Shown piece by piece: positions 1-64,000 of a stretch of DNA of 64,000 nt; the first letter of the stretch is position 1, and the number at the start of each line of letters is the position of its first letter. A program made the position numbers and the translations under genes. A model generated the notes under the pieces. It saw only the letters and a program-made list of their open reading frames with translations, ran no database searches and had not been told where the DNA came from. Source of the DNA: Psococerastis gibbosa (Eukaryota; Arthropoda; Insecta; Psocodea; Psocidae); the NCBI GenBank assembly GCA_963971405.1, contig OZ020485.1, positions 18,042,001 through 18,106,000 of the forward strand, in the 5' to 3' direction.

Positions 1-373
1 TATTTCAAATAATTGCAGTTTTACCTATTTCTGGCGCTTTACTGTCAAATTAAGTGTTGAGCTTCTGACTAAAGTGCATTTCATTACAAAAGTTGGAGGT
101 TTTTCTTCCCTGTGGGGGCACGTAAAAATGTTCTAAAAGGTATGTTTTTAATTCGTTCATGCACAAATTTTAGACCTAATGTAATTGTAATTTTTGGTTT
201 AGTCAATAGTGTAAGCATGTCTACGCGTATACTATACCCTCATATCGATTTTTACTATACCACTGCGGTTTAAAACATACATTACGAACCCTCTGCAAAG
301 ACATTTCCAGGCCAGTCACGTGACCCCCTCCGGTTTGACCTTAGGAGGGAGAAACTCTTTTAGTGTAAACATT
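1..373. other. No gene seen
   Basis: This AT-rich left edge shows no coding or RNA feature. It is the flank of the SINE-type insertion that follows. Confidence 0.5.
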
Positions 374-856
374 AATTATCTGATGAAAGTACACATTATA
401 TTGCAGTATTATTATGGAGTATATAACTCTGACTTTTTAAATTAACTTTCGTTGAAGAGGCAACCACCACGTTATAACTTTATAACTTTATCTATCCTCT
501 AATTTCAGTTATAACGTGGTGGTTGCCTCTTCAACCAAAGTTAATTTAAAAAGTCAGTGTTATATACTCCATATAATACTGCAATATAATGTGTAAAAAC
601 ATTGCCTTTATAGCATTAAAGTAAGCTCACAGACTTGTTCGGTTAGATAGTTGTGTAGCTGTGCTAATAACCTGTCTAACATCACGAATCACGTCAATAC
701 GAGCATATACATAAGTAGAGGATATTCATCATCTGTGCTTGTGCGGGCTGCTGGTCGAGCGGTTGAGACGACGCCCCGGTTAGGTGTAGATTGTGGGTTC
801 GAAATCCCGCCAAGTCCAGTTTTTATCTATCCTCTAATTTCAATTATCTGATGAAA
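374..856. repeat. tRNA-derived SINE composite with a palindrome, flanked by 15-bp direct repeats
   Basis: The direct repeat AATTATCTGATGAAA occurs at 374-388 and 842-856, which looks like the target-site duplication of a LINE-mobilised insertion. Inside, 391-594 is a long palindrome whose arms begin ACACATTATATTGCAG. The segment at 738-819 is tRNA-like, with an A-box-like TGGTCGAGCGG and a B-box-like GGTTCGAAATCC. The sequence following the tRNA-like unit (TCTATCCTCTAATTTC) is repeated in the palindrome loop. Related units lie at 35.2-35.4 kb and 58.6 kb. Confidence 0.65.
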
Positions 857-892
857 TATTGATCGTAGCGCAAAAATATCAGAAGGAGCTGA

Positions 893-1345
893 AGAAATGT
901 TTCTGAGCTTTTTGATACATACATATTGCAAATGTGTACCTCTTTCTAACACTGATTGGTCTCAAGATTTTTTTTATTTGTACAAAAAACTATTGGTGTG
1001 ACAGTCTCGAGGAAGGAGTTAAAGAACTGTGGCCAATTGGTGTTAGGAAAGGCCATATGTCATGTATCGAAATGTACAGGAACTTTTCTGCTAATTTACT
1101 GCAATACAAAAGCCCCGAAATATCAGTTTTGTGAACCTACATGGCAAATGTCATCAAATCCCACCGAGTAGTTTGTCCACAAATCGATGAACAGACAGAG
1201 TGACAGACAGACATTTCGTAAAAACTACTTTTTTTCGTGGTACCTCAAAACGTGTAATTCCGTTGAAATCTCCAAATCGACGATTTTGACCATCACAAAG
1301 CTTTCTTTATACTAACTTAAAAATTGGAAAGCAATAAGTAATGCA
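893..1345 (+). repeat. Dispersed repeat of the 'gacagacagaca' type
   Basis: This copy contains GACAGACAGACATTTCGTAA followed by a stretch ending in ATCACAAAGCTTTC and TTGGAAAGCA. The same block recurs near 6.4-7.2, 29.4, 49.0-50.4 and 51.2 kb. No protein is assigned. Short ORFs through it are by-products of the repeat. Confidence 0.6.
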
Positions 1346-1874
1346 ATGGATGATTGGCATTATTTCTGAATGAATTTCTTGCCATTGGCAAACTGGTTCA
1401 GTCCTCGATGTCAATCCGCACGAGCTACAAGCGCCAATGGGGAAGCTCAGACATGCTTGTCATTGGAACAGGCGTCAGCTCCACTTCGCCAAGACTAGGG
1501 ATGCGTTTGTCCATAATAACTGTACTGCTGGGCTTGTTGATGACCACTGTTCCCGAATAGAGCAGTGGTGATGATAAATGATCCTGCATAGGTAGTGCTA
1601 CGGATTTTTTTCTTTGGGTAAATCACCCATCAGAGTAGCTGTTGCACTTCATGGCGGAAAATTGCCTTCAAGCGGCAAATAAGCGAAGTGATTTCCGCAA
1701 GTTAGGAGCAGCTAGATATACTAGTTCGATCTAATAACATTGACATACAGGTAGATATGAGAAAAAGATTTCTCGAAACTCTAGTGTGGAGTATATTCTC
1801 GTACCGAACTGCAACATGTAGCATTTATGAACAGAACACAATTTTTCATTTATTATTATTTTTATTTTTTATGA

Positions 1875-2245
1875 AAGATTATTCGGATACAAACGCTAGA
1901 AGCCTTTGAGATGTGGAGCTATAGAAGGATCTTGAAAATATCCGCGAGAGACTATGTTACCAACGAAGACGTGTTCCTTAGAATAAGCGAAAAGAGATCT
2001 GTCCGCCTATTCAATAAGAAGAGGGAAATGGATGGGTTATGTGTTCTGATACATGTATGACTGCTCAAGAAGGGTAGGGGACTAAAGGTACCATTTCAAG
2101 AAGACAACGGAGGAAGGAGTACCTAGATGATGTTATGAAGGACCTAGGATGCAACACTTACCTTTTACTAAAAAAGGGTCTCCCGAGATAGCCAGCAGTG
2201 GAGAAAGAGACTGAAACATTCGCTGCAAACCAATTGAGAAATTGA
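1875..2245 (+). mobile_element. LINE 3'-terminal coding fragment
   Basis: One frame reads LEAFEMWSYRRILKI, then RDYVTNEDVFLRI. A following segment reads RRKEYLDDVMKDLGC. These are typical of the end of the reverse-transcriptase ORF in RTE-like and related non-LTR elements. The fragment is short, shifts frame and contains stops. A close relative is at 28.9 kb. Confidence 0.6.
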
Positions 2246-2297
2246 AACTCCCGAAGAAGATTAAGTTTTATAGTTAAATGTAAGAAAAATATATGAA

Positions 2298-2330
2298 ATG
2301 CGCCAAACTTTGCATTTCAGCGCATGCGTA
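2298..2330 (+). promoter_or_regulatory. E2F-like plus NRF1-like composite site upstream of the FAM120-like copy at 2.6 kb
   Basis: GCGCCAAA (2300-2307, an E2F-type site) and GCGCATGCG (2320-2328, an NRF1-type palindrome) are 12 bp apart. They lie about 270 bp upstream of the ATG. The same pair precedes four other copies. Confidence 0.55.
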
Positions 2331-2600
2331 TTATACTTACCTGTTAACACTTGTCCTGTTCGAGTCTGATTTTAGTTTCAATAAAACAACGGCTATCTGT
2401 ATAAGTCGTTCAGTACTTTATGCCAATGATGTAGTGCATAAAATCCCTTAAACTATTTGAGAAATTGCTGGCATCTTATTGACCTTTAAGTGTTAATCGA
2501 TAACCCTTTGCATCTTTGCAGGTGCCAGTACCCCAGTTTGTAAGCCCACGTCTATTCTGTAGACATTTCCAATTGTATTTACAATACAGCCTAAGATGTT

Positions 2601-4470
2601 ATGGAGTTCCCCGGACTTGATGCATACATTGAGACGACATGTCCTGAAGTACTGCTTGATGTTAACTTACTTGAATGTGCTGCTTTGTATAGGGCGAAGA
2701 ATGATGGCAAAGAACCAGTTCTTTTAATTGATGGCAACTCGTGCTCCGATTGGCTATACGGCTCGTATAAACTCCCTGGCGCCAGTTTAGGACTTTACGA
2801 AAAATTTAAAAAACGCTGAAACAAAATCATTGATGCCTTACAGGAAAATTCAATTCGAGCTGTATTCTTATTCCACGGTTTTCCGACATCTACATCTACA
2901 TTTTTTCTGTGACTTAAAAGAAATTTGTATGAAAGTAACGAAACTTCGTCACGAACCTAGAAAAATTGGGTTAGAAAATTGGAATCCAAGAGCGGCTATG
3001 CCAAAATTTCTGAAAACTGACTTGGAAACCACAGAATTTTCTAAGTACATTTTACGCGTAAGAGGCTGTGAGGTTATACAATCGGCCCATACATTAATTT
3101 ATGAACTCAATGATTTTACTGCAAATAATGGATGTTTCGGCCTTCTAGCGCTAGCTACTAATTTTATTGCCTTTGGTATTGACGTGCCTTTGTTTTCGGT
3201 GAAACACTTAAACCTCGAGACTTTGGACACAAAGAAATACTGTCGTAGAACTCTAGCGGGGCACTTGGGCATCAGCGAATCACGTTTCCCACTGCTGGCG
3301 ACACTCTGCGGCAGCGATTTTCTCAACACGAGTGACCTTTACACGTTTTATGTGTCTCTTTTTCGCGAGTACAACGCCAATCTGGATTTCGATTTTTGGA
3401 GAATTCCCCCCTCGACTGAATTGCCGCCTATTTCAAAAGTTGCCGAATGGATTAGGGAGAACTGTGAAAGGTCCCATCTAATTTACTAGATCAAATTTGT
3501 GCACTCCCCGGACTCCAGCTCTCTAAGAATGGAATAGTATGGAGCCTTAAATATTGTTTGGCGCCAACTGAGATCTTACAACCCAGGACTGAAAATCGTA
3601 GGTGGTCGCAAGTACTTCACTGGCCATAGAGAAATACAGACATCATGGCTCGGACAATTCCGTGTATGCCGTTTTTCATACATACGATGAAAACCTTCCT
3701 CAGATTCAGTTATTGGGACTATTTTTGCTCCCCGGAGCCATTTTGTGTCGACTTCCTGGCACCTCTCCGTAAAAGGATGTATGGCATTCTTCTCAAGGAC
3801 TGTCCTTATGAATCATGTTCAGTGGAGGAATTTATACAAAACCTTGAAACAGTCAAACCTCATACAAAACAAGTCGAATTGGAATGTCCGGATGATCATC
3901 CAGGGCTGTTGAGACTATGGGGTGACATTTCTGACGATGAAAAATTGAAATTGTTGTGTTGGGCTGTCAGTGATAACCTAAATCCCAAAATGTTGCTGAC
4001 GATTCCTGAGGAATTGCGCATTAGTTTCTTGTCACTGTTTTATATTGTAGAAAACGCGGTTAAGTATCCGGGTCAAATAACACGGCCAGGCTTGGAAGCT
4101 ATTGTTGTAAGGAACCGCTAACTCAGAGACAAATGTACGTTGCCCACCTTTTTACGCAAACTTGGCTCCAAGTGTTGGCGGTTCATGACGCATGTGGAAG
4201 TCCATTTCTGAATGAAAAAAGAGGGTCAATAACGTATTTTTTGATGGCAAAATGTTCCAAATCATATCCAAATGTTTGGCAAGGGGTTTTCTTGTAGCGC
4301 CAATTTTGTGCTCTGGTCAGAGGTTGTATGCTCACATTACTAAACTTTTATGGCCTTGTAATGCAAATGAGGCAGGTGGGTCTATGCTTACAGCTAGTGA
4401 TGAACTTGAGGCGGATAAGTAGAGGTCTGGTGGCTCAAATAAGTCAGTTAGATCTGGCCTCAGTGACGCA
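2601..4470 (+). pseudogene. FAM120-like pseudogene, MEFPGLDAYI type
   Basis: Three blocks match the intact FAM120-like genes of this window in order. Residues of the N-terminal PIN/XPG part are at 2601-2819, the central part including KYILRVRGCE is at about 2880-3489, and the C-terminal domain (CPDDHPGLLRLWGD, LFTQTW, HDACGSPFLNE) is at about 3645-4290. The family-typical ERWNK is KRxNK here because TGG has become TGA at 2817-2819. There are further frame changes around 2890, 3490-3645 and 4120, where a segment is deleted. A remnant of the C-terminal tail, WPCNANEAGG, is readable near 4350. The promoter module and 5' leader are preserved. It is a host gene copy that decayed after duplication. 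Confidence 0.85.
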
Positions 4471-4479
4471 AGCAAAAAA

Positions 4480-5370
4480 ATCTAGTTTATATTTTGTTTA
4501 TTTTATTTTTTTAAAGCTACAGTTTGCTCAATTATTTTGGAATTTTTTAAGCATTTATTATTATCCTATTAACTCATATATTTGAGAAGGTTTACGTAAT
4601 GAAATTTCCTTTTATCTGAGTTTTAATTTTCCGTCAGACGTACAATAGAAGGTCAAGGACCATACCCTACTGCTTATGTGACACCAATACTTTAAAAATT
4701 ATTAATAATCTTACACATTTTTTACACTGATTAATGCTGCATACGTTAAGTTGGCTATTCCAATGTTTTACTGGATTGGTCAAATTTCACTCTTCCTTTT
4801 ACAATGTACTTACTTTACTTTTACTTTACATTATTCAATGCCAGCTGTTAGCATCTCTGCCATTCGCCGATGAGCCTCCTCTCCTCCCTTCTACAATGCT
4901 TATGCGTTTTATCTTTGTGTGTTTCCCTTACTTTAAAGTGTATGTAAGATACCGTCGTCTCACCTAAGCTTAATTTTTAAAATTGATTTTAGTATTTTCA
5001 TATTAGTCTATTCTATCAGCCTATTATATATTGTGGCAAGGGAAAATTATCATACGTACAATATATTCTGTGGGCTCTATTAGCTTCCTATTCTGAGAGT
5101 AGCTTATTTAAAAAATGCAAGATTTCATGCCAATATCTACATTCTATGAAATTTTAGTCGTCCATGTTTACCAATAATTAAACATTTTAAACACGTGTGT
5201 CCTTTTTTATTAGGAACAGTTGTCTTTGGCATATTGTCCAGGTAATAGAGAGCTGAACTATTAAAAGGAAACAATTTGCGTCCACTTAATCCTAATGGAT
5301 GCCACAACTTCAATGTATTACTGCTGATAGGTAAAATAAATAAATATTGACTTTTTGCTCTATTACTAGC
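4480..5370. other. AT-rich, no gene seen
   Basis: Only short ORFs without recognisable motifs occur here. The region separates the first FAM120-like pseudogene from a LINE fragment. Confidence 0.4.
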
Positions 5371-5374
5371 CAAC

Positions 5375-6415
5375 CTAGAGGACGAAAATCACCTAGTCAA
5401 AAGAGTAATAAACCGGGAGATGCAAGGAATAAAACCACCAGGTTACACTGACAAGAAAGATAGCCCGAGATGTGAGGAGTTTGGGGTTCTCAACCGAGGA
5501 CGCACAGAACAAGACTGTGTGGAAACGCTACTGTCGTACCGCCGACCCTCATAAGGATAAAGAGCGATAGAAGCTAAAAGCAAGCAACGCATAAGATGGC
5601 TGGAATACGTCGTAAGACTGTCAGACGACCGCATACCGAAAACAATGTACAAAGAAAGCATGACAGGAAGACGACTGGCGGGACGTCCTCGAAAACGCTG
5701 GAAGGATGATTTGGAAACTGACCTTGTTGGGAGTTGGGAGTCCGCAGATTGTGGAGCGTTGTACAAAAACCGAGATGACTGGAGGCGTGTTGTCGAGCAG
5801 GCCATAGCTCATCAAGGGCTATAGAGCCAAATGAAAATATTTGAGATAATATTTTTGTCCTTGAATTTATTTTATTTATTTTTTATGAGTTGACGATTTT
5901 TTTTTTAATTTGATGATTGTGTGAGGTGGCTATTGAGTTCCTGGTGAAAGCTGCAATGGATAATGATCTGAACTTTCGTGGAGGAAGTCACGTGTCGCAT
6001 TCCTCCACCTATTCACCTCTGTCTAATTAGAAATAATTATTCATGTGAGAGGCTGAAACCATGTGGTCCGCAATCCACTGTAATCAGGAGGTGCTCATTT
6101 ATATCATTGCAAGTTCAAACACGAAGACTTGGCGCTATGTAAGTTCCTTAGTTGAACCCATGCCCAAGCAAAAATCGTGCGAACGAGTTCCTTGACAACC
6201 TGAACGGGGTACTAACAGGGTAGATAAAGAAGAAGGTGGTATGTAACACTCGGTATACCATATTAACAAAATAATTTAAGTAGATCTGTCTATACGTACT
6301 AGTACTATGGGAAAAGGTTGTTGGTTCAAGGCCTTCCTAGTTGAGTGTAAAAGTGGACTTCATAGCCCTATCTCCGCTAGGTTGGCTTAGTTATAGAAAC
6401 AACAAAAACGTCCTT
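5375..6415 (+). mobile_element. LINE 3' end: RT-ORF C-terminus plus 3' tail
   Basis: About 5375-5825 translates to the classic C-terminal stretch of a non-LTR ORF2: RWLEYVVRLSDDRIPK, GRRLAGRPRKRWKDDLE and WRRVVEQAIAHQGL. One stop interrupts the stretch near 5550. The downstream tail to about 6415 ends in CTCCGCTAGGTTGGCTTAG and an AACAACAAAAAC end. Copies of that tail occur at 13.2, 35.75 and (inverted) 58.5 kb, so they probably mark the same LINE family. Confidence 0.7.
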
Positions 6416-6419
6416 ATAA

Positions 6420-7170
6420 AGCAGAGAACCGGTCCGAGTTTACTCGAACATGCTTTCCAATTTGTGTATTAATAGATAGAGAAAATGAGTAATTTCATGG
6501 TAAATAATCTTCCTATGGTTAAATTTCGGATATCCCGGGGGAGGTGAGGTAAATTCTACATAGGTCAGACCAACACATTACCACACAGCAATCAATAATG
6601 GCAGGGCACGCAATGCATTTGAGCGTGAATTTTCTATCATTAAAAAAAAAAAAAAGGTATTTTTTAGTCATTTTTCAATAAATTTTAGTTATTTTTACTT
6701 TTTTACCCCCAGAAGCAAACCATCAAGCGGCAAGTGGCCCCCCGAATTTTATTAACATTAATAACAACTACAATATATGTGAATTTAAAAGTAATCGTTG
6801 AAAACGTTTTTGAGAAATACTTTTTTTAAACGTTTTTTTTTAGTTTTTTGAAAATAACCCCCCCCCCCCCCAAATTGAGTTAAATAATAAAATATATAAT
6901 AATAAATAATAAATAAATAAAAATGGTCTCGAGGTATGATTTTTGTAAACCTACATGCCAAATTTCATCAAAATCAACCGAGTAGTTTGCCCGGAAATCG
7001 ATGAACAGACAGACAGACAGAGCGACAGACAGACATTTCGTAAAAACCACTTTTTTTGGGTTCCTGGGACCTCAAAACGTGTAAATCCGTTGAAATCTCG
7101 GAATCGAAAATTTGGACCATCACAAAGCTTTCCTTATACTACGTATAAATTGGAAAGCAAAAACTCTAGT
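6420..7170 (+). repeat. Dispersed 'gacagacagaca' repeat, longer copy
   Basis: The copy begins near GGTCCGAGTTTACTCG and ends TATAAATTGGAAAGCAAAAA. TGCTTTCCAATTT near the left end is inverted relative to AAATTGGAAAGCA at the right end, so the repeat may have terminal inverted repeats. It contains a C16 run near 6858. The 49.5-50.4 kb copy has the same architecture. Confidence 0.6.
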
Positions 7171-7359
7171 TATTAATAGTGCGGCCATTTTCATGTATAG
7201 CATCGAAAACGATAGGAGGCAAAATTAGCTCCTATGAGGCTATATTTTGTATGTTCCAAATCTAAAGGAAATATTCTGTGGTAAATTAATGAAGCTGTGC
7301 ATTTCCCTACTCCCTGATGTAACTCCATGTTGTACCCTTGGCGGCTATAGTTAATATAT

Positions 7360-7395
7360 AAATGCGCCAAAAGCTTAATTTTAGCGCATGCGTTT
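7360..7395 (+). promoter_or_regulatory. E2F-like plus NRF1-like composite site of the long FAM120-like gene
   Basis: GCGCCAAA (7364-7371) and GCGCATGCG (7384-7392) are 12 bp apart and about 270 bp before the ATG. Downstream, the sequence ACCTGTTGTTACCTGTCC and the block around TTTGACCTTTTAGTGTTTA are shared with other copies. The latter may be the acceptor of a 5'-UTR intron. Confidence 0.6.
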
Positions 7396-7663
7396 TATAC
7401 TAACCTGTTGTTACCTGTCCGGCTCTTGTCTGTTTTGAATCATGGAAACAACGGCTACGTGTATAAATAAAAGCCTTTTTAGTGTTTTAATTCAGTGACG
7501 TGGTGAATAAAACCCTATAAACTTTTGTGAAAAAATGTTGGCCCTGTTTGACCTTTTAGTGTTTATAGACTGTCTATTTCATCTTTGTAACTAAAGGGCC
7601 CTATGGTAGGATCATTCCTTGGCTCTCCAAGAATTGTTACGATAGATCAGTATATACGGAATC

Positions 7664-10600
7664 ATGGCCTTCCGCGGATTTGAGGCGTGCATTAACGCTA
7701 CATGTCCTGACGTTAAAATTGACGTTAATTTACGAGAATGTGCTGATTTGTATAGATCAGAGAATGAAGGCAAAGAACCGGTTCTTTTAATTCATGGCAA
7801 CTCGTGTTCCGATGGGCTATACGACGCGATTAAGTTGCCTGGTGCTAGTTTAGGACTTTACGAGGAATTTAAAGAACGCTGGAACAAACTCATTGATGTC
7901 TTACAGGAAAATTCAATTCGAGTTGTATTCTTATTTGACGGTTTTGAGTATTTTCTGTGGCTTTTCAGAAACTTTATAAAGACAAGGAGGCTTCACGCGG
8001 ACGTAATTAAACTGGGGACAGTAAATTGGATTGCAAATGAAGTCGCTGAAAAATTACTGAAATCTGACATGGAAACGACTGAATTGTTGAAGTACATTTT
8101 GCGTGTAAGAGGTTGTGAGGTTTTGCAATGTGTCCATACATTCGTTTATGAAATTAGGGATTTTACAGCAAGGAACGGCTGTTTTGGTGTTCTAGCGCAA
8201 GCTGCTAATTTGATTGCCTTTGATATTGACGTGAATTTGTTTTCTGTAGATCATTTGAACATTGAGACATTGGACACGAAGAAATACTGTCGTAAACAAC
8301 TAGCAAGACAGTTGGGTATTCGTGAAACGCATTTATCACTGCTGGCGGCACTTTGCTTCGATGATTTTATACCATCTGATTGCCTTTACAAGTTTCATAG
8401 GTCTCTTTTTCCTGAGTTTAACTCCAATCGTGACATTCGTTTGTGGACAATACCGCCCTCGACTTCAATGCCACCTATTGCTAAGGTGGCCGAATGGATT
8501 AAGGAAAACCGTGAAAGATCTGACCCATTGGAGTTGTCAGTTCAAATTTCCGCACTCCCCGGACTTGCGGGTTTCGGCCCAGTAGCAGATAAAATCCTTA
8601 GAGTTTATTCAGGGTCACACAAAGTCTTTGAACCCAGCGGAGAGTGTACATGGTCCCAAATACTTAGAATTGCCATGGAAAGATATCGACATGACGGCTT
8701 GCACAGTTTGGTTTTTAGCGTTATAAAATTGTTGAAAACCTACCACGGGTTCAATTATTGGCACTATATTTGCGTTACGGTGCCATTGAGTGTTGACTTC
8801 CTGGCACCACTTCGTAAAAAGATGTATGGCATTCTACTTCAGGACTCGCCTTACGAATCATGTACAGTGGAAGAATGTGTAAAAAAACTCGAACTAAATG
8901 TGCCTCTTAAAGAAAAAGTTGAATGTGTATATCCAGATGATCATCCGGGACTGCTGAAGTTATGGGGCGATAGCCCTGACGAAGTGAAGATGAGAATGTT
9001 GTGTTGGGCCGTCAGTGACAACTTACATCTCGAAGATTTGCTGACAATACCTGAGGAATTCCGCATTGGTTTCTTGTCGCTTTTTTATATTGCAGAAAAC
9101 GCCGCTTATTATCCGGATGAAATAACACGTGCAAATTTAGAAGCTATTATAGTGGTCCTGATACGTTTGACCCGAAGTTCTCCTGCAGGGTTTAAAAGCG
9201 CGCCATGTAAAGAATCGCCATCGAATAAGGAAATATACATTGCCCACCTTTTTACACAGACTTGGTTTCATGTGTTGGCAGTGCATGACGCATGCGGAAG
9301 TCCATTTCTGAATGAAAACAAGACGGTGAGCAACGTATTTTTTGATGGAAAGCTGTTTCAAATGATTTGTAAACTTATGGCAAAGGGAGTTCTTTCGTCG
9401 GCAGTTTTGAACTTGGTCGAGAACTCATATGTACGTATGACTAACCTTTTATGGCCTAGCACTACAACTAGCACTAGGCCTACTGATGCAAATAAGACAC
9501 CAGAAAAGAAAAAGAAAGGAAAAACTGCCAAGGAGGCTTGTGAACCTAGTAATGCAAATGAGGCATGTGGACCTAGCACTGAGCCTAGTGGTGCTCATGA
9601 GCTGGCTAGACCTTGCCTGATTCCTAGTTCAAGTGAGACAGCTAGGCCATTGTCTAATGAAATTGAGACAGGTGGGCCTAGCCTTGCGCCTAGCGATGCT
9701 AATACGGCTAAGAAAAAGAAGAAAAAGAAAGGAAAAACTGCCAATGAGGCCCATGAGCCTAGTGGTGCTCATGAGCTGGCTAGACCTTGCCTGATTCCTA
9801 GTTCAAGTGATACAGCTAGGCCATTGTCTAATGAAATTGAGACAGGTGGGCCTAGCCTTGCGCCTAGCGATGCAAATACGGCTAGAAAAAAGAAGAAGAA
9901 GAAAGGGAAAGCTGCCATTGAGGTTCATGTGCCTAGTAATGCAATTGAGGCTTGTGGGTATAGCACTGGGCCTAGTGATGCTCATGAGCCAGTTAGACCT
10001 TGCCTGATTCCTAGTTCAAGTGAGACAGCTGGGACATTTTCTTATGAAAATGAGACAGGTGGGCCTAGTCTTGCGCCTAGCGATGCAAATACGGCTGGAA
10101 AAAAGAAGAAAAAGAAAGGAAAAACTGCCAATGAGGCCCATGAGCCTAGTAATGCAAATGTGGCACGTGGACCTAGCACTGAGCCTAGTGGTGCTCATGA
10201 GCTGGCTAGACCTTGCCTGATTCCTAGTTCAAGTGAGACAGCTAGGCCATTGTCTAATGAAATTGAGACAGGTGGGCCTAGCCTTGCGCCTAGCGATGCA
10301 AATACGGCTAGAAAAAAGAAGAAGAAGAAAGGGAAAGCTGCCATTGAGGTTCATGTGCCTAGTAATGCAATTGAGGCTTGTGGGTATAGCACTGGGCCTA
10401 GTGATGCTCATGAGCCAGTTAGACCTTGCCTGATTCCTAGTTCAAGTGAGACAGCTGGGACATTTTCTTATGAAAATGAGACAGGTGGGCCTAGTCTTGC
10501 GCCTAGCGATGCAAATACGGCTGGAAAAAAGAAGAAAAAGAAAGGAAAAACTGCCAATGAGGCCCATGAGCCTAGTAATGCAAATGTGGCACGTGGACCT

Positions 10601-11812
10601 AGCACTGAGCCTAGTGGTGCTCATGAGCTGGCTAGACCTTGCCTGATTCCTAGTTCAAGTGAGACAGCTGGGCCATTGTCTTATGACAATGAGACAGGTG
10701 GGCCTAGTCTTGCGCCTAGCGATGCAAATACGGCTAGAAAAAAGAAGAAAAAGAAAGGAAAAGCTGCCAATGAGGCTCATGAGCCTAGTAATGCAAATGA
10801 GGCATGTGGACCTAGCACTGGGCCTAGTGATGCTCATGAGCTGGCTAGACCCTGCCTTATTCCTTGTTCAACTGAGACAGCTAGGCCATTGCCTAATGAA
10901 AATCAGACAGGTGGGCCTAGCCTTGCGCCTAGCGATGCTAATACGGCTAGAAAAAAGAAGAAGAAAGGGAAAGCTGCCATTGAGGTTCATGTGCCTAGTA
11001 ATGCAATTGAGGCTTGTGGGCATAGCACTGGGCCTAGTGATGCTCATGAGCCAGTTAGACCTCGCATTAGCCTTTATTCTGGCGAGGCAAGGCCTAGTTA
11101 TGCAGATGAGGCTGTTAGGCGTATTACTAGCCATTTATTGTCTAGCAGTGCCAATGAGGCAGTTAGGCCCAGCACCATTTCTAGTGATGTACTTGAGGGG
11201 GTTGGTGTTAGGCCAATTGATGCAAGTAGGGCAACTGGGGCTAGTTACGCAAATGAAGCAGCTGTGCCTTGTTATGCCAATGAGGCGGTTAGGCCTAGCT
11301 CTAAGACAAGTAATGACCATTTGGCAGCTAGAAATTGGCGTACGTCCCGTAACAACGTTTCTGGTGATGTGCTTCAGGCGGTTAGTATTAGGCCATTTGA
11401 TGCAAGTAGGGAACCTGGGCCTAGTTACGCAAATGAAGCAGCTAGGTCTTGTTATACCAAAAATGCGGTTAGACCTAGCTCTAAGACAAGTGATGAGCAT
11501 TTGGCAGCTAGAACTTGGCGTACGTCCCGTTCTGCAAATGAGGCAGCTAGACTTATCCTGATTTTTAATTCTTATGGGGCTGCTATTTCCAACCCTAGAC
11601 CTAATTATGCGCATTTGGCAGCTAGAAATTGGCGTGCGTCTCGTTATGTAAATGAGGCAGCTAGTCTTAGCCTGACTCCTTATAATGCAAATGAGGCTGC
11701 TATTGCTAACCCTAACCTTAGTTATGCGGCGGGGTCTAGCCCTAGTTATGTCAATGAGGCAGCCAGGCCTAGTCGTCCTAGTGATGCAAATGAATCGGGT
11801 AGGCCCAACTGA
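7664..11812 (+). CDS. FAM120-like XPG-fold protein with a long tandem-repeat tail
   Basis: This is an intact single-exon frame of 1382 residues. Residues 1 to about 595 are a FAM120-family body: an N-terminal PIN/XPG domain (MAFRGFEACI, LLIHGNSCSD, VFLFDGF), an XPG-I-like segment (KYILRVRGCEVLQ), and the C-terminal family domain (YPDDHPGLLKLWGD, LFTQTWF, HDACGSPFLNE, VFFDGKLFQ). FAM120 proteins are RNA-binding or coactivator-type scaffolds in vertebrates. The first catalytic Asp of XPG nucleases is His44 here, and the D-x-D of the second acidic cluster reads AQAAN, so nuclease activity is unlikely. From about residue 630, seven units of mostly 71 residues (213 bp) alternate proline/serine-rich text with lysine blocks (KKKKKKGK). 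A more degenerate ANEAAR-rich tail follows. A polyadenylation signal AATAAA lies near 11964. The ATG is the first in frame and aligns with the sister genes. Confidence 0.85.
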   Translation: MAFRGFEACINATCPDVKIDVNLRECADLYRSENEGKEPVLLIHGNSCSDGLYDAIKLPGASLGLYEEFKERWNKLIDVLQENSIRVVFLFDGFEYFLWLFRNFIKTRRLHADVIKLGTVNWIANEVAEKLLKSDMETTELLKYILRVRGCEVLQCVHTFVYEIRDFTARNGCFGVLAQAANLIAFDIDVNLFSVDHLNIETLDTKKYCRKQLARQLGIRETHLSLLAALCFDDFIPSDCLYKFHRSLFPEFNSNRDIRLWTIPPSTSMPPIAKVAEWIKENRERSDPLELSVQISALPGLAGFGPVADKILRVYSGSHKVFEPSGECTWSQILRIAMERYRHDGLHSLVFSVIKLLKTYHGFNYWHYICVTVPLSVDFLAPLRKKMYGILLQDSPYESCTVEECVKKLELNVPLKEKVECVYPDDHPGLLKLWGDSPDEVKMRMLCWAVSDNLHLEDLLTIPEEFRIGFLSLFYIAENAAYYPDEITRANLEAIIVVLIRLTRSSPAGFKSAPCKESPSNKEIYIAHLFTQTWFHVLAVHDACGSPFLNENKTVSNVFFDGKLFQMICKLMAKGVLSSAVLNLVENSYVRMTNLLWPSTTTSTRPTDANKTPEKKKKGKTAKEACEPSNANEACGPSTEPSGAHELARPCLIPSSSETARPLSNEIETGGPSLAPSDANTAKKKKKKKGKTANEAHEPSGAHELARPCLIPSSSDTARPLSNEIETGGPSLAPSDANTARKKKKKKGKAAIEVHVPSNAIEACGYSTGPSDAHEPVRPCLIPSSSETAGTFSYENETGGPSLAPSDANTAGKKKKKKGKTANEAHEPSNANVARGPSTEPSGAHELARPCLIPSSSETARPLSNEIETGGPSLAPSDANTARKKKKKKGKAAIEVHVPSNAIEACGYSTGPSDAHEPVRPCLIPSSSETAGTFSYENETGGPSLAPSDANTAGKKKKKKGKTANEAHEPSNANVARGPSTEPSGAHELARPCLIPSSSETAGPLSYDNETGGPSLAPSDANTARKKKKKKGKAANEAHEPSNANEACGPSTGPSDAHELARPCLIPCSTETARPLPNENQTGGPSLAPSDANTARKKKKKGKAAIEVHVPSNAIEACGHSTGPSDAHEPVRPRISLYSGEARPSYADEAVRRITSHLLSSSANEAVRPSTISSDVLEGVGVRPIDASRATGASYANEAAVPCYANEAVRPSSKTSNDHLAARNWRTSRNNVSGDVLQAVSIRPFDASREPGPSYANEAARSCYTKNAVRPSSKTSDEHLAARTWRTSRSANEAARLILIFNSYGAAISNPRPNYAHLAARNWRASRYVNEAASLSLTPYNANEAAIANPNLSYAAGSSPSYVNEAARPSRPSDANESGRPN
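9590..11045 (+). repeat. Coding minisatellite, 213-bp units in 426-bp pairs
   Basis: Unit starts (GAGCTGGCTAGACC or GAGCCAGTTAGACC) fall at about 9599, 9773, 9986, 10199, 10412, 10625 and 10838. The step is 213 bp except for the first, which is 174 bp. Types alternate: 9773-10198 and 10199-10624 are nearly identical pairs, so the array last grew by duplication of 426 bp. All units keep the reading frame. Antisense and +1 ORFs over the array are by-products of its periodicity. Confidence 0.9.
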
Positions 11813-11814
11813 AG

Positions 11815-12925
11815 GCCTTTTCGTTTTACCTACGTATTTGTCCAAAAGTTGAATTCATAAGAACAGTTTGTTCATTTGCTTTGCATCCGGAAGTTTTCAC
11901 CATGAACCTTTTTTAATAACTCTATTGGCCTGTATCTTTGAAATTTTTAATGCATATAGCAAATAAAATAAGATTTTAACATGTTTTAAATAAGTTTTAG
12001 CTAATTTTCTGTTAGTAGGAAAGGGCCCAGACCTTACCCCTTTTTTAACATCGATAATTGAAAACTTTTATTACTTTTAATACATACATACCTATTATAA
12101 GCTTTTTAATAATAGTTTCTTACTTATCTTAATTAATAATAATAATATGTGTCGCAATTGACTACATATTCAATGTTTTACAGTGTAAAAACCTTTTTTT
12201 AAGCAACTAATGCTCTCGTCTTCGCCAACGTGTATGTTTTTTATTAGACTTATTGATGAGAAGTGAAGATATCACTTCTATTCTATGCGTGTTAGAGTAC
12301 TAGAAGAAAGTGACACTATTGTATCTTGGATCATCTTGTATCAGGACTTCTTGTACTACATTCTATATCTATTTTCTTTGACATTTTAGGTTCGTGCTAT
12401 TCTTTACCGGGATACTTCTAAGGGGGGTGGTGGGGTAGGTCCTAAGTTATGCATGTTTTTAACTATTGCATAGTTATTGTATAATTTTGCACTGATATTC
12501 AATTAAATGTTTGCCTGCTTATGTCATTTTCTTTTCTGGTTTAGGCCCGGCACTTTCGGACGATTCGACACGCGCGAGTTTCCGTCTTTTTTCATTGTAG
12601 GAATTAGGCTTAGTGAATGGTTGAAAGAAAGAAAAAAAATGTTTTTATTTTCCATGTGGGCGAATGGTGCAAACCCAAAGAGTCTACTTAAGAAGATTTC
12701 TAAGAACTGGCGTGTCTAGGGGGAAAACCATGCACTTTACGCCAGCTTCAGAAATCATCCGCTGGCTGTATTCCTACAATGAAAAAAGATATCGGCAACT
12801 CGCGGGTATCTAATCGTCCATGTGTACATGAGCATTTTCTTCGGCAGTGGCAATGCCTTGTTGCTAGACACCTGCACTATGAAACAAAAGGTCGAGGTTC
12901 GAGCCACGACATAAAAGGAACAATT
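11815..12925. other. 3' flank of the repeat-tail gene, no further gene seen
   Basis: An AATAAAATAAG stretch near 11963 probably serves the upstream gene. The rest is AT-rich. A 70-residue ORF at 12507-12719 shows no recognisable motif. Confidence 0.4.
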
Positions 12926-12929
12926 TAGG

Positions 12930-13350
12930 GCCAAACCCTAATGGAGACCTTCACAAGTAAGGCTCCTGTTCATGTTAGCCAAAATCTCCCGAATAGAGCA
13001 GTGATCAAATAATAGTATCCTCTACCAAGTGTGCCACTTCGTCTGAGGTCACAATCTCTAAGGTTGGGTAGACGGGAGGTGTGAAACACACCCGGTGGGC
13101 AAATTAATAAACTAATTTAAACAGGCCTGCCTAAACTGCCATGAAAAAATAATTATTATTATTAAAAATTAACTCCCACGAGCTCAAATGAAAACAACAA
13201 AACTATTCCATCAGACATTTTCTGGCCATGCTTCGGAGGGCATGTAAAGCAGGCGGTCCCGGGCCTTCCTAGTTGAGTGTAAGAGGGGGCTTTATAGCCC
13301 TAACTCCGCTAGGTTGGCTTAGTAATAGAACAAAAAAGTCCATATTTATT
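12930..13350 (+). mobile_element. LINE 3'-tail remnant
   Basis: CGGAGGGCATGTAAAGCAGG and GGCCTTCCTAGTTGAGTGTA, ending with CTCCGCTAGGTTGGCTTAG and an A-rich end, match the tail of the LINE at 5.4-6.4 kb and the copies at 35.75 and 58.5 kb. Confidence 0.5.
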
Positions 13351-13459
13351 TATTGTCATTGTGTTCAAAATGTTACTAAGGAGACGATCTTATATATTCC
13401 GTCAGATGATTCTGTACCCCATTGAAGCGTTCTTTGCTGTAGTTTACCTACCTCTAAAA

Positions 13460-13492
13460 GCGCGCCAAATTTTAAATACTAGCGCATGCGTC
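13460..13492 (+). promoter_or_regulatory. E2F-like plus NRF1-like composite site of the copy at 13.8 kb
   Basis: GCGCCAAA (13462-13469) and GCGCATGCG (13482-13490) are 12 bp apart and about 280 bp upstream of the ATG. They are followed by the shared ATACTATCCTGTTGTTACGTG. Confidence 0.55.
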
Positions 13493-13765
13493 TGATACTA
13501 TCCTGTTGTTACGTGCTCGATTCTGCATTGACTTTTTTTTTAAACAAAGTCTAGTTGATTGATAAGTAATCCTACAAACGGTTTTATTCCCATGACATGG
13601 TGTATGAAAGCCTTTAAACGTTTTGAAATGTTGCTTGCTCCTATTTTTAGTGTTCATAGTCTACCGATCGCATTTTTTAAGATGAAGGTATCTGCACCAC
13701 AGTAGGCAGAACCAGACTTATCTGTAAACATCACGAATCATATCTAAAATACAGCATAAGAAATA

Positions 13766-15110
13766 ATGGAGTTCCCCGGACTTGAGGCATACATTGAAAC
13801 AGCATGTCCAGAGGTACTGCTCGATGTTAATTTACGTGTAAGTGCTGCTTTGTACAGGGCTGAGAATGGAGTCAAAGCACCTATTCTCTTCATTCATGGC
13901 AACTCTTGTTCGGATTGGGTATACGACTCGATTAAGTTGCCTGGTGCTAGTTTAGGACTTTACGAGGAATTTAAAGAACGCTGGAACAAACTCATTGATG
14001 TCTTCGAGGGAAATTCAATTCGCGCTGTATTCGTATTTGACGGTTTTGAGTCTTTTCTGTGGCTAAGGAGAAACCATCTCAAAATATTGAACTTGAACGA
14101 GGAACTAAGAAATCTTGAAGCAGAAAATTGGATTCCAAAGAAATATGAGGCCAAATTCCTGAAATCTGATTTGGAAATGACAGAATTTTTGAAATACATT
14201 TTACGTGTAAGAGGTTGTGAGATTATTCAAAGTGTTCATACATTCGCCCATGAAATTAGTGCTTTTACGATAAATAATGGATGTTTTGGCCTTCTAGCCC
14301 AAGCTACTAATTTGATTGCCTTTGATATTGACGAGAATTTGTTTTCTATTAAGCATTTAAACATGGCCTCATTGGATACAAAGAAATACTGTCGTAGAAC
14401 GCTTGCTAGGCACTTGGACATTAATGAATCGTATTTCCCACTGCTGGCGACACTCTGCGGCAATGGTTTTATAGCATCTGATAGTCTTTACCAGTTTCAT
14501 TTGTCTCTTTTTCGGGTGTATAACACTAATTGTGATTTTTCTTTGTGGAAGATGCTACCCTCGACTACAATGCCACCTATAGCCGAAGTGGCGGAATGGA
14601 TCAGGGAAAATTATGAAAGATTGGATCGATCAAAATTATTTGATACAATTTCCGCACTTCCGGGACTTCAGGATTTCGGCCGAATTATAGAACGTATTCT
14701 AAGATATTATTCGATGCCAGAAGAAATTGTTGAACACAGAACGCGGGCGTGGAGTCAAATACTTGTTATGGCCAGAGATAGGTATCGATTTAAAGGTTTT
14801 CACAACTCAGTTTTTAGAGTTATGGCTTCGATGAAAATATTCCACGGATTAAATTATCGGGACTATTCGTGTGCGAATGTGCCATTGTCTGTCGACTTCC
14901 TGGCACCTCTCCGTAAAAAAAATGTATGGCAGTCTTCTAAAGGACTGTCATTATGAATGGTGTGCAGTGGAAGAACGGATAAAAAAAACTTGAACCATTC
15001 GAAATTCTTATGGAACAAGTTGAATTCGAATGTCCCGATGATCATCCAGGGCTGATGAAGTTATGGGGCGGCAGTACAGACGATGAAAAATTGAAAATGT
15101 TTTTTAAAAA
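13766..15110 (+). pseudogene. FAM120-like pseudogene, MEFPGLEAYI type, truncated
   Basis: An open frame of 396 residues from MEFPGLEAYIETACP covers the PIN/XPG part, with LFIHGNSCSDW (His in place of the first catalytic Asp), VFVFDGF, KYILRVRGCEIIQ and AQATN. It continues to FLAPLRKK. There an A-run at 14917-14924 is longer than in sister genes and shifts the frame into an early stop. The +1 frame goes on with CPDDHPGLMKLWGG up to about 15105, where homology ends abruptly. The next copy follows directly, so a tandem-duplication breakpoint lies here. The promoter and leader are intact, so a C-terminally truncated protein could still be made. Confidence 0.8.
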
Positions 15111-15238
15111 AGATTGCTAACACTTGTTGACCGTTTATAGCGTTTATTGCCTGGTTTGAAGCTGAAAGTGTCCCATTACCCACAATCAGGTTTGTTTTAG
15201 ACATTTTCATTGTATTTACAATTCATCTTCAAGGAATC

Positions 15239-15967
15239 ATGGAGTGCCGCGGACTTGAGGCATATATTGAAACGAAATGTCCAGAAGTACTTCTTGATGT
15301 TAATTTACATGAATGTGCTGATTTGTATAGAGAACAGAATAAAGGCAAAGAGCCAATTCTTTTAGTTCATGGCAACTCGTGCTCCGATTGGCTATACGAC
15401 GCGATTGAAACCCCTGGCGCCAGTTTAGGACTTTATGAAGAATTTAAAGAGCGCTCCAAGAAACTTATCGATGTCTTACAGGAAAATTCAATTCGAGCGA
15501 TATTCTTATTTGACGGTTTTTTCGCAACTAGTGATCTTTCTCTATGGCTACACAAAAACTTTCGAATAATGCAAAACATCCAAGAATGGAGGAAAGATCG
15601 GTTCGAAAATGGAATTAATCGCGAAGTCATGGTAAAATATTTGAAATCAGATTTGGAAACAACTGAATTTTTTAAGTACATTTTACGAATAAGAGGCTGT
15701 GAGGTTATGCAATGTGTCCATTTTTTAGTTTATGAAATCAGGAATATTGCTGCAAAGAATGCTTGTTATGGTTTACTAACGAAAGCTAGTAATTTTGTTG
15801 GTTTTCAAATTGACGTGACGTTGTTTTCTATGAAACATTTAAACCTCGAGACCTTGGACACAGAGAAATACTGCCGTAGGACGTTTGCTAGTCAAAGTTT
15901 GGGTATTAAAGATTGGCATTTTCCCCTGCTGGTGACACTCTGCGGCAACGGTTTTATATCATCTGAT
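15239..15967 (+). pseudogene. FAM120-like fragment, N-terminal half, cut by a foldback element
   Basis: MECRGLEAYIETKCPEVLLD opens a frame with LLVHGNSCSDW, IFLFDGF, KYILRIRGCEVMQ and TLCGNGFISSD. That frame runs to about residue 243, where the foldback element at 15968-16170 begins and closes it after a few foreign residues (stop at 16001-16003). No family sequence is visible beyond the element, so the C-terminal half is lost. It begins only about 130 bp after the previous truncated copy and has no E2F/NRF1 module of its own. The leader segment before its ATG resembles the 3' part of the other leaders. Confidence 0.8.
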
Positions 15968-16170
15968 AGACTGTTATGTAGATACTTAACTTATCTATTA
16001 TAAATTAAGTTATAATATGGTAGCAGACATCATTAATAAGTCTCTACCATATTATAACTTAATTTATAATAGATAAGTTAAGTATCTACATAATAGTCTC
16101 CTTAAAACAAAACAAATGTCAATGACAAAATCAAATATGAAGTAAATTCGCGGGTGGAACAGCCGCTTTA
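15968..16170. mobile_element. Foldback element with the GTAGCAGACAT core (left arm shortened)
   Basis: The arms read GACTGTTATGTAGATACTTA and its complement around a loop containing GTAGCAGACATCATTAATAA. The right arm extends to an outer end GGGTGGAACAGCCGCTTTAG, which has no partner on the left. The element is the inner part of the one at 44767-45038. Confidence 0.75.
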
Positions 16171-16295
16171 GTAGAGATCGATATTTCCCATGAATTTTGA
16201 TAAGCCTAAGATTTTTCTCCGGCGGGTGTCTCATTGCATCGTTTCGTTTTTGTTCTAGAAACCTATACAAGTCTCAGAAGTTGCTATCAATCGAC

Positions 16296-16541
16296 ATGGA
16301 CGCCTCGTTTCCGCTATGGCAGATCCCAGTACTACGTCCGGACGAGCCGTGGGAGCAGACATACCTGGATACCGACACGATCATACCCTACCACCAAGCA
16401 CTCCTCCTCGTCGTTCTGCTCTGCATTGTCGTGGCAATAGCTTGCCGGCTGTTTCGTAGAGGTCGACCGCGTCGTCGGAAAACCAAAAAGAGAGTCGCTA
16501 CAAATGTTGCGACCGGGGCCCCACGCGTAGGTGTGGTCTAG
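16296..16541 (+). CDS. Candidate small single-pass membrane protein, family not recognised
   Basis: The frame from ATG 16296 gives 81 residues: an acidic N-terminal part (RPDEPWEQTYLDTDT), one hydrophobic segment of about 20 residues (roughly 34-53, QALLLVVLLCIVVAIAC) and a strongly basic tail (RLFRRGRPRRRKTKKR). This is a typical single-span layout with the basic tail on the cytosolic side. The start has a good context (ATCGACATGG). Third codon positions and local composition are clearly richer in G+C than the surrounding DNA. The ORF lies next to the foldback that cut the FAM120-like copy. I recognise no family. It may be a fast-evolving host gene or sequence of foreign or mobile origin. 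Confidence 0.35.
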   Translation: MDASFPLWQIPVLRPDEPWEQTYLDTDTIIPYHQALLLVVLLCIVVAIACRLFRRGRPRRRKTKKRVATNVATGAPRVGVV

Positions 16542-17213
16542 ACCAAACTCATTTTTTTTTAGCTTTCCTATCTGTGCAGGTCTCGTGTAGTTACTGAGAA
16601 GTAGGCCCGGTGCACATAGGCAGACGGATAGCACCGAAAACCGTGCACCAGCAGAAGTTCAATCGAGAAAAATCTAGACTCTCTGTTATGCACTAACCTA
16701 CTCTGGAGTTTTATATGGGTCCCACCAAAAATGTTTTTATATTTCTGATACCTCCTGCCTCGTTTCCTTTGACCAGTTAGTGGGCTTAAAAGACATGGCA
16801 TGTGGCACCAGACTTTCAGACAGCGAGTGTCCCGTGTCTCCTATATAGAACTCTAATTTGCTCCAATGTCGGACCTCTCAGTAGGTACTGTTGTTGTACG
16901 CCGGGCTGTCGTTTAGAAATCCGCTGTCCCCTTTAGCCATTTCGAGACAACGTCCCATCAAGTTATGTTAAGTAGGCCTACATTTGTCTGATTGGTCGTT
17001 TCAGTTAGAAAAAAAATGTAAATGTCGGGGCGCATCTCCATACATATTTTATAGCAAGAGGGCATCTATCAGTTTCCTATTTGATCTAACACTCTGATTG
17101 GTGAGACTTGGTTGAAAAATAGCTATAAGTTAAGTATAGGGATGGGCCCAGCCAATCAGAGGACATTTTACTTAATGGTTTGGAGGACCGCCCTGTTCCC
17201 TGTTGTAGTTCTT

Positions 17214-17356
17214 TAAGCGCCAATTACACCGACGTATAGTTATAGTAATGGTGATATTGACGTGGTAGCAGACATTGAAGACAGTCCAAAAATGTCTGCT
17301 ACCACGTCAATATCACCATTACTATCACTATTGACGTTGGTGTAATTGGCGCCTTA
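17214..17356. mobile_element. Foldback element with the GTGGTAGCAGACAT core
   Basis: The left end TAAGCGCCAATTACACCGAC pairs with GGTGTAATTGGCGCCTTA at the right. The arms continue through GGTGATATTGACGTGGTAGC. The centre is GCAGACATTGAAGACAG followed by AAAATGTCTGCTACC. Confidence 0.8.
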
Positions 17357-17359
17357 CGA

Positions 17360-18790
17360 AAGTTCCTCATTAGAAATCTATGGATGCATGCAAACGTACG
17401 ATCGGCTCGGTAAAATGTACTGTTACCTACTATAATAATTCCTCTATAGATAGGAAAACACAAAATCACAAATTTCCTACTAGTTTTAGCTGTTTACTAG
17501 TCTGGATTCGAATTCAGATGCAGTAATTCACTGGCTTGTTTTAAAGTCAATTATTTTCACTGTGTGACAAACCTTATCGAGAATAGTTGGGTTCCGTTAT
17601 AGGGAACCATTTAAGACCGTAGGCGTTAAGGAAAACCAAATGGGGAAATTTTGAGATAAACATTTGTGTAGTTGACTGGTTAAGCTGATTTTAATATCCT
17701 GTTCGACCCGCAAATGTATATTACACAGAACAATAATATTCAATAACTGATCGAAAAGTAAGGGATGTTCACATGCATGTGGCGAAGTCAGAGAATATGT
17801 AAATAAATAAATAAACGAACTTTCAATTTTAATTTCGATTTATTTTCCACCTGACGTTACCACAGTATCTTTATAAGTTTAAAATTCCGACTCAATCAAT
17901 GGGTTAAAAATAATTCAAATTTATATTTTCCCTTTAGTTGTCTTTACCGTATCGTCCCCACTTTTTTCCATAACATTTAACTGCCTTGATCCCTGAAATG
18001 TTTTAATTTATTGTGACACAATGGCCAAAGACCACACTTTCGTCGTTCCTTTATAATTTCCGTCACATGACTTATGGTGGCCCTCTATATTAAATATTAA
18101 ACGGCTTATTTTTGTAAATCAACACTACCTAATATGTTGTTGCCTCTTTAGAGGTAATATATTTGTTTTTGTCTGAAAAATCGAATTTCAAGAGAAATAT
18201 CGATCACAGAGCTATAATTGACGGCTCAGTATGTAGAACAAGTGTTCCTCTACATTTTGATGCACCGTATGATGACCGTTTCGATGTATGTATTTGTTTT
18301 AGTACGTGCAGTAGATATTGAAGAATTTTTTTTTTGGCAATATTGGAAGAACGGAAATATTTATTTATTGACCATTAAGCTGCTGGCTATGATTTTTATG
18401 GTGGGCTTCTCTAGCTATAATTTTTTTTAATTATAAGTAACTATAGTTTTTATGTTAAGTACAGCTTTCTGGTGCTCGGGATATTCCTGCAATACATACT
18501 TTTCATTGTGTACCTGTACCTAGAAGTGTAGGCAGTGGTTGCTTATGCTGAACACAGATTGTGGCGATTCAAGTTGTTTAGCTGCATTACATTTCTACGC
18601 AATATTAGGTACAAAGTAGTATATTGTTTTGCTAATATTTTATTATCTAAACTGACCATGCAATTTTATTTATTTTACGTGATGGACTATCGGTATTGTC
18701 TGTAAATAACTACATTCATTGTATGAGATTAATTGTAAATGTAGCCGATAGTTATGTCTGGAGGGATTAGGCGCTACATAACAGGGCACG
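17360..18790. other. AT-rich, no gene seen
   Basis: No coding or RNA feature is supported. Short ORFs (for example 18218-18430) have no recognisable motif. Confidence 0.4.
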
Positions 18791-18797
18791 AAAGAGC

Positions 18798-19062
18798 CCG
18801 TTTATAGCAGGCGGTTGCGGGAGGGGGTCTGGCGTAAAGTAATCATAAGAGAAGCTTGCAGTTTATTTGAACCTTGGAGACTGCTGCTCTGAAAAGGGAA
18901 GTCTTGTTCTTGCCAAGCCACTGGCTCAGGTTTTCCAACCTAAATGTTCTTCTGCCGGGAGCCCTCAGATCTTCCCTTGGATTATTACATGAAAGGCTGT
19001 GACAAGCTTATCTTATGTTTATTTTACGTCACATCCGCTCCCGCAACCGCCTGCTATAAACA
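18798..19062. repeat. Inverted-repeat element, arms about 58 bp
   Basis: TTTATAGCAGGCGGTTGCGG at 18801 is the complement of CCGCAACCGCCTGCTATAAA at 19041. Pairing extends inward to AAGCTT on both sides. The roughly 150-bp centre is unique. It lacks the GTAGCAGACAT core of the other foldbacks. Confidence 0.65.
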
Positions 19063-19491
19063 GATCCTAGAAAGAATAATGGAAAAGGGATTTTTGGTAA
19101 CAATATTTGGATGTAAATTTACGGTGAGAGCAACAAAGATTGAATTTTTCATCTGAGTTGACTTTTTGTGGCTTGGGAATGCGGAATTAATTTATTTCGT
19201 CAATTTGACTAGAACATTCCTTGTTTTTAAAATATTTTGAAATCTCTGCCTTAGGACGTATGAGTGGATTAGAGCAGCGCCAAAAGACAACTAGCTATCG
19301 GCTACAATTTCAAATTGAAAACCTTTGGTGGCTTCCTACAGCATTATTCACAAAACGCATTCTAATAACTGACTCTGAGACTTAAATATTTACTGTATAG
19401 AAACTGTACAGAATTGCCAAAGCTAGAAATACTGATGTATACTTGAAAAAATATACTGTAATAGTTACACCAATTTATAATGACTTATTTA

Positions 19492-20538
19492 CTAAGCCGG
19501 AGAATGCTCTGTGTATGGCAAAATATGACCATAGGTTGGGTTTACGTTAATAACTACTACTTTAGATTGGATACCGACCATTTCTAGTCGATGAACTCTT
19601 TTACATCGGGTACGAAGCTCTTCAAAAGTAAATTCCGAATATTTCTCACTGTCTGTCTCACCATACAGCTCATCTCCTGGTAGTAAGAAGACGAACCCGT
19701 CCTTGAGCGTAAGATGTGCGTGACCATTAAACCAATCAATACCTAGTGGCTCGCGCTCATAAGCAAATTGAGCCAAGTCTTCTAACATGCAAAATGGAAT
19801 AACCCGCGAGATCTCATACTTTTGCGGTGGTGGCACCCATTGCTTATTTCTGGCATTTGCTGCTAAAATATCCACTGGGGTGTTCCACGCTAATTTTGAA
19901 ATTTCGGCTCCGTCAGCACAGCTGCTAGGTTGATACGGTAGACATACTGTGAAGAAACTGGTATCAAACCGTTTGTTTAATTTTGTAACGTTTGGTGGCG
20001 TCAGCCAATTGCTCCACAACTTTAGACCCCAAATATCTGGAATTATGTTCAGAGTCTCGCACATTGACAAGAAATTGTTGGAATCCTTTTGCACTTTGCT
20101 TCGCCATTCTGCTAACTCGGGCATATTGTCTATTGCCTCTCCCCACTCAGTAGGACCATCACATGCATTTTTTCTGCATAAGAGAACACCCGATTCTTCA
20201 AAGGCTTCCCGAATGGCGGCTAACCTTAAGGACAGCTGTTTAGGAAAGTCAATTTTCTGTTGGTCTTGAAACATTGGCGGTAGTTTGCTTGGATCTATAA
20301 GAAGCTTATGTAGGGACGCTTCGGACACACCATAAGTTTTGAAAAAATCCCTCCAAGTAGCAGCAGAATCCACAGGTTCTACTTTACCGCCAGGGAAGAC
20401 ATAGCCGCTTGGCATGAATGAACTTTCTTCGCTCCTTTTCAAGGTAAGAATTTTATAATTGTAGGGTGACACATACGGCTTCTTTTGTAAAGCCATAAGC
20501 ATGACGGTCGATGCTTCCAGCCATTCTTTCTTAAGCAT
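19492..20538 (-). CDS. NUDT19: NUDT19-like Nudix hydrolase (acyl-CoA diphosphatase type)
   Basis: This intronless frame of 348 residues matches the NUDT19 family along its length (human about 375). MLMALQKK and a hydrophobic start lead into the Nudix fold. FMPSGYVFPGGKVEPVD carries the conserved Gly-Gly, and LAAIREAFEESGVLL is the Nudix helix with its Glu residues. Later family blocks include LKLWSNWLTPP, RFDTSFFTVCLP, WVPPPQKYE and LLPGDELYGETD. The vertebrate enzyme hydrolyses CoA and acyl-CoA in peroxisomes and ends in a PTS1-like SHL. This protein ends EHSPA, so no PTS1 is visible. OST4 lies 103 bp upstream on the same strand. The first ATG is used because the family's N-terminus begins about there. 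Confidence 0.9.
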   Translation of the reverse strand: MLKKEWLEASTVMLMALQKKPYVSPYNYKILTLKRSEESSFMPSGYVFPGGKVEPVDSAATWRDFFKTYGVSEASLHKLLIDPSKLPPMFQDQQKIDFPKQLSLRLAAIREAFEESGVLLCRKNACDGPTEWGEAIDNMPELAEWRSKVQKDSNNFLSMCETLNIIPDIWGLKLWSNWLTPPNVTKLNKRFDTSFFTVCLPYQPSSCADGAEISKLAWNTPVDILAANARNKQWVPPPQKYEISRVIPFCMLEDLAQFAYEREPLGIDWFNGHAHLTLKDGFVFLLPGDELYGETDSEKYSEFTFEELRTRCKRVHRLEMVGIQSKVVVINVNPTYGHILPYTEHSPA

Positions 20539-20641
20539 GATAGTAAAAGATAAAGACTTACGTAACTTAAATTAGATTATATTAACCGAACATTAGAGGA
20601 TGATGCATCCGAATATTATAATAATGTGCCCACGTAGCGCT

Positions 20642-20752
20642 TCAAGACGACTTGGAATAGTTGGCTGATATGTAGTGGTACAAAACCACCAGCATGAATA
20701 GAATCACTCCGAGGAAATTAGCAAATATGGCTAGTTGTACGTCAGTTATCAT
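20642..20752 (-). CDS. OST4: OST4, oligosaccharyltransferase subunit 4
   Basis: This tiny frame of 36 residues starts [16 protein letters not shown], continues with a membrane segment ([12 protein letters not shown]), and ends NYSKSS. It is almost identical to animal OST4 (about 37 residues), an ER membrane subunit of the oligosaccharyltransferase that transfers the dolichol-linked glycan to asparagines. The ATG follows immediately after a splice acceptor (TTTTTCAG then A, ATG). A strong donor GTAAGT at 20876-20871 suggests a 123-bp intron in the 5' UTR (20754-20876) and a non-coding first exon ending at 20877. It stands head to head with FAM177, 551 bp between the ATGs, and 103 bp upstream of NUDT19. 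Confidence 0.93.
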
Positions 20753-21303
20753 TCTGAAAAACACAAGACGTGTTTGTTAACTTTGTTTAGAGACGTCATG
20801 ATAAAATCAGCAGACTACAAAATACAGAAGCTGGCAACGCAAAATACAACTGTTGAAAAATTTGAAAAATACTTACGTAGAGGCTAATAATGAGTTTAGT
20901 TTATGGAATGAAGTGAAATATTTAAATTAAATGTATTAGCCGGTCAAATAAACTAAATTCCACGTAAACGTCAATTTGTTTACAAAATATTAAATAATTT
21001 ATCGTCTGCTGGTTTCAAAAATGAAAGTAATAAAATGTGTTAAAATGAACTAAGTGTAATTTTTATGGTAAATAAATAGTAATTACATCTTTATTTATTA
21101 CATTAGGCTGTAAAATATAACTATTAGCATAAAAAATAATTTAATAACTTAAAGAGCCCCAGACAGAGTAGCCTGGATATCCCATGGCAACGTTTGAGCT
21201 CGTACCTTGTTGTGACAACAAAAGTGAAAAGTGGCCTAGTGGCGTCAGCCTTGTCATTTATTAATCATTAAATTTTTGATGTCTAATTATAAATGCGGAA
21301 GTG
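20753..21303. promoter_or_regulatory. Probable bidirectional promoter between OST4 and FAM177
   Basis: The two genes diverge from this 551-bp interval, which includes the OST4 5'-UTR intron. No repeat is recognisable in it. Individual factor sites were not assigned. Confidence 0.45.
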
Positions 21304-23826
21304 ATGGAAGCACTTCGCAATACTGCCCCATCTACAGACAGTGGAAAGAAGATTTTATATTTCAGCGATGGAACTCTTGAAATTGACGATGATAGTGTTG
21401 TATCGCAACAGAGTGTGCCATTGGAGCAAACGTCAGTTGATTTGGTAAGACAAAAGCTAAACAAATTCTTTATTGACGTAATGTAATCATAATCAAGGCT
21501 GGTAGTCTCTACAATAGCTAGTGCTAGTTGGCATATTAAAAGAACTCTCAGTTTCTGGTTCACAGTCCTTTGTTACTATGTTTCACAAGAACTATGGTTA
21601 GGAAGTTGTTACGCAAAGCTGCCGGAGGTCGAAACCCGAGGCAATTTAATAAGACCCACACAGAGAACGTAAGGGCGTGGTAGGTTTTAAACTTCATAAT
21701 ACAGTAGAACAATGTTTTTAGGACAACAGGAACATCTGAAATACGAACTTATATCCTAATGCAAATTACTAACACCACTAATACGCCACTGGCCAGTGGC
21801 CACTAACAATAAGTCTACTAATAAACTACTTTATATCTTTATTTATTGTGAGGCACATAATATTGTTTTTTTTTACGAAGCCTATAATAGTGACGGTTGT
21901 TTCCAGTTATAAAAAAAAAATGGATGACATGACTTGAACTCAGAGTAGACTATAGTTGCCCTAAGAGACAATCGGACACGCCCATAGTACGGTTTTTATT
22001 AAAAATCCAATTTTACAGGAAATATCGTTCTTAGAGCCATAAAGCAGGTGTCATAAAGCAGAAGAATATTCCTTCACATTTAAAATTATTTTGATATATT
22101 AAGATTAAGAATATTAAGTCGTTAAGAGACGATCTGTTGTTGTCTGTGAGTATACGTAGCGTAGAGACGCTAATTAGTCTCTCCATATATCACTATATTA
22201 ATCACAGATTAACTTTAGTCTATGCACTAACGAACTATTTCGCGCAGGGCCAAACGAAAGGCTCCTATCGAATCCATTTCTTTAATAGCACCGTCTAGTC
22301 TGTTATAATTCAAAAGTCCTTTCTGAAGTAACGAATTTCTCCCTATCTCCAGGGTCCTATGTTGTAGAGTGAAGTCGTTCCTTCCTCTGGTGTTGTACCC
22401 GTGATTGCCCGAGAATCGCTGTAGTTTTAGGTAACTTGGCATTAGTCCTGTTTTGATCTTGTGTATAAACGATAGGGCGTCGGTCCAGACGATATGATCC
22501 ACTGATTGCCACCCGAGTTCTCTTAACATTTGGGAAATCAGGGTATCATAATCGTATACCCTATTATGATACGGCGGATAGGCGCATTTTCCACCGACCT
22601 CGTTTGTGATAGTGATAGTTATTGACATGGTTGCAGACATTTTTAGACTGTCTTTAATGTCTGCCACCACGCTAATATCACAAACAAGGCCGGTGGACTT
22701 TGCGGAAATATAGAGAAGCATTTCGGATAATTTAACGGCTATTTTTGATGACTCCGATTGAAATTTCCTGTGAGTAACTTTGTAAAAAAACTCCAATTTA
22801 CTCTGAACATAGCCAGCCTACTGTTAATGCCTCTAATACTTCTTCATTGAATTGATGGTATTTATTATTGACTTGCAGAAAGAACTTGATTGGGGCCCAT
22901 GGGCGTGGCACGTTACTTCTACGGCCGCCGGGAAAACCTTGGAAGTTTGTGACTATTTAGGGGAATCCCTAGCTTCATTTTTTGGCATTACTACACCAAA
23001 ATACCAGTTTGAAATTAATGAATATCACCGGCTTAAGAAAGCAGTAAGTATCGGCAGTCGAATTTTGAGCCACTCCAAGAACCAAAAGCATTTTTTTCAT
23101 TTTTTTTAACGTGGCGGTATCCTTGCGAACTTGGACTGCACCGAAGGCGCGCTGCTAATTCAGTACTCTTCAAACACAGACCTGAGAAAGCTATTCATTG
23201 ACAGCTACAGGGTGTTACAATGTATGAGGCAGATACAAAATGCGCCAACAAGTACACATTAATGTAATGTCCGCAGGCAGGTGCCAGTTGCACCTGATAG
23301 TTATATTTTTTGTGTCAAGGTTTGTGTATTATTTAATAAATTGGAAAATTAATAATTATTATTATTACATATTATTACTATTACACAGCAGTAGCCTCTA
23401 AACCGCAAAGGATATTATTAGCCGTACTTAAGTTGAATATTATAGCGTGCGCACTTTTATTATGAAAAGAACGTGGCCCCATTCCATGCCATCATTTCAA
23501 TGTAAGAATTAAAAAAAATTTCAAATCAAGCCTTCTTCCGGCCCAAGAACTTGACTACTATTTGGTATCAGCACTTTAGATGGTTAGACGCTTTTCTTAG
23601 CAGAAACTTGGCAGACTTCATTTTTAAAATATCACATTAGAGTTTATATTGCACAATTATGTTCTTTATATATCTGAACTGGAATTTTCCATTTTAGGAA
23701 GAAGAAGAAAAAAAGGAAAGAGACTTGGAAATAGGAACGTGGGTGAAGGACCCAGCTGCTGACAATATGGTTCTGTCGCCTCCAGAACAAATCATAGTCA
23801 AGTCCCTCGATGAGAAAAGGTACTGA
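21304..23826 (+). CDS. FAM177A1: FAM177 family protein, three coding exons
   Basis: The exons are 21304-21444, 22879-23043 and 23698-23826. They join in phase 0 with GT-AG introns (donors GTAAGA and GTAAGT, acceptors TTGCAG and TTTTAG) and give 144 residues. Exon 1 holds KKILYFSDGTLEIDDDS, matching the FAM177 'IHFxxGETMEEYSTDE' region. Exon 2 holds LDWGPWAWHV, CDYLGESLASFFGITTPKYQ and INEYHRLKK, the diagnostic core of the family. Exon 3 is acidic-basic (EEEEKKERD) and ends DEKRY. The vertebrate protein FAM177A1 is a small Golgi-associated protein of incompletely known role. Intron 1 contains a LINE fragment carrying a foldback element. The upstream GTG at 21301 is not a start. It is probably the single animal FAM177 orthologue, but A1 versus B1 cannot be told here. 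Confidence 0.92.
22227..22796 (-). mobile_element. LINE ORF2 C-terminal fragment in FAM177 intron 1
   Basis: On the minus strand, LRELGWQSVDHIVWTDALSF, HKIKTGLMPSYLKL, YNTRGRND, LEIGRNSLLQKGLLNYN and SIGAFRLALREIV follow the layout of CR1/Jockey-like ORF2 C-termini (LGW, HKI-GL-P-YL, Y-TRG). A foldback element at 22579-22706 lies within or upstream of it. Confidence 0.65.
22579..22706. mobile_element. Foldback element with the GCAGACAT core
   Basis: The arms include CCACCGACCTCGTTTGTGAT and ATCACAAACAAGGCCGGTGG. The centre is GTTGCAGACATTTTTAGACT followed by GTCTTTAATGTCTGCCACCA. The copy is diverged. Confidence 0.7.
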
Positions 23827-23829
23827 AAC

Positions 23830-26020
23830 AAGCAAGGATATCATCGAATCAGCTGTCGGTTAAGTGATAATATACGCATTTATTTTATTTTAGCACTAAT
23901 CTCTAGTACGGTACAGTAAGAATTACAATTTTCTAAGTTAGTCTACTACACTGACTAATGGCGGTTCCCACCAACTGTAGGCTTTCTTTTTTATACTATC
24001 TGTCTTTATATACATATACACTTATAGTAGCGGTCTTAAATTTTATTTCGACTGATATTGACAAAATTTCTTTTTTCAATTTTTGGTTGGCGCCTTTAAT
24101 ATGAATTATGTCGGCTGCTTTGAATATAGAAACACAAAATACGCTCATTTTGTTACATTTTCCTCTTCTTTTACTGCTGTTCCATCATTGGTCCAATTTC
24201 TAACTTGGTTTTGTTATCAAAGTCAAAATATTCGGGAACAAAATACGCCTTAATACATTAGGACATAACTTATCATTATCATAAGAAATCAAAAATTAAT
24301 TGTTTATGGTTGTAACGCTGTTGTATTGTGTTTTGGTATTCACTAAATTATTTTTCAAAAATCACTGAAAAATAAAGTGCGAGTAACAACCATTGGTAAT
24401 TTCCCAAATAGGCCTAGGCTAAGTATTTGTATTATTAAAAAATATATATATATATATTTAGCTAATGCTTCATTGCTTCACCTACCTATTTATTAGTCGT
24501 CACCTAAAAAAAAACGTTGTAAGAAAAAAACAACGAAAAATTTACGAAATGTATACCATTTTATAGAATAATAATCATACTTTCTGTAGAACAAAGAATC
24601 TTCGTAGTTGCTAGAGAGTAGAGGAAACATTAGAGAGCCCATTAAATTTTGTAAAACATTTTTTTTTTCGAGTTACAACTCAGATTTCTATAATACATAA
24701 TATAAAGTCGATGAAGTTCCCTATAAGTACTGTAAATAAGAAAAATATTTAAACAGTTACTATCCTGATTACACACTAATATTTATTCGACCCAATAAAT
24801 ATTCGATCGGAGAAATATTTGGAATGTTTATGTTGAAGTAGCCTATACGATTTGAATCTGAATTTAGGTATTATTGTCAGTGCCGGGATGGGCAATGGGG
24901 CCAAGAGGCCAAGATGGTCCCACAAAAGTCGCAATATACAATCGCAATAGATTAAAAAACCTAAAATAACAAACTGAAGCAAGTAAATAAACTTGTCGAA
25001 ATATGAGGCGGGAAATTGGAATGTGCCGTGGCATTAATGATAAATCGCCTTACTCTATTTTATTTTGCATCCTGTGTCTCTTATTTATAAATGATAGTGA
25101 AATATTCGCGTAAAGGTGTCCCCACACAATTCCGACCCATTAGGCCACACCCGGCACTGATTATTGTACATTTTCGCATTTTTCTTGGACCGATATTTAT
25201 TGGATCGAATATATTCGAGTGTGTTATAAAGGGGATTGTATTCACGAAATGATAATGAAACTTATTTTCATCGTGCAGTGTTATAGTGGGCTATTTAAAT
25301 GAGGTGATACCGTATGCAAGAATATACTATGTGTTTTTCCTATTGAAATGCATGATGACTTCCTTCCTTCCACTTTCTGCAGCTTTATCAGCGATACGAT
25401 GGTGCGCCCTGGCCGAAGCTGGGAAATTTTAAACCGATAAAAAATAACAAGTAGCAAATCTTAAGGGGTAAGGAAATTTGGCGGGGAAAATGGCCAGTAA
25501 GCAAAGCATAGGACAGATTTTTTCTAAAACGCATCCACCCATAAGGCAGCAAAATCATTATCAATACAAAGAAGTACACTGTAAGCTTCAGGAACTCTGC
25601 TGACGCTCTTCAAAGCAAGTAGCAAATTAAAATAAAATCAACCTGTAGTTTTTAAACTCACCAAATTAGCCCTTCCTTTCTGTTTGGCACTCAAAATAAG
25701 CAGTCAGTTGTGTTCATAGTAATCGTCTCCATTGCGCTAATACACATGTCTAGAGGACTTCGTACATTGCTTCTCTAAAGTAAATTTAAAAAAAAATCGG
25801 TTCTGATTCAGAATTTTCTTGTAAATATATTAGTCTACGGTAGGTACACATATTTTTCTACAAATTAATTCTATAGATTAAATAAAAAGCATCTTGAATT
25901 ACATCATATAATAAATATATTTAAAAAAAAAATTACATACCACATATACATCGCATTTGAATTTTGGTGCGTTTGATTTATACATTTTTGTGAGGCTGAT
26001 CTTGAATTATTTGATCCCAG
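23830..26020. other. AT-rich intergenic region, no gene seen
   Basis: It contains an (AT)n tract near 24450 and a block near 24660 with a T-run. No coding exon or RNA gene is supported. Confidence 0.4.
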
Positions 26021-26022
26021 TC

Positions 26023-27828
26023 TTAGTCGTAAGTGTACAAAAAAGCAATTATACGTTTAAACAAAGATTTATCATCACATAAATTTGAGCCTTGAGTTCC
26101 CATTGACATGGCCCTGTAAACTTCATTAAATAATTTACCGTCAAAAAATGTGTTTTTCTTCCGATTAAATTTATTTAAAAATGGGCTCCCACAAGCATCA
26201 TGAGCTGTTAAAACATTCTGCCAAGTACTCATGTAAAGGGAACCAATGTGAATCTGGACCATATTATCTGGCGGACCACAGCGTATTGACTTTAATTCTG
26301 CAAGAGAAATTTTTGCCAAACGGATTAAATGTACGATAAGAGCTTCGACATGCCGTCGTTGAAGACCTGACCTCACTTCTCGTGCCAAGTAAAACAGAGC
26401 CAAGCAGGCGATACGTAAATTTTCAGGAATTTTAAGGATTTTATCGGGACTTAACCTATCACTGACAACAAAGCACAGCATCTTCAATTGATCCTCTTGT
26501 GTACTGCGACCCCAGAGATGCAACAACCCTGGATGGTCGTCAGGACATTCATAATACGCAACGGCTGGAGGTGTAAGAATGTTCGGTCCCGTAACTATGA
26601 TTTCGGTGACGTAACAAGGTCCTAAAGGACGTTCTTGCAGCAAGATACCGTAGATTCTTTGACGTAGCGGTTTGAGTACAGATCCACTTGGTGGATAGTT
26701 GGGATTGGTGAAGTACTCAAAATTACACCCGCAAAAAAACTTCGAACTAATCAAAACACTAAGAATTTCCTTTCGCATACCTTCCCATCTATGACGCTTT
26801 TCGGCTAAATGGAGAATTTGTGGCCACACTTCATCGCCAGATTCAATGTCTGGTTCTTTGCTTACAACGGGCAGAAGGTACGATTGGATGCTATCACCAA
26901 ACTTTTCTTCCAATTCTGGAGCATTAAGTAGCTCGGCAATTGCATTTGGCCACGTGGAAGGGTTGCAAGGAGTTTCCAAGCTTGACGAATTATCCCTTAA
27001 CCATTGGGCAACTCTTGGAATAAGAACTTGCTTCGGAAGATAGATTGCTCTTTGGAGAGTAATAAAATTGGGCTTATTTCGAAGAAGTTTTAGGTGGAAA
27101 CTGCGAAGGTCAGCGTCTGATACAATATCATTACCACAGAGAGTGGCAAGCACCGGGAAATACATCTCTTTGATCCCAAAATGAGTTGCAAGGGATTTTT
27201 TGCAGTATCGTTTGCCTCTTAAACGTGAAAAATTCAAGTGTTTAGCTGGAAAGTAGTTGTCTACGCCCTGGAAGATAATGAAGTCTGTATCTTGGGACAG
27301 CACGCCGCAGCAACCATGCTCAGCAATGAACTCCATAATTTCTATATCTGCATCCTTGATGCTTTGTATGATTTCACAATCCTTTAATCGGAGCAGATAC
27401 CTAAAAAAGTCTGCTGCTGACAACTCTGCTTCTATGGTTTCCTCTGCCTCATATCCTCGCCCACATTCTAACAGTCTGGTTGCCTCAATAATTCTGTTTA
27501 CTGATTGACATCTTCTTTCTACCCATAACTTTTCACGGTTTATGGGAGGTGAACCGTCAAAGAAAAATATCACTCTTATACCATTTCTTTTACATGAACC
27601 AATAAGTTGGTCTAATTGCTCTTCGAATTCTTCGTACAGTCCTAAATATGCACCTGCAGAAGAGATTTTTCTGTATATCTGGCGAGAGCATGCATTGCCA
27701 TCTACCAGAAGAATTGGTACTTGTCCGGTATTACGCTTGTGGAGAGAAACAATTTGGGCTAAATCAGCATTTAAAAGTGCATGTGGGCAATTTTTCTCTA
27801 TGTAGGATTCAAGTCCTCGAATTCCCAT
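26023..27828 (-). CDS. FAM120-like XPG-fold protein, MGIRGL type, acidic residues retained
   Basis: This intact single-exon frame has 601 residues. The N-terminus MGIRGLESYIEKNCP is the XPG/FEN1-type start shared by FAM120 and Asteroid proteins. The expected acidic positions are present: D43 in LLVDGNACS, D91 in VIFFFDGSPP, D159 and D161 in IKDADIEI, and D180 and D182 in SQDTDF. The C-terminal half is FAM120-specific: LRQRIYGILL, CPDDHPGLLHLWG, LFYLAREVRSGLQRRHVEAL, AHDACGSPFLN and TFFDGKLFNEVY. It is shorter than human FAM120B (about 910) because it lacks the repetitive middle. A nuclease-competent ancestor-like copy is possible, but FAM120 relatives are not known as active nucleases. No E2F/NRF1 module is seen nearby. 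The first ATG aligns with family starts. Confidence 0.87.
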   Translation of the reverse strand: MGIRGLESYIEKNCPHALLNADLAQIVSLHKRNTGQVPILLVDGNACSRQIYRKISSAGAYLGLYEEFEEQLDQLIGSCKRNGIRVIFFFDGSPPINREKLWVERRCQSVNRIIEATRLLECGRGYEAEETIEAELSAADFFRYLLRLKDCEIIQSIKDADIEIMEFIAEHGCCGVLSQDTDFIIFQGVDNYFPAKHLNFSRLRGKRYCKKSLATHFGIKEMYFPVLATLCGNDIVSDADLRSFHLKLLRNKPNFITLQRAIYLPKQVLIPRVAQWLRDNSSSLETPCNPSTWPNAIAELLNAPELEEKFGDSIQSYLLPVVSKEPDIESGDEVWPQILHLAEKRHRWEGMRKEILSVLISSKFFCGCNFEYFTNPNYPPSGSVLKPLRQRIYGILLQERPLGPCYVTEIIVTGPNILTPPAVAYYECPDDHPGLLHLWGRSTQEDQLKMLCFVVSDRLSPDKILKIPENLRIACLALFYLAREVRSGLQRRHVEALIVHLIRLAKISLAELKSIRCGPPDNMVQIHIGSLYMSTWQNVLTAHDACGSPFLNKFNRKKNTFFDGKLFNEVYRAMSMGTQGSNLCDDKSLFKRIIAFLYTYD

Positions 27829-27859
27829 TTTCGCAGTTTCGTATTTTTTCTTATTAGTA

Positions 27860-28015
27860 TATGCTTGATATATTGTGGTTAATTTAATTCCAGGATTATT
27901 AATCTACAACTTTATTGTACTAAGTTATAACCAAACCGTCAATCAATATTTTTTCGAGTACGTCCCGGGATTGACTGAAAATAATCGATTTATCTTCACT
28001 CATGAAAGCAAAAAC
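27860..28015. other. 5' flank of the 26-kb FAM120-like gene
   Basis: AT-rich flank with no recognised promoter motif. Confidence 0.3.
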
Positions 28016-28017
28016 CA

Positions 28018-28611
28018 GCTGTTAATTCAGTAAAATAGTGGTCAACCTCGGAATCGGTGCTAACTCGCGGTTTTCATCATGTTACTCATGGCATTCTTTA
28101 AGTAAAAGTCTCAATTCTAAGAAAATCATTAGCTATTCAAGCGCAAAGGTCATCATCGTCACATTTTATAATTTAAATAACGGACTTCTTTCACCTAATT
28201 TTCTATCAATAGCCAATAACATATAGTGAATTGATATGCAAAGTTTGATGAAAATCTGACAAATGGAACCAAAGCTAACTTATTATTTTTAGCGTGACGT
28301 CATTCCAGTAGGCTATCAATGACGGCGGATGTCAATCATACGTATATGTAGGCCTATATAGGCAATTTTATGTTGTTTAACTTTTACATTTACCTAAAAC
28401 ATCGTTCGAGTGAAAGGAGACACGTTATTTAAAAGAAGAGACGAAGATTACTTTCGACCTTGAATAACTAAAGACACTTCGAGCGGTCGAATTTTCCTAG
28501 ACCTGTAGAATTTAAAAAAAAAAAAAAATTGAGATGGAGCATTTCTGTGAAAAAAAAAACCGTGGGTAAGCAACAATTCCGAGGCTGGCCCCTATTTTAC
28601 TGAATTATGTA
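28018..28611. repeat. Inverted-repeat element, arms about 55 bp
   Basis: AATTCAGTAAAATAGTGGTC, with ACCTCGGAATCGGTGCTAAC following, at 28024-28063 pairs with ATTCCGAGG and CCCTATTTTACTGAATT at 28577-28606. The intervening 480 bp are AT-rich and non-coding. The arms have diverged by several substitutions. Confidence 0.6.
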
Positions 28612-28869
28612 TGCACATGGTGGTATAGAAGCAAATCGCGTAAACCTTTTTCTCAAATTGACTTTTCGGTACCGTTGGATTCGACTGACTGAGATCTACA
28701 CATTGAAATTATGGCAAAGTCCAGGGTAAATCAGATTAAGGAAGTATTGTTAGAAGCAAAGTCCAAAGCGATATATGCCCTTCCCTATGACAACAAAAGG
28801 GGCAAAGTCTTATAGTCCAGTTAGAATCAATCCGACGTGATCGACCGGGAGATTTAAATTTTCTATGAA

Positions 28870-29150
28870 GCATTAGGGAATTCTATTCTTACTGTGCTCC
28901 ATAGAATAAACGATAAAAGAGCTATTATTGCCATCAACAAGAGGCAAATGAATGGGGCATATTCTGAGACACCAAGGGCTCCTCAAAAACATCAAGGCAC
29001 CAACTCAAGAGGACGACAGAGGAAGGAGTACCTAGAGGATGTCATGAAGGACCTAGGGTGTGACAATTATAAAGGACTGAAAAGGACCGCACAAAACAGA
29101 CAAGAGTGAAGGAGAAGAATACAACATTCGCTGCAGAAGAAGATTCTTAC
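28870..29150 (+). mobile_element. LINE ORF2 C-terminal fragment
   Basis: RGRQRKEYLEDVMKDLGC, YKGLKRTAQNRQE, then after one stop RRRIQHSLQ. It is the same family as the fragment at 1.9-2.2 kb. Confidence 0.65.
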
Positions 29151-29434
29151 TTAATTAGAGTGTTTATGATTGTTTTTAACTTCGTTATTAGCTTACTTAC
29201 AGCTTTTTGGCTCTCCTGAAAAAAGGTGAAACGGACTTATTTGCTTCTATACCATTCTTATATAACCGTGGTTGTGTGGAAGCACCAGAAAATTGACCAG
29301 CTTGGTTGTTACTGTAGAACTTGCGTGTGCAGATGGATCACTTGATAAACTAAAACAACCACGCAGTATGATACTTATCAGAACGCTGTCTGAACTTGAC
29401 CACCATTGCTTTCCTATTTATACGTTACTATAAT

Positions 29435-29770
29435 GACGGCTTTATTGTGATGGTCGAGATTTCAACGGATTTACACGTTTTGAGGTCCCAGGAACGACAA
29501 AAAAGTGGTTTTTACGAAATGTCTGCCTGTCGCCGCGATCAAACTAGCCTACTCGGTGAATTTTGATGAAATTTGGCACGTAAGCCTAGGTTCACAAAAA
29601 TCATAAGTCAGGGGACTTTTATTAGTTTTTGGGCTAACTAAATTTCTTTTTACCTCCAAAAAGGTGGAAAAAAATTTCCTCATGAATGGCACCAAATATT
29701 ATTTTTTAATTCATATATACAGTAGGCTATATTGTAGTCGTTATTTATGTAGACTAAACCTAACAGGCCG
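29435..29770 (-). repeat. Dispersed 'gacagacagaca' repeat, partial inverted copy
   Basis: It is the reverse complement of the block seen at 6.9-7.1 kb: TTTACACGTTTTGAGGTCCC, TTTTACGAAATGTCTG and ACTCGGTGAATTTTGATGAA. Confidence 0.6.
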
Positions 29771-29779
29771 CTTGCCCCT

Positions 29780-31780
29780 TGGTAGATTGGTTCTGCGGAA
29801 ACAATCCCAATAATGTAAACCAAAAACCTATGGGGTCATTGGCAGGGGAAGGTTCAATGGGTAGACCTACCTCCATACTCCATAAAAAGCCGTTCAAATA
29901 TACTAATTATAGACTGAGGCATCTATCCAGTGACCTACTGTGAATTAAATTTTTTTTTTTGTAGCCTGCAGCATGTATGCGGTTATTAATTCTACCATTC
30001 TACATATCAATACAAATATGCTACTGCCAAATTAAAAGAAGTATAGCTGGAATATTATAATTATTTATTTATTAGACTACCAACCAGAAAAAAGTAGGAT
30101 AAGTATTATAATACCGTCTCCAGTAGGTACAAAATCCGATACACAGGTGTACAAGCCTGGATTAGTCAATATCTGTAAAACACTAAAATACAATAGCCTA
30201 AGGAAAAATGACTGGAGCCATTTTGGACTTAGCTGGTTCAGTCATTTACAATAAATCACAAACATGTGACAACGCTACCCCACTAACCCTGAGAAATAAG
30301 AAATAAATTTTATAACTGAAAGACAATACCAGCCGTTATTAGCTCAGTATTTAGAAATATCTGTACTACAGTATATGCCTACATAACATCACTTGAGTTA
30401 TATATAATGATCCTTTGTCGTGTGGACCACGGTACTCTGCAAAAACACAACACGTCTTATTAAAACTAAACACAATAAAATTAGTTACGTACTCAAAAAC
30501 ATTTAAAAACAAACAAAATATATTTGAAAAGTTTGCTTTTCCCGCGCGAAAATTGTGCAAACTTTCCACTGGACTGGCTTTTGAATTATTCCGTGTGTGT
30601 GTGTGTGTGTACATATCTTCACCTACAGGTCGCAGTTCTCAACCGATTTTTACACAACTTGCGAAAGTGTTTCTTTTTTTTTCAAATTTTTGTCGGGGTC
30701 GATTTTTAAGTGGGGGCAAAAAGGGGAAGTTTGATGTAGTGCCTTTTTTTAATCCACCGCGATCAAATTAGGTGAAAACAATGGAAATTTGAATCTTAAC
30801 AAGTTTCGTGGAATTTATTTTAATTATAAAAAATTTGAACGGGGGGGGGGGGGGGGCACGGTTCGGCGCAAGCATTTTCCTATACGAAAGATCTCGTTAA
30901 TGACATTCACTATCACTAATTGGCCACAGTTCTTGAACTCCCTCCTCGGGAGCGGGACTATTGCGCTAATCGTATTTTGTTAAAATCAATTTCATCTGTT
31001 TGTCCTGATAGTTTTGACAGCTCTACGATTGAGATTTCAAGAAGTTTTTGATTTTCACACTTGTGAGGCTTTTCCCACTCCGATTGTCTTTTGATGAAAC
31101 ATGAACAGGGCCAAAAATAATTTATATTTTGATAAAATGACATCCATTTCTATAAAAACTCCATTAGCCAATAGGGACCAGCCAATTGAATAGTATAATT
31201 ATTGAACTTCTACTGTATCAAAATGTTGAGGGACAGTTCTTCCTTCTAATAATGTCTTTTTGATCTCTTTATGACCGATATTTAAATTGAAGTTTGACAT
31301 TGTACAAAAAACCGATACTGGGGGTGTTCGGTTGTCTTTTACAGTAAATATTGAAAACCAAGCCTTTCTACAGGCTTTAATTTTTATCCAGATGAAGTAA
31401 CCCTGATGTAGTAACTGCGAGGATGATGAAGTTGGACCGCTTGCAAAGAGCTGTAAAATGTCCGTAATTCTTTCTTTTTAAACTCAGTTCATTCTTGGAA
31501 CAATTACTTGATATTTCCATAAGAGGGATATACAAAATTATACATCAAAAAATAGATTCAATGCAATGGCGAAAGGAATGAACATGGATTTATCTTTACG
31601 TGAGAGGATCATTTCCCTGAAGAAATATAGGAACACAGTTTCTGAAATTCTATATAGGCTAGGAATGATTCCTCTATCCACCCATCTATGTAGTTTTTTT
31701 TACTAAATAAATCAAAACTTTATGGGAAAAAAATTAACACTGTTAAAATACAAGGTGGTCCAACTTCAATGTCCCAGGGT
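29780..31780. other. Non-coding, simple and dispersed repeats
   Basis: A (TG)n tract lies near 30593-30611 and a G-run at 30841-30857. The segment 30900-31150 (CTAATTGGCCACAGTTCTTG, TTTTGACAGCTCTACGA) recurs at about 60600-60800. No gene is supported. Confidence 0.4.
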
Positions 31781-31797
31781 TGAACTACCATGCAGGA

Positions 31798-33567
31798 CTA
31801 TATATAGTACAAAAAGTCAATAAAACTTGTATAAGCGTCAGCATTGCACAAACCTTTACAATTCATCTCGTCCGGCATAGCCTGTCTCGCTTTAAACACA
31901 CTATTAAATAGTTTACCATGAAAAAACACATTATTAACCTGGTCGCTCCCATTAAAAAGTTTAAAACCACAAATATCAAAGGCAACTAATACGTGCTGCC
32001 AAGCCCGGATGAAAAGAGTTGCAATATGAATCTCTAACATATCCGGAACACCACACGGAATCGATTCCAATTCTCGAAGTGGAATTTCCGTTAGTCGAAT
32101 CAAATGAACAGCAAGCGCTTCGATATGCCACCGCTTGACCCCAGACTTTACTTCACGAGCCAAATAAAAGAGAGTTAGGTAACTAATACGTAACTTCTCA
32201 GGTATCGACAATACCTTATATGTTTTTAACTTACTGCTAATAGCCCAGCAGAGAATTTTAATTTTTTTAACTAAATTACCATTGCTCCAAAGAACGAGCA
32301 GTCCTGGATGAACGTCAGGGTATTCATAGTAGGCTAATGTTGGATAGCAAGAACAGACATATTCAGTGACGCAGCAAGGCCCAGCGGGACGTTCTTTCAG
32401 TAGGACACCGTATAGCCGGCGTCTGAGGGGCTTCAGTATTGCTAGGCTCGAAGTCGAAGACATTAACTCGAAACGGCAATCGTAGTAACACTTTGATAGA
32501 GTCAGTACTGGTAGGATTGAAGCGTCAGCTCCTTCACGGTGACGTTGTTCTGCTAAACGCAGTATTTTGGGCCAGTCCCCGTATGTAGCTCCGAAAGTCG
32601 ATTCACTCCAGGCAATGGGTAGATACGATTTAATACTATTACTTAACTTTTCTTTTAAATGAGGAGCGTTTATAGAATTTGCGAGAACACTAGGCCAGGT
32701 GGATGGGTGTTGCAATCGAGAGGTGTTTTGCATTATCCACGCAGCAACTTTGGGGAAAATTAATTTCTTCTGCAGGTAAATAGCGCCTTCAAGCTGATGA
32801 AAGTTAGGCAAGTCTCGTAGAAGCGATAAATGAAAACTATGCAGATCATCGTCAGTTAGAAAGTCATTGCCGCAAAGCGTTGCCAGAAGTGGTAAATACA
32901 ATTCGTCAAGTTTCAAATGATTTGCTAGATACGTCTTATCGTATACTTTGGTGCTAAACGTATCTACATGCAAATAGTTTATTGAAAAACAATTATCTAC
33001 ACCTTCAATTGCAATATAATCGGTATCTCGGGAAAGCACGCCGTAGCAGCCATTTTTTGCAATAAATTCCAAAATCTCTTCTTCGCCAACTTTCATGGTT
33101 TGCAGAATTTCGCAGCCTGTATACCGGACGACATATTTAAAAAATTCTATTTTTGGCACCATGTATCTCATCATTCCCTGAGCTTCGTCAACGTGGCCCT
33201 TTTCTACGAGTTGCGTTGCCATGGCGATCTTTTGGGAAACTTCGCATATCGCCTTTTTCCGCGCTTCTACACTTATGACTCTAGCAGTGGATCCGTCAAA
33301 CAAAAACACAGCTCTGATACCGTGTCTCTTGAAAAGCTGGATTAGTTGTATCAATTGTTCTTCGAACTCCCTGTAAAGTGCTAAATGCGTACCGGACGAG
33401 GGTATGCTGCTGTATAAATGCCGGGAACACGCATGACTGTCTATTAAAAGAATTGGTACTTTGCCCGTGCGCTCTTTGTACAAGGCAACACTTTCCGCAA
33501 ATTTCACTTTTTTAAGTGCCTTTGGACATTCTCTGTAGATGAATTGGTCAAGTCCTCGAATCCCCAT
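31798..33567 (-). CDS. FAM120-like XPG-fold protein, MGIRGL type, D-x-D retained
   Basis: This intact single-exon frame has 589 residues. It opens MGIRGLDQFIYRECP. D43 in LLIDSHACS, D91 in VFLFDGST, the acidic GEEEILEF and SRDTDY keep the XPG acidic pattern. Family blocks follow: LATLCGNDFLTDDDLHSFHL, LRRRLYGVLLKERP, EYPDVHPGLLVLW, FYLAREVKSGVKRWHIEAL, FDICGFKLFNG and NVFFHGKLFN. A splice-acceptor-like TTGTTTTGCAG ends 8 bp before the ATG, which suggests a 5'-UTR intron. The Tc1/mariner-type foldback at 33620-35197 would lie inside that intron or just upstream. Its closest relative in the window is the copy at 26 kb. Confidence 0.87.
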   Translation of the reverse strand: MGIRGLDQFIYRECPKALKKVKFAESVALYKERTGKVPILLIDSHACSRHLYSSIPSSGTHLALYREFEEQLIQLIQLFKRHGIRAVFLFDGSTARVISVEARKKAICEVSQKIAMATQLVEKGHVDEAQGMMRYMVPKIEFFKYVVRYTGCEILQTMKVGEEEILEFIAKNGCYGVLSRDTDYIAIEGVDNCFSINYLHVDTFSTKVYDKTYLANHLKLDELYLPLLATLCGNDFLTDDDLHSFHLSLLRDLPNFHQLEGAIYLQKKLIFPKVAAWIMQNTSRLQHPSTWPSVLANSINAPHLKEKLSNSIKSYLPIAWSESTFGATYGDWPKILRLAEQRHREGADASILPVLTLSKCYYDCRFELMSSTSSLAILKPLRRRLYGVLLKERPAGPCCVTEYVCSCYPTLAYYEYPDVHPGLLVLWSNGNLVKKIKILCWAISSKLKTYKVLSIPEKLRISYLTLFYLAREVKSGVKRWHIEALAVHLIRLTEIPLRELESIPCGVPDMLEIHIATLFIRAWQHVLVAFDICGFKLFNGSDQVNNVFFHGKLFNSVFKARQAMPDEMNCKGLCNADAYTSFIDFLYYI

Positions 33568-33619
33568 GGTTAAATCTGCAAAACAATTTTTTTTTTATAT
33601 TATTTAATACATTGTAGTA

Positions 33620-35197
33620 CTACCCTAACCAGCTCAAGTTCGGACACTTGAATTTTTGTATCACTTTTCTTACAAAATATTTTCTTTTCTTAAATTTTGA
33701 CAGATTATTTTTTGTTTGACTATAATACATTAAAATATGGACCATTAGGTAGATTTTAAATCAAATATTTTTAAAATCTATGGAAGCATAACCTGAGGGA
33801 TAATATTTGTTTCCACCCTTGCAAGGACTAGGAAAATGATCCACTTCCTAGGACCTGGTTTTTTCGTAAAAAATTGAACTTACCGGGTCAAAAACCATCT
33901 AAAAGTAGAAAACTATTTCATTTTAACAATAATAGTTGAAAAATTTTCAATAACAAAATTTTTTTGTGATGTGGCGAGAAGAATCGCGTTATCCGCGGAT
34001 TTACGCGGATGAGTGATAACACTTTCGTAACTTGGGAAAGGCGTATTGAAAATAGCTGCCGGCTACTCCTGGCAGAAAGCACTGTTCAAGATATTGCCTG
34101 AAAACACGAAAAAGCCGGAGAAATCATAGCTAAACCTACGGAAGGAAGTATTCGGACAGTGACGCAAGTTGAAGAAAAGGCCCTTGGACGAGGGGCCTGA
34201 TGCAATAGAACGGATACTAGTGATTCTATTAATCATAAATGGTACCAGCTTACTGGTAAAAAAAAAATACTGTCGCCAAACTTTGAAGAACATGGGGTTT
34301 CAATCTTACGCTGCTAAGAAGGAATCGGCACTCAGTTTGCGTCAATTGAAAAGATGACGCACTTGTGGAAATCAATTAAAAATTTGGTCAGAAGATAACT
34401 GGCGCAGGGTTGTCTGGTCGGATAAATCGAGATTTGAACATGGATTTCCACAAGCGCGCCTTCTTTTCTTTTGACGCAAAGTCAGTGCCGATTCCTTCTT
34501 AGCAGCGTAAAATTGAAACCCCATGTTCTTCAAAGTTTGGTGACAAGTATCTTGGCAGTATTTTTTTTTACCAGTAAGCTGATGATTAATAAAATCACTA
34601 GTATCCGTTCTATTGCATCAGGCCCCTCGTTCAAGGGCCTTTTCTTCACCTTGCGTCGCTGTCCGAATACTTCCTTCCGTAGTTTAGCCACGATTTCTCT
34701 AGTTTTTTCGTGTTTTCAGGCAATATCTTGAACAGTGCTTTCTGCCAGGAGTAGCCGGCAGCTATTTTCCATACGCCTTTCCCAAGTTACGAAAGCGTTA
34801 TCACTCATCCGCGTAAATCCGCGGATAACGCGATTCTTCTCGCCACATCACAAAAAAATTTTGTTATTGAAAATTTTTCAACTATTATTGTTAAAATGAA
34901 ATAGTTTTCTAATTTTAGATGGTTTTTGACCCGGTAAGTTCAATTTTTTACGAAAAAAACAGGTCCTAGGAAGTGGATCATTTTCATAGTCCTTGCAAGG
35001 GTGGAAAGAAATATTATCCCTGAGGTTATGCTTCCATAGATTTTAAAAATATTTGATTGAAAATCTACCTAAAGGTCCATATTTTAATGTATTATAGTCA
35101 AACAAATATGAATATGTCGCAATTTAAGAAAAAAAAAAATATTGTAAAATAAGTGATACAATAATTCAAGTGTCCGAACTTGAGCTGGTTAGGGTAG
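33620..35197. mobile_element. Tc1/mariner-type foldback element, 1.58 kb, TA-flanked
   Basis: The ends CTACCCTAACCAGCTCAAGT and the inverted copy ending GAGCTGGTTAGGGTAG are each flanked by TA (33618-33619 and 35198-35199). The arms are about 750 bp and near-identical, around a short centre (about 34370-34445). The centre in one frame reads EDNWRRVVWSDKSRFEH, the second-aspartate region of a Tc1/mariner transposase. The rest of the transposase is represented only by degraded sequence in the arms, so the element is not autonomous. Confidence 0.8.
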
Positions 35198-35204
35198 TAT
35201 TATA

Positions 35205-35400
35205 TGGTATATATAACACTGACATTAAATTAACTTTGGTTGAAGAGGTAACCTCCTCATTATAACCGAAATTAGAGGGTATGGAAAAATCTGGGCTTGG
35301 CGGGATTCGAACCCCTGATCTACGCCTTAGATCGCGTAGATCGTGGGTTTAAATCCCATCAAGCCCAGTTTTTTCCATTTCCTCTAATTTCGGTTTTTAA
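35205..35400. repeat. tRNA-derived SINE in palindromic form
   Basis: CTGGGCTTGGCGGGATTCGA (B box on minus) and GTGGGTTTAAATCCCATCAA (B box on plus) form inverted halves around GATCTACGC/GCGTAGATC. The left outer segment (TTAACTTTGGTTGAAGAGG) matches the palindrome at 391-594. Two SINE heads appear fused tail-out. Confidence 0.55.
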
Positions 35401-35744
35401 TATTATTTCTATATTGTTAGTCTGCATTGTTTTTTTAGTTCACCTTCATATAAAAGTAGCCCATGTATAATTACAAAGGCTTTCACGGCCGGAGTTACAT
35501 GAAGAATCTGGAAGTACACTTTCAGGATGACCACGGCCTATCATCCCGAATTCGACTGATTCTTCAATTAGCCCATGACTCAAATAAAACCAATTAATGT
35601 GTATTTAATGCATTTTACCTGCATCTATGCAGTGCTGTGTGATTGATGTTCCACCATCACAGTGGCACAGTCTGCAATTTACGTTGTACGTTTGTATCTC
35701 CTTTTTTGATATGTATCATAGTCAGAATAAATTATATTGACCAG

Positions 35745-35842
35745 TAAAGCAGGCGGTCCCGGGCCTTCCTATTTGAGTGTAAGAGAGGGCTTTATAGCCC
35801 TAACTTCGCTAGGTTGGCTTAGTAATAGAACAACAAAAAAGT
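35745..35842 (+). mobile_element. LINE 3'-tail copy
   Basis: AAGCAGGCGGTCCCGGGCCT through CGCTAGGTTGGCTTAGTAAT and a short A-rich end. It matches the tails at 6.3 and 13.25 kb. Confidence 0.55.
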
Positions 35843-36316
35843 CAATAATATTTATTCTCCTACCTTATGACATATAGGTATATAGCGTAGGTTACCTGAG
35901 ATGTAACAGTCACTTCGGCCAATGTCTACATTAAACTTGCTAAAAATATTTATTTCTTTTCTTATTGTTGCATTAGAGACGTTAAAACGGAAAGCTAGCT
36001 TTAAAACATGATAAAAGCAAGTGTCAACAAGGAGGTAACAAGTAAGTCGCAAAACAACAAACAAAACATGAAAACAAAATACTAATATGGCGGCAAGCAG
36101 ACGACAACAATACTAAAGCCGGAAATGGAGAAGAATTGGACTTTTTACTTTTTGCATTATTGATTTGTTTTATTTTTTGATGAATTAAGGCAAATTTAGT
36201 AGATCCCTGTTAAATATAACTTTTTATAAGTTTGTTTAGAATAAAATAAAAATTGTGCTCGGAATCTGATTTCATGCTTATTTTCATTTAATAAATTAGG
36301 CAATATGTTATTACGT

Positions 36317-36484
36317 TAAAGGTGCCCATTCCACATACGTACAACGTCAACGAAAAATTGAAAAATGACGTCAAAATGACGTAAATTGACGTGGTAGCAG
36401 AATTTTTAGTATGTCTTTAATGTCTGCTAAAACGTCATTTTTCAATTTTTCGTTGACGTTGTACGTATATGGAATACCCCCCTA
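36317..36484. mobile_element. Foldback element with the GTGGTAGCAGA core
   Basis: The outer end TAAAGGTGCCCATTCCACAT pairs with ATATGGAATACCCCCCTAA. The arms contain ACGTACAACGTCAACG and its complement, and AATTGAAAAATGACGT. The centre is GACGTGGTAGCAGAATTTTT, then GTCTTTAATGTCTGCTA. The arm sequence differs from the other family members. Confidence 0.8.
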
Positions 36485-36968
36485 ACTTCAAAAGTCACAA
36501 ATAACAAAATAAATATGCATAAACAGCAGTCTCCTATTAGTTATTTATAGCTGGTCCATTTAGGACAATATATGAATTTTATGGCACTTCTACAGTATAT
36601 AGGTACTCTTAAGTTAATTATGATGCCCTAACTATTATTTCCTCGTATTTTATTATTATGGCATCAAACCATTGAAAGTAATTTACCTCAAATTCTCAAA
36701 AGTTCCACCAAAATTATTTTTATTGTTTCCGTTTCTTCTTTATTGGGGCATAGGCTAGTCCATTGTTGCCTTGTTTACATTTCACAGATAAGATAAATTA
36801 TCATTTTATATTTTTCCGCTACTTTTATTGTACGGTAATGTAATGTAAAAACAGAAAGCAGAGAAGAGAAGAAGACCTCGTCCAGGTAATTATAGTCACG
36901 AAACCATACCATATTTCTTAAGTATTACAACTGGAATAGTGGTACCTACGCAACTGTCCTAGCAAGCG

Positions 36969-39587
36969 ATGGGAATTAGAAGCCTAGAATCATATATTAA
37001 TCAAAAATGCCCAGAGGCATTTATGAGTGTAAACATAGCTCAATGCGCTGCATTGTACAAAAAGACAAAGGGAAAGGAGCCAATTCTTTTGATTGATGGC
37101 AGTTCATTATCACATTGGTTATATAATGGAATTTCCTCCACTGGTGTTTTCTTGGGCCTTTATGAGGAACTCAACGAGAGACTTGAAACTTTTCTTAGCA
37201 GTTTAAAGAGGAACCAAATCAAATTTGCATTTTTCTTTCACGGTTCTATAAGTCTACAACCACATCAAGAACGAGAAGAGCTGTGGATACAGAGACGGTA
37301 CCGTATGAAAAAATGAAAGAAATAATGGAAGCAACGCGAAATTTTTCGACCGGCCAATGCAATGTAGTATTTTTTTTTATTATTATATAAATTGGGGTAC
37401 AGGTGTTACCTGTGTGCACTTAAGCCTATTGGCCTATTGTGCCCCCTACAACAAAGTATCTACATCACTTCTACATCACTTTCTCGAGGCCTATCTCCCT
37501 CACGAGAGCCAGGATCTTGAGGGGATTCAGAAGTGGTAGGTCTTTTACATGTAACTGCAAGCTTTCCGAGCATGCTGCTCTTCTTCGTACGATTGCATCG
37601 CATCGCATCGCAGGTCCTCCGCATCTTCATTGCAGAATCTGCAAGACTATAGTTGTCTCCCTAAGAGACTCCAGATATTTAACCCCAGGACCAAAGACGC
37701 CAAGGCCTGTTCTTGGTTTGGTACTTCCTAGCCTAGAGCCATCAGTATACCACTTGATTGTGTGACTATTGAGAATTCCTGCTGATTCGCAGCATTCTTT
37801 CATTGTCCCTAATATAGTTTCGAATTCCCTCCTAAAACAGTATTTTGGATGGATTCTATCGCTTGGCATATCCAAGCAGTGGTCAGACGTAGTCAGAGAG
37901 GCTGAGTCTCTCTTAATTGCCCTTTCACTCCTGGTAATGCCATTTCTGCTGAAGTTTCCACTGCAACATGGAGGGGTGGGAAGTCCAGTACTATCTCCAT
38001 TGCTGCAGTGGGACAGGATTACATAGCCCCTGTAAAGCATCATGTTAGAGAATACGGGCTTCTGAATGTAGCCATAATTTGGATTATTCAGAGAAAAATT
38101 CTCATGTGGTTTGATTTTGCCATGTCCATGAAGCCATGACCAATGGTATGGTTACAGCAGGAAAAGACAGGCAGTATGCAATGTAGTAGCTGTACAGAAA
38201 ATCTTAAATGACCAAGTTGCCAAGACAGATTTTATGAAGTACGTTTTGCGCGTACGCGGTTATGAAATGCTGCAAACACTCAGTACTAATGCTGAAATTA
38301 TGGACTTTGTAGCGAAGAATGATTGTTTCGGCATATTGGCCCAAAGTACTGAATTTATTGTGTGTGATGGCCTCCAAAGTTACTTCTCCCTAAAACATTT
38401 GGATATGAACAATTTTACCACGATGGAATACTGTAAAACTAGACTGGCGCATCACCTGGACATCGATCCGTTATATCTGCCACTACTCGCAACGCTGTGT
38501 GGCAATGATTTTCTATCAGATGAGGATCTTCGTCATTTTCATTTGTCCCTGCTACGTGAACTTCCCAATTTTCACCGTTTTCGAAGTTACACCCATCTCT
38601 CAAAAACAATCATGATACCAAAAGTGGCGGTGTGGATTTAAAATAACTCTTACAGACTTAAGGATCCAGCGTCGTGGACAGTGGTCGTTCCTGGTCTAAT
38701 CAAACACTCCAGTTTAAGTGAGAAGATAACAGACAGCATTAAATCTTATTTCAAGTCAAATACTTCTGACAGTAAAGCAAATAGCAACAGTGTTTGGCAA
38801 AAAATTCTTTGCCTAGCCGAAGAACGCTATCGGCGTGTACGTTTACCCAGTTCAATTTTCAATATCATGAATTTTTCTAAATGCTACCATGGCTGCCGCT
38901 TCGAGTATTTCTCCAATCCATCCTTGCCACCGAGCGGAATACTACTCAGACCTCTTCGCAGCAGAATGTATGGCATTCTTCTCCGAGATAATCATGCAGA
39001 AATTACAGAATTTGTTGTGACAGGACCAAACTGCCTTACCCCGCCATTCTTGGCCTCGTATGAACAGCGTGACGAACATCCTGGTCTACTGCACCTTTGG
39101 AGTGATAACTGTCCCCAGGAAGAACAATTGAAGATTTTATGCCGGGCAGTTAGCAGCAAGCTAAAACTCGGCAATTTTTTGTCACTTCCTGACAACTGTC
39201 GCATTAGTTGTTTATCTCTGTTTTATTTAGCACGTGAAGTCAAGTCTTGAACGTTGGCAAATTGAAGCTCTTGTTATTCTCATCGTCCGTTTATCGGAAA
39301 TTTCTATTGCAGATTTAAAGGCAGTGCATTGTGGAGTGCCAGATATGAATGAAATACATATTGCTACGGTTTACTTCCGGACCTGGTTTCATGTTTTGAC
39401 TCTGAATGACGCATGTGGAAGTCCTCTTTTAAAGAAAAGTCCGAATCCAACGAAAGATATATTTTTCGATGGCAAATGGTTTAATATTGTCTACTGCGTG
39501 GCCAAGTCGAGGGAAACTTTGGGCTCTGATTTGTGTAACAATAATCCATTATTTGAGCAGATTCTTGAATTTATATTCAAGGAATAA
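36969..39587 (+). pseudogene. FAM120-like pseudogene, MGIRSLE type, split by a LINE
   Basis: The copy reads MGIRSLESYINQKCP, LLIDGSSLSHW and FAFFFHGS, then loses frame near 37310. A LINE (37370-38175) interrupts it. The body resumes with KYVLRVRGYEMLQ, AQSTEFIV, TLCGNDFLSDEDLRHFHLSL, an in-frame TAA at 38639-38641 (VAVWI*NNS), LRSRMYGILLRD, DEHPGLLHLW and FYLAREVKS. There is a further frame change near 39245, then LERWQIEALVI, NDACGSPLL, IFFDGKWFN and the family C-terminus at 39587. The second acidic cluster is degraded (AQSTE). It belongs to the MGIRGL subfamily, on the opposite strand to its two relatives. Confidence 0.85.
37370..38175 (-). mobile_element. 5'-truncated LINE with RNase H-like region, 13-bp target duplication
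   Basis: ATGCAATGTAGTA occurs at 37357-37369 and 38176-38188 and brackets the insert. A T-run at 37370-37379 is the complement of the poly(A) tail. On the minus strand, HTIKWYTDGSRLGSTKPRTG and LGVFGPGVKY mark the RNase H part of an I/Jockey-group ORF2. The insertion lies inside the FAM120-like pseudogene. Confidence 0.85.
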
Positions 39588-39599
39588 ACTATAATGGAA

Positions 39600-40520
39600 A
39601 AGGTTCACACCATTTAATTCCCTTATTAGTAGGCTAATTACAATCTTGTAGTGTTAGTTACTTTACAACACATGTTAATGTTAACTACGCTAATTCGTGC
39701 TGAAGTTGCAAAAGTATAACTGTCGGTAGCGGCAAGTTAATTGTTTAAAAAATTGGGACGACGCGGGTATAATTTGTGATGACGATTTAAACCCTGGTGG
39801 AAACAATTATAAATGATGACGCGATTTAGCATTAAACTTTGTTAAAATGGTTTCATAATTAATTGACATTGTGAGCTACTTCGGAGAAAAAGGACACAAC
39901 TCTACATCTATCAGTTTGCAGAAATTGAAGTTTTTTTTATAATGACTTAGGCTACCTGACGGTTCCCGCCAAATAGAAATCGATGCAACTGCCCTCGTGG
40001 AAAATACATACACTACATTAACGCAAAATTGATCGCGTACGGGCTCCTAAAGTCCAGCGATAGCAATTCTGTTGTAATGTGCAAATCTACTGTATATTGT
40101 CTTGGAAATACATTCATTCTCTTAAAAAAAGTAGAGTTTAAAAAAAAATTGCGTTGCTATAAGTTGAAATTGACAATTTTTGAGTTGTGTCTTTTTTCTT
40201 CCGAAGTACAGATATTGATGCTGGTAAGCTGCCTTCAATTTTTTTACATTTATTTTGGTTTGATAATCATTTAACGGCAATCTGAAAATTGTCTTTATTT
40301 TCCATATTTTGGGCCTTTTAATATTTTTTATGTCATGCGCTTTGACTTTTTAGCTGCTGAATTTTGACGAAACATGTTTAATGTAGAACCGGCTAGAGTT
40401 GTATATGTAGGAGAGATGGAACATTCTTTCCCATCATGGCTATTATTTGAATTTGTGTTGCCACCTGCCACGTCTTCTTCAACCCATCAGAACGCGCCTA
40501 GGCAGCTACAAAACTACAGC
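39600..40520. other. AT-rich, no gene seen
   Basis: An ORF at 40029-40274 has hydrophobic character but no motif, and is not supported as a gene. Confidence 0.4.
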
Positions 40521-40529
40521 AATTCCCGT

Positions 40530-41328
40530 CAGTGGCATAGCCAAGGGGGGGGGGGTCAGCTGGGTCCGGACCCCCCCTAAAATGTAGCAAAACAGCCAAT
40601 TTTTCAGATATTTATTCAAAAAAAAACCCCGGGGCAGCCCCGGTCCCTCTGTTTCCAGTTTTGTTAATAATGTTATCGTCTGCAAAATCAATTTTTTTGC
40701 CGACAAACTATTTCAGGTCTATCTTTTAAAAAACATTCACCGCGGTAGCCCCTGGGCCCCCCTTGTTAGCTGTAATATTCTTCATATGAAAAATATGAAC
40801 ATAACTGCTTTCAAAGTGCGTCAATTCCACTATTGTGAGCCTATGCTTTTTAAAAATAATTCCCCCGGGGGAGACCCCCGGGCCCCCTTTTCTTGCTGTG
40901 GGTCTATTATTCTCCGGCTGTAAAACCTAAACATTATTAGAATAGGTTACAAGACGTATATGCATCAAAATGTGTAAAACTCCATAATTTCAGGCCTATA
41001 TTTTTTTCAAAAAGCTTCCCCGGGGGAGACCCTCGGGCCCCCCAACCCCTTGGGTGGTGAAATTAAGATCATGCCCCTATTTAGAAGATGCGTGCTTCCA
41101 TGAGGACGGCTCTATGTAGGCATGGGAGCCCTAATTGCATTCGTTGTGTATTTGCATTTATTGAAAATTAAGAATTTTTATTATTACTATTACTATTTCC
41201 TATTTTTCTTCTATTTTACGAAATTACGGGGGGGGGGGGGCAAATGAAACACCACCCCATTCGAAAACCTATCGTAAATGGGCAAACTTTATGTATTGAT
41301 GTTGCATAAAAACTGGACCCGCCCACCC

Positions 41329-41361
<33 letters not shown>

Positions 41362-41372
41362 CTACGCCACTG
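40530..41372. mobile_element. hAT-type non-autonomous element, 843 bp
   Basis: The ends CAGTGGCATAGCCAAGG and (complement of the right end) CAGTGGCGTAGCCAGA are terminal inverted repeats. The flanking 8-mers ATTCCCGT (40522-40529) and ATTACCGT (41373-41380) differ at one base, as expected for a hAT target duplication. The interior has several GGGGGAGACCCCCGGGCCCC-like palindromic blocks and a long A-run near the right end. No transposase is present. Confidence 0.8.
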
Positions 41373-41384
41373 ATTACCGTAGTG

Positions 41385-43805
41385 GCTTTGACAAAAGAAG
41401 AGGTGTCATTTGGCCAATGCTCGGATTGGTCGAAAAAGAAGTGGCACCAGAAACATCCTTAGCAGGAGTGAATGTCCTATCTCTCCAACATAGAACTCTA
41501 ACCCCCAGCCATCCTGGCTATACTGATGGGTATTGTCTGTTGTTAATTGTTTTGCCTGTCGTAGCTGACACTGTCCCAAAGAATCATCTGTCTAATTTAA
41601 AATTGTCAGAAGGATGGTTGGAGGCAGCCTAAATAATAGTTTGCAACAACACTAGTGGTTTGTTCTTAATTTTATGGACGGTTTTCAGTAACATTGTACC
41701 TACGTATTACCGTAATTTTAGTTACAAAATAATGGCGCCTATACTCATGGTTCGTGGAATTTTGTTTTTGACGTATTTTTTTTGACAGTTGTAGCTTAAC
41801 AAATTCAAAAGTTGGCGTCACTGTCTTATCCGGTTTGCCTGTACCATTCAATTTCGATTAACCGGAAGTTACAAATGGACATTTACTGTGAAATTTTATT
41901 TTTTTACATTCGTAAGGTTGTTTATCCTCTGCCTAGCTTAATTCAATTTTATGACGAGTCCACTGCTATAGCCAGTTCAGATAATGCAGCAATTTCATTG
42001 GCTGTTACCTATTATACTTAACAATACGTAATACAGTTTGAAGAAGACCAATTTGAATGGGTTTCATTTTGTGGGGGGGAATCCACATGTTGGGTAGGAC
42101 TATATGCTTCTATTAAGATATATTCTATAGTACTCACAGTGAGTGCCTACAACTCCAGAATTTAACCTGTCATCTTAACTTGCTATAATATACCGTATTA
42201 AATAGGTATATACCTAATGTATTTACAGAAGTTGCATTTTCATTCATTTTTAGAATCTCCACATAGGCCTACGTAATGATAAGAAAATTATAGGCACCTT
42301 AAAGCTCTAATTTTGTTCGACTCAAGTACCTGTCATTGCAAGCCATGAAATTGCCCTTGCACATAGAGAAGAGAGGAACATTGAAATTGGATTAAATTAA
42401 AAAGCCTAACCTAACAATGTATTTGAAAATATTGCCACAATTTGACGAAAACACAGCCACTGGCCGCTATATGATTAATTATTTTTTTGTAGCATTTTGA
42501 GGGCAAAAAGTATTTTTGTGCATTTTTCTAATAGAAGTTTTTGATAACGCAACAGGAATAATCAGACATACAGGGGAGAGTAGCCTGTGTCGTAGTCTAT
42601 TAATTTTCTCGTTGTTTTTTTCTCGGATATAACAAGAATAGAACTTGATGTGGTGTAATTCTAATAATTCTCGATGACATACTCTTCACGAACGTGGATT
42701 GGGATAGCCTAAAGTAAAAGAAAAATACTTTGTAGGCATCAATCAATATGAGGTACTACTGGAATTAATTATATTACAATTAACATTTGATTTAGCCTAA
42801 ACTTTGCGAAAAAGTCGGGTCCATCAAAACTGAAAGTTCCATATACACTGTATTTATTCCTAGATTAGAGAGATGAGACATTCGAGCCATTTTTTTTTTT
42901 TTTTTTTTTTTTTTGAGCCTGTGGCCACCTGCTACGTATTTTCAAAGGCTGGTTAATTGAGACGTGGCGGGTTGGTCTCAGAAATTCAAAAATAATTTTT
43001 TGGCGGGATGCGGATGTCCCATCTCTCCTATATACATGCAGAAGTGGTCTAAAATAAAAATGGCATACCCATGGTATACGCTTATACGGCAATACTTTTT
43101 TACACAAGATTTTACACATTAAAAATGGTCGCACCGAGCATATAGATCGCGCATGCGTTAGAGATAAACGTTCATAGAAAATTCAAATTTTGGAGCCATT
43201 TAGGGAGATTTATCTACCTATTGAGACGGCGACTTCCGGAAAATTTCTTCACAACTTATCATTTCATGACCCCCTGGGCCTAAAACAACCCCCCATTCAA
43301 AATGTTATATGTATGTACGTATACGTACGGTATGTTTGTATATCGATTTTAGGATACATTGTAACTTCCGCAGACATTGTCAGATTTTACGTTCGTTAAC
43401 CAGCTAGATCCGCCACTTTGTTCAAGATGGTGGCCAATCAAAACCTTAAAAAAATCGTGTCTCATTTAATATTGGTCGCAGAGGAACAAAATAAATTGTG
43501 GCCGAAAGCCCGTGGATAATAATGAAATGAAAAAACGACTTTATTGCAAACAAAAGGCGAACAATAAGTCTTGTTTTCATGCTAACCTAACCAAATCTGT
43601 GATAATGGTAATAAACACTTTTTACGACCAATATACGATTTCAAGATGGCTTCCAGTCAAAGTGAAAATGATGTGATACTTCAACTTAAGCAAAAGTTCA
43701 TACCTAGTCGTGATTATGGTTCGACATTTTTAACACAGCTTTGTTTTGTTTGTTGATGCAAGATGTTGTGGTTGGAATAATAATGGAGTCAATAGAGAGC
43801 GTAAT
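41385..43805. other. AT-rich, no gene supported
   Basis: A T-run of about 25 bases at 42890-42914 followed by GC-richer sequence could be the tail of a minus-strand retroposed copy. A lone GCGCATGCG at about 43151 lacks the E2F-like partner. ORFs at 41417-41632 and 41812-42021 have no recognisable motif. Confidence 0.35.
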
Positions 43806-43810
43806 ATTCC

Positions 43811-43915
43811 TAAGGCGGCTATCCCATCTGTCAATAATCCGTCATTTGTGCATCAATAATAAGTCTCTACCATATTATAACTTAATTAATAACAGATAAG
43901 TTATAATTTATTTTA
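43811..43915. mobile_element. Partial foldback element
   Basis: The outer end TAAGGCGGCTATCCCATCTG is followed by AATAAGTCTCTACCATATTA and TATAACTTAATTAATAACAG, as in the 44.8-kb and 58.8-kb members. The other arm is missing. Confidence 0.6.
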
Positions 43916-44766
43916 ATTACATGCATAGCATAGAATAGAGTAAAATCCGCGTCGGCGCTAGTGCGAAGTGCGTTCTGCAGTATGATATCATTTACAGGGG
44001 AAGAAGAAACCCCCCCGTGAGGCGGGGTCTGCGCTTGCATGAAATCTCCCTACACCTGATCGGCAAGAGCCGAAAGGGATTTTTAATTAAGGTTTACAAC
44101 TAACTATGTATCATCCTCCAGCTCAGCGCCTTCCTCTTCAGCTGTTGGTACGTTCCAGCCCCTGTACGCTCCTTAAGTTCATCCATGAATTAGCCTATGT
44201 AGATAGACAAATTCACACGGAAGTCATATAAATAATGTCTGAAAAATCCATGGGGTCGCTGGCATTGGGCAAGAAACCAACCGGCAACAATAAGTAGGTA
44301 CAGAAAAAGCCCTTCCATAAAACTCTCTTCAGGATATTAATTTAGCTTGTAGAAGCTGCAAGGGCAAAGTAGCCATTTTCAGCAATGAGCCTCTTTCGTC
44401 TAGGCAAATGAATGCAGCCTACCGAGCAGGTAATGGGCCCAACCGTACCCAACCAATCAAAACATTGAGATTCGACGTCTTCTCGTTAAGAATTTCTAAA
44501 CGAAAGAGGTCCATTGAGTAGGTACCTACTTCGATAGGTTACCTCCAAAACAATTCAAAAAAATTCGATACATTATTGTGTCTAATTTCATATAATACAA
44601 TACCACAGTCAATTTTGACACACTTGCACCATTACATAAAACGAGTATGTACACATTTTTAAATGTCAATTTAAAAAAAAAACAGCATGGCCCCTTTACA
44701 CTTCTGACAAAAAATTACATGTAATACGTCAAAACCCCATTTTTTATTGTACTATGATAAGTATAA

Positions 44767-45038
44767 TAAGGCGGCAATTCCACCGGCGATTTTACTTCAT
44801 TTGTGATTTGAGATTATTTGTTTGTTTTGTTTTAAGGAGACTATTATGTAGATACTAACTTATCTATTATAAATTAAGTTATAATATGGTAGAGACTTAT
44901 TAATGATGTCTGCTACCATATTATAACTTAATTTATAATAGATAAGTTAAGTATCTACATAACAGTCTCCTTAAAAGAAAACATACAAAAATCTCAAATC
45001 ACAAATGAAGAAAACTCGCCGGTGGAATTGCCGCCTTA
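44767..45038. mobile_element. Foldback element, long-arm type
   Basis: TAAGGCGGCAATTCCACCGG pairs with CCGGTGGAATTGCCGCCTTA. The arms of about 120 bp continue through GATTTGAGAT and TATGTAGATAC. The centre is TAGAGACTTATTAATGATGT then CTGCTACC. It is the most complete member of its subtype. Confidence 0.85.
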
Positions 45039-45039
45039 G

Positions 45040-45227
45040 TACCAGCAGCCTGATCGAGGCGATTATAATACCGGTATTTATTTAATCCCCTGGTAATAAA
45101 AATGAGAACAAGATAATTTTATAATGGAAAGTCCTATTCAAAATTTGTTTGTTTACAGTTATAATCCTAGGGTATTTATTTAACCCCGGTATTATAATCG
45201 CCTCGATCAGGCTGCTGCAGTACCTAC
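45040..45227. mobile_element. Foldback element with CAGCAGCCTGATC ends
   Basis: CAGCAGCCTGATCGAGGCGA with TTATAATACCGG pairs with CCGGTATTATAATCGCCTCG and ATCAGGCTGCTG. It abuts the previous foldback. Members at 56.2-56.9 and 58.7-59.0 kb have the same ends. Confidence 0.75.
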
Positions 45228-45850
45228 GCGAAAACTCCCATATCCCAAACGATAGCAAGCCTGCTATGGCGATTATTTTTATGTTTATGTTTTGTTTTCA
45301 TTTTAGTCGCAGGCTAAGATTAAAATGAAAACAAAACAATTTTGAATAGCACTTTCCATTAAAAAATTATAAATTGTTAAAATTTTTAATTGGCATCCCT
45401 GAATGTAGGCTAATACTTTTTATTTTTTTTAAGTAGGACCTAATTAACTAAGCAAGTTATTAAAATATTGGTTCACTTACGTTGCAGAAGTTGCACTACT
45501 TTATGCATCATAAATTGAGTAGCCTATTATTAATTTTTTGATTTTCTAGTTTTTTCATGGTATCTATTTTATGTGAAATTTTAGCCCTCAATCATTTTTA
45601 TGAAAAAGCTACGGCACCAAAAATTCAAAATACCCTATTATATGATGCACAAAAAAATTGTCTTCTACAGCTTAAATGAGCCAAATCTTTAATATATTGC
45701 TTTGTTAATCAAACAAAAAAATAAGAAGTCAGTAAAAAAACAACGGAATTTCCTTCACTGTTAAGATTAAACATAGTCTCCATAGGGGGCGGGCAGACAT
45801 ACAGATGAATAGGAAATCGAAAGCCTACTTGCCTCATTTACATCAATAGC

Positions 45851-47737
45851 CTAAGGGTTAGGCCCACCTGCCTTATTTCCATCATTAGCCCCAGGGATAG
45901 GCCTACCAGCCGTCTTCGCATTATTAGGCCATAAAAGGCTAACCAAACGTTCATACAAATTCACATTTAAGCTTAAAATATCGCCATCAACACCCTTCAA
46001 CACCCGTTTTTTGTATGCAAGTTGGAACAGTTTTCCATCAAAAAATACGTTATTCACCCTCTTGTTTTCATTCAGAAATGGACTTCCACACGCGTCATGC
46101 ACTGCCAACATTAGAAACCAAGTCTGAGTATAAAGGTGTCCCATATAAATTTCTTTCTGAGATGGAAGTTCCTTACATGGTGCGCTTTTCAAACGTTGGT
46201 ACAGGAGGGGATATTGCGACAACCGAATAATGACCACAACTAGAGCTTCTAAATCTGGACGCACACTTGGTTTATTAGCTTTGAACTTTTCCGCCATATA
46301 AAACAGTGACAAGAAACCAATGCGCAATTCCTCAGGAATCTTAAGCAAATCGTCGAGTTGTAAGCTTTTGCTGACGGCCCAACACAACATTTTCATCTTC
46401 TCTTCCTCAGTGCTGTCGCCCCATAACCTCAGCAGTCCTGGATGAACGTCGGGACATTCAAATTCGACTTGCTCCGTATGGGCTTTGCTTGGTTCTACTT
46501 TTTTCATCCATTCTTCCACTGCACATGGTTCATGGGGACAGTCTTTTAGGAGAATACCATACATCTTTTTACGGAGAGGTTTCAGGAATTTAGCAACCGA
46601 TGGCGTCATGCGGCACAAATAGTCCCTGTAATATATCACATGGAAGTTTCGTAAACAAGCAATAACGCTAAAAAATGAATGGTGCAAGCCTTCACTGCGA
46701 TATCTTTGTTTGGCCATTCTCACTATTTGTAACCACGCCCCTTTTGCGGTGCGTTCATAGGCTTTAGCTGGCATCGAATAACATCTGAGGCTCGTTTCTA
46801 TTCTATGGCTGGAGAGCTGGAGTCCGGGGAGTGCAGCAATTTGATCAGCTAACTTCGATGGGTCTAATCTCTCACGATTTTCTCTAATCCATTCGGCCAC
46901 TTTGGCAATAGGTGGCATTGCAGTTAAAGGTGGTATCCTCCAATAATCAAAATCCAGATTGGCGTTATACTCGCGAAAAAGGGACACATAAAACATGTAA
47001 AGGTCACTTCTGTCGAGAAAATCGTTGCCGCAAAGTGTCGCTAGCAGTGGCAAATGCGATTTATCAACGTCCAAATGAGTCGCAAGGCTTTGACTGCTGT
47101 ATATCTTTGTGTCCAAAGTCTCAATGTTTAAATGTTTCACAGAAAACAGCGTTACGTCAATATCAAAGGCAATAAAATTAGTACCTTGCGCCAAAAGACC
47201 AAAACATCCATGCTTTGCGATGAAATCTCTAATTTCATAAACAAACGTATGGACACCTTGTATGATTTCGCAACCTCTTGCACGCAACATGTACTTTAAA
47301 AATTCTGTCGTTTCAATATCGGATTTCAGGAACTTTGTCTCGACTTCTAATGGAATCCAATTATCTCTCCCAACTTTTTTTAGTTCCTTGTTAACGTTCT
47401 TGCCTTTAAGATAGCTTCTCTTTGCCCACAGATATATCTCGCGATCCCATGTGGGACAACTGTCAAAGAAGAATACTGCTCGAATAAAATTTTGTTGTAG
47501 TACATCAATGAGTTTGTTCCAGCGTTCTTTGAATTCTTCGTAAAGTCCTAAACTGCCGCCAGGAGATTCATTGGCGCCGTATAGCCAATTGGAACACGAG
47601 TTGCCATGAATTAAAAGAACTGGTTCTTTGCCTTGATTCTCCGTCCTATACAAATCAGCACTTTCACGTAAATTAACATCAAGTAGTACTTCTGGACATG
47701 TCATTTCAATGTATGCCTCAAGTCCGCGGAACTCCAT
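45851..47737 (-). CDS. FAM120-like XPG-fold protein, MEFRGLEAYI type
   Basis: This intact single-exon frame has 628 residues. MEFRGLEAYIEMTCPEVLLD opens the PIN/XPG part. LLIHGNSCSNW has His at the first catalytic position, VFFFDSCP keeps the second Asp, and AQGTNFIAFD has lost the D-x-D, so the protein is predicted to be catalytically dead. Downstream are LATLCGNDFLDRSDLYMFY, LRKKMYGILLKDCP, ECPDVHPGLLRLWGDS, LYTQTWF, HDACGSPFLNE and VFFDGKLFQLAY. The end NDGNKAGGPNP is a short version of the motif that is expanded in the 7.7-kb gene. Its promoter module lies about 2.9 kb upstream at 50591-50619, pushed away by a hAT element and two dispersed repeats that probably sit in a 5'-UTR intron. A TTTTGACTTTTAGTG acceptor-like block is at about 47840-47855. 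Confidence 0.88.
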   Translation of the reverse strand: MEFRGLEAYIEMTCPEVLLDVNLRESADLYRTENQGKEPVLLIHGNSCSNWLYGANESPGGSLGLYEEFKERWNKLIDVLQQNFIRAVFFFDSCPTWDREIYLWAKRSYLKGKNVNKELKKVGRDNWIPLEVETKFLKSDIETTEFLKYMLRARGCEIIQGVHTFVYEIRDFIAKHGCFGLLAQGTNFIAFDIDVTLFSVKHLNIETLDTKIYSSQSLATHLDVDKSHLPLLATLCGNDFLDRSDLYMFYVSLFREYNANLDFDYWRIPPLTAMPPIAKVAEWIRENRERLDPSKLADQIAALPGLQLSSHRIETSLRCYSMPAKAYERTAKGAWLQIVRMAKQRYRSEGLHHSFFSVIACLRNFHVIYYRDYLCRMTPSVAKFLKPLRKKMYGILLKDCPHEPCAVEEWMKKVEPSKAHTEQVEFECPDVHPGLLRLWGDSTEEEKMKMLCWAVSKSLQLDDLLKIPEELRIGFLSLFYMAEKFKANKPSVRPDLEALVVVIIRLSQYPLLYQRLKSAPCKELPSQKEIYMGHLYTQTWFLMLAVHDACGSPFLNENKRVNNVFFDGKLFQLAYKKRVLKGVDGDILSLNVNLYERLVSLLWPNNAKTAGRPIPGANDGNKAGGPNP

Positions 47738-48353
47738 GATTCCTTATGCTGTATTGGAAATACAATTGATAATGTCAACCAAATAAACCAGGCTTTACAC
47801 CATGGGGTGCTACTAGCAGCTTCTTTGAGCACTAAAAGTCAAAATGTTTATAGGAAACTGACCGCAGATCCGCCCTGAATCACCTCAAAAATGGTAGATT
47901 TAAGCTTTACTTAATACATAATTGATATAAACGTTATTTGTGTATCCAAGTTCATAGAGGACTCGGTATTTCATGCATAATATTGTATTGTTTGTATTAT
48001 TATTTTTCTATAAAGTAGATAGTAAAGAGACATTTACTAAAATATCAAATTTATAAAAAATTACACAAAAAATTGAAAACCTTATGGTGTATGAAATAGT
48101 CCACAACACATTGTGTATAGATCAAATCTCTATATAATTCACATATTAAATAAATAAATAACTGGTACGATTGAACCCGTTTATTTATCTATTAGTATGG
48201 TACAGTAATACTATAGATAATTTTTAGTAGTTTCATGGTAAAAAGGTGATAAAAATAGATATTCAATCATCTAAATCATTAATTTACCGATGAAAAATGG
48301 CATCATGATTCATGAGGAATAGCCAATAGGCAGACTAATATAAAACTAAACCA

Positions 48354-48928
48354 CAAAGCCGTAGCCAAGGCGGGGGGGGGGGGGGCTTATTGGGCTGCAG
48401 CCTCCCCCCCCCCCCCGGAAATGAAAAGTTGAGAATTAAAATAAATAAATCTAGTTCGGTAACATGAATTTAAATTTTTCCCCCGGGGGAGACCCCCGGG
48501 CCCCCCTCTTCGGGTTAACAGCATTATTATTCCTATCCTAACTGAACCGTCGTAAATAATTAGATTACTCGTGACTTCGTGGTATTTCACTTTAATAAAC
48601 GAAAAATAGTTTTAGTTTTAGAAAAACTCTAAGTTTTTGTTATTTTTTGTTTATTATGAACCGTCGTATTGGTAACATTACGATTTAGTCCGAATATCCG
48701 CAAAATTTTATAAGTCTGCCTTCGCACCGACACTAAATCCTCCAATAAATTGACGTTTGGAGGGCCTATGCTATCATACAATATATACGAGTAACACCTT
48801 AACCTCTAAAGAATATACTAGATACAATTGAATTCTCAAGAAATAAATGTACCCTATATAGGATCACTGTCGCCACAGCCCCCCCCCCCCCCCCCCCCCG
48901 ACAACAAAAAATCCTGGCTACGGGCTTG
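48354..48928. mobile_element. hAT-type non-autonomous element, 575 bp
   Basis: The ends CAAAGCCGTAGCCAAGG and (complement) CAAGCCCGTAGCCAGGA are flanked by CTAAACCA (48346-48353) and CTACACCA (48929-48936), an 8-bp duplication with one mismatch. It shares GGGGGAGACCCCCGGGCCCC with the 40.5-kb element. C/G runs lie at both ends. Confidence 0.78.
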
Positions 48929-49019
48929 CTACACCATTAAAGTGGTAAATTATGGTGTGCAATGCACTGAAGTATAGATTTATTCATTATTTCTTCAAAA
49001 TGTATTTTCTCCTCAAAAG

Positions 49020-50405
49020 CAAAACATTGATTGAGGAAGTAACCTGTTCGGTTTCGTTACGCTATTTAGCACCAAAACACAATAACTCAAGTTAGAAAGG
49101 TTACTCAGAAAAAAACAATTGAAATTGAGACTTCTATATTTTTCGCACATGGAACCAAATATCAACGGGGAACAAACCTCGTGGGTTTTGATCGCACTAA
49201 ACCAAATCCAATGTAATTATGTGGATTAAAAAATAGTTACGAAACATTTAACGTTTTTGGGAGATAAAATCTCCTAAAGTTGAGTTAGCCAAAAATAGAA
49301 AAATCTGTTTCGAGATATTTTTTTGCGAACCCATATACCAAATTTTAAAAACATTTCAACGAGTAAATTGTCCACGAATCAACGAACAGACAGAACGACA
49401 GGTATTTCGTAAAAAACAATATTTTGGAGTCGTGGGACAACATAACGTGTAAGTACACTTGTGTTGAAATGGCGACATCAAAATTTTTGACCATCACAAA
49501 GCTATCGTGATTATACTAACGCAAAAGCGCCCAAATATAATAAAAACCGGTCCGAGTTTACTCGAAAATGCTTTCCAATTTATAAATTAGTCGATATTGA
49601 CATGTGTAATTTCATAGGAAATAATTTAACTATGGTTAAATTTCAGATCCCTCGAGGGGGGGGGGGAGGGGGTTCACCTCAATTTATATATTAAAAACCC
49701 CTTAAAACTCAATTACATATTCTGGAACGAACAGATCAATACATTGTAACAGTAGTAACAATGGCACATGGCACGTAATGTATTGGAGCGAGAATTTTTC
49801 ATAATTTCTCAAAAAATAATTTTTTGCACAGAAGTAAATATTTTTTGGGGAATGCAACCTGTCCGTTTTTGTTATCCTATTGAACGCCTAAAACATACCT
49901 GAATGTAGAAATCATCGATAGAAAGGTTCCGCAGAAAAATTATTTTTTAGTCATTTTTCATGAAAATTGAGTTATTTTTATTTTTTTACCCCCAGAAGCA
50001 AACTATCAACGGGCAAGCGACCCCCCGCATTTTGTTAACATTAATAACGACAACAATATATGTATGTGAATTTAAAAGAAATCGTTGGAGCCGTTTTTGA
50101 GAAATAATTTTTTTAGATGTTTTATTGGAGAATAAAGCCCCCCAAATTGAGTTAGCCCAAAATAAATAAAATATGATTTTTGTGAACCTACATGCCAAAT
50201 TTCATCAAAGTCGACCGAGTAGTTTGCCCGGAAATCAATGAACAGACAGACAGACATACAGACAGAGCGACAGACAGACATTTCGTAAAAACCACTTTTT
50301 TAGGTTCCTGGGACCCCAAAACATGTAAATCCGTTGAAATCTCGGAATCGACAATTTCGACCATCACAAAGCTTTCCTTATACTACGTATAAATTGGAAA
50401 GCAAA
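49020..50405 (+). repeat. Two 'gacagacagaca' dispersed repeats in tandem
   Basis: A diverged copy ends near 49530 and a fuller copy runs from GGTCCGAGTTTACTCG (49552) to AAATTGGAAAGCAAAAAC (50389-50406). They lie between the 45.9-kb gene and its upstream promoter module. Confidence 0.6.
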
Positions 50406-50588
50406 AACTACCAATTTTAGGGGTATTCAAGGAGTAGTCAATGTCTTCAGTCAGCTTCCTTTTAAAGGATTTAATGCACCACGTCACAAAAATAAAGCAC
50501 TAAAATAACTCAAACATACACTTCTAGCTGTTGGCAAGTCTACAAGAGTCAAAACAGACAAGAACGGGACTGGTGATAAAAGTAAGTA

Positions 50589-50622
50589 TACGCATGCGCT
50601 GAAATTCAAATTTTGGCGCATT
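50589..50622 (-). promoter_or_regulatory. E2F-like plus NRF1-like composite site (minus orientation)
   Basis: Read on minus, GCGCCAAA (50619-50612) is 12 bp from GCGCATGCG (50599-50591). Downstream GTTCTTGTCTGTTTTGA matches the leader of the 7.7-kb gene. It is assigned to the gene at 45851-47737. Confidence 0.55.
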
Positions 50623-50750
50623 TTTAGGACAACAATAACTTGCAAATGATACATGCATGAATGGAATATGCATCCGATGTGAGCTCTCTCATATATAATT
50701 TGTATACACTAGCGCAATATGAGTGAAAATTGGCGGCGGTGATCTTCTCA

Positions 50751-51169
50751 TAAGGTGCCCATTCCATTGACCGGCTAGGGCTATTTCCAAAAGGCGCCCA
50801 TTCCATTGACCGGCTAGGGCTATTTCCAAAACGGTGACGTGGTAGCAGACACTCAAGACTTAGGTGGCGTCTCCACCGACCTCGCATTGCAGAATTGACG
50901 GAAATGTTTATTTTCCTCTATGCCATAGTTAAAATTGATCAATGATCATACAGTAAAATCACAAACTAAAATTAAAAAATGGCGTCATGGGATATGTTAA
51001 GTACAAACATTTTATTAGATTTCTATAAAAAGAAAAATCTAATTTCCGTCAATGTCATTTGCATTTTGCAATGCGAGATCGGTGGAAACGCAACTTAAGA
51101 CTTGAATGTCTGCTACCACGTCACTGTTTTTGGAAATAGCCCTAGCCGGTCAATGGAATGGGCCCCTTA
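50751..51169. mobile_element. Foldback element carrying a second, nested one
   Basis: The outer arms contain GGTGCCCATTCCATTGACCG and GGCTAGGGCTATTTCC, which is tandemly duplicated on the left. The core is GTGACGTGGTAGCAGACACT, then GAATGTCTGCTACCACGTCA. The inner insert 50862-51096 has its own inverted ends (GTCTCCACCGACCTCGCATT and AATGCGAGATCGGTGGAAAC) and is flanked by AAGACTT on both sides. Confidence 0.8.
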
Positions 51170-51204
51170 AATATAGTTTAAAAAGTTTTTCCATGAGTTC
51201 ATAG

Positions 51205-51360
51205 CATTTTTTAAGACAGACATTTCGTAAAAACCAATTTTTGGTGTTCCTGGGACCTCAAACGTGTAAATCCACTGAAATCCCGAAATTGAAAATTTCG
51301 ACCATCACAAAGCTTTCCTTATAACTAGGCTACGTATAAATAGGAAAACAAAAATTATAT
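51205..51360 (+). repeat. Fragment of the 'gacagacagaca' repeat
   Basis: GACAGACATTTCGTAAAAAC to the ATCACAAAGCTTTCCTTATA end, as in the 7-kb copy. Confidence 0.55.
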
Positions 51361-51744
51361 GGAGTGAAAATCACTAAATAGTTTTAAATTATAATTTCCC
51401 GGGGACTATTTTTCGTGCTGAGTGTTTACTACTGGGTTTACCACTGAGTGTTTGCAACTCAGTAGTAGCTTACTGCACAGTATTCTAGGCATGATCATCA
51501 ATTTACAGTGGTAGTAATCGTTAAAAATGGCAAACAAGCTTAAAATAACTGCCCCCAGGGAAAATAACTGGGCCCTGAGTCATGACCGTAAATATGTAAA
51601 TGCGCCACTGCTCTAAATAATTAAATACCATGGCATTAGTAAACATGTATTTGAATAAAAACACACCTATAGTCCTACACCGAAAACGCTTTACAGTAGA
51701 AATAGGCAAGAAATGATGAGGTAAACTAGCCACAATACCTAGGT

Positions 51745-51936
51745 ATAGTCCACGCAAAATGAGAAAAGTATGGACATGGAATGTTTTGATCCTGTGCAAC
51801 ACTATAAAAATATTCTTTGCACCATTTTGTGTTACCTTGTTGCGTTGGAACAAAAATTGTGCAAAGAATATTTTTACAGTGTCGCACAGGATCAAAACAT
51901 TCCATGTCCATACTTTTCTCATTTTGCGTGGACTAT
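51745..51936. repeat. Near-perfect hairpin, arms about 80 bp
   Basis: ATAGTCCACGCAAAATGAGA through GATCCTGTG and TATAAAAATATTCTTTGCAC is mirrored by GTGCAAAGAATATTTTTACA to TTTTGCGTGGACTAT. The loop is about 40 bp. The two opposing ORFs here are by-products of the palindrome. Confidence 0.8.
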
Positions 51937-52012
51937 GGCGCTTATTCCACCTACGTCAATAGTCAATAGTAAATGTGGCATTGACTATTGACGTAGGGGG
52001 AATATGCGCCTA
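51936..52012. mobile_element. Short foldback element
   Basis: TGGCGCTTATTCCACCTACG with TCAATAGTCAATAG pairs with CTATTGACGTAGGGGGAATA and TGCGCC. It lacks the core, and abuts the preceding hairpin. Confidence 0.65.
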
Positions 52013-52123
52013 TACATAGTGTAATTGTTCATAATCCGTTTTAAGGACTGATAAAGACCGATTTGCGTGTGGCCTGGTGGTGGAAGGATTGGCCGGCGAG
52101 TTGACACTAGAGGTATGTCGTTC

Positions 52124-52261
52124 TTTGGCGCTTATTCCACCTACGTCAATAGTCAATAGTAAATGTGGTATTGACGTGGTAGCAGACATTTTTAGAATGT
52201 CTTTAATGTGTCAATACCACATTTACTATTGGCTATTGATGTAGGTGGAATTAGCGCCTTT
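52124..52261. mobile_element. Foldback element with the GTGGTAGCAGACAT core
   Basis: Its arms are the same as in the 51.94-kb element (TATTCCACCTACGTCAATAG), but it has the core GACGTGGTAGCAGACATTTT, then GTCTTTAATGTGTCAATACC. It ends GGTGGAATTAGCGCCTT. Confidence 0.8.
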
Positions 52262-52269
52262 CTGGCGTC

Positions 52270-54180
52270 GTTCTTAAGAATGGTTCTTGAGCCATGAAAT
52301 GCGGTTGAACCGGTTCCCGACTACAAAAATATTAGGTTCTTGAAGAACGGAATGCAAAATAGAGATATCCGGTATATGAAGTGGTCGCCACTTACGTAAA
52401 ACAAGTTCTTACTCCACTGAAAAATAGTAGCACGTCACACGTGTTAATGATAATATTTGTTACTTATTTTTACAAAAGTTAAGTATAGGGAAATATTGGG
52501 GCACGCTAACCATTGGCGAACTGGTTCTGTATAGGAACTGTATAGGGAACAATCAACGTCTACCAGTGAACCAGTTGCAAGTGTTGGGATTAAGCCGAAG
52601 CCATGAACCGGTTCTTAAAAGAACGCATAATAAGAGCCGTTCTCTTTGAATCACTTGAACTGAGAACGCAAGTTCCCGAGAAAACCAAGAACGACCCACC
52701 TCTAGTTGACACCCGCCGTTTCCAGGGACGCCCGATTGCTTACATTCGTGATTGTGCCGTCTCAAGAAAAGCTGAATCTACTGGAAGGCTCCTTCCGTGT
52801 CTTCCTGGACACATGAAGTATGTATGTAAGTGTTTTCCATCATTTTCTAAATAAGCTACTCGTAGGTCTAATGGGCTAGTAAATACAAAGTATACAGAAT
52901 ATGTAAATAAAAAATACACGTGAGCTTAGATACAAATACGATGTCTTAAAGGTAATGAAAAACAATTAAATGTGTGAAATGTTATTCAAGAGAATAGTAC
53001 AGTTCTGCAGAAGGCAAGAACGTTACTTTCCATTTCTAAGCCCAAGTATTGTCATTAACAAAAAAGTTAAATGCAACCCTAAACTTTTGAACCTTTGTCC
53101 AATACAATGTAACCACAAAATCAAATGCTGACACATACAGCATTGTAAAATAAGTACCCATGATTTCTTAAAATGTTAAGGTAAAAAAGAGCGATGTGGT
53201 CCCCCAGTAAATTGGCACCAAACATGAATATAAAACAAAGCGTACATTGTAAAGCCAACAGAAAAAAGCTTGCCCCACCATTGCTTGAAAAGTTTCGGCA
53301 TCGAATACTCCACGGCACCACCATGCGTTGGAAGACTTTTGAAGGATTCGTGGACCCTTAATCTACCCTTACGGCAAAGATTGCAAAATAGGCCTAATTT
53401 GTAAAATAGGAAGCACGGACTCATTTTGGCCAAATACATTAATTCCTCGCTCCACAGTTGCAAAGATATGAGAATGGTCTCATGAAAAATTTATAAAAAA
53501 TTCAAGCTTTCTCAGTTACTTTACTATGCATAAATATATATTATTTATATAAATGGTATCGCTCTGAAGACGAAAAACTGCATTATTCGGATTTTGTACA
53601 AGAACCAGGGAAACCCTGCATTTTGCACATTAAGGCAGCGTAGCCTATTTAAAAATATTTTGTATGCGACTTTTTTTTCCTTTTGATGATTTCACGGCAA
53701 AGAAATAAAACTGAATTAATGAAAAACTAATAAAAAAATAAAAAATAAAGCTTTCACAATAAGTTTACATTTTTTCACTTGACATTATTGTCACTCTAAA
53801 AACGAGATAAGGTGCATTTTACCCTTTTTGAGTAGTATTAGTCAATATAGACTACTACTTTTTCCATTTTTGAGAAAGCGGGCTTTAGCTTCTTTTGTTA
53901 TACAAATTATTAATAAGGCCACTTTTGTGACTTTGTAGAGCGAGGAGTTTATTAACTTCATGAAAATAACTTGGTATCCATGTAGTTCACAAAATATTTT
54001 TAAAGATCTGTCTTAGTTTTTTATTACATAATTTCCGTATCATTATTGTTGTGGAACGAGGGATTAATAAATGAATAATACATTTATTTAAAAAGTAATT
54101 TGAAATTTCTGTCGTAAATTTTGAGCATAGTTACATTTAGATAGAGCCACTATCTAATGATAAGCATTTATCTAGCGTCA
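52270..54180. other. No gene supported
   Basis: This is AT-rich sequence with short ORFs. A 95-codon minus ORF at 53176-53463 has a hydrophobic C-terminal part but no recognised family. Confidence 0.35.
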
Positions 54181-54186
54181 TTTACA

Positions 54187-56127
54187 TTAGGGGCTAGGGC
54201 TAGGGGTCTCAAGATAAGGCATATCAGCCTCGGGGTCAACATTTCTAGGGCCAGGCCTACCCTCATCATTCTCAATTGCAGCCCTAACAATGGCCTCATG
54301 TAATTGATCGGGCCATAAAGCCTGAAATATGACTGGATAAAGTTCGTTATCTAAGCTCAAATCAGCGGCTGGAACTCCTTTCAAAACCCGATGTTTGTAC
54401 ATAACACGGAACAGTTTTCCATCAAAAAATACGCTGTTCACCTTGTCTTTATTCAGGTATGGACTTCCACATGCGTCCTGTACTGCCAATATTTCAAACC
54501 AAGTCTGCGTAAAAAGATGGGCAATGTACACTTCCTTTTCACGCGGCGGTTCGAGACATGTCTCGGCTTTCAAAAATTGAAGAGAATTTCCATGCAGCCG
54601 AACAATGACTAGAAGAAGCGTTTCCAAGTCCGCGCGCGTGATATTAACTGGATAATCGTTTTGTGAAATATAAAACAGCGACAAGAAAGCAATGTGTAAT
54701 TCCTTTGGAAGCATGAACAAAATTTGGGGGCGAAGGCTACTACTGACGGCCCAACACAACATCATTATCTTCTGAACGGGAGTGGTCTCCTTCCACAACT
54801 TGAGCATTCCTGGATGTTGAATAGGACGCATACTGGCGACTGGATGCAGAACCAGCTCGTGCGGCATCATTTTTTTCGTCCGCTCTTCCACTACATAATG
54901 TTGCACTGGATGGTCTTTTAGAAGAATGCCGTACATTCTTGAACGAAGTGGTCTCAGGAAGTCGACAGTATGAGGGTCAGAGCCGTTTAAACAGTCCCTA
55001 TAATAGAATCCGCGGTAGTATTGCAACCACTTAACGACGGTATAAACCGAACGATTTAAGCCTTTATACAGGTATCTTGCTTCGGCTTCGCGAGTTTTTC
55101 GTGACCATACATCGTTTTCTTCAGGTAAAACTAGATTGCTTTTACGTGGTACCAAATAATGCATAAGACTATATTTCATAAATTTGATTGCATATGAGGG
55201 CCCGGAAAATGTAGACAGTTGAGCAGCCCACCCTGCTGGGTCTAATGTTAATATTTCCGAGTTTTGCCTAATCCATCCTGCCACTAGGGGAATATACAGC
55301 ATTGCAGGCATGAGCGGCATGACAAACAAATTTGGATTTTGGACACCGTTACGCTCGCATGAAAGAAGAATCTGATGAAAAAAGTGCAAATTATATTCCC
55401 ATGTAATATCGTTGCCGCAGAGTGTCGCCAACAGCGGAAAAAACCTCTTGTCAATGCCCCAATGAGTTGCAAGCTTTCTGCGACAGTATATCTTTGTGGC
55501 CAAAGTATTAATGTTTAAATGTTTCACAGAAAACAAAGTCATGTCAGCAGCGAAGCCAATAAAATGGGTAGCTCGCGCAAGAAGCCCAATACAGTCCCTC
55601 TTCTTTGCTAAGAACTCCATCATATCAGGAACCACTCCTTCGATTGTTTGTATAATTTCACAACCTTTTACACGCAAAATGTGCTTTAAAAATTCCGTCG
55701 TTTCCATGTCAGATTTTAAGAAATTTGCCATGGTTTCATTTGGCAGCCCGCTAAAATCTTCCTCATCGTCTACTACCCTGAGGATGTCCCTTGATTTTCG
55801 ACAGTTTCTTCTAAACCAAATATGTAACTCGCTTTTCGAAGTTGGGTAACCGTCAAAGAAGAATACAGCACGAATTCCATTTCCCTTTAAGACACCAATA
55901 AGTGTGTTCCATCTATCTTTAAATTCTTCGTAGAGTCCCAAACTTCGGCCAGGCAATTCAATCGCCTCGTATAGCCAATCGGAACACGAGTTTCCATGAA
56001 TTAAAAGAATCGGCTGCCTCTCACTATTCCCCATCCTAAATATATCAGCACTTTCACGCATATTACCATCAACTAATACTTGTGGACATGCTATATCAAT
56101 GTATGCCTCAAGGCCGCGGACGTCCAT
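54187..56127 (-). CDS. FAM120-like XPG-fold protein, MDVRGLEAYI type
   Basis: This intact single-exon frame has 646 residues. MDVRGLEAYIDIACPQVLVD, LLIHGNSCSDW (His for the first Asp), VFFFDGYP and ARATHFIGF (D-x-D lost) place it with the degenerate subfamily. The body shows KHILRVKGCEIIQ, LATLCGNDITW, LRSRMYGILLKDHP, HPGMLKLWKE, FYISQNDYP, LFTQTWF, QDACGSPYLNK and SVFFDGKLFRVMY. The C-terminus (GRPGPRNVDPEADMPYLE) is unrelated to the repeat tail except for short GRPGP-like text. The promoter module is about 2 kb upstream (58079-58106), separated from the ATG by nested foldback and LINE-like repeats. Confidence 0.88.
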   Translation of the reverse strand: MDVRGLEAYIDIACPQVLVDGNMRESADIFRMGNSERQPILLIHGNSCSDWLYEAIELPGRSLGLYEEFKDRWNTLIGVLKGNGIRAVFFFDGYPTSKSELHIWFRRNCRKSRDILRVVDDEEDFSGLPNETMANFLKSDMETTEFLKHILRVKGCEIIQTIEGVVPDMMEFLAKKRDCIGLLARATHFIGFAADMTLFSVKHLNINTLATKIYCRRKLATHWGIDKRFFPLLATLCGNDITWEYNLHFFHQILLSCERNGVQNPNLFVMPLMPAMLYIPLVAGWIRQNSEILTLDPAGWAAQLSTFSGPSYAIKFMKYSLMHYLVPRKSNLVLPEENDVWSRKTREAEARYLYKGLNRSVYTVVKWLQYYRGFYYRDCLNGSDPHTVDFLRPLRSRMYGILLKDHPVQHYVVEERTKKMMPHELVLHPVASMRPIQHPGMLKLWKETTPVQKIMMLCWAVSSSLRPQILFMLPKELHIAFLSLFYISQNDYPVNITRADLETLLLVIVRLHGNSLQFLKAETCLEPPREKEVYIAHLFTQTWFEILAVQDACGSPYLNKDKVNSVFFDGKLFRVMYKHRVLKGVPAADLSLDNELYPVIFQALWPDQLHEAIVRAAIENDEGRPGPRNVDPEADMPYLETPSPSP

Positions 56128-56174
56128 TATTTCTCACAAGCTGTATAGTTAAAACAATGAAAATGTCCGCAAAT

Positions 56175-56945
56175 TAACCAGCAGCCCGATCATGGCGATA
56201 TGGGATTATTACAATACCAGGGTTTATTTTTAAAACCAACGGCCTTACCATGTTGATTCCATTAGAGCAGAGCATGTTTCAAACTGCGGCAACTTGGTAG
56301 TGTGCACAGCGTTGGCAGGGGAACATGGTGGGACATGATAACGCGCTTAGGCAGTATAAGTTGAGTCCTGGTCACCTCCGATTTAATCGTGTGACTTTAC
56401 CATGTTTCCCAAGTGGTTCGGAATCCACTATAATCAGGAGGTCCACCCTGTTAGTCAACTCCCCTTTCCCCGAGGTGAAAGAGTCTGTCCTTAGGGTGCC
56501 TCAAGTTAACAAACAGACTCACTCCCCCCGCCAGGCTGACAGGGTTGCTTAAAGCAGAAATGCTGAAAGCAGGCGTTAGAAACCACAACAACAACATTTT
56601 TCAAACCAAATAGTAAGGTGTCACGTGTCGGTGTTAAATTATGCCCGGGAAATTCAAATTAATAAATTATTAGAATCAATGTAAGAGAATGGTTGTATTG
56701 TTGTATAATTGAAGGAAATGCTAATAAACTTTAAAATGTACAGGTAGAATTTTCAAATTTAATAAGAATTTTAATTAATGTGTCTAAATCTAAGGGAGAA
56801 AAAATTGAAAACTCACCAAAAATAAATCAATTTGAATTTCCCGCGCATTTGGCATTTTTTTCTTTTTAATTTAATAAACCCCGGTATTATAATAATCCCA
56901 AATCGCCATAATCGGACTGCTGGAGTACTGGTAGTTTCAAAGCTG
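56175..56945. mobile_element. Foldback element with CAGCAGCCYGATC ends, carrying an inserted repeat
   Basis: CAGCAGCCCGATCATGGCGA with TTATTACAATACCAGGG at the left is mirrored by CCCGGTATTATAATAATCCC and CGCCATAATCGGACTGCTG at the right. A 360-bp dispersed repeat (about 56240-56600) sits inside. Confidence 0.6.
56240..56605 (-). repeat. 360-bp dispersed repeat, copy 1
   Basis: GATAACGCGCTTAGGCAGTA, AATCCACTATAATCAGGAGG and CCTCAAGTTAACAAACAGAC, ending AACAACAACATTT. Copies at 57010-57375 and 62845-63215 are in the opposite orientation. The AATCAGGAGGT block also occurs in the tail of the 5.4-kb LINE, so it may be a LINE-derived tail. Confidence 0.65.
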
Positions 56946-57009
56946 AGAAAGTCTATTTATGGGGAATCTTTCCCAATTGTCTAAAAATAACATAAATTAT
57001 AGTGTGTAT

Positions 57010-57375
57010 TGTTGTTGTTTTCAACAACCTTCAGCATTTCTGCTTTAAGCAACCCTGTAAGCCTGGCGGGGGGAGTGAGTCTGTTTGTTAACTTGAGGGA
57101 CCCTAAGGGCAGGCATTTTCACCTCGGGGGAAAGGGGAGTGGACTGACAGGGTGAACCTCCTGATTATAGTGGATTCCGAGCCACTTGAGGAACATGGTA
57201 AAGTCACACGATAAAATCGGATGTGACCAGGACTCGACACGCATGTAGACTGACTGGTATAGTCTTAGCGTGTTATCATGTCCCACGATGTTCTCATGCC
57301 AACGCTGTGCACACAACCAAGTTTGTCGCAGTGTGAAACATGCTCTGTCCTCATAGATTCAACATGGTAAGGCTG
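57010..57375 (+). repeat. 360-bp dispersed repeat, copy 2 (inverted relative to copy 1)
   Basis: TTGTTGTTGTTTTCAACAAC, AAGCAACCCTGTAAGCCTGG and GTCTGTTTGTTAACTTGAGG, ending near AACATGGTAAGGC. Confidence 0.65.
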
Positions 57376-57379
57376 TTGA

Positions 57380-58070
57380 CATACATTATAGTGAGAGCTA
57401 ATTAATTAATTTCTCACTTCAGAGCCCTTATATTGATAGAAAAAAATTGCTCTTGAAACACCTAATACAATGTATAACTGCCATAATACACAATATATTT
57501 TTTCTTATGAACTAACGATACAAAAAATCGGACAAGACCTATTTCAGGACTAAGTCGTCCACTGCTTCTTCCTTTTAGATTATTTTACTTTATCGATTAA
57601 AAATAGTTCATATAAATAAATTTATTGTGAATAATAAAAGTTACATACTTCCATGGGCCTACAATGGCGATTATTTTAAATCTTAACTTGAGATTAAAAT
57701 TGTAAACAAGATAATTTTGCAATGGAATGTGCTATTTGTTTTGCTTACGTTTTTTTAAATCCAGGAGTAAGGTAGTTAATGCTACACGGCATAATAGGCC
57801 CAAAGGTGTTTTTAGAGCGATTATATATCAATACGACGTGTATCCATGAGAATGAGAATTTATTCAAAATTAGCTCTCATGCCATGTTTTCAAAAAGTTA
57901 CCCCTCAGAACTATAAAGAGTCAATTACAGTAGGTTTGGTTAAATTATTGAAAAGTTTGATAGGGTTCTTTTACCAAGTCAGGAAAATAAGACACAAAAC
58001 ATATATACACACAACTAGCCGCAAAATTAACAACAGTCAAAACTGTAATTGTGCTAGTGACAACAGGCAA
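57380..58070. other. Upstream region of the 54-kb gene, no gene seen
   Basis: AT-rich. It contains ATGGCGATTATTTTAAATCT, shared with about 45270, probably a foldback remnant. Confidence 0.4.
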
Positions 58071-58076
58071 GTTGAA

Positions 58077-58108
58077 CACGCATGCGCTAAAATTCAAATT
58101 TGGCGCCT
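58077..58108 (-). promoter_or_regulatory. E2F-like plus NRF1-like composite site (minus orientation)
   Basis: Read on minus, GCGCCAAA (58106-58099) is 11 bp from GCGCATGCG (58087-58079). It is assigned to the gene at 54187-56127. Confidence 0.5.
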
Positions 58109-58465
58109 TTTTATCGTTTCATGAACTAGTTTTTAAATTATTTTTATTAGCCTCTTAGTACATAGTAGCTTTAAATGTTGTTACAGTGATTCTTTCATAA
58201 ACATGAATGGGGACAGATTTTTCGTGTATTTTCATGGATACATTACTTTACTTATTGCTATTATTTTTTCCAAACTTTTTTTTCTATTTATCTTATATAC
58301 ACAATAAAAAATTTTTAACGATGCATAGAATATTCCTGTTCAATTGTTATTGAGTGCTTAGACGGTTGTTAGCGCTCGGGCATTGGTGTTACAACCACTG
58401 GTTGGTTTTATAAAATCCGAATATAAATAAATAAAAATTTGTTGTATCATTATTAATCACCAAAC

Positions 58466-58560
58466 TGGCGGAGTTAGGGCTGTTGAGCCCTCTCGTACAC
58501 TCAACTAGGATGGCCCACTTTATATGCCCTCCGAAGTGTGGCCAGAAAATGTAGAAAGTG
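58466..58560 (-). mobile_element. LINE 3'-tail copy, inverted
   Basis: GGCGGAGTTAGGGCTGTTGA and TACACTCAACTAGGATGGCC are the complement of the tails at 13.25 and 35.75 kb. Confidence 0.5.
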
Positions 58561-58624
58561 TAGTTTTATGCATACACCTCAAAATAAGGTAGGAACAAAC
58601 AACCCAGTTAAACGAAATTAGACG

Positions 58625-58735
58625 ATTTAGAAAAATCTGGACTTGGCATGATTCGAACCCACGAACCCATAAGGGCAATGCTGTATGGAATAAGGTTAGC
58701 TCACAGACCTGATCTGTTAGATATTTGTGTAGCTG
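58625..58735 (-). repeat. tRNA-derived SINE fragment
   Basis: On minus, GGGTTCGAATCATGCCAAGT is the B-box region. TCTGTTAGATATTTGTGTAG matches the sequence at about 640-660. Confidence 0.5.
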
Positions 58736-59010
58736 CAGCCTGATCATGGCCATTAAATAAATACCGGTATCATAAGGCGGCTATTCCACCGACCTCGTTT
58801 TGCATAACGCAAGTGCATGACGTGGTAGCAGACATCATTAATAAGTCTCTACCGTATTATAACTTAATTTATAATACATAAGTTAAGTATCTACATTATA
58901 GTCTCCTTAAATTATGGCAGAGACTTATTAATGATGTCTGCTACCACGTCATGCACTTAATTATGCAAAACGAGGTCGCCTCATCGTCATAATCAGGCTG
59001 CTGGTGCTAA
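58735..59010. mobile_element. CAGCAGCC-type foldback interrupted by a GTGGTAGCAGACAT-type foldback
   Basis: The outer ends GCAGCCTGATCATGGCCATT and CGTCATAATCAGGCTGCTG belong to the CAGCAGCC family. The inner element 58773-58985 has ends TAAGGCGGCTATTCCACCGA / CGAGGTCGCCTCA and core CATGACGTGGTAGCAGACAT. That inner element in turn contains an AAGTCTCTACCGTATTATAA-type hairpin around 58840-58930. Confidence 0.75.
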
Positions 59011-59084
59011 CGTGTCTAGCAAATAGGAATCTTGTCGAAGAGCATTTGAGTAGAAGATCTAGAACACTCTGTTCATCTCAGAGT

Positions 59085-59475
59085 CAATGTGTGAAACAGA
59101 AGATTAAGAACTCTGTTTGTAGCTGATTCACTGTCCAAGACTCCACTGTTTAGAATTTTAGATTTTAGTTTTAGGTTACTTAATGGTTTTATTGACTGCC
59201 CTGATATATTATCGGGGGTAGGTTTTAGAGTTAACGCGGCAAATTCTCGCTTAAAGAATTTATTTTTCTGTAACACTGACGAGCCTCAACTATACAGAAT
59301 CCTTAGGCTACTAGACACTTTTTTGGAAATTGACCCTTTTGCAACTTCTCTCAGTGCGTTTAAGACAATGTTATTAGACAGAATATATTGATTGTTAGCT
59401 TCTAAGATTTGTAATGTAACCTAAATTGGAGCTGTGGTTTGTTGTTATATTCTTTATTATTATTATTATAAGTGC
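59085..59475 (+). mobile_element. LINE ORF2 C-terminal fragment with (TTA)n end
   Basis: FRLLNGFIDCPDILSGVGFR and NAANSRLKNLFFCNTDEPQL, with FATSLSAFKTMLLDRIY and a stop, resemble CR1/Jockey ORF2 ends (NG-ID-PDLL, FK). A TTATTATTATTATTATA tail follows. Confidence 0.6.
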
Positions 59476-59557
59476 CACTGCACTAAGATCGCTCAATAAG
59501 CGGAAGCTTGAGCGTGATAATTATACTTAATAACAAATTGGTTATTTTTTCAATATA

Positions 59558-60559
59558 CAGGGTGCCCCAGACCATCGGTCCACCTACTTTTTCTCGAAAA
59601 CGAATGACGTCAGAGGTCTGAATTTTTTTTATCAATACAAAGTGGGGGTTGATGCATTTCGGGAAATTAGTTTGGAATTTTTTAGGGACCTAGAAGGGGG
59701 GTTTTGGGGGGGTCCGTATGCTGTTCCTCGGAATAATCAAATGTAAAGGTATGTCAAATTGCACATCATTTGAAAGCTTATAAAGTGTTCATTCATAATT
59801 TGCAAAAATTTTGATTGTATCCCTACAGGTTCAGGTACAGGGAGTCTTTAAAAGTCAAACTTTGGGTACTTGTGGGCTGTTAAAATGCTAAAAGTCAAAA
59901 CCAGATTTTCTGATAAAGAAAAAGCTGGAGTCATGAGCTTACATTTGAGGTGTCACTTGCCATGCTTTAGGTGACCTATTCCCACCCTTCGCCACCCTCC
60001 CCGTTCAGGCGTAGGTTCAGGTACGATTTGTATAATTAACTTGATAACTCTTGTAATACGCTTTCATTTAAGGTGCAACATGCTATATGATGTCATTTGA
60101 TATTTTAGAGAAATTTAATCTCAAACTTTAGCTGTTTACTGTACCTGAACTGAAAAACTCAGGTAGACCAAGGTAAGATCATCAAGTACTCCTAAAATCT
60201 GGTTTTGACTTTTAGCATTCAGCACACTAACAGCCCACAGGTACCCATAGTTTGACTTTTAAAGACTCCCTGTACCTGAACCTGTAGGGATACAATCAAA
60301 ATTTTTGTAAATTATGAATGAACACTTTTATAAGCTTTCAAATGATGTGCAATTTGACATACCTTTACATTTGATTATTCCGAGGAACAGCATACGGACC
60401 CCCCCCCCCCAAAACCCCCCTTCCAGGTCCCCAAAAAAGTCCAAACTAATTTCCAGAAATGCATCAACCCCCACTTTGTAGTGATAAAAAAAAATTCAGA
60501 CCTCTGACGTCATTCGGTTTTGAGAAAACGTAGGTGGACGGATGGTCTGGGGCACCCTG
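59558..60559. mobile_element. 1-kb foldback element, TA-flanked
   Basis: CAGGGTGCCCCAGACCATCG at the left mirrors GGTCTGGGGCACCCTG at the right, with TA at 59556-59557 and 60560-60561. The arms are about 370-400 bp (for example TTTGAAAGCTTATAAAGTGT and its complement). The centre of about 250 bp is non-coding. The TA flanks and long palindrome fit a non-autonomous Tc1/mariner-like element. Confidence 0.75.
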
Positions 60560-60599
60560 TATGTACCTTGTCCGGGGTTACTGGTCAAGGAAAAAAGTG

Positions 60600-60850
60600 A
60601 AAAAGTGATTAACACCTACTGGCCACAGTTCTTGAACTCCATCATGGACAACCACACTAATCGATTTTCATGCAAATCAAATTCAATAATTGCGGGGAAT
60701 CTGTTTTAGAAAGAAAGAGGTACATGTCATACATCAAAATGCTCCGAAAATGTTTTCATTGTCATGACATTTTTGACAGCTCTACGAAACTTGATTTTTA
60801 CACTTGTAAGGCTTTTCTCTTGTCTTGTAATAAATAAATACATGAATAAT
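60600..60850 (-). repeat. Dispersed repeat shared with 30.9-31.15 kb
   Basis: CTGGCCACAGTTCTTGAACT and TTTTTGACAGCTCTACGA occur in both places. It lies just downstream of the SRBD1 stop and may be part of its 3' UTR. Confidence 0.5.
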
Positions 60851-60883
60851 AGGAACATTACCGTATGGGTATTTTGAAGATCT

Positions 60884-63800
60884 TTAATTTCGTCTGACCA
60901 AACGCAGCCCGATTCTCTTCTGTTTGATGTCGACATTTATGACGGACACTACAACGGTGTCGCCCAGTTTTACCCAGTGGTCACGGTTGCGTGGCAACGA
61001 GCTTGAGTGCAGAAGGCCGCTGGGACCGACGCCGATGTCGACAAAAGCGCCGAAATGAGTCACGTTTCGGACGACACCTGCAAAAAAGTATACGAATGGA
61101 GTTCAATAACTGTAGCCAATTGGTGGTAGTGAGGGCCTCATGTCATACATCGAAATGTAGAAGATCTAATTGAGTGGATAATTTTGACGGCTCTACGCTC
61201 GATAATTCCTGTGGGAAACAACTTTATACAAAAACGCTAACTGGAGGTACTCCGATTTGCTCTTAAGGGGAATATAATTGAAATTGAATCCTTAGGATAT
61301 ACGAGTAAATCACAATTGGCAAGATGCCTTCCTCTGATTGGTTCGGGGCATCTTCACACTTAATTTATGGCAATTAGAAATTACCCCCACCAAATGAGAA
61401 CGGCGAGAAATGCTACTAAATTCCCTAAATTGATTACAGAACATCTCTTATAAAAAGCTTTCTACACGGTCACTGAGGCACTAGCACAATGACAATGACA
61501 GAACTACCTGATTTTAACGATTTTACTTTATACGTTGTTACAGAAATATATACTGTATTTTTTTATATACTAATATTATTATTTATAATCACTAATATGT
61601 ACCCGATTATTGAGACCAGTGGGCAAGGTGTACAGCGGTAAAATTACTTGGACTGCAGATTGCTGCAATTCGATGTTTCCAACCAGAAGCATTATGTTCT
61701 TTCTAGGTATGCCAACGTCTGCCCGAGTCGTACATGCCAAAATATTAAAGGAACGTACCTGAAAGTACTTCTCCCGGCTTTAAACTATCTATTGATGTGA
61801 CTCCACGTCGAAACAATGGCCCTTGAGACAGAGACCGCAGATCATGGTCCGCTTCTTTTGATAGGGCGTCCAAAATTTGACTACATTTATCTGAACTAAC
61901 ATCGTATTTCTCCGCTGTTTTCTCCACCGATGTAATTCGTACAAATTTCTTTACTTCGTCAACAAACTTGCTTTGGCCGATTTGTTGTTTTGCTATGCCT
62001 ATTTCTGTGATTAATCTGAAAAAATATGCATTATATTTAGAGGGATGAAAGCCATTTGTCTTCATCAAAATGCAGAGAATACTTCTATATGGAACACTAG
62101 TCTTCCTCCCTGTCCCTGTAGTCTATTTCCCATCATGCTGGCTTTGTACATTTGGTTCGGCATGCGGTCTTCCGACATTGCTACGACGCGTCTCGTCTCC
62201 GCCATCTTAGACGCAGCGCTTTTATAAAAGGTACCATGTCTTCTCCATTGAATATTGCGTCTAATTCGAAGTTGTTTCTTACACGCCATTCTTTGTTTTC
62301 GTACAAGGGTCCAAAGAGCTCTCAATTATCTACCTTTCAAATACTCGGAGTTGTAAGCATCGGTGGTTCAGGTTTCTGAGCCGTATGTTTGAACCGGTCT
62401 TATATAAGGGTTTTGTAGATCTTTAACTTTGTGTATCAGGATATCAGTCTTGACTTAAGTCATTTTTGGTTTGCTTGCTTTGTTGGTAGCCATTATTCTT
62501 CTAAGCAAGAACGATCACCCCTACTGAACGACACCACCACATTTCGGAGGGTGCTAGCACATTTCCTCAATGTCAACCTACACCGGTAGCATGCCGACAA
62601 GCTAAGACTTGCTTACTATATTGACATTACTGCCATATAGGCTATGCCTATGCCTATGTCAATAATAAATAGATTGAATTGAACTTACTTATCTGCTAAA
62701 TCGTAGTCTTCCGGATGTATTTCGGTCATATCAAATGGGTTAGCACTTGTATCCACAGCTTTGGCGGGTTTTCTCTTCTTAGATGGCCCTGCAGCTGTAG
62801 GCACTTCATCTTTGGATTCTATCCTGAAATGACATTATTAATATGTTGTTGTTGTTTCCAACGCCTGCTTTCGGCATTTCTGCTTTAAGCAACCCTGTAA
62901 GCCTGGCGGGGGGAGTGAGTCTGTTTGTTAACTTGAGGCACCCTAAGGGCAGGCTTATTCACCTCGGGGGAAAGGGGAGTGGACTGACAGGGTGAACCTC
63001 CTGATTATAGTGGATACCGAACCACTTGAGGAACATGGTAAAGTCACACGATTAAATCGGAGGTGACCAGGACTCGACACGCATGTAGACTGACTGGTAT
63101 AGTCTTAGCGTGTTATCATGTCCCACGATGTTCTCCTGCCAACGCTGTGCACACTACCAAGTTTGCCGCAGTTTGAAACATGCTCTGCGCTGATGGATTC
63201 AACATGGCAAGGCCATTATTAATATGCAATTTCGTTGTGACGAAATTCCTGCAACTTTGTTTTAAAATGAACATGGTTCATCATTGCTATTACATCCCTT
63301 GCATCAGACAATTTGGTTATAAGCGGAGTTTGGGGTCTTCTTAGCATTCGCTTGTCAATATCGACGGGGGCACTTTGCTCCGGTGCTCCAGCACTGGCGT
63401 TTTTGGTCATTTATGAAATGAGTGGTTGCATAATTTAATTTTACCAGTTTTAGTTACACTTAGTAACATTTTAGGGCAATTTTTAATCTCATTTACATGA
63501 AAATTGTGGGCTGCTCCCAATGCCTTTATGTACGAGTCACCACTGATGATGATGAATAGGCCTATTTATTTATTTACCTGGAGGTAGCAGGTAGCACGCG
63601 AATAAACCCAGCACACTGCTGATACGACTTGCTCCCGATCCCCTTGACCTTCTTCAGTTGTTGACGATTTTGAAACGGTCCGTTTTGCAGTCGCCAAGTT
63701 GCTATAGCTTCCGCCCGTGACTTCGTCAACCCAGCAACTCGCCTGAGGAGGTCCAACGAAGCCATATTGACGTCCACACCTACGAAGCTCACACACTCGG

Positions 63801-63932
63801 ACACTACTTCTTCCAGTGATGTACTCAGCTTCTTTTCGGGCACATCGTGCTGGTACATGCCGACACCAAGGTGTTTTGGCTCGACTTTCACAAATTCGGC
63901 CAGCGGGTCTTGGAGACGGCGTGCCAATGATA
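60884..63932 (-). CDS. SRBD1: SRBD1 (Tex-like S1 RNA-binding protein), C-terminal four exons, partial
   Basis: The exons in gene order are 63932-63578, 62823-62689, 62015-61759 and 61077-60884. All junctions keep phase with GT-AG signals. The first visible exon carries the helix-hairpin-helix region ([50 protein letters not shown]). The second has a basic linker and [18 protein letters not shown]. The third is the helical segment ending [13 protein letters not shown]. The last is the S1 domain ([40 protein letters not shown]) and stop LVRRN. The order HhH, linker, S1 is that of bacterial Tex and animal SRBD1, a nucleic-acid-binding protein linked to transcription. The N-terminal part and the YqgF/RNase H-like domain lie beyond the right edge. 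Introns hold a 360-bp repeat and a LINE scrap. Confidence 0.93.
62065..62400 (-). mobile_element. Probable LINE scrap in an SRBD1 intron
   Basis: On minus, [20 protein letters not shown] resembles the 'RHVVRMDDNRIPKQ' block of non-LTR ORF2 ends. It is short and degraded. Confidence 0.4.
62845..63215 (+). repeat. 360-bp dispersed repeat, copy 3, in an SRBD1 intron
   Basis: GTTGTTGTTTCCAACGCCTG, AAGCAACCCTGTAAGCCTGG and GATTCAACATGGCAAGGCC. It is closest to copy 2. Confidence 0.65.
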
Positions 63933-64000
63933 CTGTGGGACAATAAAAATCTGGGTTTAGGTACGTTTAGGAAGGCACCATTGGGGGCAGCAATGGCAGG

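Follow-up and report, generated by a model that had tools for sequence, protein, structure and literature searches.

Closest described systems

FAM120 proteins are poorly understood. According to the available text of PMC6030175, SAN1 is in mammals a FEN1-type 5' exonuclease acting on single-stranded DNA, it is reported from insects other than Drosophila, it binds senataxin and its activity requires a conserved C-terminal region. The same text states that the nuclease-dead D90A protein retains binding to ssDNA, and the legend of its Fig. 3 reports that exon 1 of human FAM120B encodes some of the nuclease domain. On the other hand, FAM120A is described in the accessible part of PMC12345631 as a stress-granule protein that interacts with miRNA proteins; there, FAM120, ASTE1 (asteroid) and yeast Mkt1 are put together by predicted structure and proposed as one class. 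In the open-access literature searched by title, a scope that leaves most subscription journals outside, no FAM120-like array expansion was found.

The array of Psococerastis gibbosa

The window, i.e., the whole stretch of 64,000 nucleotides that was analysed, contains nine FAM120-like regions when the five uninterrupted proteins it encodes are compared with it by tblastn. Five are uninterrupted frames and four are broken, which reproduces the number, places, strands and split given by the original prediction. The features are as follows.

2601 to 4440, forward strand: broken SAN1/FAM120B-like copy with frame shifts and stops (tblastn pieces in frames 3, 1, 3, 2 and 1)
7664 to 11812, forward strand: uninterrupted copy of 1382 aa, 2 of 7 catalytic positions acidic, with a repetitive tail of about 770 aa
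9580 to 11530, forward strand: tandem repeats with units of 174, 213 and 180 bp that encode the tail of the 7664 copy
13766 to 15102, forward strand: broken copy with an open N-terminal part of 396 aa and frame shifts after 14920
15239 to 16003, forward strand: 5' piece of 254 codons from a truncated copy
26023 to 27828, reverse strand: uninterrupted copy of 601 aa, 7 of 7 FEN1/SAN1-type catalytic positions acidic
31798 to 33567, reverse strand: uninterrupted copy of 589 aa, 6 of 7 catalytic positions acidic
36969 to 39584, forward strand: broken copy with frame changes, split by a stretch of about 870 bp without family similarity (37.30–38.17 kb)
45851 to 47737, reverse strand: uninterrupted copy of 628 aa, 2 of 7 catalytic positions acidic
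54187 to 56127, reverse strand: uninterrupted copy of 646 aa, 2 of 7 catalytic positions acidic

The description of the locus as a nine-copy array holds for the window and understates the whole. The array spans 141 kb of contig C2 (17.957–18.098 Mb), reaches 85 kb past the left edge of the window and comprises 17 copies, 12 uninterrupted and 5 broken. The birth-and-death pattern proposed previously is supported. A search of the rest of the genome found seven further single-frame relatives outside the array, so that 19 uninterrupted copies exist genome-wide.

Fold and catalytic residues

The FAM120-like identity was upheld, and profile and fold matches point to the FEN1-type family. When PDB sequences were compared with a profile of 16 copies, all 22 matches at E≤10 were FEN1 or EXO1 (best 1a76, E 0.0041). 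A model of the N-terminal domain (mean pLDDT 67.6) was searched with Foldseek, and among the matches listed all 50 were EXO1, FEN1, Rad2, XPG or GEN1, the best with an E value of 4e-9; from this model, the N-terminal nuclease domain is predicted to have the FEN1/XPG superfamily fold. A full-length structure model was set aside (pLDDT 44). The array proteins resemble FEN1, EXO1, XPG and GEN1 in this fold and in the catalytic positions; however, they carry an extra C-terminal half, and the Pfam domains XPG_N and XPG_I are matched with best E values of 0.091 and 0.02, below the Pfam cut-offs. Likewise, 3 of the 16 members match NCBIfam fen_arch at a level that falls well short of its cut-off (best E 0.0092).

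The seven FEN1-type active-site positions divide the copies. All seven are acidic in the single relative on contig C19 and in the 26023–27828 copy, which makes the latter a candidate nuclease-competent protein, and six in the 31798–33567 copy; the remaining 16 uninterrupted copies have acidic residues at only two or three. The 13766 copy, the one scored among the five broken array copies, has one of seven, and a frame-shifted copy on contig C15 (1.648) one of the five positions covered. The original prediction listed intact and broken copies and missed both this loss of catalytic carboxylates and the long C-terminal tails, rich in Ser, Ala, Pro, Gly and Lys, that eight derived copies carry. 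As for the other broken copies, the one at 2601–4440 is nearest to the dead-type copies, and a 155-aa piece of that at 36969–39584 groups near the active-type copies.

Relation to FAM120B/SAN1 and FAM120A

FAM120A belongs to the same superfamily as the array, and a separate FAM120A-like gene on contig C14 matched the family profile in the genome search. Read by eye, its coding frame is split by introns, whereas the array members are single frames that are closest to the SAN1-like C19 copy. Because this intron-split gene sits apart, FAM120A was ruled out as the source of the array, and FAM120B/SAN1 is taken as the relative that matters here. The FAM120 relationship proposed originally is thus retained and narrowed to FAM120B/SAN1. 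The likeness to SAN1 includes the FEN1-like N-terminus, with its seven acidic positions in the C19 and 26023–27828 copies; the Asp of the FFFDG motif is residue 91 here, versus D90 in SAN1. The DACG...FFDGKLF C-terminal region is conserved within the family and may resemble that of human FAM120 proteins.

There are also differences from SAN1, i.e., the large array itself, in which most copies are without the active site, and the position of the repeats. Mammalian SAN1 has central 12-residue repeats between its nuclease and C-terminal regions; here, repeats occur only at the C-terminal end of some derived copies, after the conserved C-terminal region, and are longer than 12 residues. The central disordered repeats are absent from the active-type copies (about 600 aa), and the family is therefore called SAN1-like and not SAN1.

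Introns and mode of duplication

None of the 19 uninterrupted copies has coding introns, the basal C19 copy included, in agreement with what had been noted for the intact copies of the window. With the C15 trio taken as outgroup, C19 branches off first in the tree and is followed by the two active-type copies, by C3 and finally by the dead clade. The original proposal, that a retrocopy or an intronless founder was amplified, has to be divided. In the five-copy subclade at 17.957–17.993 the flanks are homologous non-coding DNA on both sides, the homology extending past the frame and resuming in pieces further out; because of these flanks, the subclade was evidently duplicated as DNA, and retrocopying was rejected for it. 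With coding introns lacking in all 19 copies, the basal C19 one included, and with exon 1 of human FAM120B reported to encode some of the nuclease domain, a remote founder may or may not have been a retrocopy. Viral capture was rejected on a viral_contigs scan, which gave 67 pattern matches and no relative by tblastn.

Upstream element

An element, GCGCCAAA...GCGCATGCG, stands in exact form upstream of 7 of 13 array copies, against a mean of 0.14 and a maximum of 2 under a Markov null, and it persists across subclades with pairwise dS near 1. Three of its occurrences lie in the window.

2300 to 2328, forward strand: element some 300 bp upstream of the broken copy at 2601
7364 to 7392, forward strand: element before the 7664 copy
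13462 to 13490, forward strand: element before the 13766 copy

The GCGCCAAA part resembles an E2F site. However, only 7 of the 13 array copies have the exact element, and a stretch of 600 bp around either active-type copy of the window showed none, so E2F-driven expression is put forward only in a softened form.

Selection

Codon models were run with purpose-written code, not PAML; for the five-copy subclade the M0 ω was 0.732 (570 codons) with this code, versus 0.719 (586 codons) with IQ-TREE. Every broken copy and every C15 copy was excluded from the selection tests; the branch model also excludes C2 17.982. Branch ω was 0.14 for active-type, 0.40 for C3 and 0.54 for dead-type branches (2ΔL 164), and changed little, to 0.12, 0.39 and 0.54 (2ΔL 159), when two connecting inner branches counted as active-type in the former model were given a class of their own. 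Dead-type branches are faster than active-type ones, yet they are not neutral. A value of ω=1 was rejected in both array subclades tested (2ΔL 11.0 and 64.1). The ω value is 0.73 in the youngest array subclade and 0.75–0.93 in its pairs with C2 17.982. The M1a–M2a and M7–M8 comparisons favour sites with ω>1, and suggest positive selection at sites that is fairly robust in one subclade and marginal in the other. This signal is weaker without the fastest copy or with thirds of the alignment, and trees built from the thirds disagree.

Possible roles of the derived copies

In the reading that we prefer, with a probability that we judge to be about even, the array is an insect expansion of the SAN1/FAM120B branch whose derived copies would be non-cutting nucleic-acid binders, kept and diversifying, perhaps by conflict with viruses or transposons. 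The founder would have had an intronless coding region and all residues of a FEN1-type active site, and the C19 copy represents it best. It would have given rise to the C2 copies, of which 26023–27828 and 31798–33567 stayed close to the founder type, while most of the seven metal-binding carboxylates were lost from a derived clade that kept open frames and a shared sequence core. Local DNA duplication would then have multiplied this clade, in an array that now counts 17 copies, five of them broken, and eight derived copies would have gained the repetitive tail. The derived proteins may attach to the ends of single-stranded nucleic acid but not cut them, and the choice of partners may lie with the arch-side and C-terminal surfaces together with the tail. 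Their retention may reflect an arms race in which it pays to bind or sequester nucleic acid of foreign or mobile origin, or to tune the active paralogues. In line with this reading, nuclease-dead D90A SAN1 retains ssDNA binding (PMC6030175), and in fleas infected with Yersinia pestis the available text of PMC7526888 reports a 3.3-fold increase of a protein annotated as this coactivator, in a list with attacins and Relish.

Host-defence genes are often fast-changing. A more specific proposal, which we judge to be less likely than not, is a new insect family for host defence or germline conflict in which FEN1-fold pseudo-nucleases, descended from SAN1 and diversified through duplication and positive selection, would capture but not cut single-stranded nucleic acid of viruses or transposons and the variable tails would route it, beside competent paralogues of the same cluster. 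The array supplies candidates among fast-evolving genes of insects and, having active-site-bearing and active-site-lacking SAN1 relatives side by side, a natural experiment on the non-cutting roles of the family.

A rather unlikely alternative is that spare SAN1 copies, multiplied by unequal crossing over, are drifting to pseudogenes. The loss of catalytic residues and the raised ω would then reflect relaxation, and gene conversion or alignment would account for the apparent positive selection. The five broken array copies, the high ω of the youngest subclade and its pairs with C2 17.982, and the sensitivity of the site signal and trees to the fastest copy or to alignment thirds agree with this decay; against it stand the 19 uninterrupted frames, many of them sharing under 50 percent identity with the two copies used for comparison, the rejection of ω=1 in both subclades, 38 residues invariant across the 16 copies aligned, and the upstream element kept at dS near 1. 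It is unusual for core repair genes to evolve fast and to have variable tails, and we consider it improbable that the copies diversified as partners in cross-link or replication repair, dead ones regulating or scaffolding the active SAN1-type proteins with no host–parasite conflict, even with active-type copies inside the array next to dead ones and an element that we take to be E2F-like. A repair role would be in keeping with the protection of mammalian cells from cross-links by SAN1, as given in the available text of PMC6030175.

It is similarly doubtful that the dead copies work in the manner of FAM120A, binding RNA as partners of Argonaute or of stress granules. The stress-granule and miRNA connections of FAM120A and its proposed class with ASTE1 and Mkt1 (PMC12345631, accessible part) favour this, as do the Lys residues of the tails; nevertheless, the tree derives the dead copies from SAN1-like ones, and a separate FAM120A-like gene exists on C14. 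Finally, it is extremely unlikely that duplicated haplotypes in the assembly have swollen the array, since its closest pair is at dS 0.175 and its copies, which differ in length, follow each other on a single contig at spacings of 5–10 kb.

Copy number and genomic distribution

The genome (409 Mb in 68 contigs) was searched for relatives with five family members, which found a largely identical set; the window occupies C2 18,042,001–18,106,000. The array extends over C2 17.957–18.098 Mb. Inside the window, the nine FAM120-like regions of the original prediction were recovered with the predicted places and strands, and its division into five intact and four broken members agrees with the five uninterrupted and four broken frames found.

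Family copies found by genome search (contig and position in Mb; counts are lower bounds)
Uninterrupted array copies (12): C2 17.957, 17.966, 17.972, 17.982, 17.993, 18.034, 18.039, 18.049, 18.068, 18.074, 18.088, 18.096
Broken array copies (5): C2 18.030, 18.045, 18.056, 18.057, 18.080
Single-frame relatives outside the array (7): C2 3.575, C2 3.587, C3 10.004, C19 13.517, C15 7.502, C15 7.857, C15 8.612
Frame-shifted copy (1): C15 1.648
Fragments: C2 3.49; C12 9.77; C2 3.58 (in one query search only)

The gene expansion is real, well-delimited and unusual. The C12 fragment (L067 3167–3388, C12 9.768 Mb) is an isolated C-terminal piece (E 6e-17 in a search of that locus); no other convincing family parts were found in the 6 kb around it, and it may be a stray piece or else the final exon of a gene that is split. 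The divergent relatives C15 7.502 and 7.857 form a close pair (dN 0.10, dS 0.12, ratio 0.85); the values point to a recent duplication and show little sign of constraint.

Long TTAGG arrays (13,642 matches forward, 7,517 reverse, none for the reversed pattern) and six 7tm_6 odorant-receptor matches (versus none in 14 control genomes) are arthropod and insect traits, and therefore point to an insect genome.

Family assignment and active site

XPG-family Pfam models gave family matches below the cut-off only, a PDB search with one family sequence gave no match, and a genome search with XPG_I gave none at any family copy. With a 16-copy profile, all 22 matches to PDB sequences at E<=10 were FEN1 or EXO1, one of them with E below 0.01. 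The first 297 residues of the 26023–27828 protein were modelled from seven window sequences (pLDDT 67.6); EXO1, FEN1, Rad2, XPG and GEN1 fill all 50 Foldseek rows listed, with TM-scores so low (0.32–0.40) that the overall packing of the model is not to be trusted.

A separate gene on C14 also matches the family profile; its first coding segments, opening with MGVHSLQSFV, seem to be intron-split as judged by eye in three-frame translation, and presumably resemble human FAM120A. SAN1, the FAM120B product, has been reported to be a FEN1-like 5' exonuclease that acts on ssDNA and bears seven acidic residues; it is described as absent from Drosophila and found in other insects (PMC6030175). Given this report and the FAM120A-like C14 gene, the array and its dispersed relatives are taken to be FAM120B/SAN1-like.

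Positions corresponding to FEN1 D86, E158, E160, D179, D181 and D233 were located through the profile–PDB alignment, and D34, which lies outside it, by the motif LLVDG. Scoring covered the 19 uninterrupted copies, C15 1.648 and the broken copy at 13766. All seven positions are acidic in the C19 copy and in 26023–27828, and six in 31798–33567 (together, the active-type copies); the remaining 16 uninterrupted copies keep two or three, the broken 13766 copy one, and C15 1.648 one of the five covered. The C19 copy (L008, 13.517 Mb) is solitary, and is likely what comes nearest to an ordinary SAN1 gene in this insect.

Order of events and mode of duplication

In a tree rooted, by assumption, with the C15 trio, C19 is the first branch, and the next fork has support 94/94, just short of the tool's star. 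The two active-type window copies and a 155-residue piece of the broken copy 36969–39584 follow at an unresolved fork, then C3, and then the dead-type clade, in which most catalytic acidic residues are lost. This order and the residue counts suggest that the active site was lost before the bulk of the expansion. It is also missing from the C15 trio, where it was either lost independently or the absence is older.

A retrocopy or an intronless founder had been proposed as the origin of the array. Absence of coding introns held in all 19 uninterrupted copies, and is thus older than the array. In the 17.957–17.993 subclade, non-coding flanks are homologous for ~280–390 bp upstream and 180–425 bp downstream (the downstream comparison omitting 17.957), with homology resuming in patches further out; flanks homologous on both sides are the pattern expected of DNA duplication, not of reverse transcription.

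Eight derived copies end in tails, with whole frames of 703–1382 residues and cores near 600. The three tailed copies examined carry tandem repeats of 174, 177, 180 or 213 bp. Where an anchor motif allowed tail composition to be measured, Ser, Ala, Gly, Pro and Lys are abundant.

Selection

Two five-copy subclades of the array in which dS is usable were analysed for selection with our own codon-model code. Neutral evolution of the intact copies, a possibility raised with the original prediction, was rejected in both, with omega of 0.73 and 0.57 (2dL against omega=1, 11.0 and 64.1).

Site tests in the two array subclades
M1a versus M2a: 2dL 23.8 and 24.1, p 7e-6 and 6e-6
M8a versus M8: 2dL 24.0 and 25.3
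M1a versus M2a, columns near gaps masked: p 9e-5 and 6e-5
M1a versus M2a, masked and fastest copy dropped: p 0.018 and 0.008
Each third on its own tree: p of 0.050 and 4.7e-4 when summed, three of six thirds under 0.05

The trees of the thirds differ slightly, so conversion may inflate the site test. High-omega windows are partly shared by the subclades (Spearman 0.38 over shared codons), and lie after the FFFDG motif, presumably where FEN1 has its arch, and at about codons 280–340, 400–420 and 560–580.

A three-class branch model (15 sequences, 522 codons, deep branches near saturation) gave omega of 0.14 on active-type branches, 0.40 on C3 and 0.54 on dead-type branches (2dL 164); with connecting branches apart, the values were 0.12, 0.39 and 0.54 (2dL 159). 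The three active-type copies and C3 alone gave 0.145, with no M2a signal.

Possible function of the derived copies

The results establish the fold family of the copies, their lost catalytic residues, non-neutral maintenance, rapid change and tails. We propose that the dead copies would bind nucleic-acid ends without cutting them, and that conflict may have diversified them. Nuclease-dead SAN1 D90A is described as retaining ssDNA binding (PMC6030175). At the level of annotation, hints come from an insect protein named as this coactivator, up 3.3-fold in infected fleas (PMC7526888), and from another so named in a planthopper saliva list (PMC5935387). Relaxed decay of the copies is a rival explanation; diversification in repair is another, and FAM120A-like RNA regulation a third, FAM120A, ASTE1, FAM120B and Mkt1 having been proposed as a single class (PMC12345631).

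Upstream element and other reading frames

An aligned element shared by both subclades lies ~250–310 bp before the start: GCGCCAAA, then GGCGC or GCGCATGCG. An exact GCGCCAAA or TTTGGCGC lies within 400 bp upstream in 7 of the 13 array copies; 2,000 draws of a first-order Markov null gave a mean of 0.14 and a maximum of 2. The copies share descent and so are not independent. The element, which resembles E2F- and NRF1-type sites, hints that array copies may be transcribed. Several array starts also have, ~100 bp upstream, a pyrimidine run that closes with AG and could mark the end of a candidate 5' UTR intron.

Other reading frames in the window
19492–20571, minus strand: single-frame protein of 359 aa, alone inside the array
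22227–22817, minus strand: ORF of 196 aa
37627–38151, minus strand: ORF of 174 aa, antisense in the sequence splitting the 36969–39584 copy

No Pfam match at E<=0.1 was obtained for the 174- and 196-aa frames; by eye, the former looks like a piece of a retroelement RNase H. The 359-aa protein matches NUDIX weakly, falling just below the cut-off with E of 7e-4 and 8e-4, and presumably resembles NUDT19.
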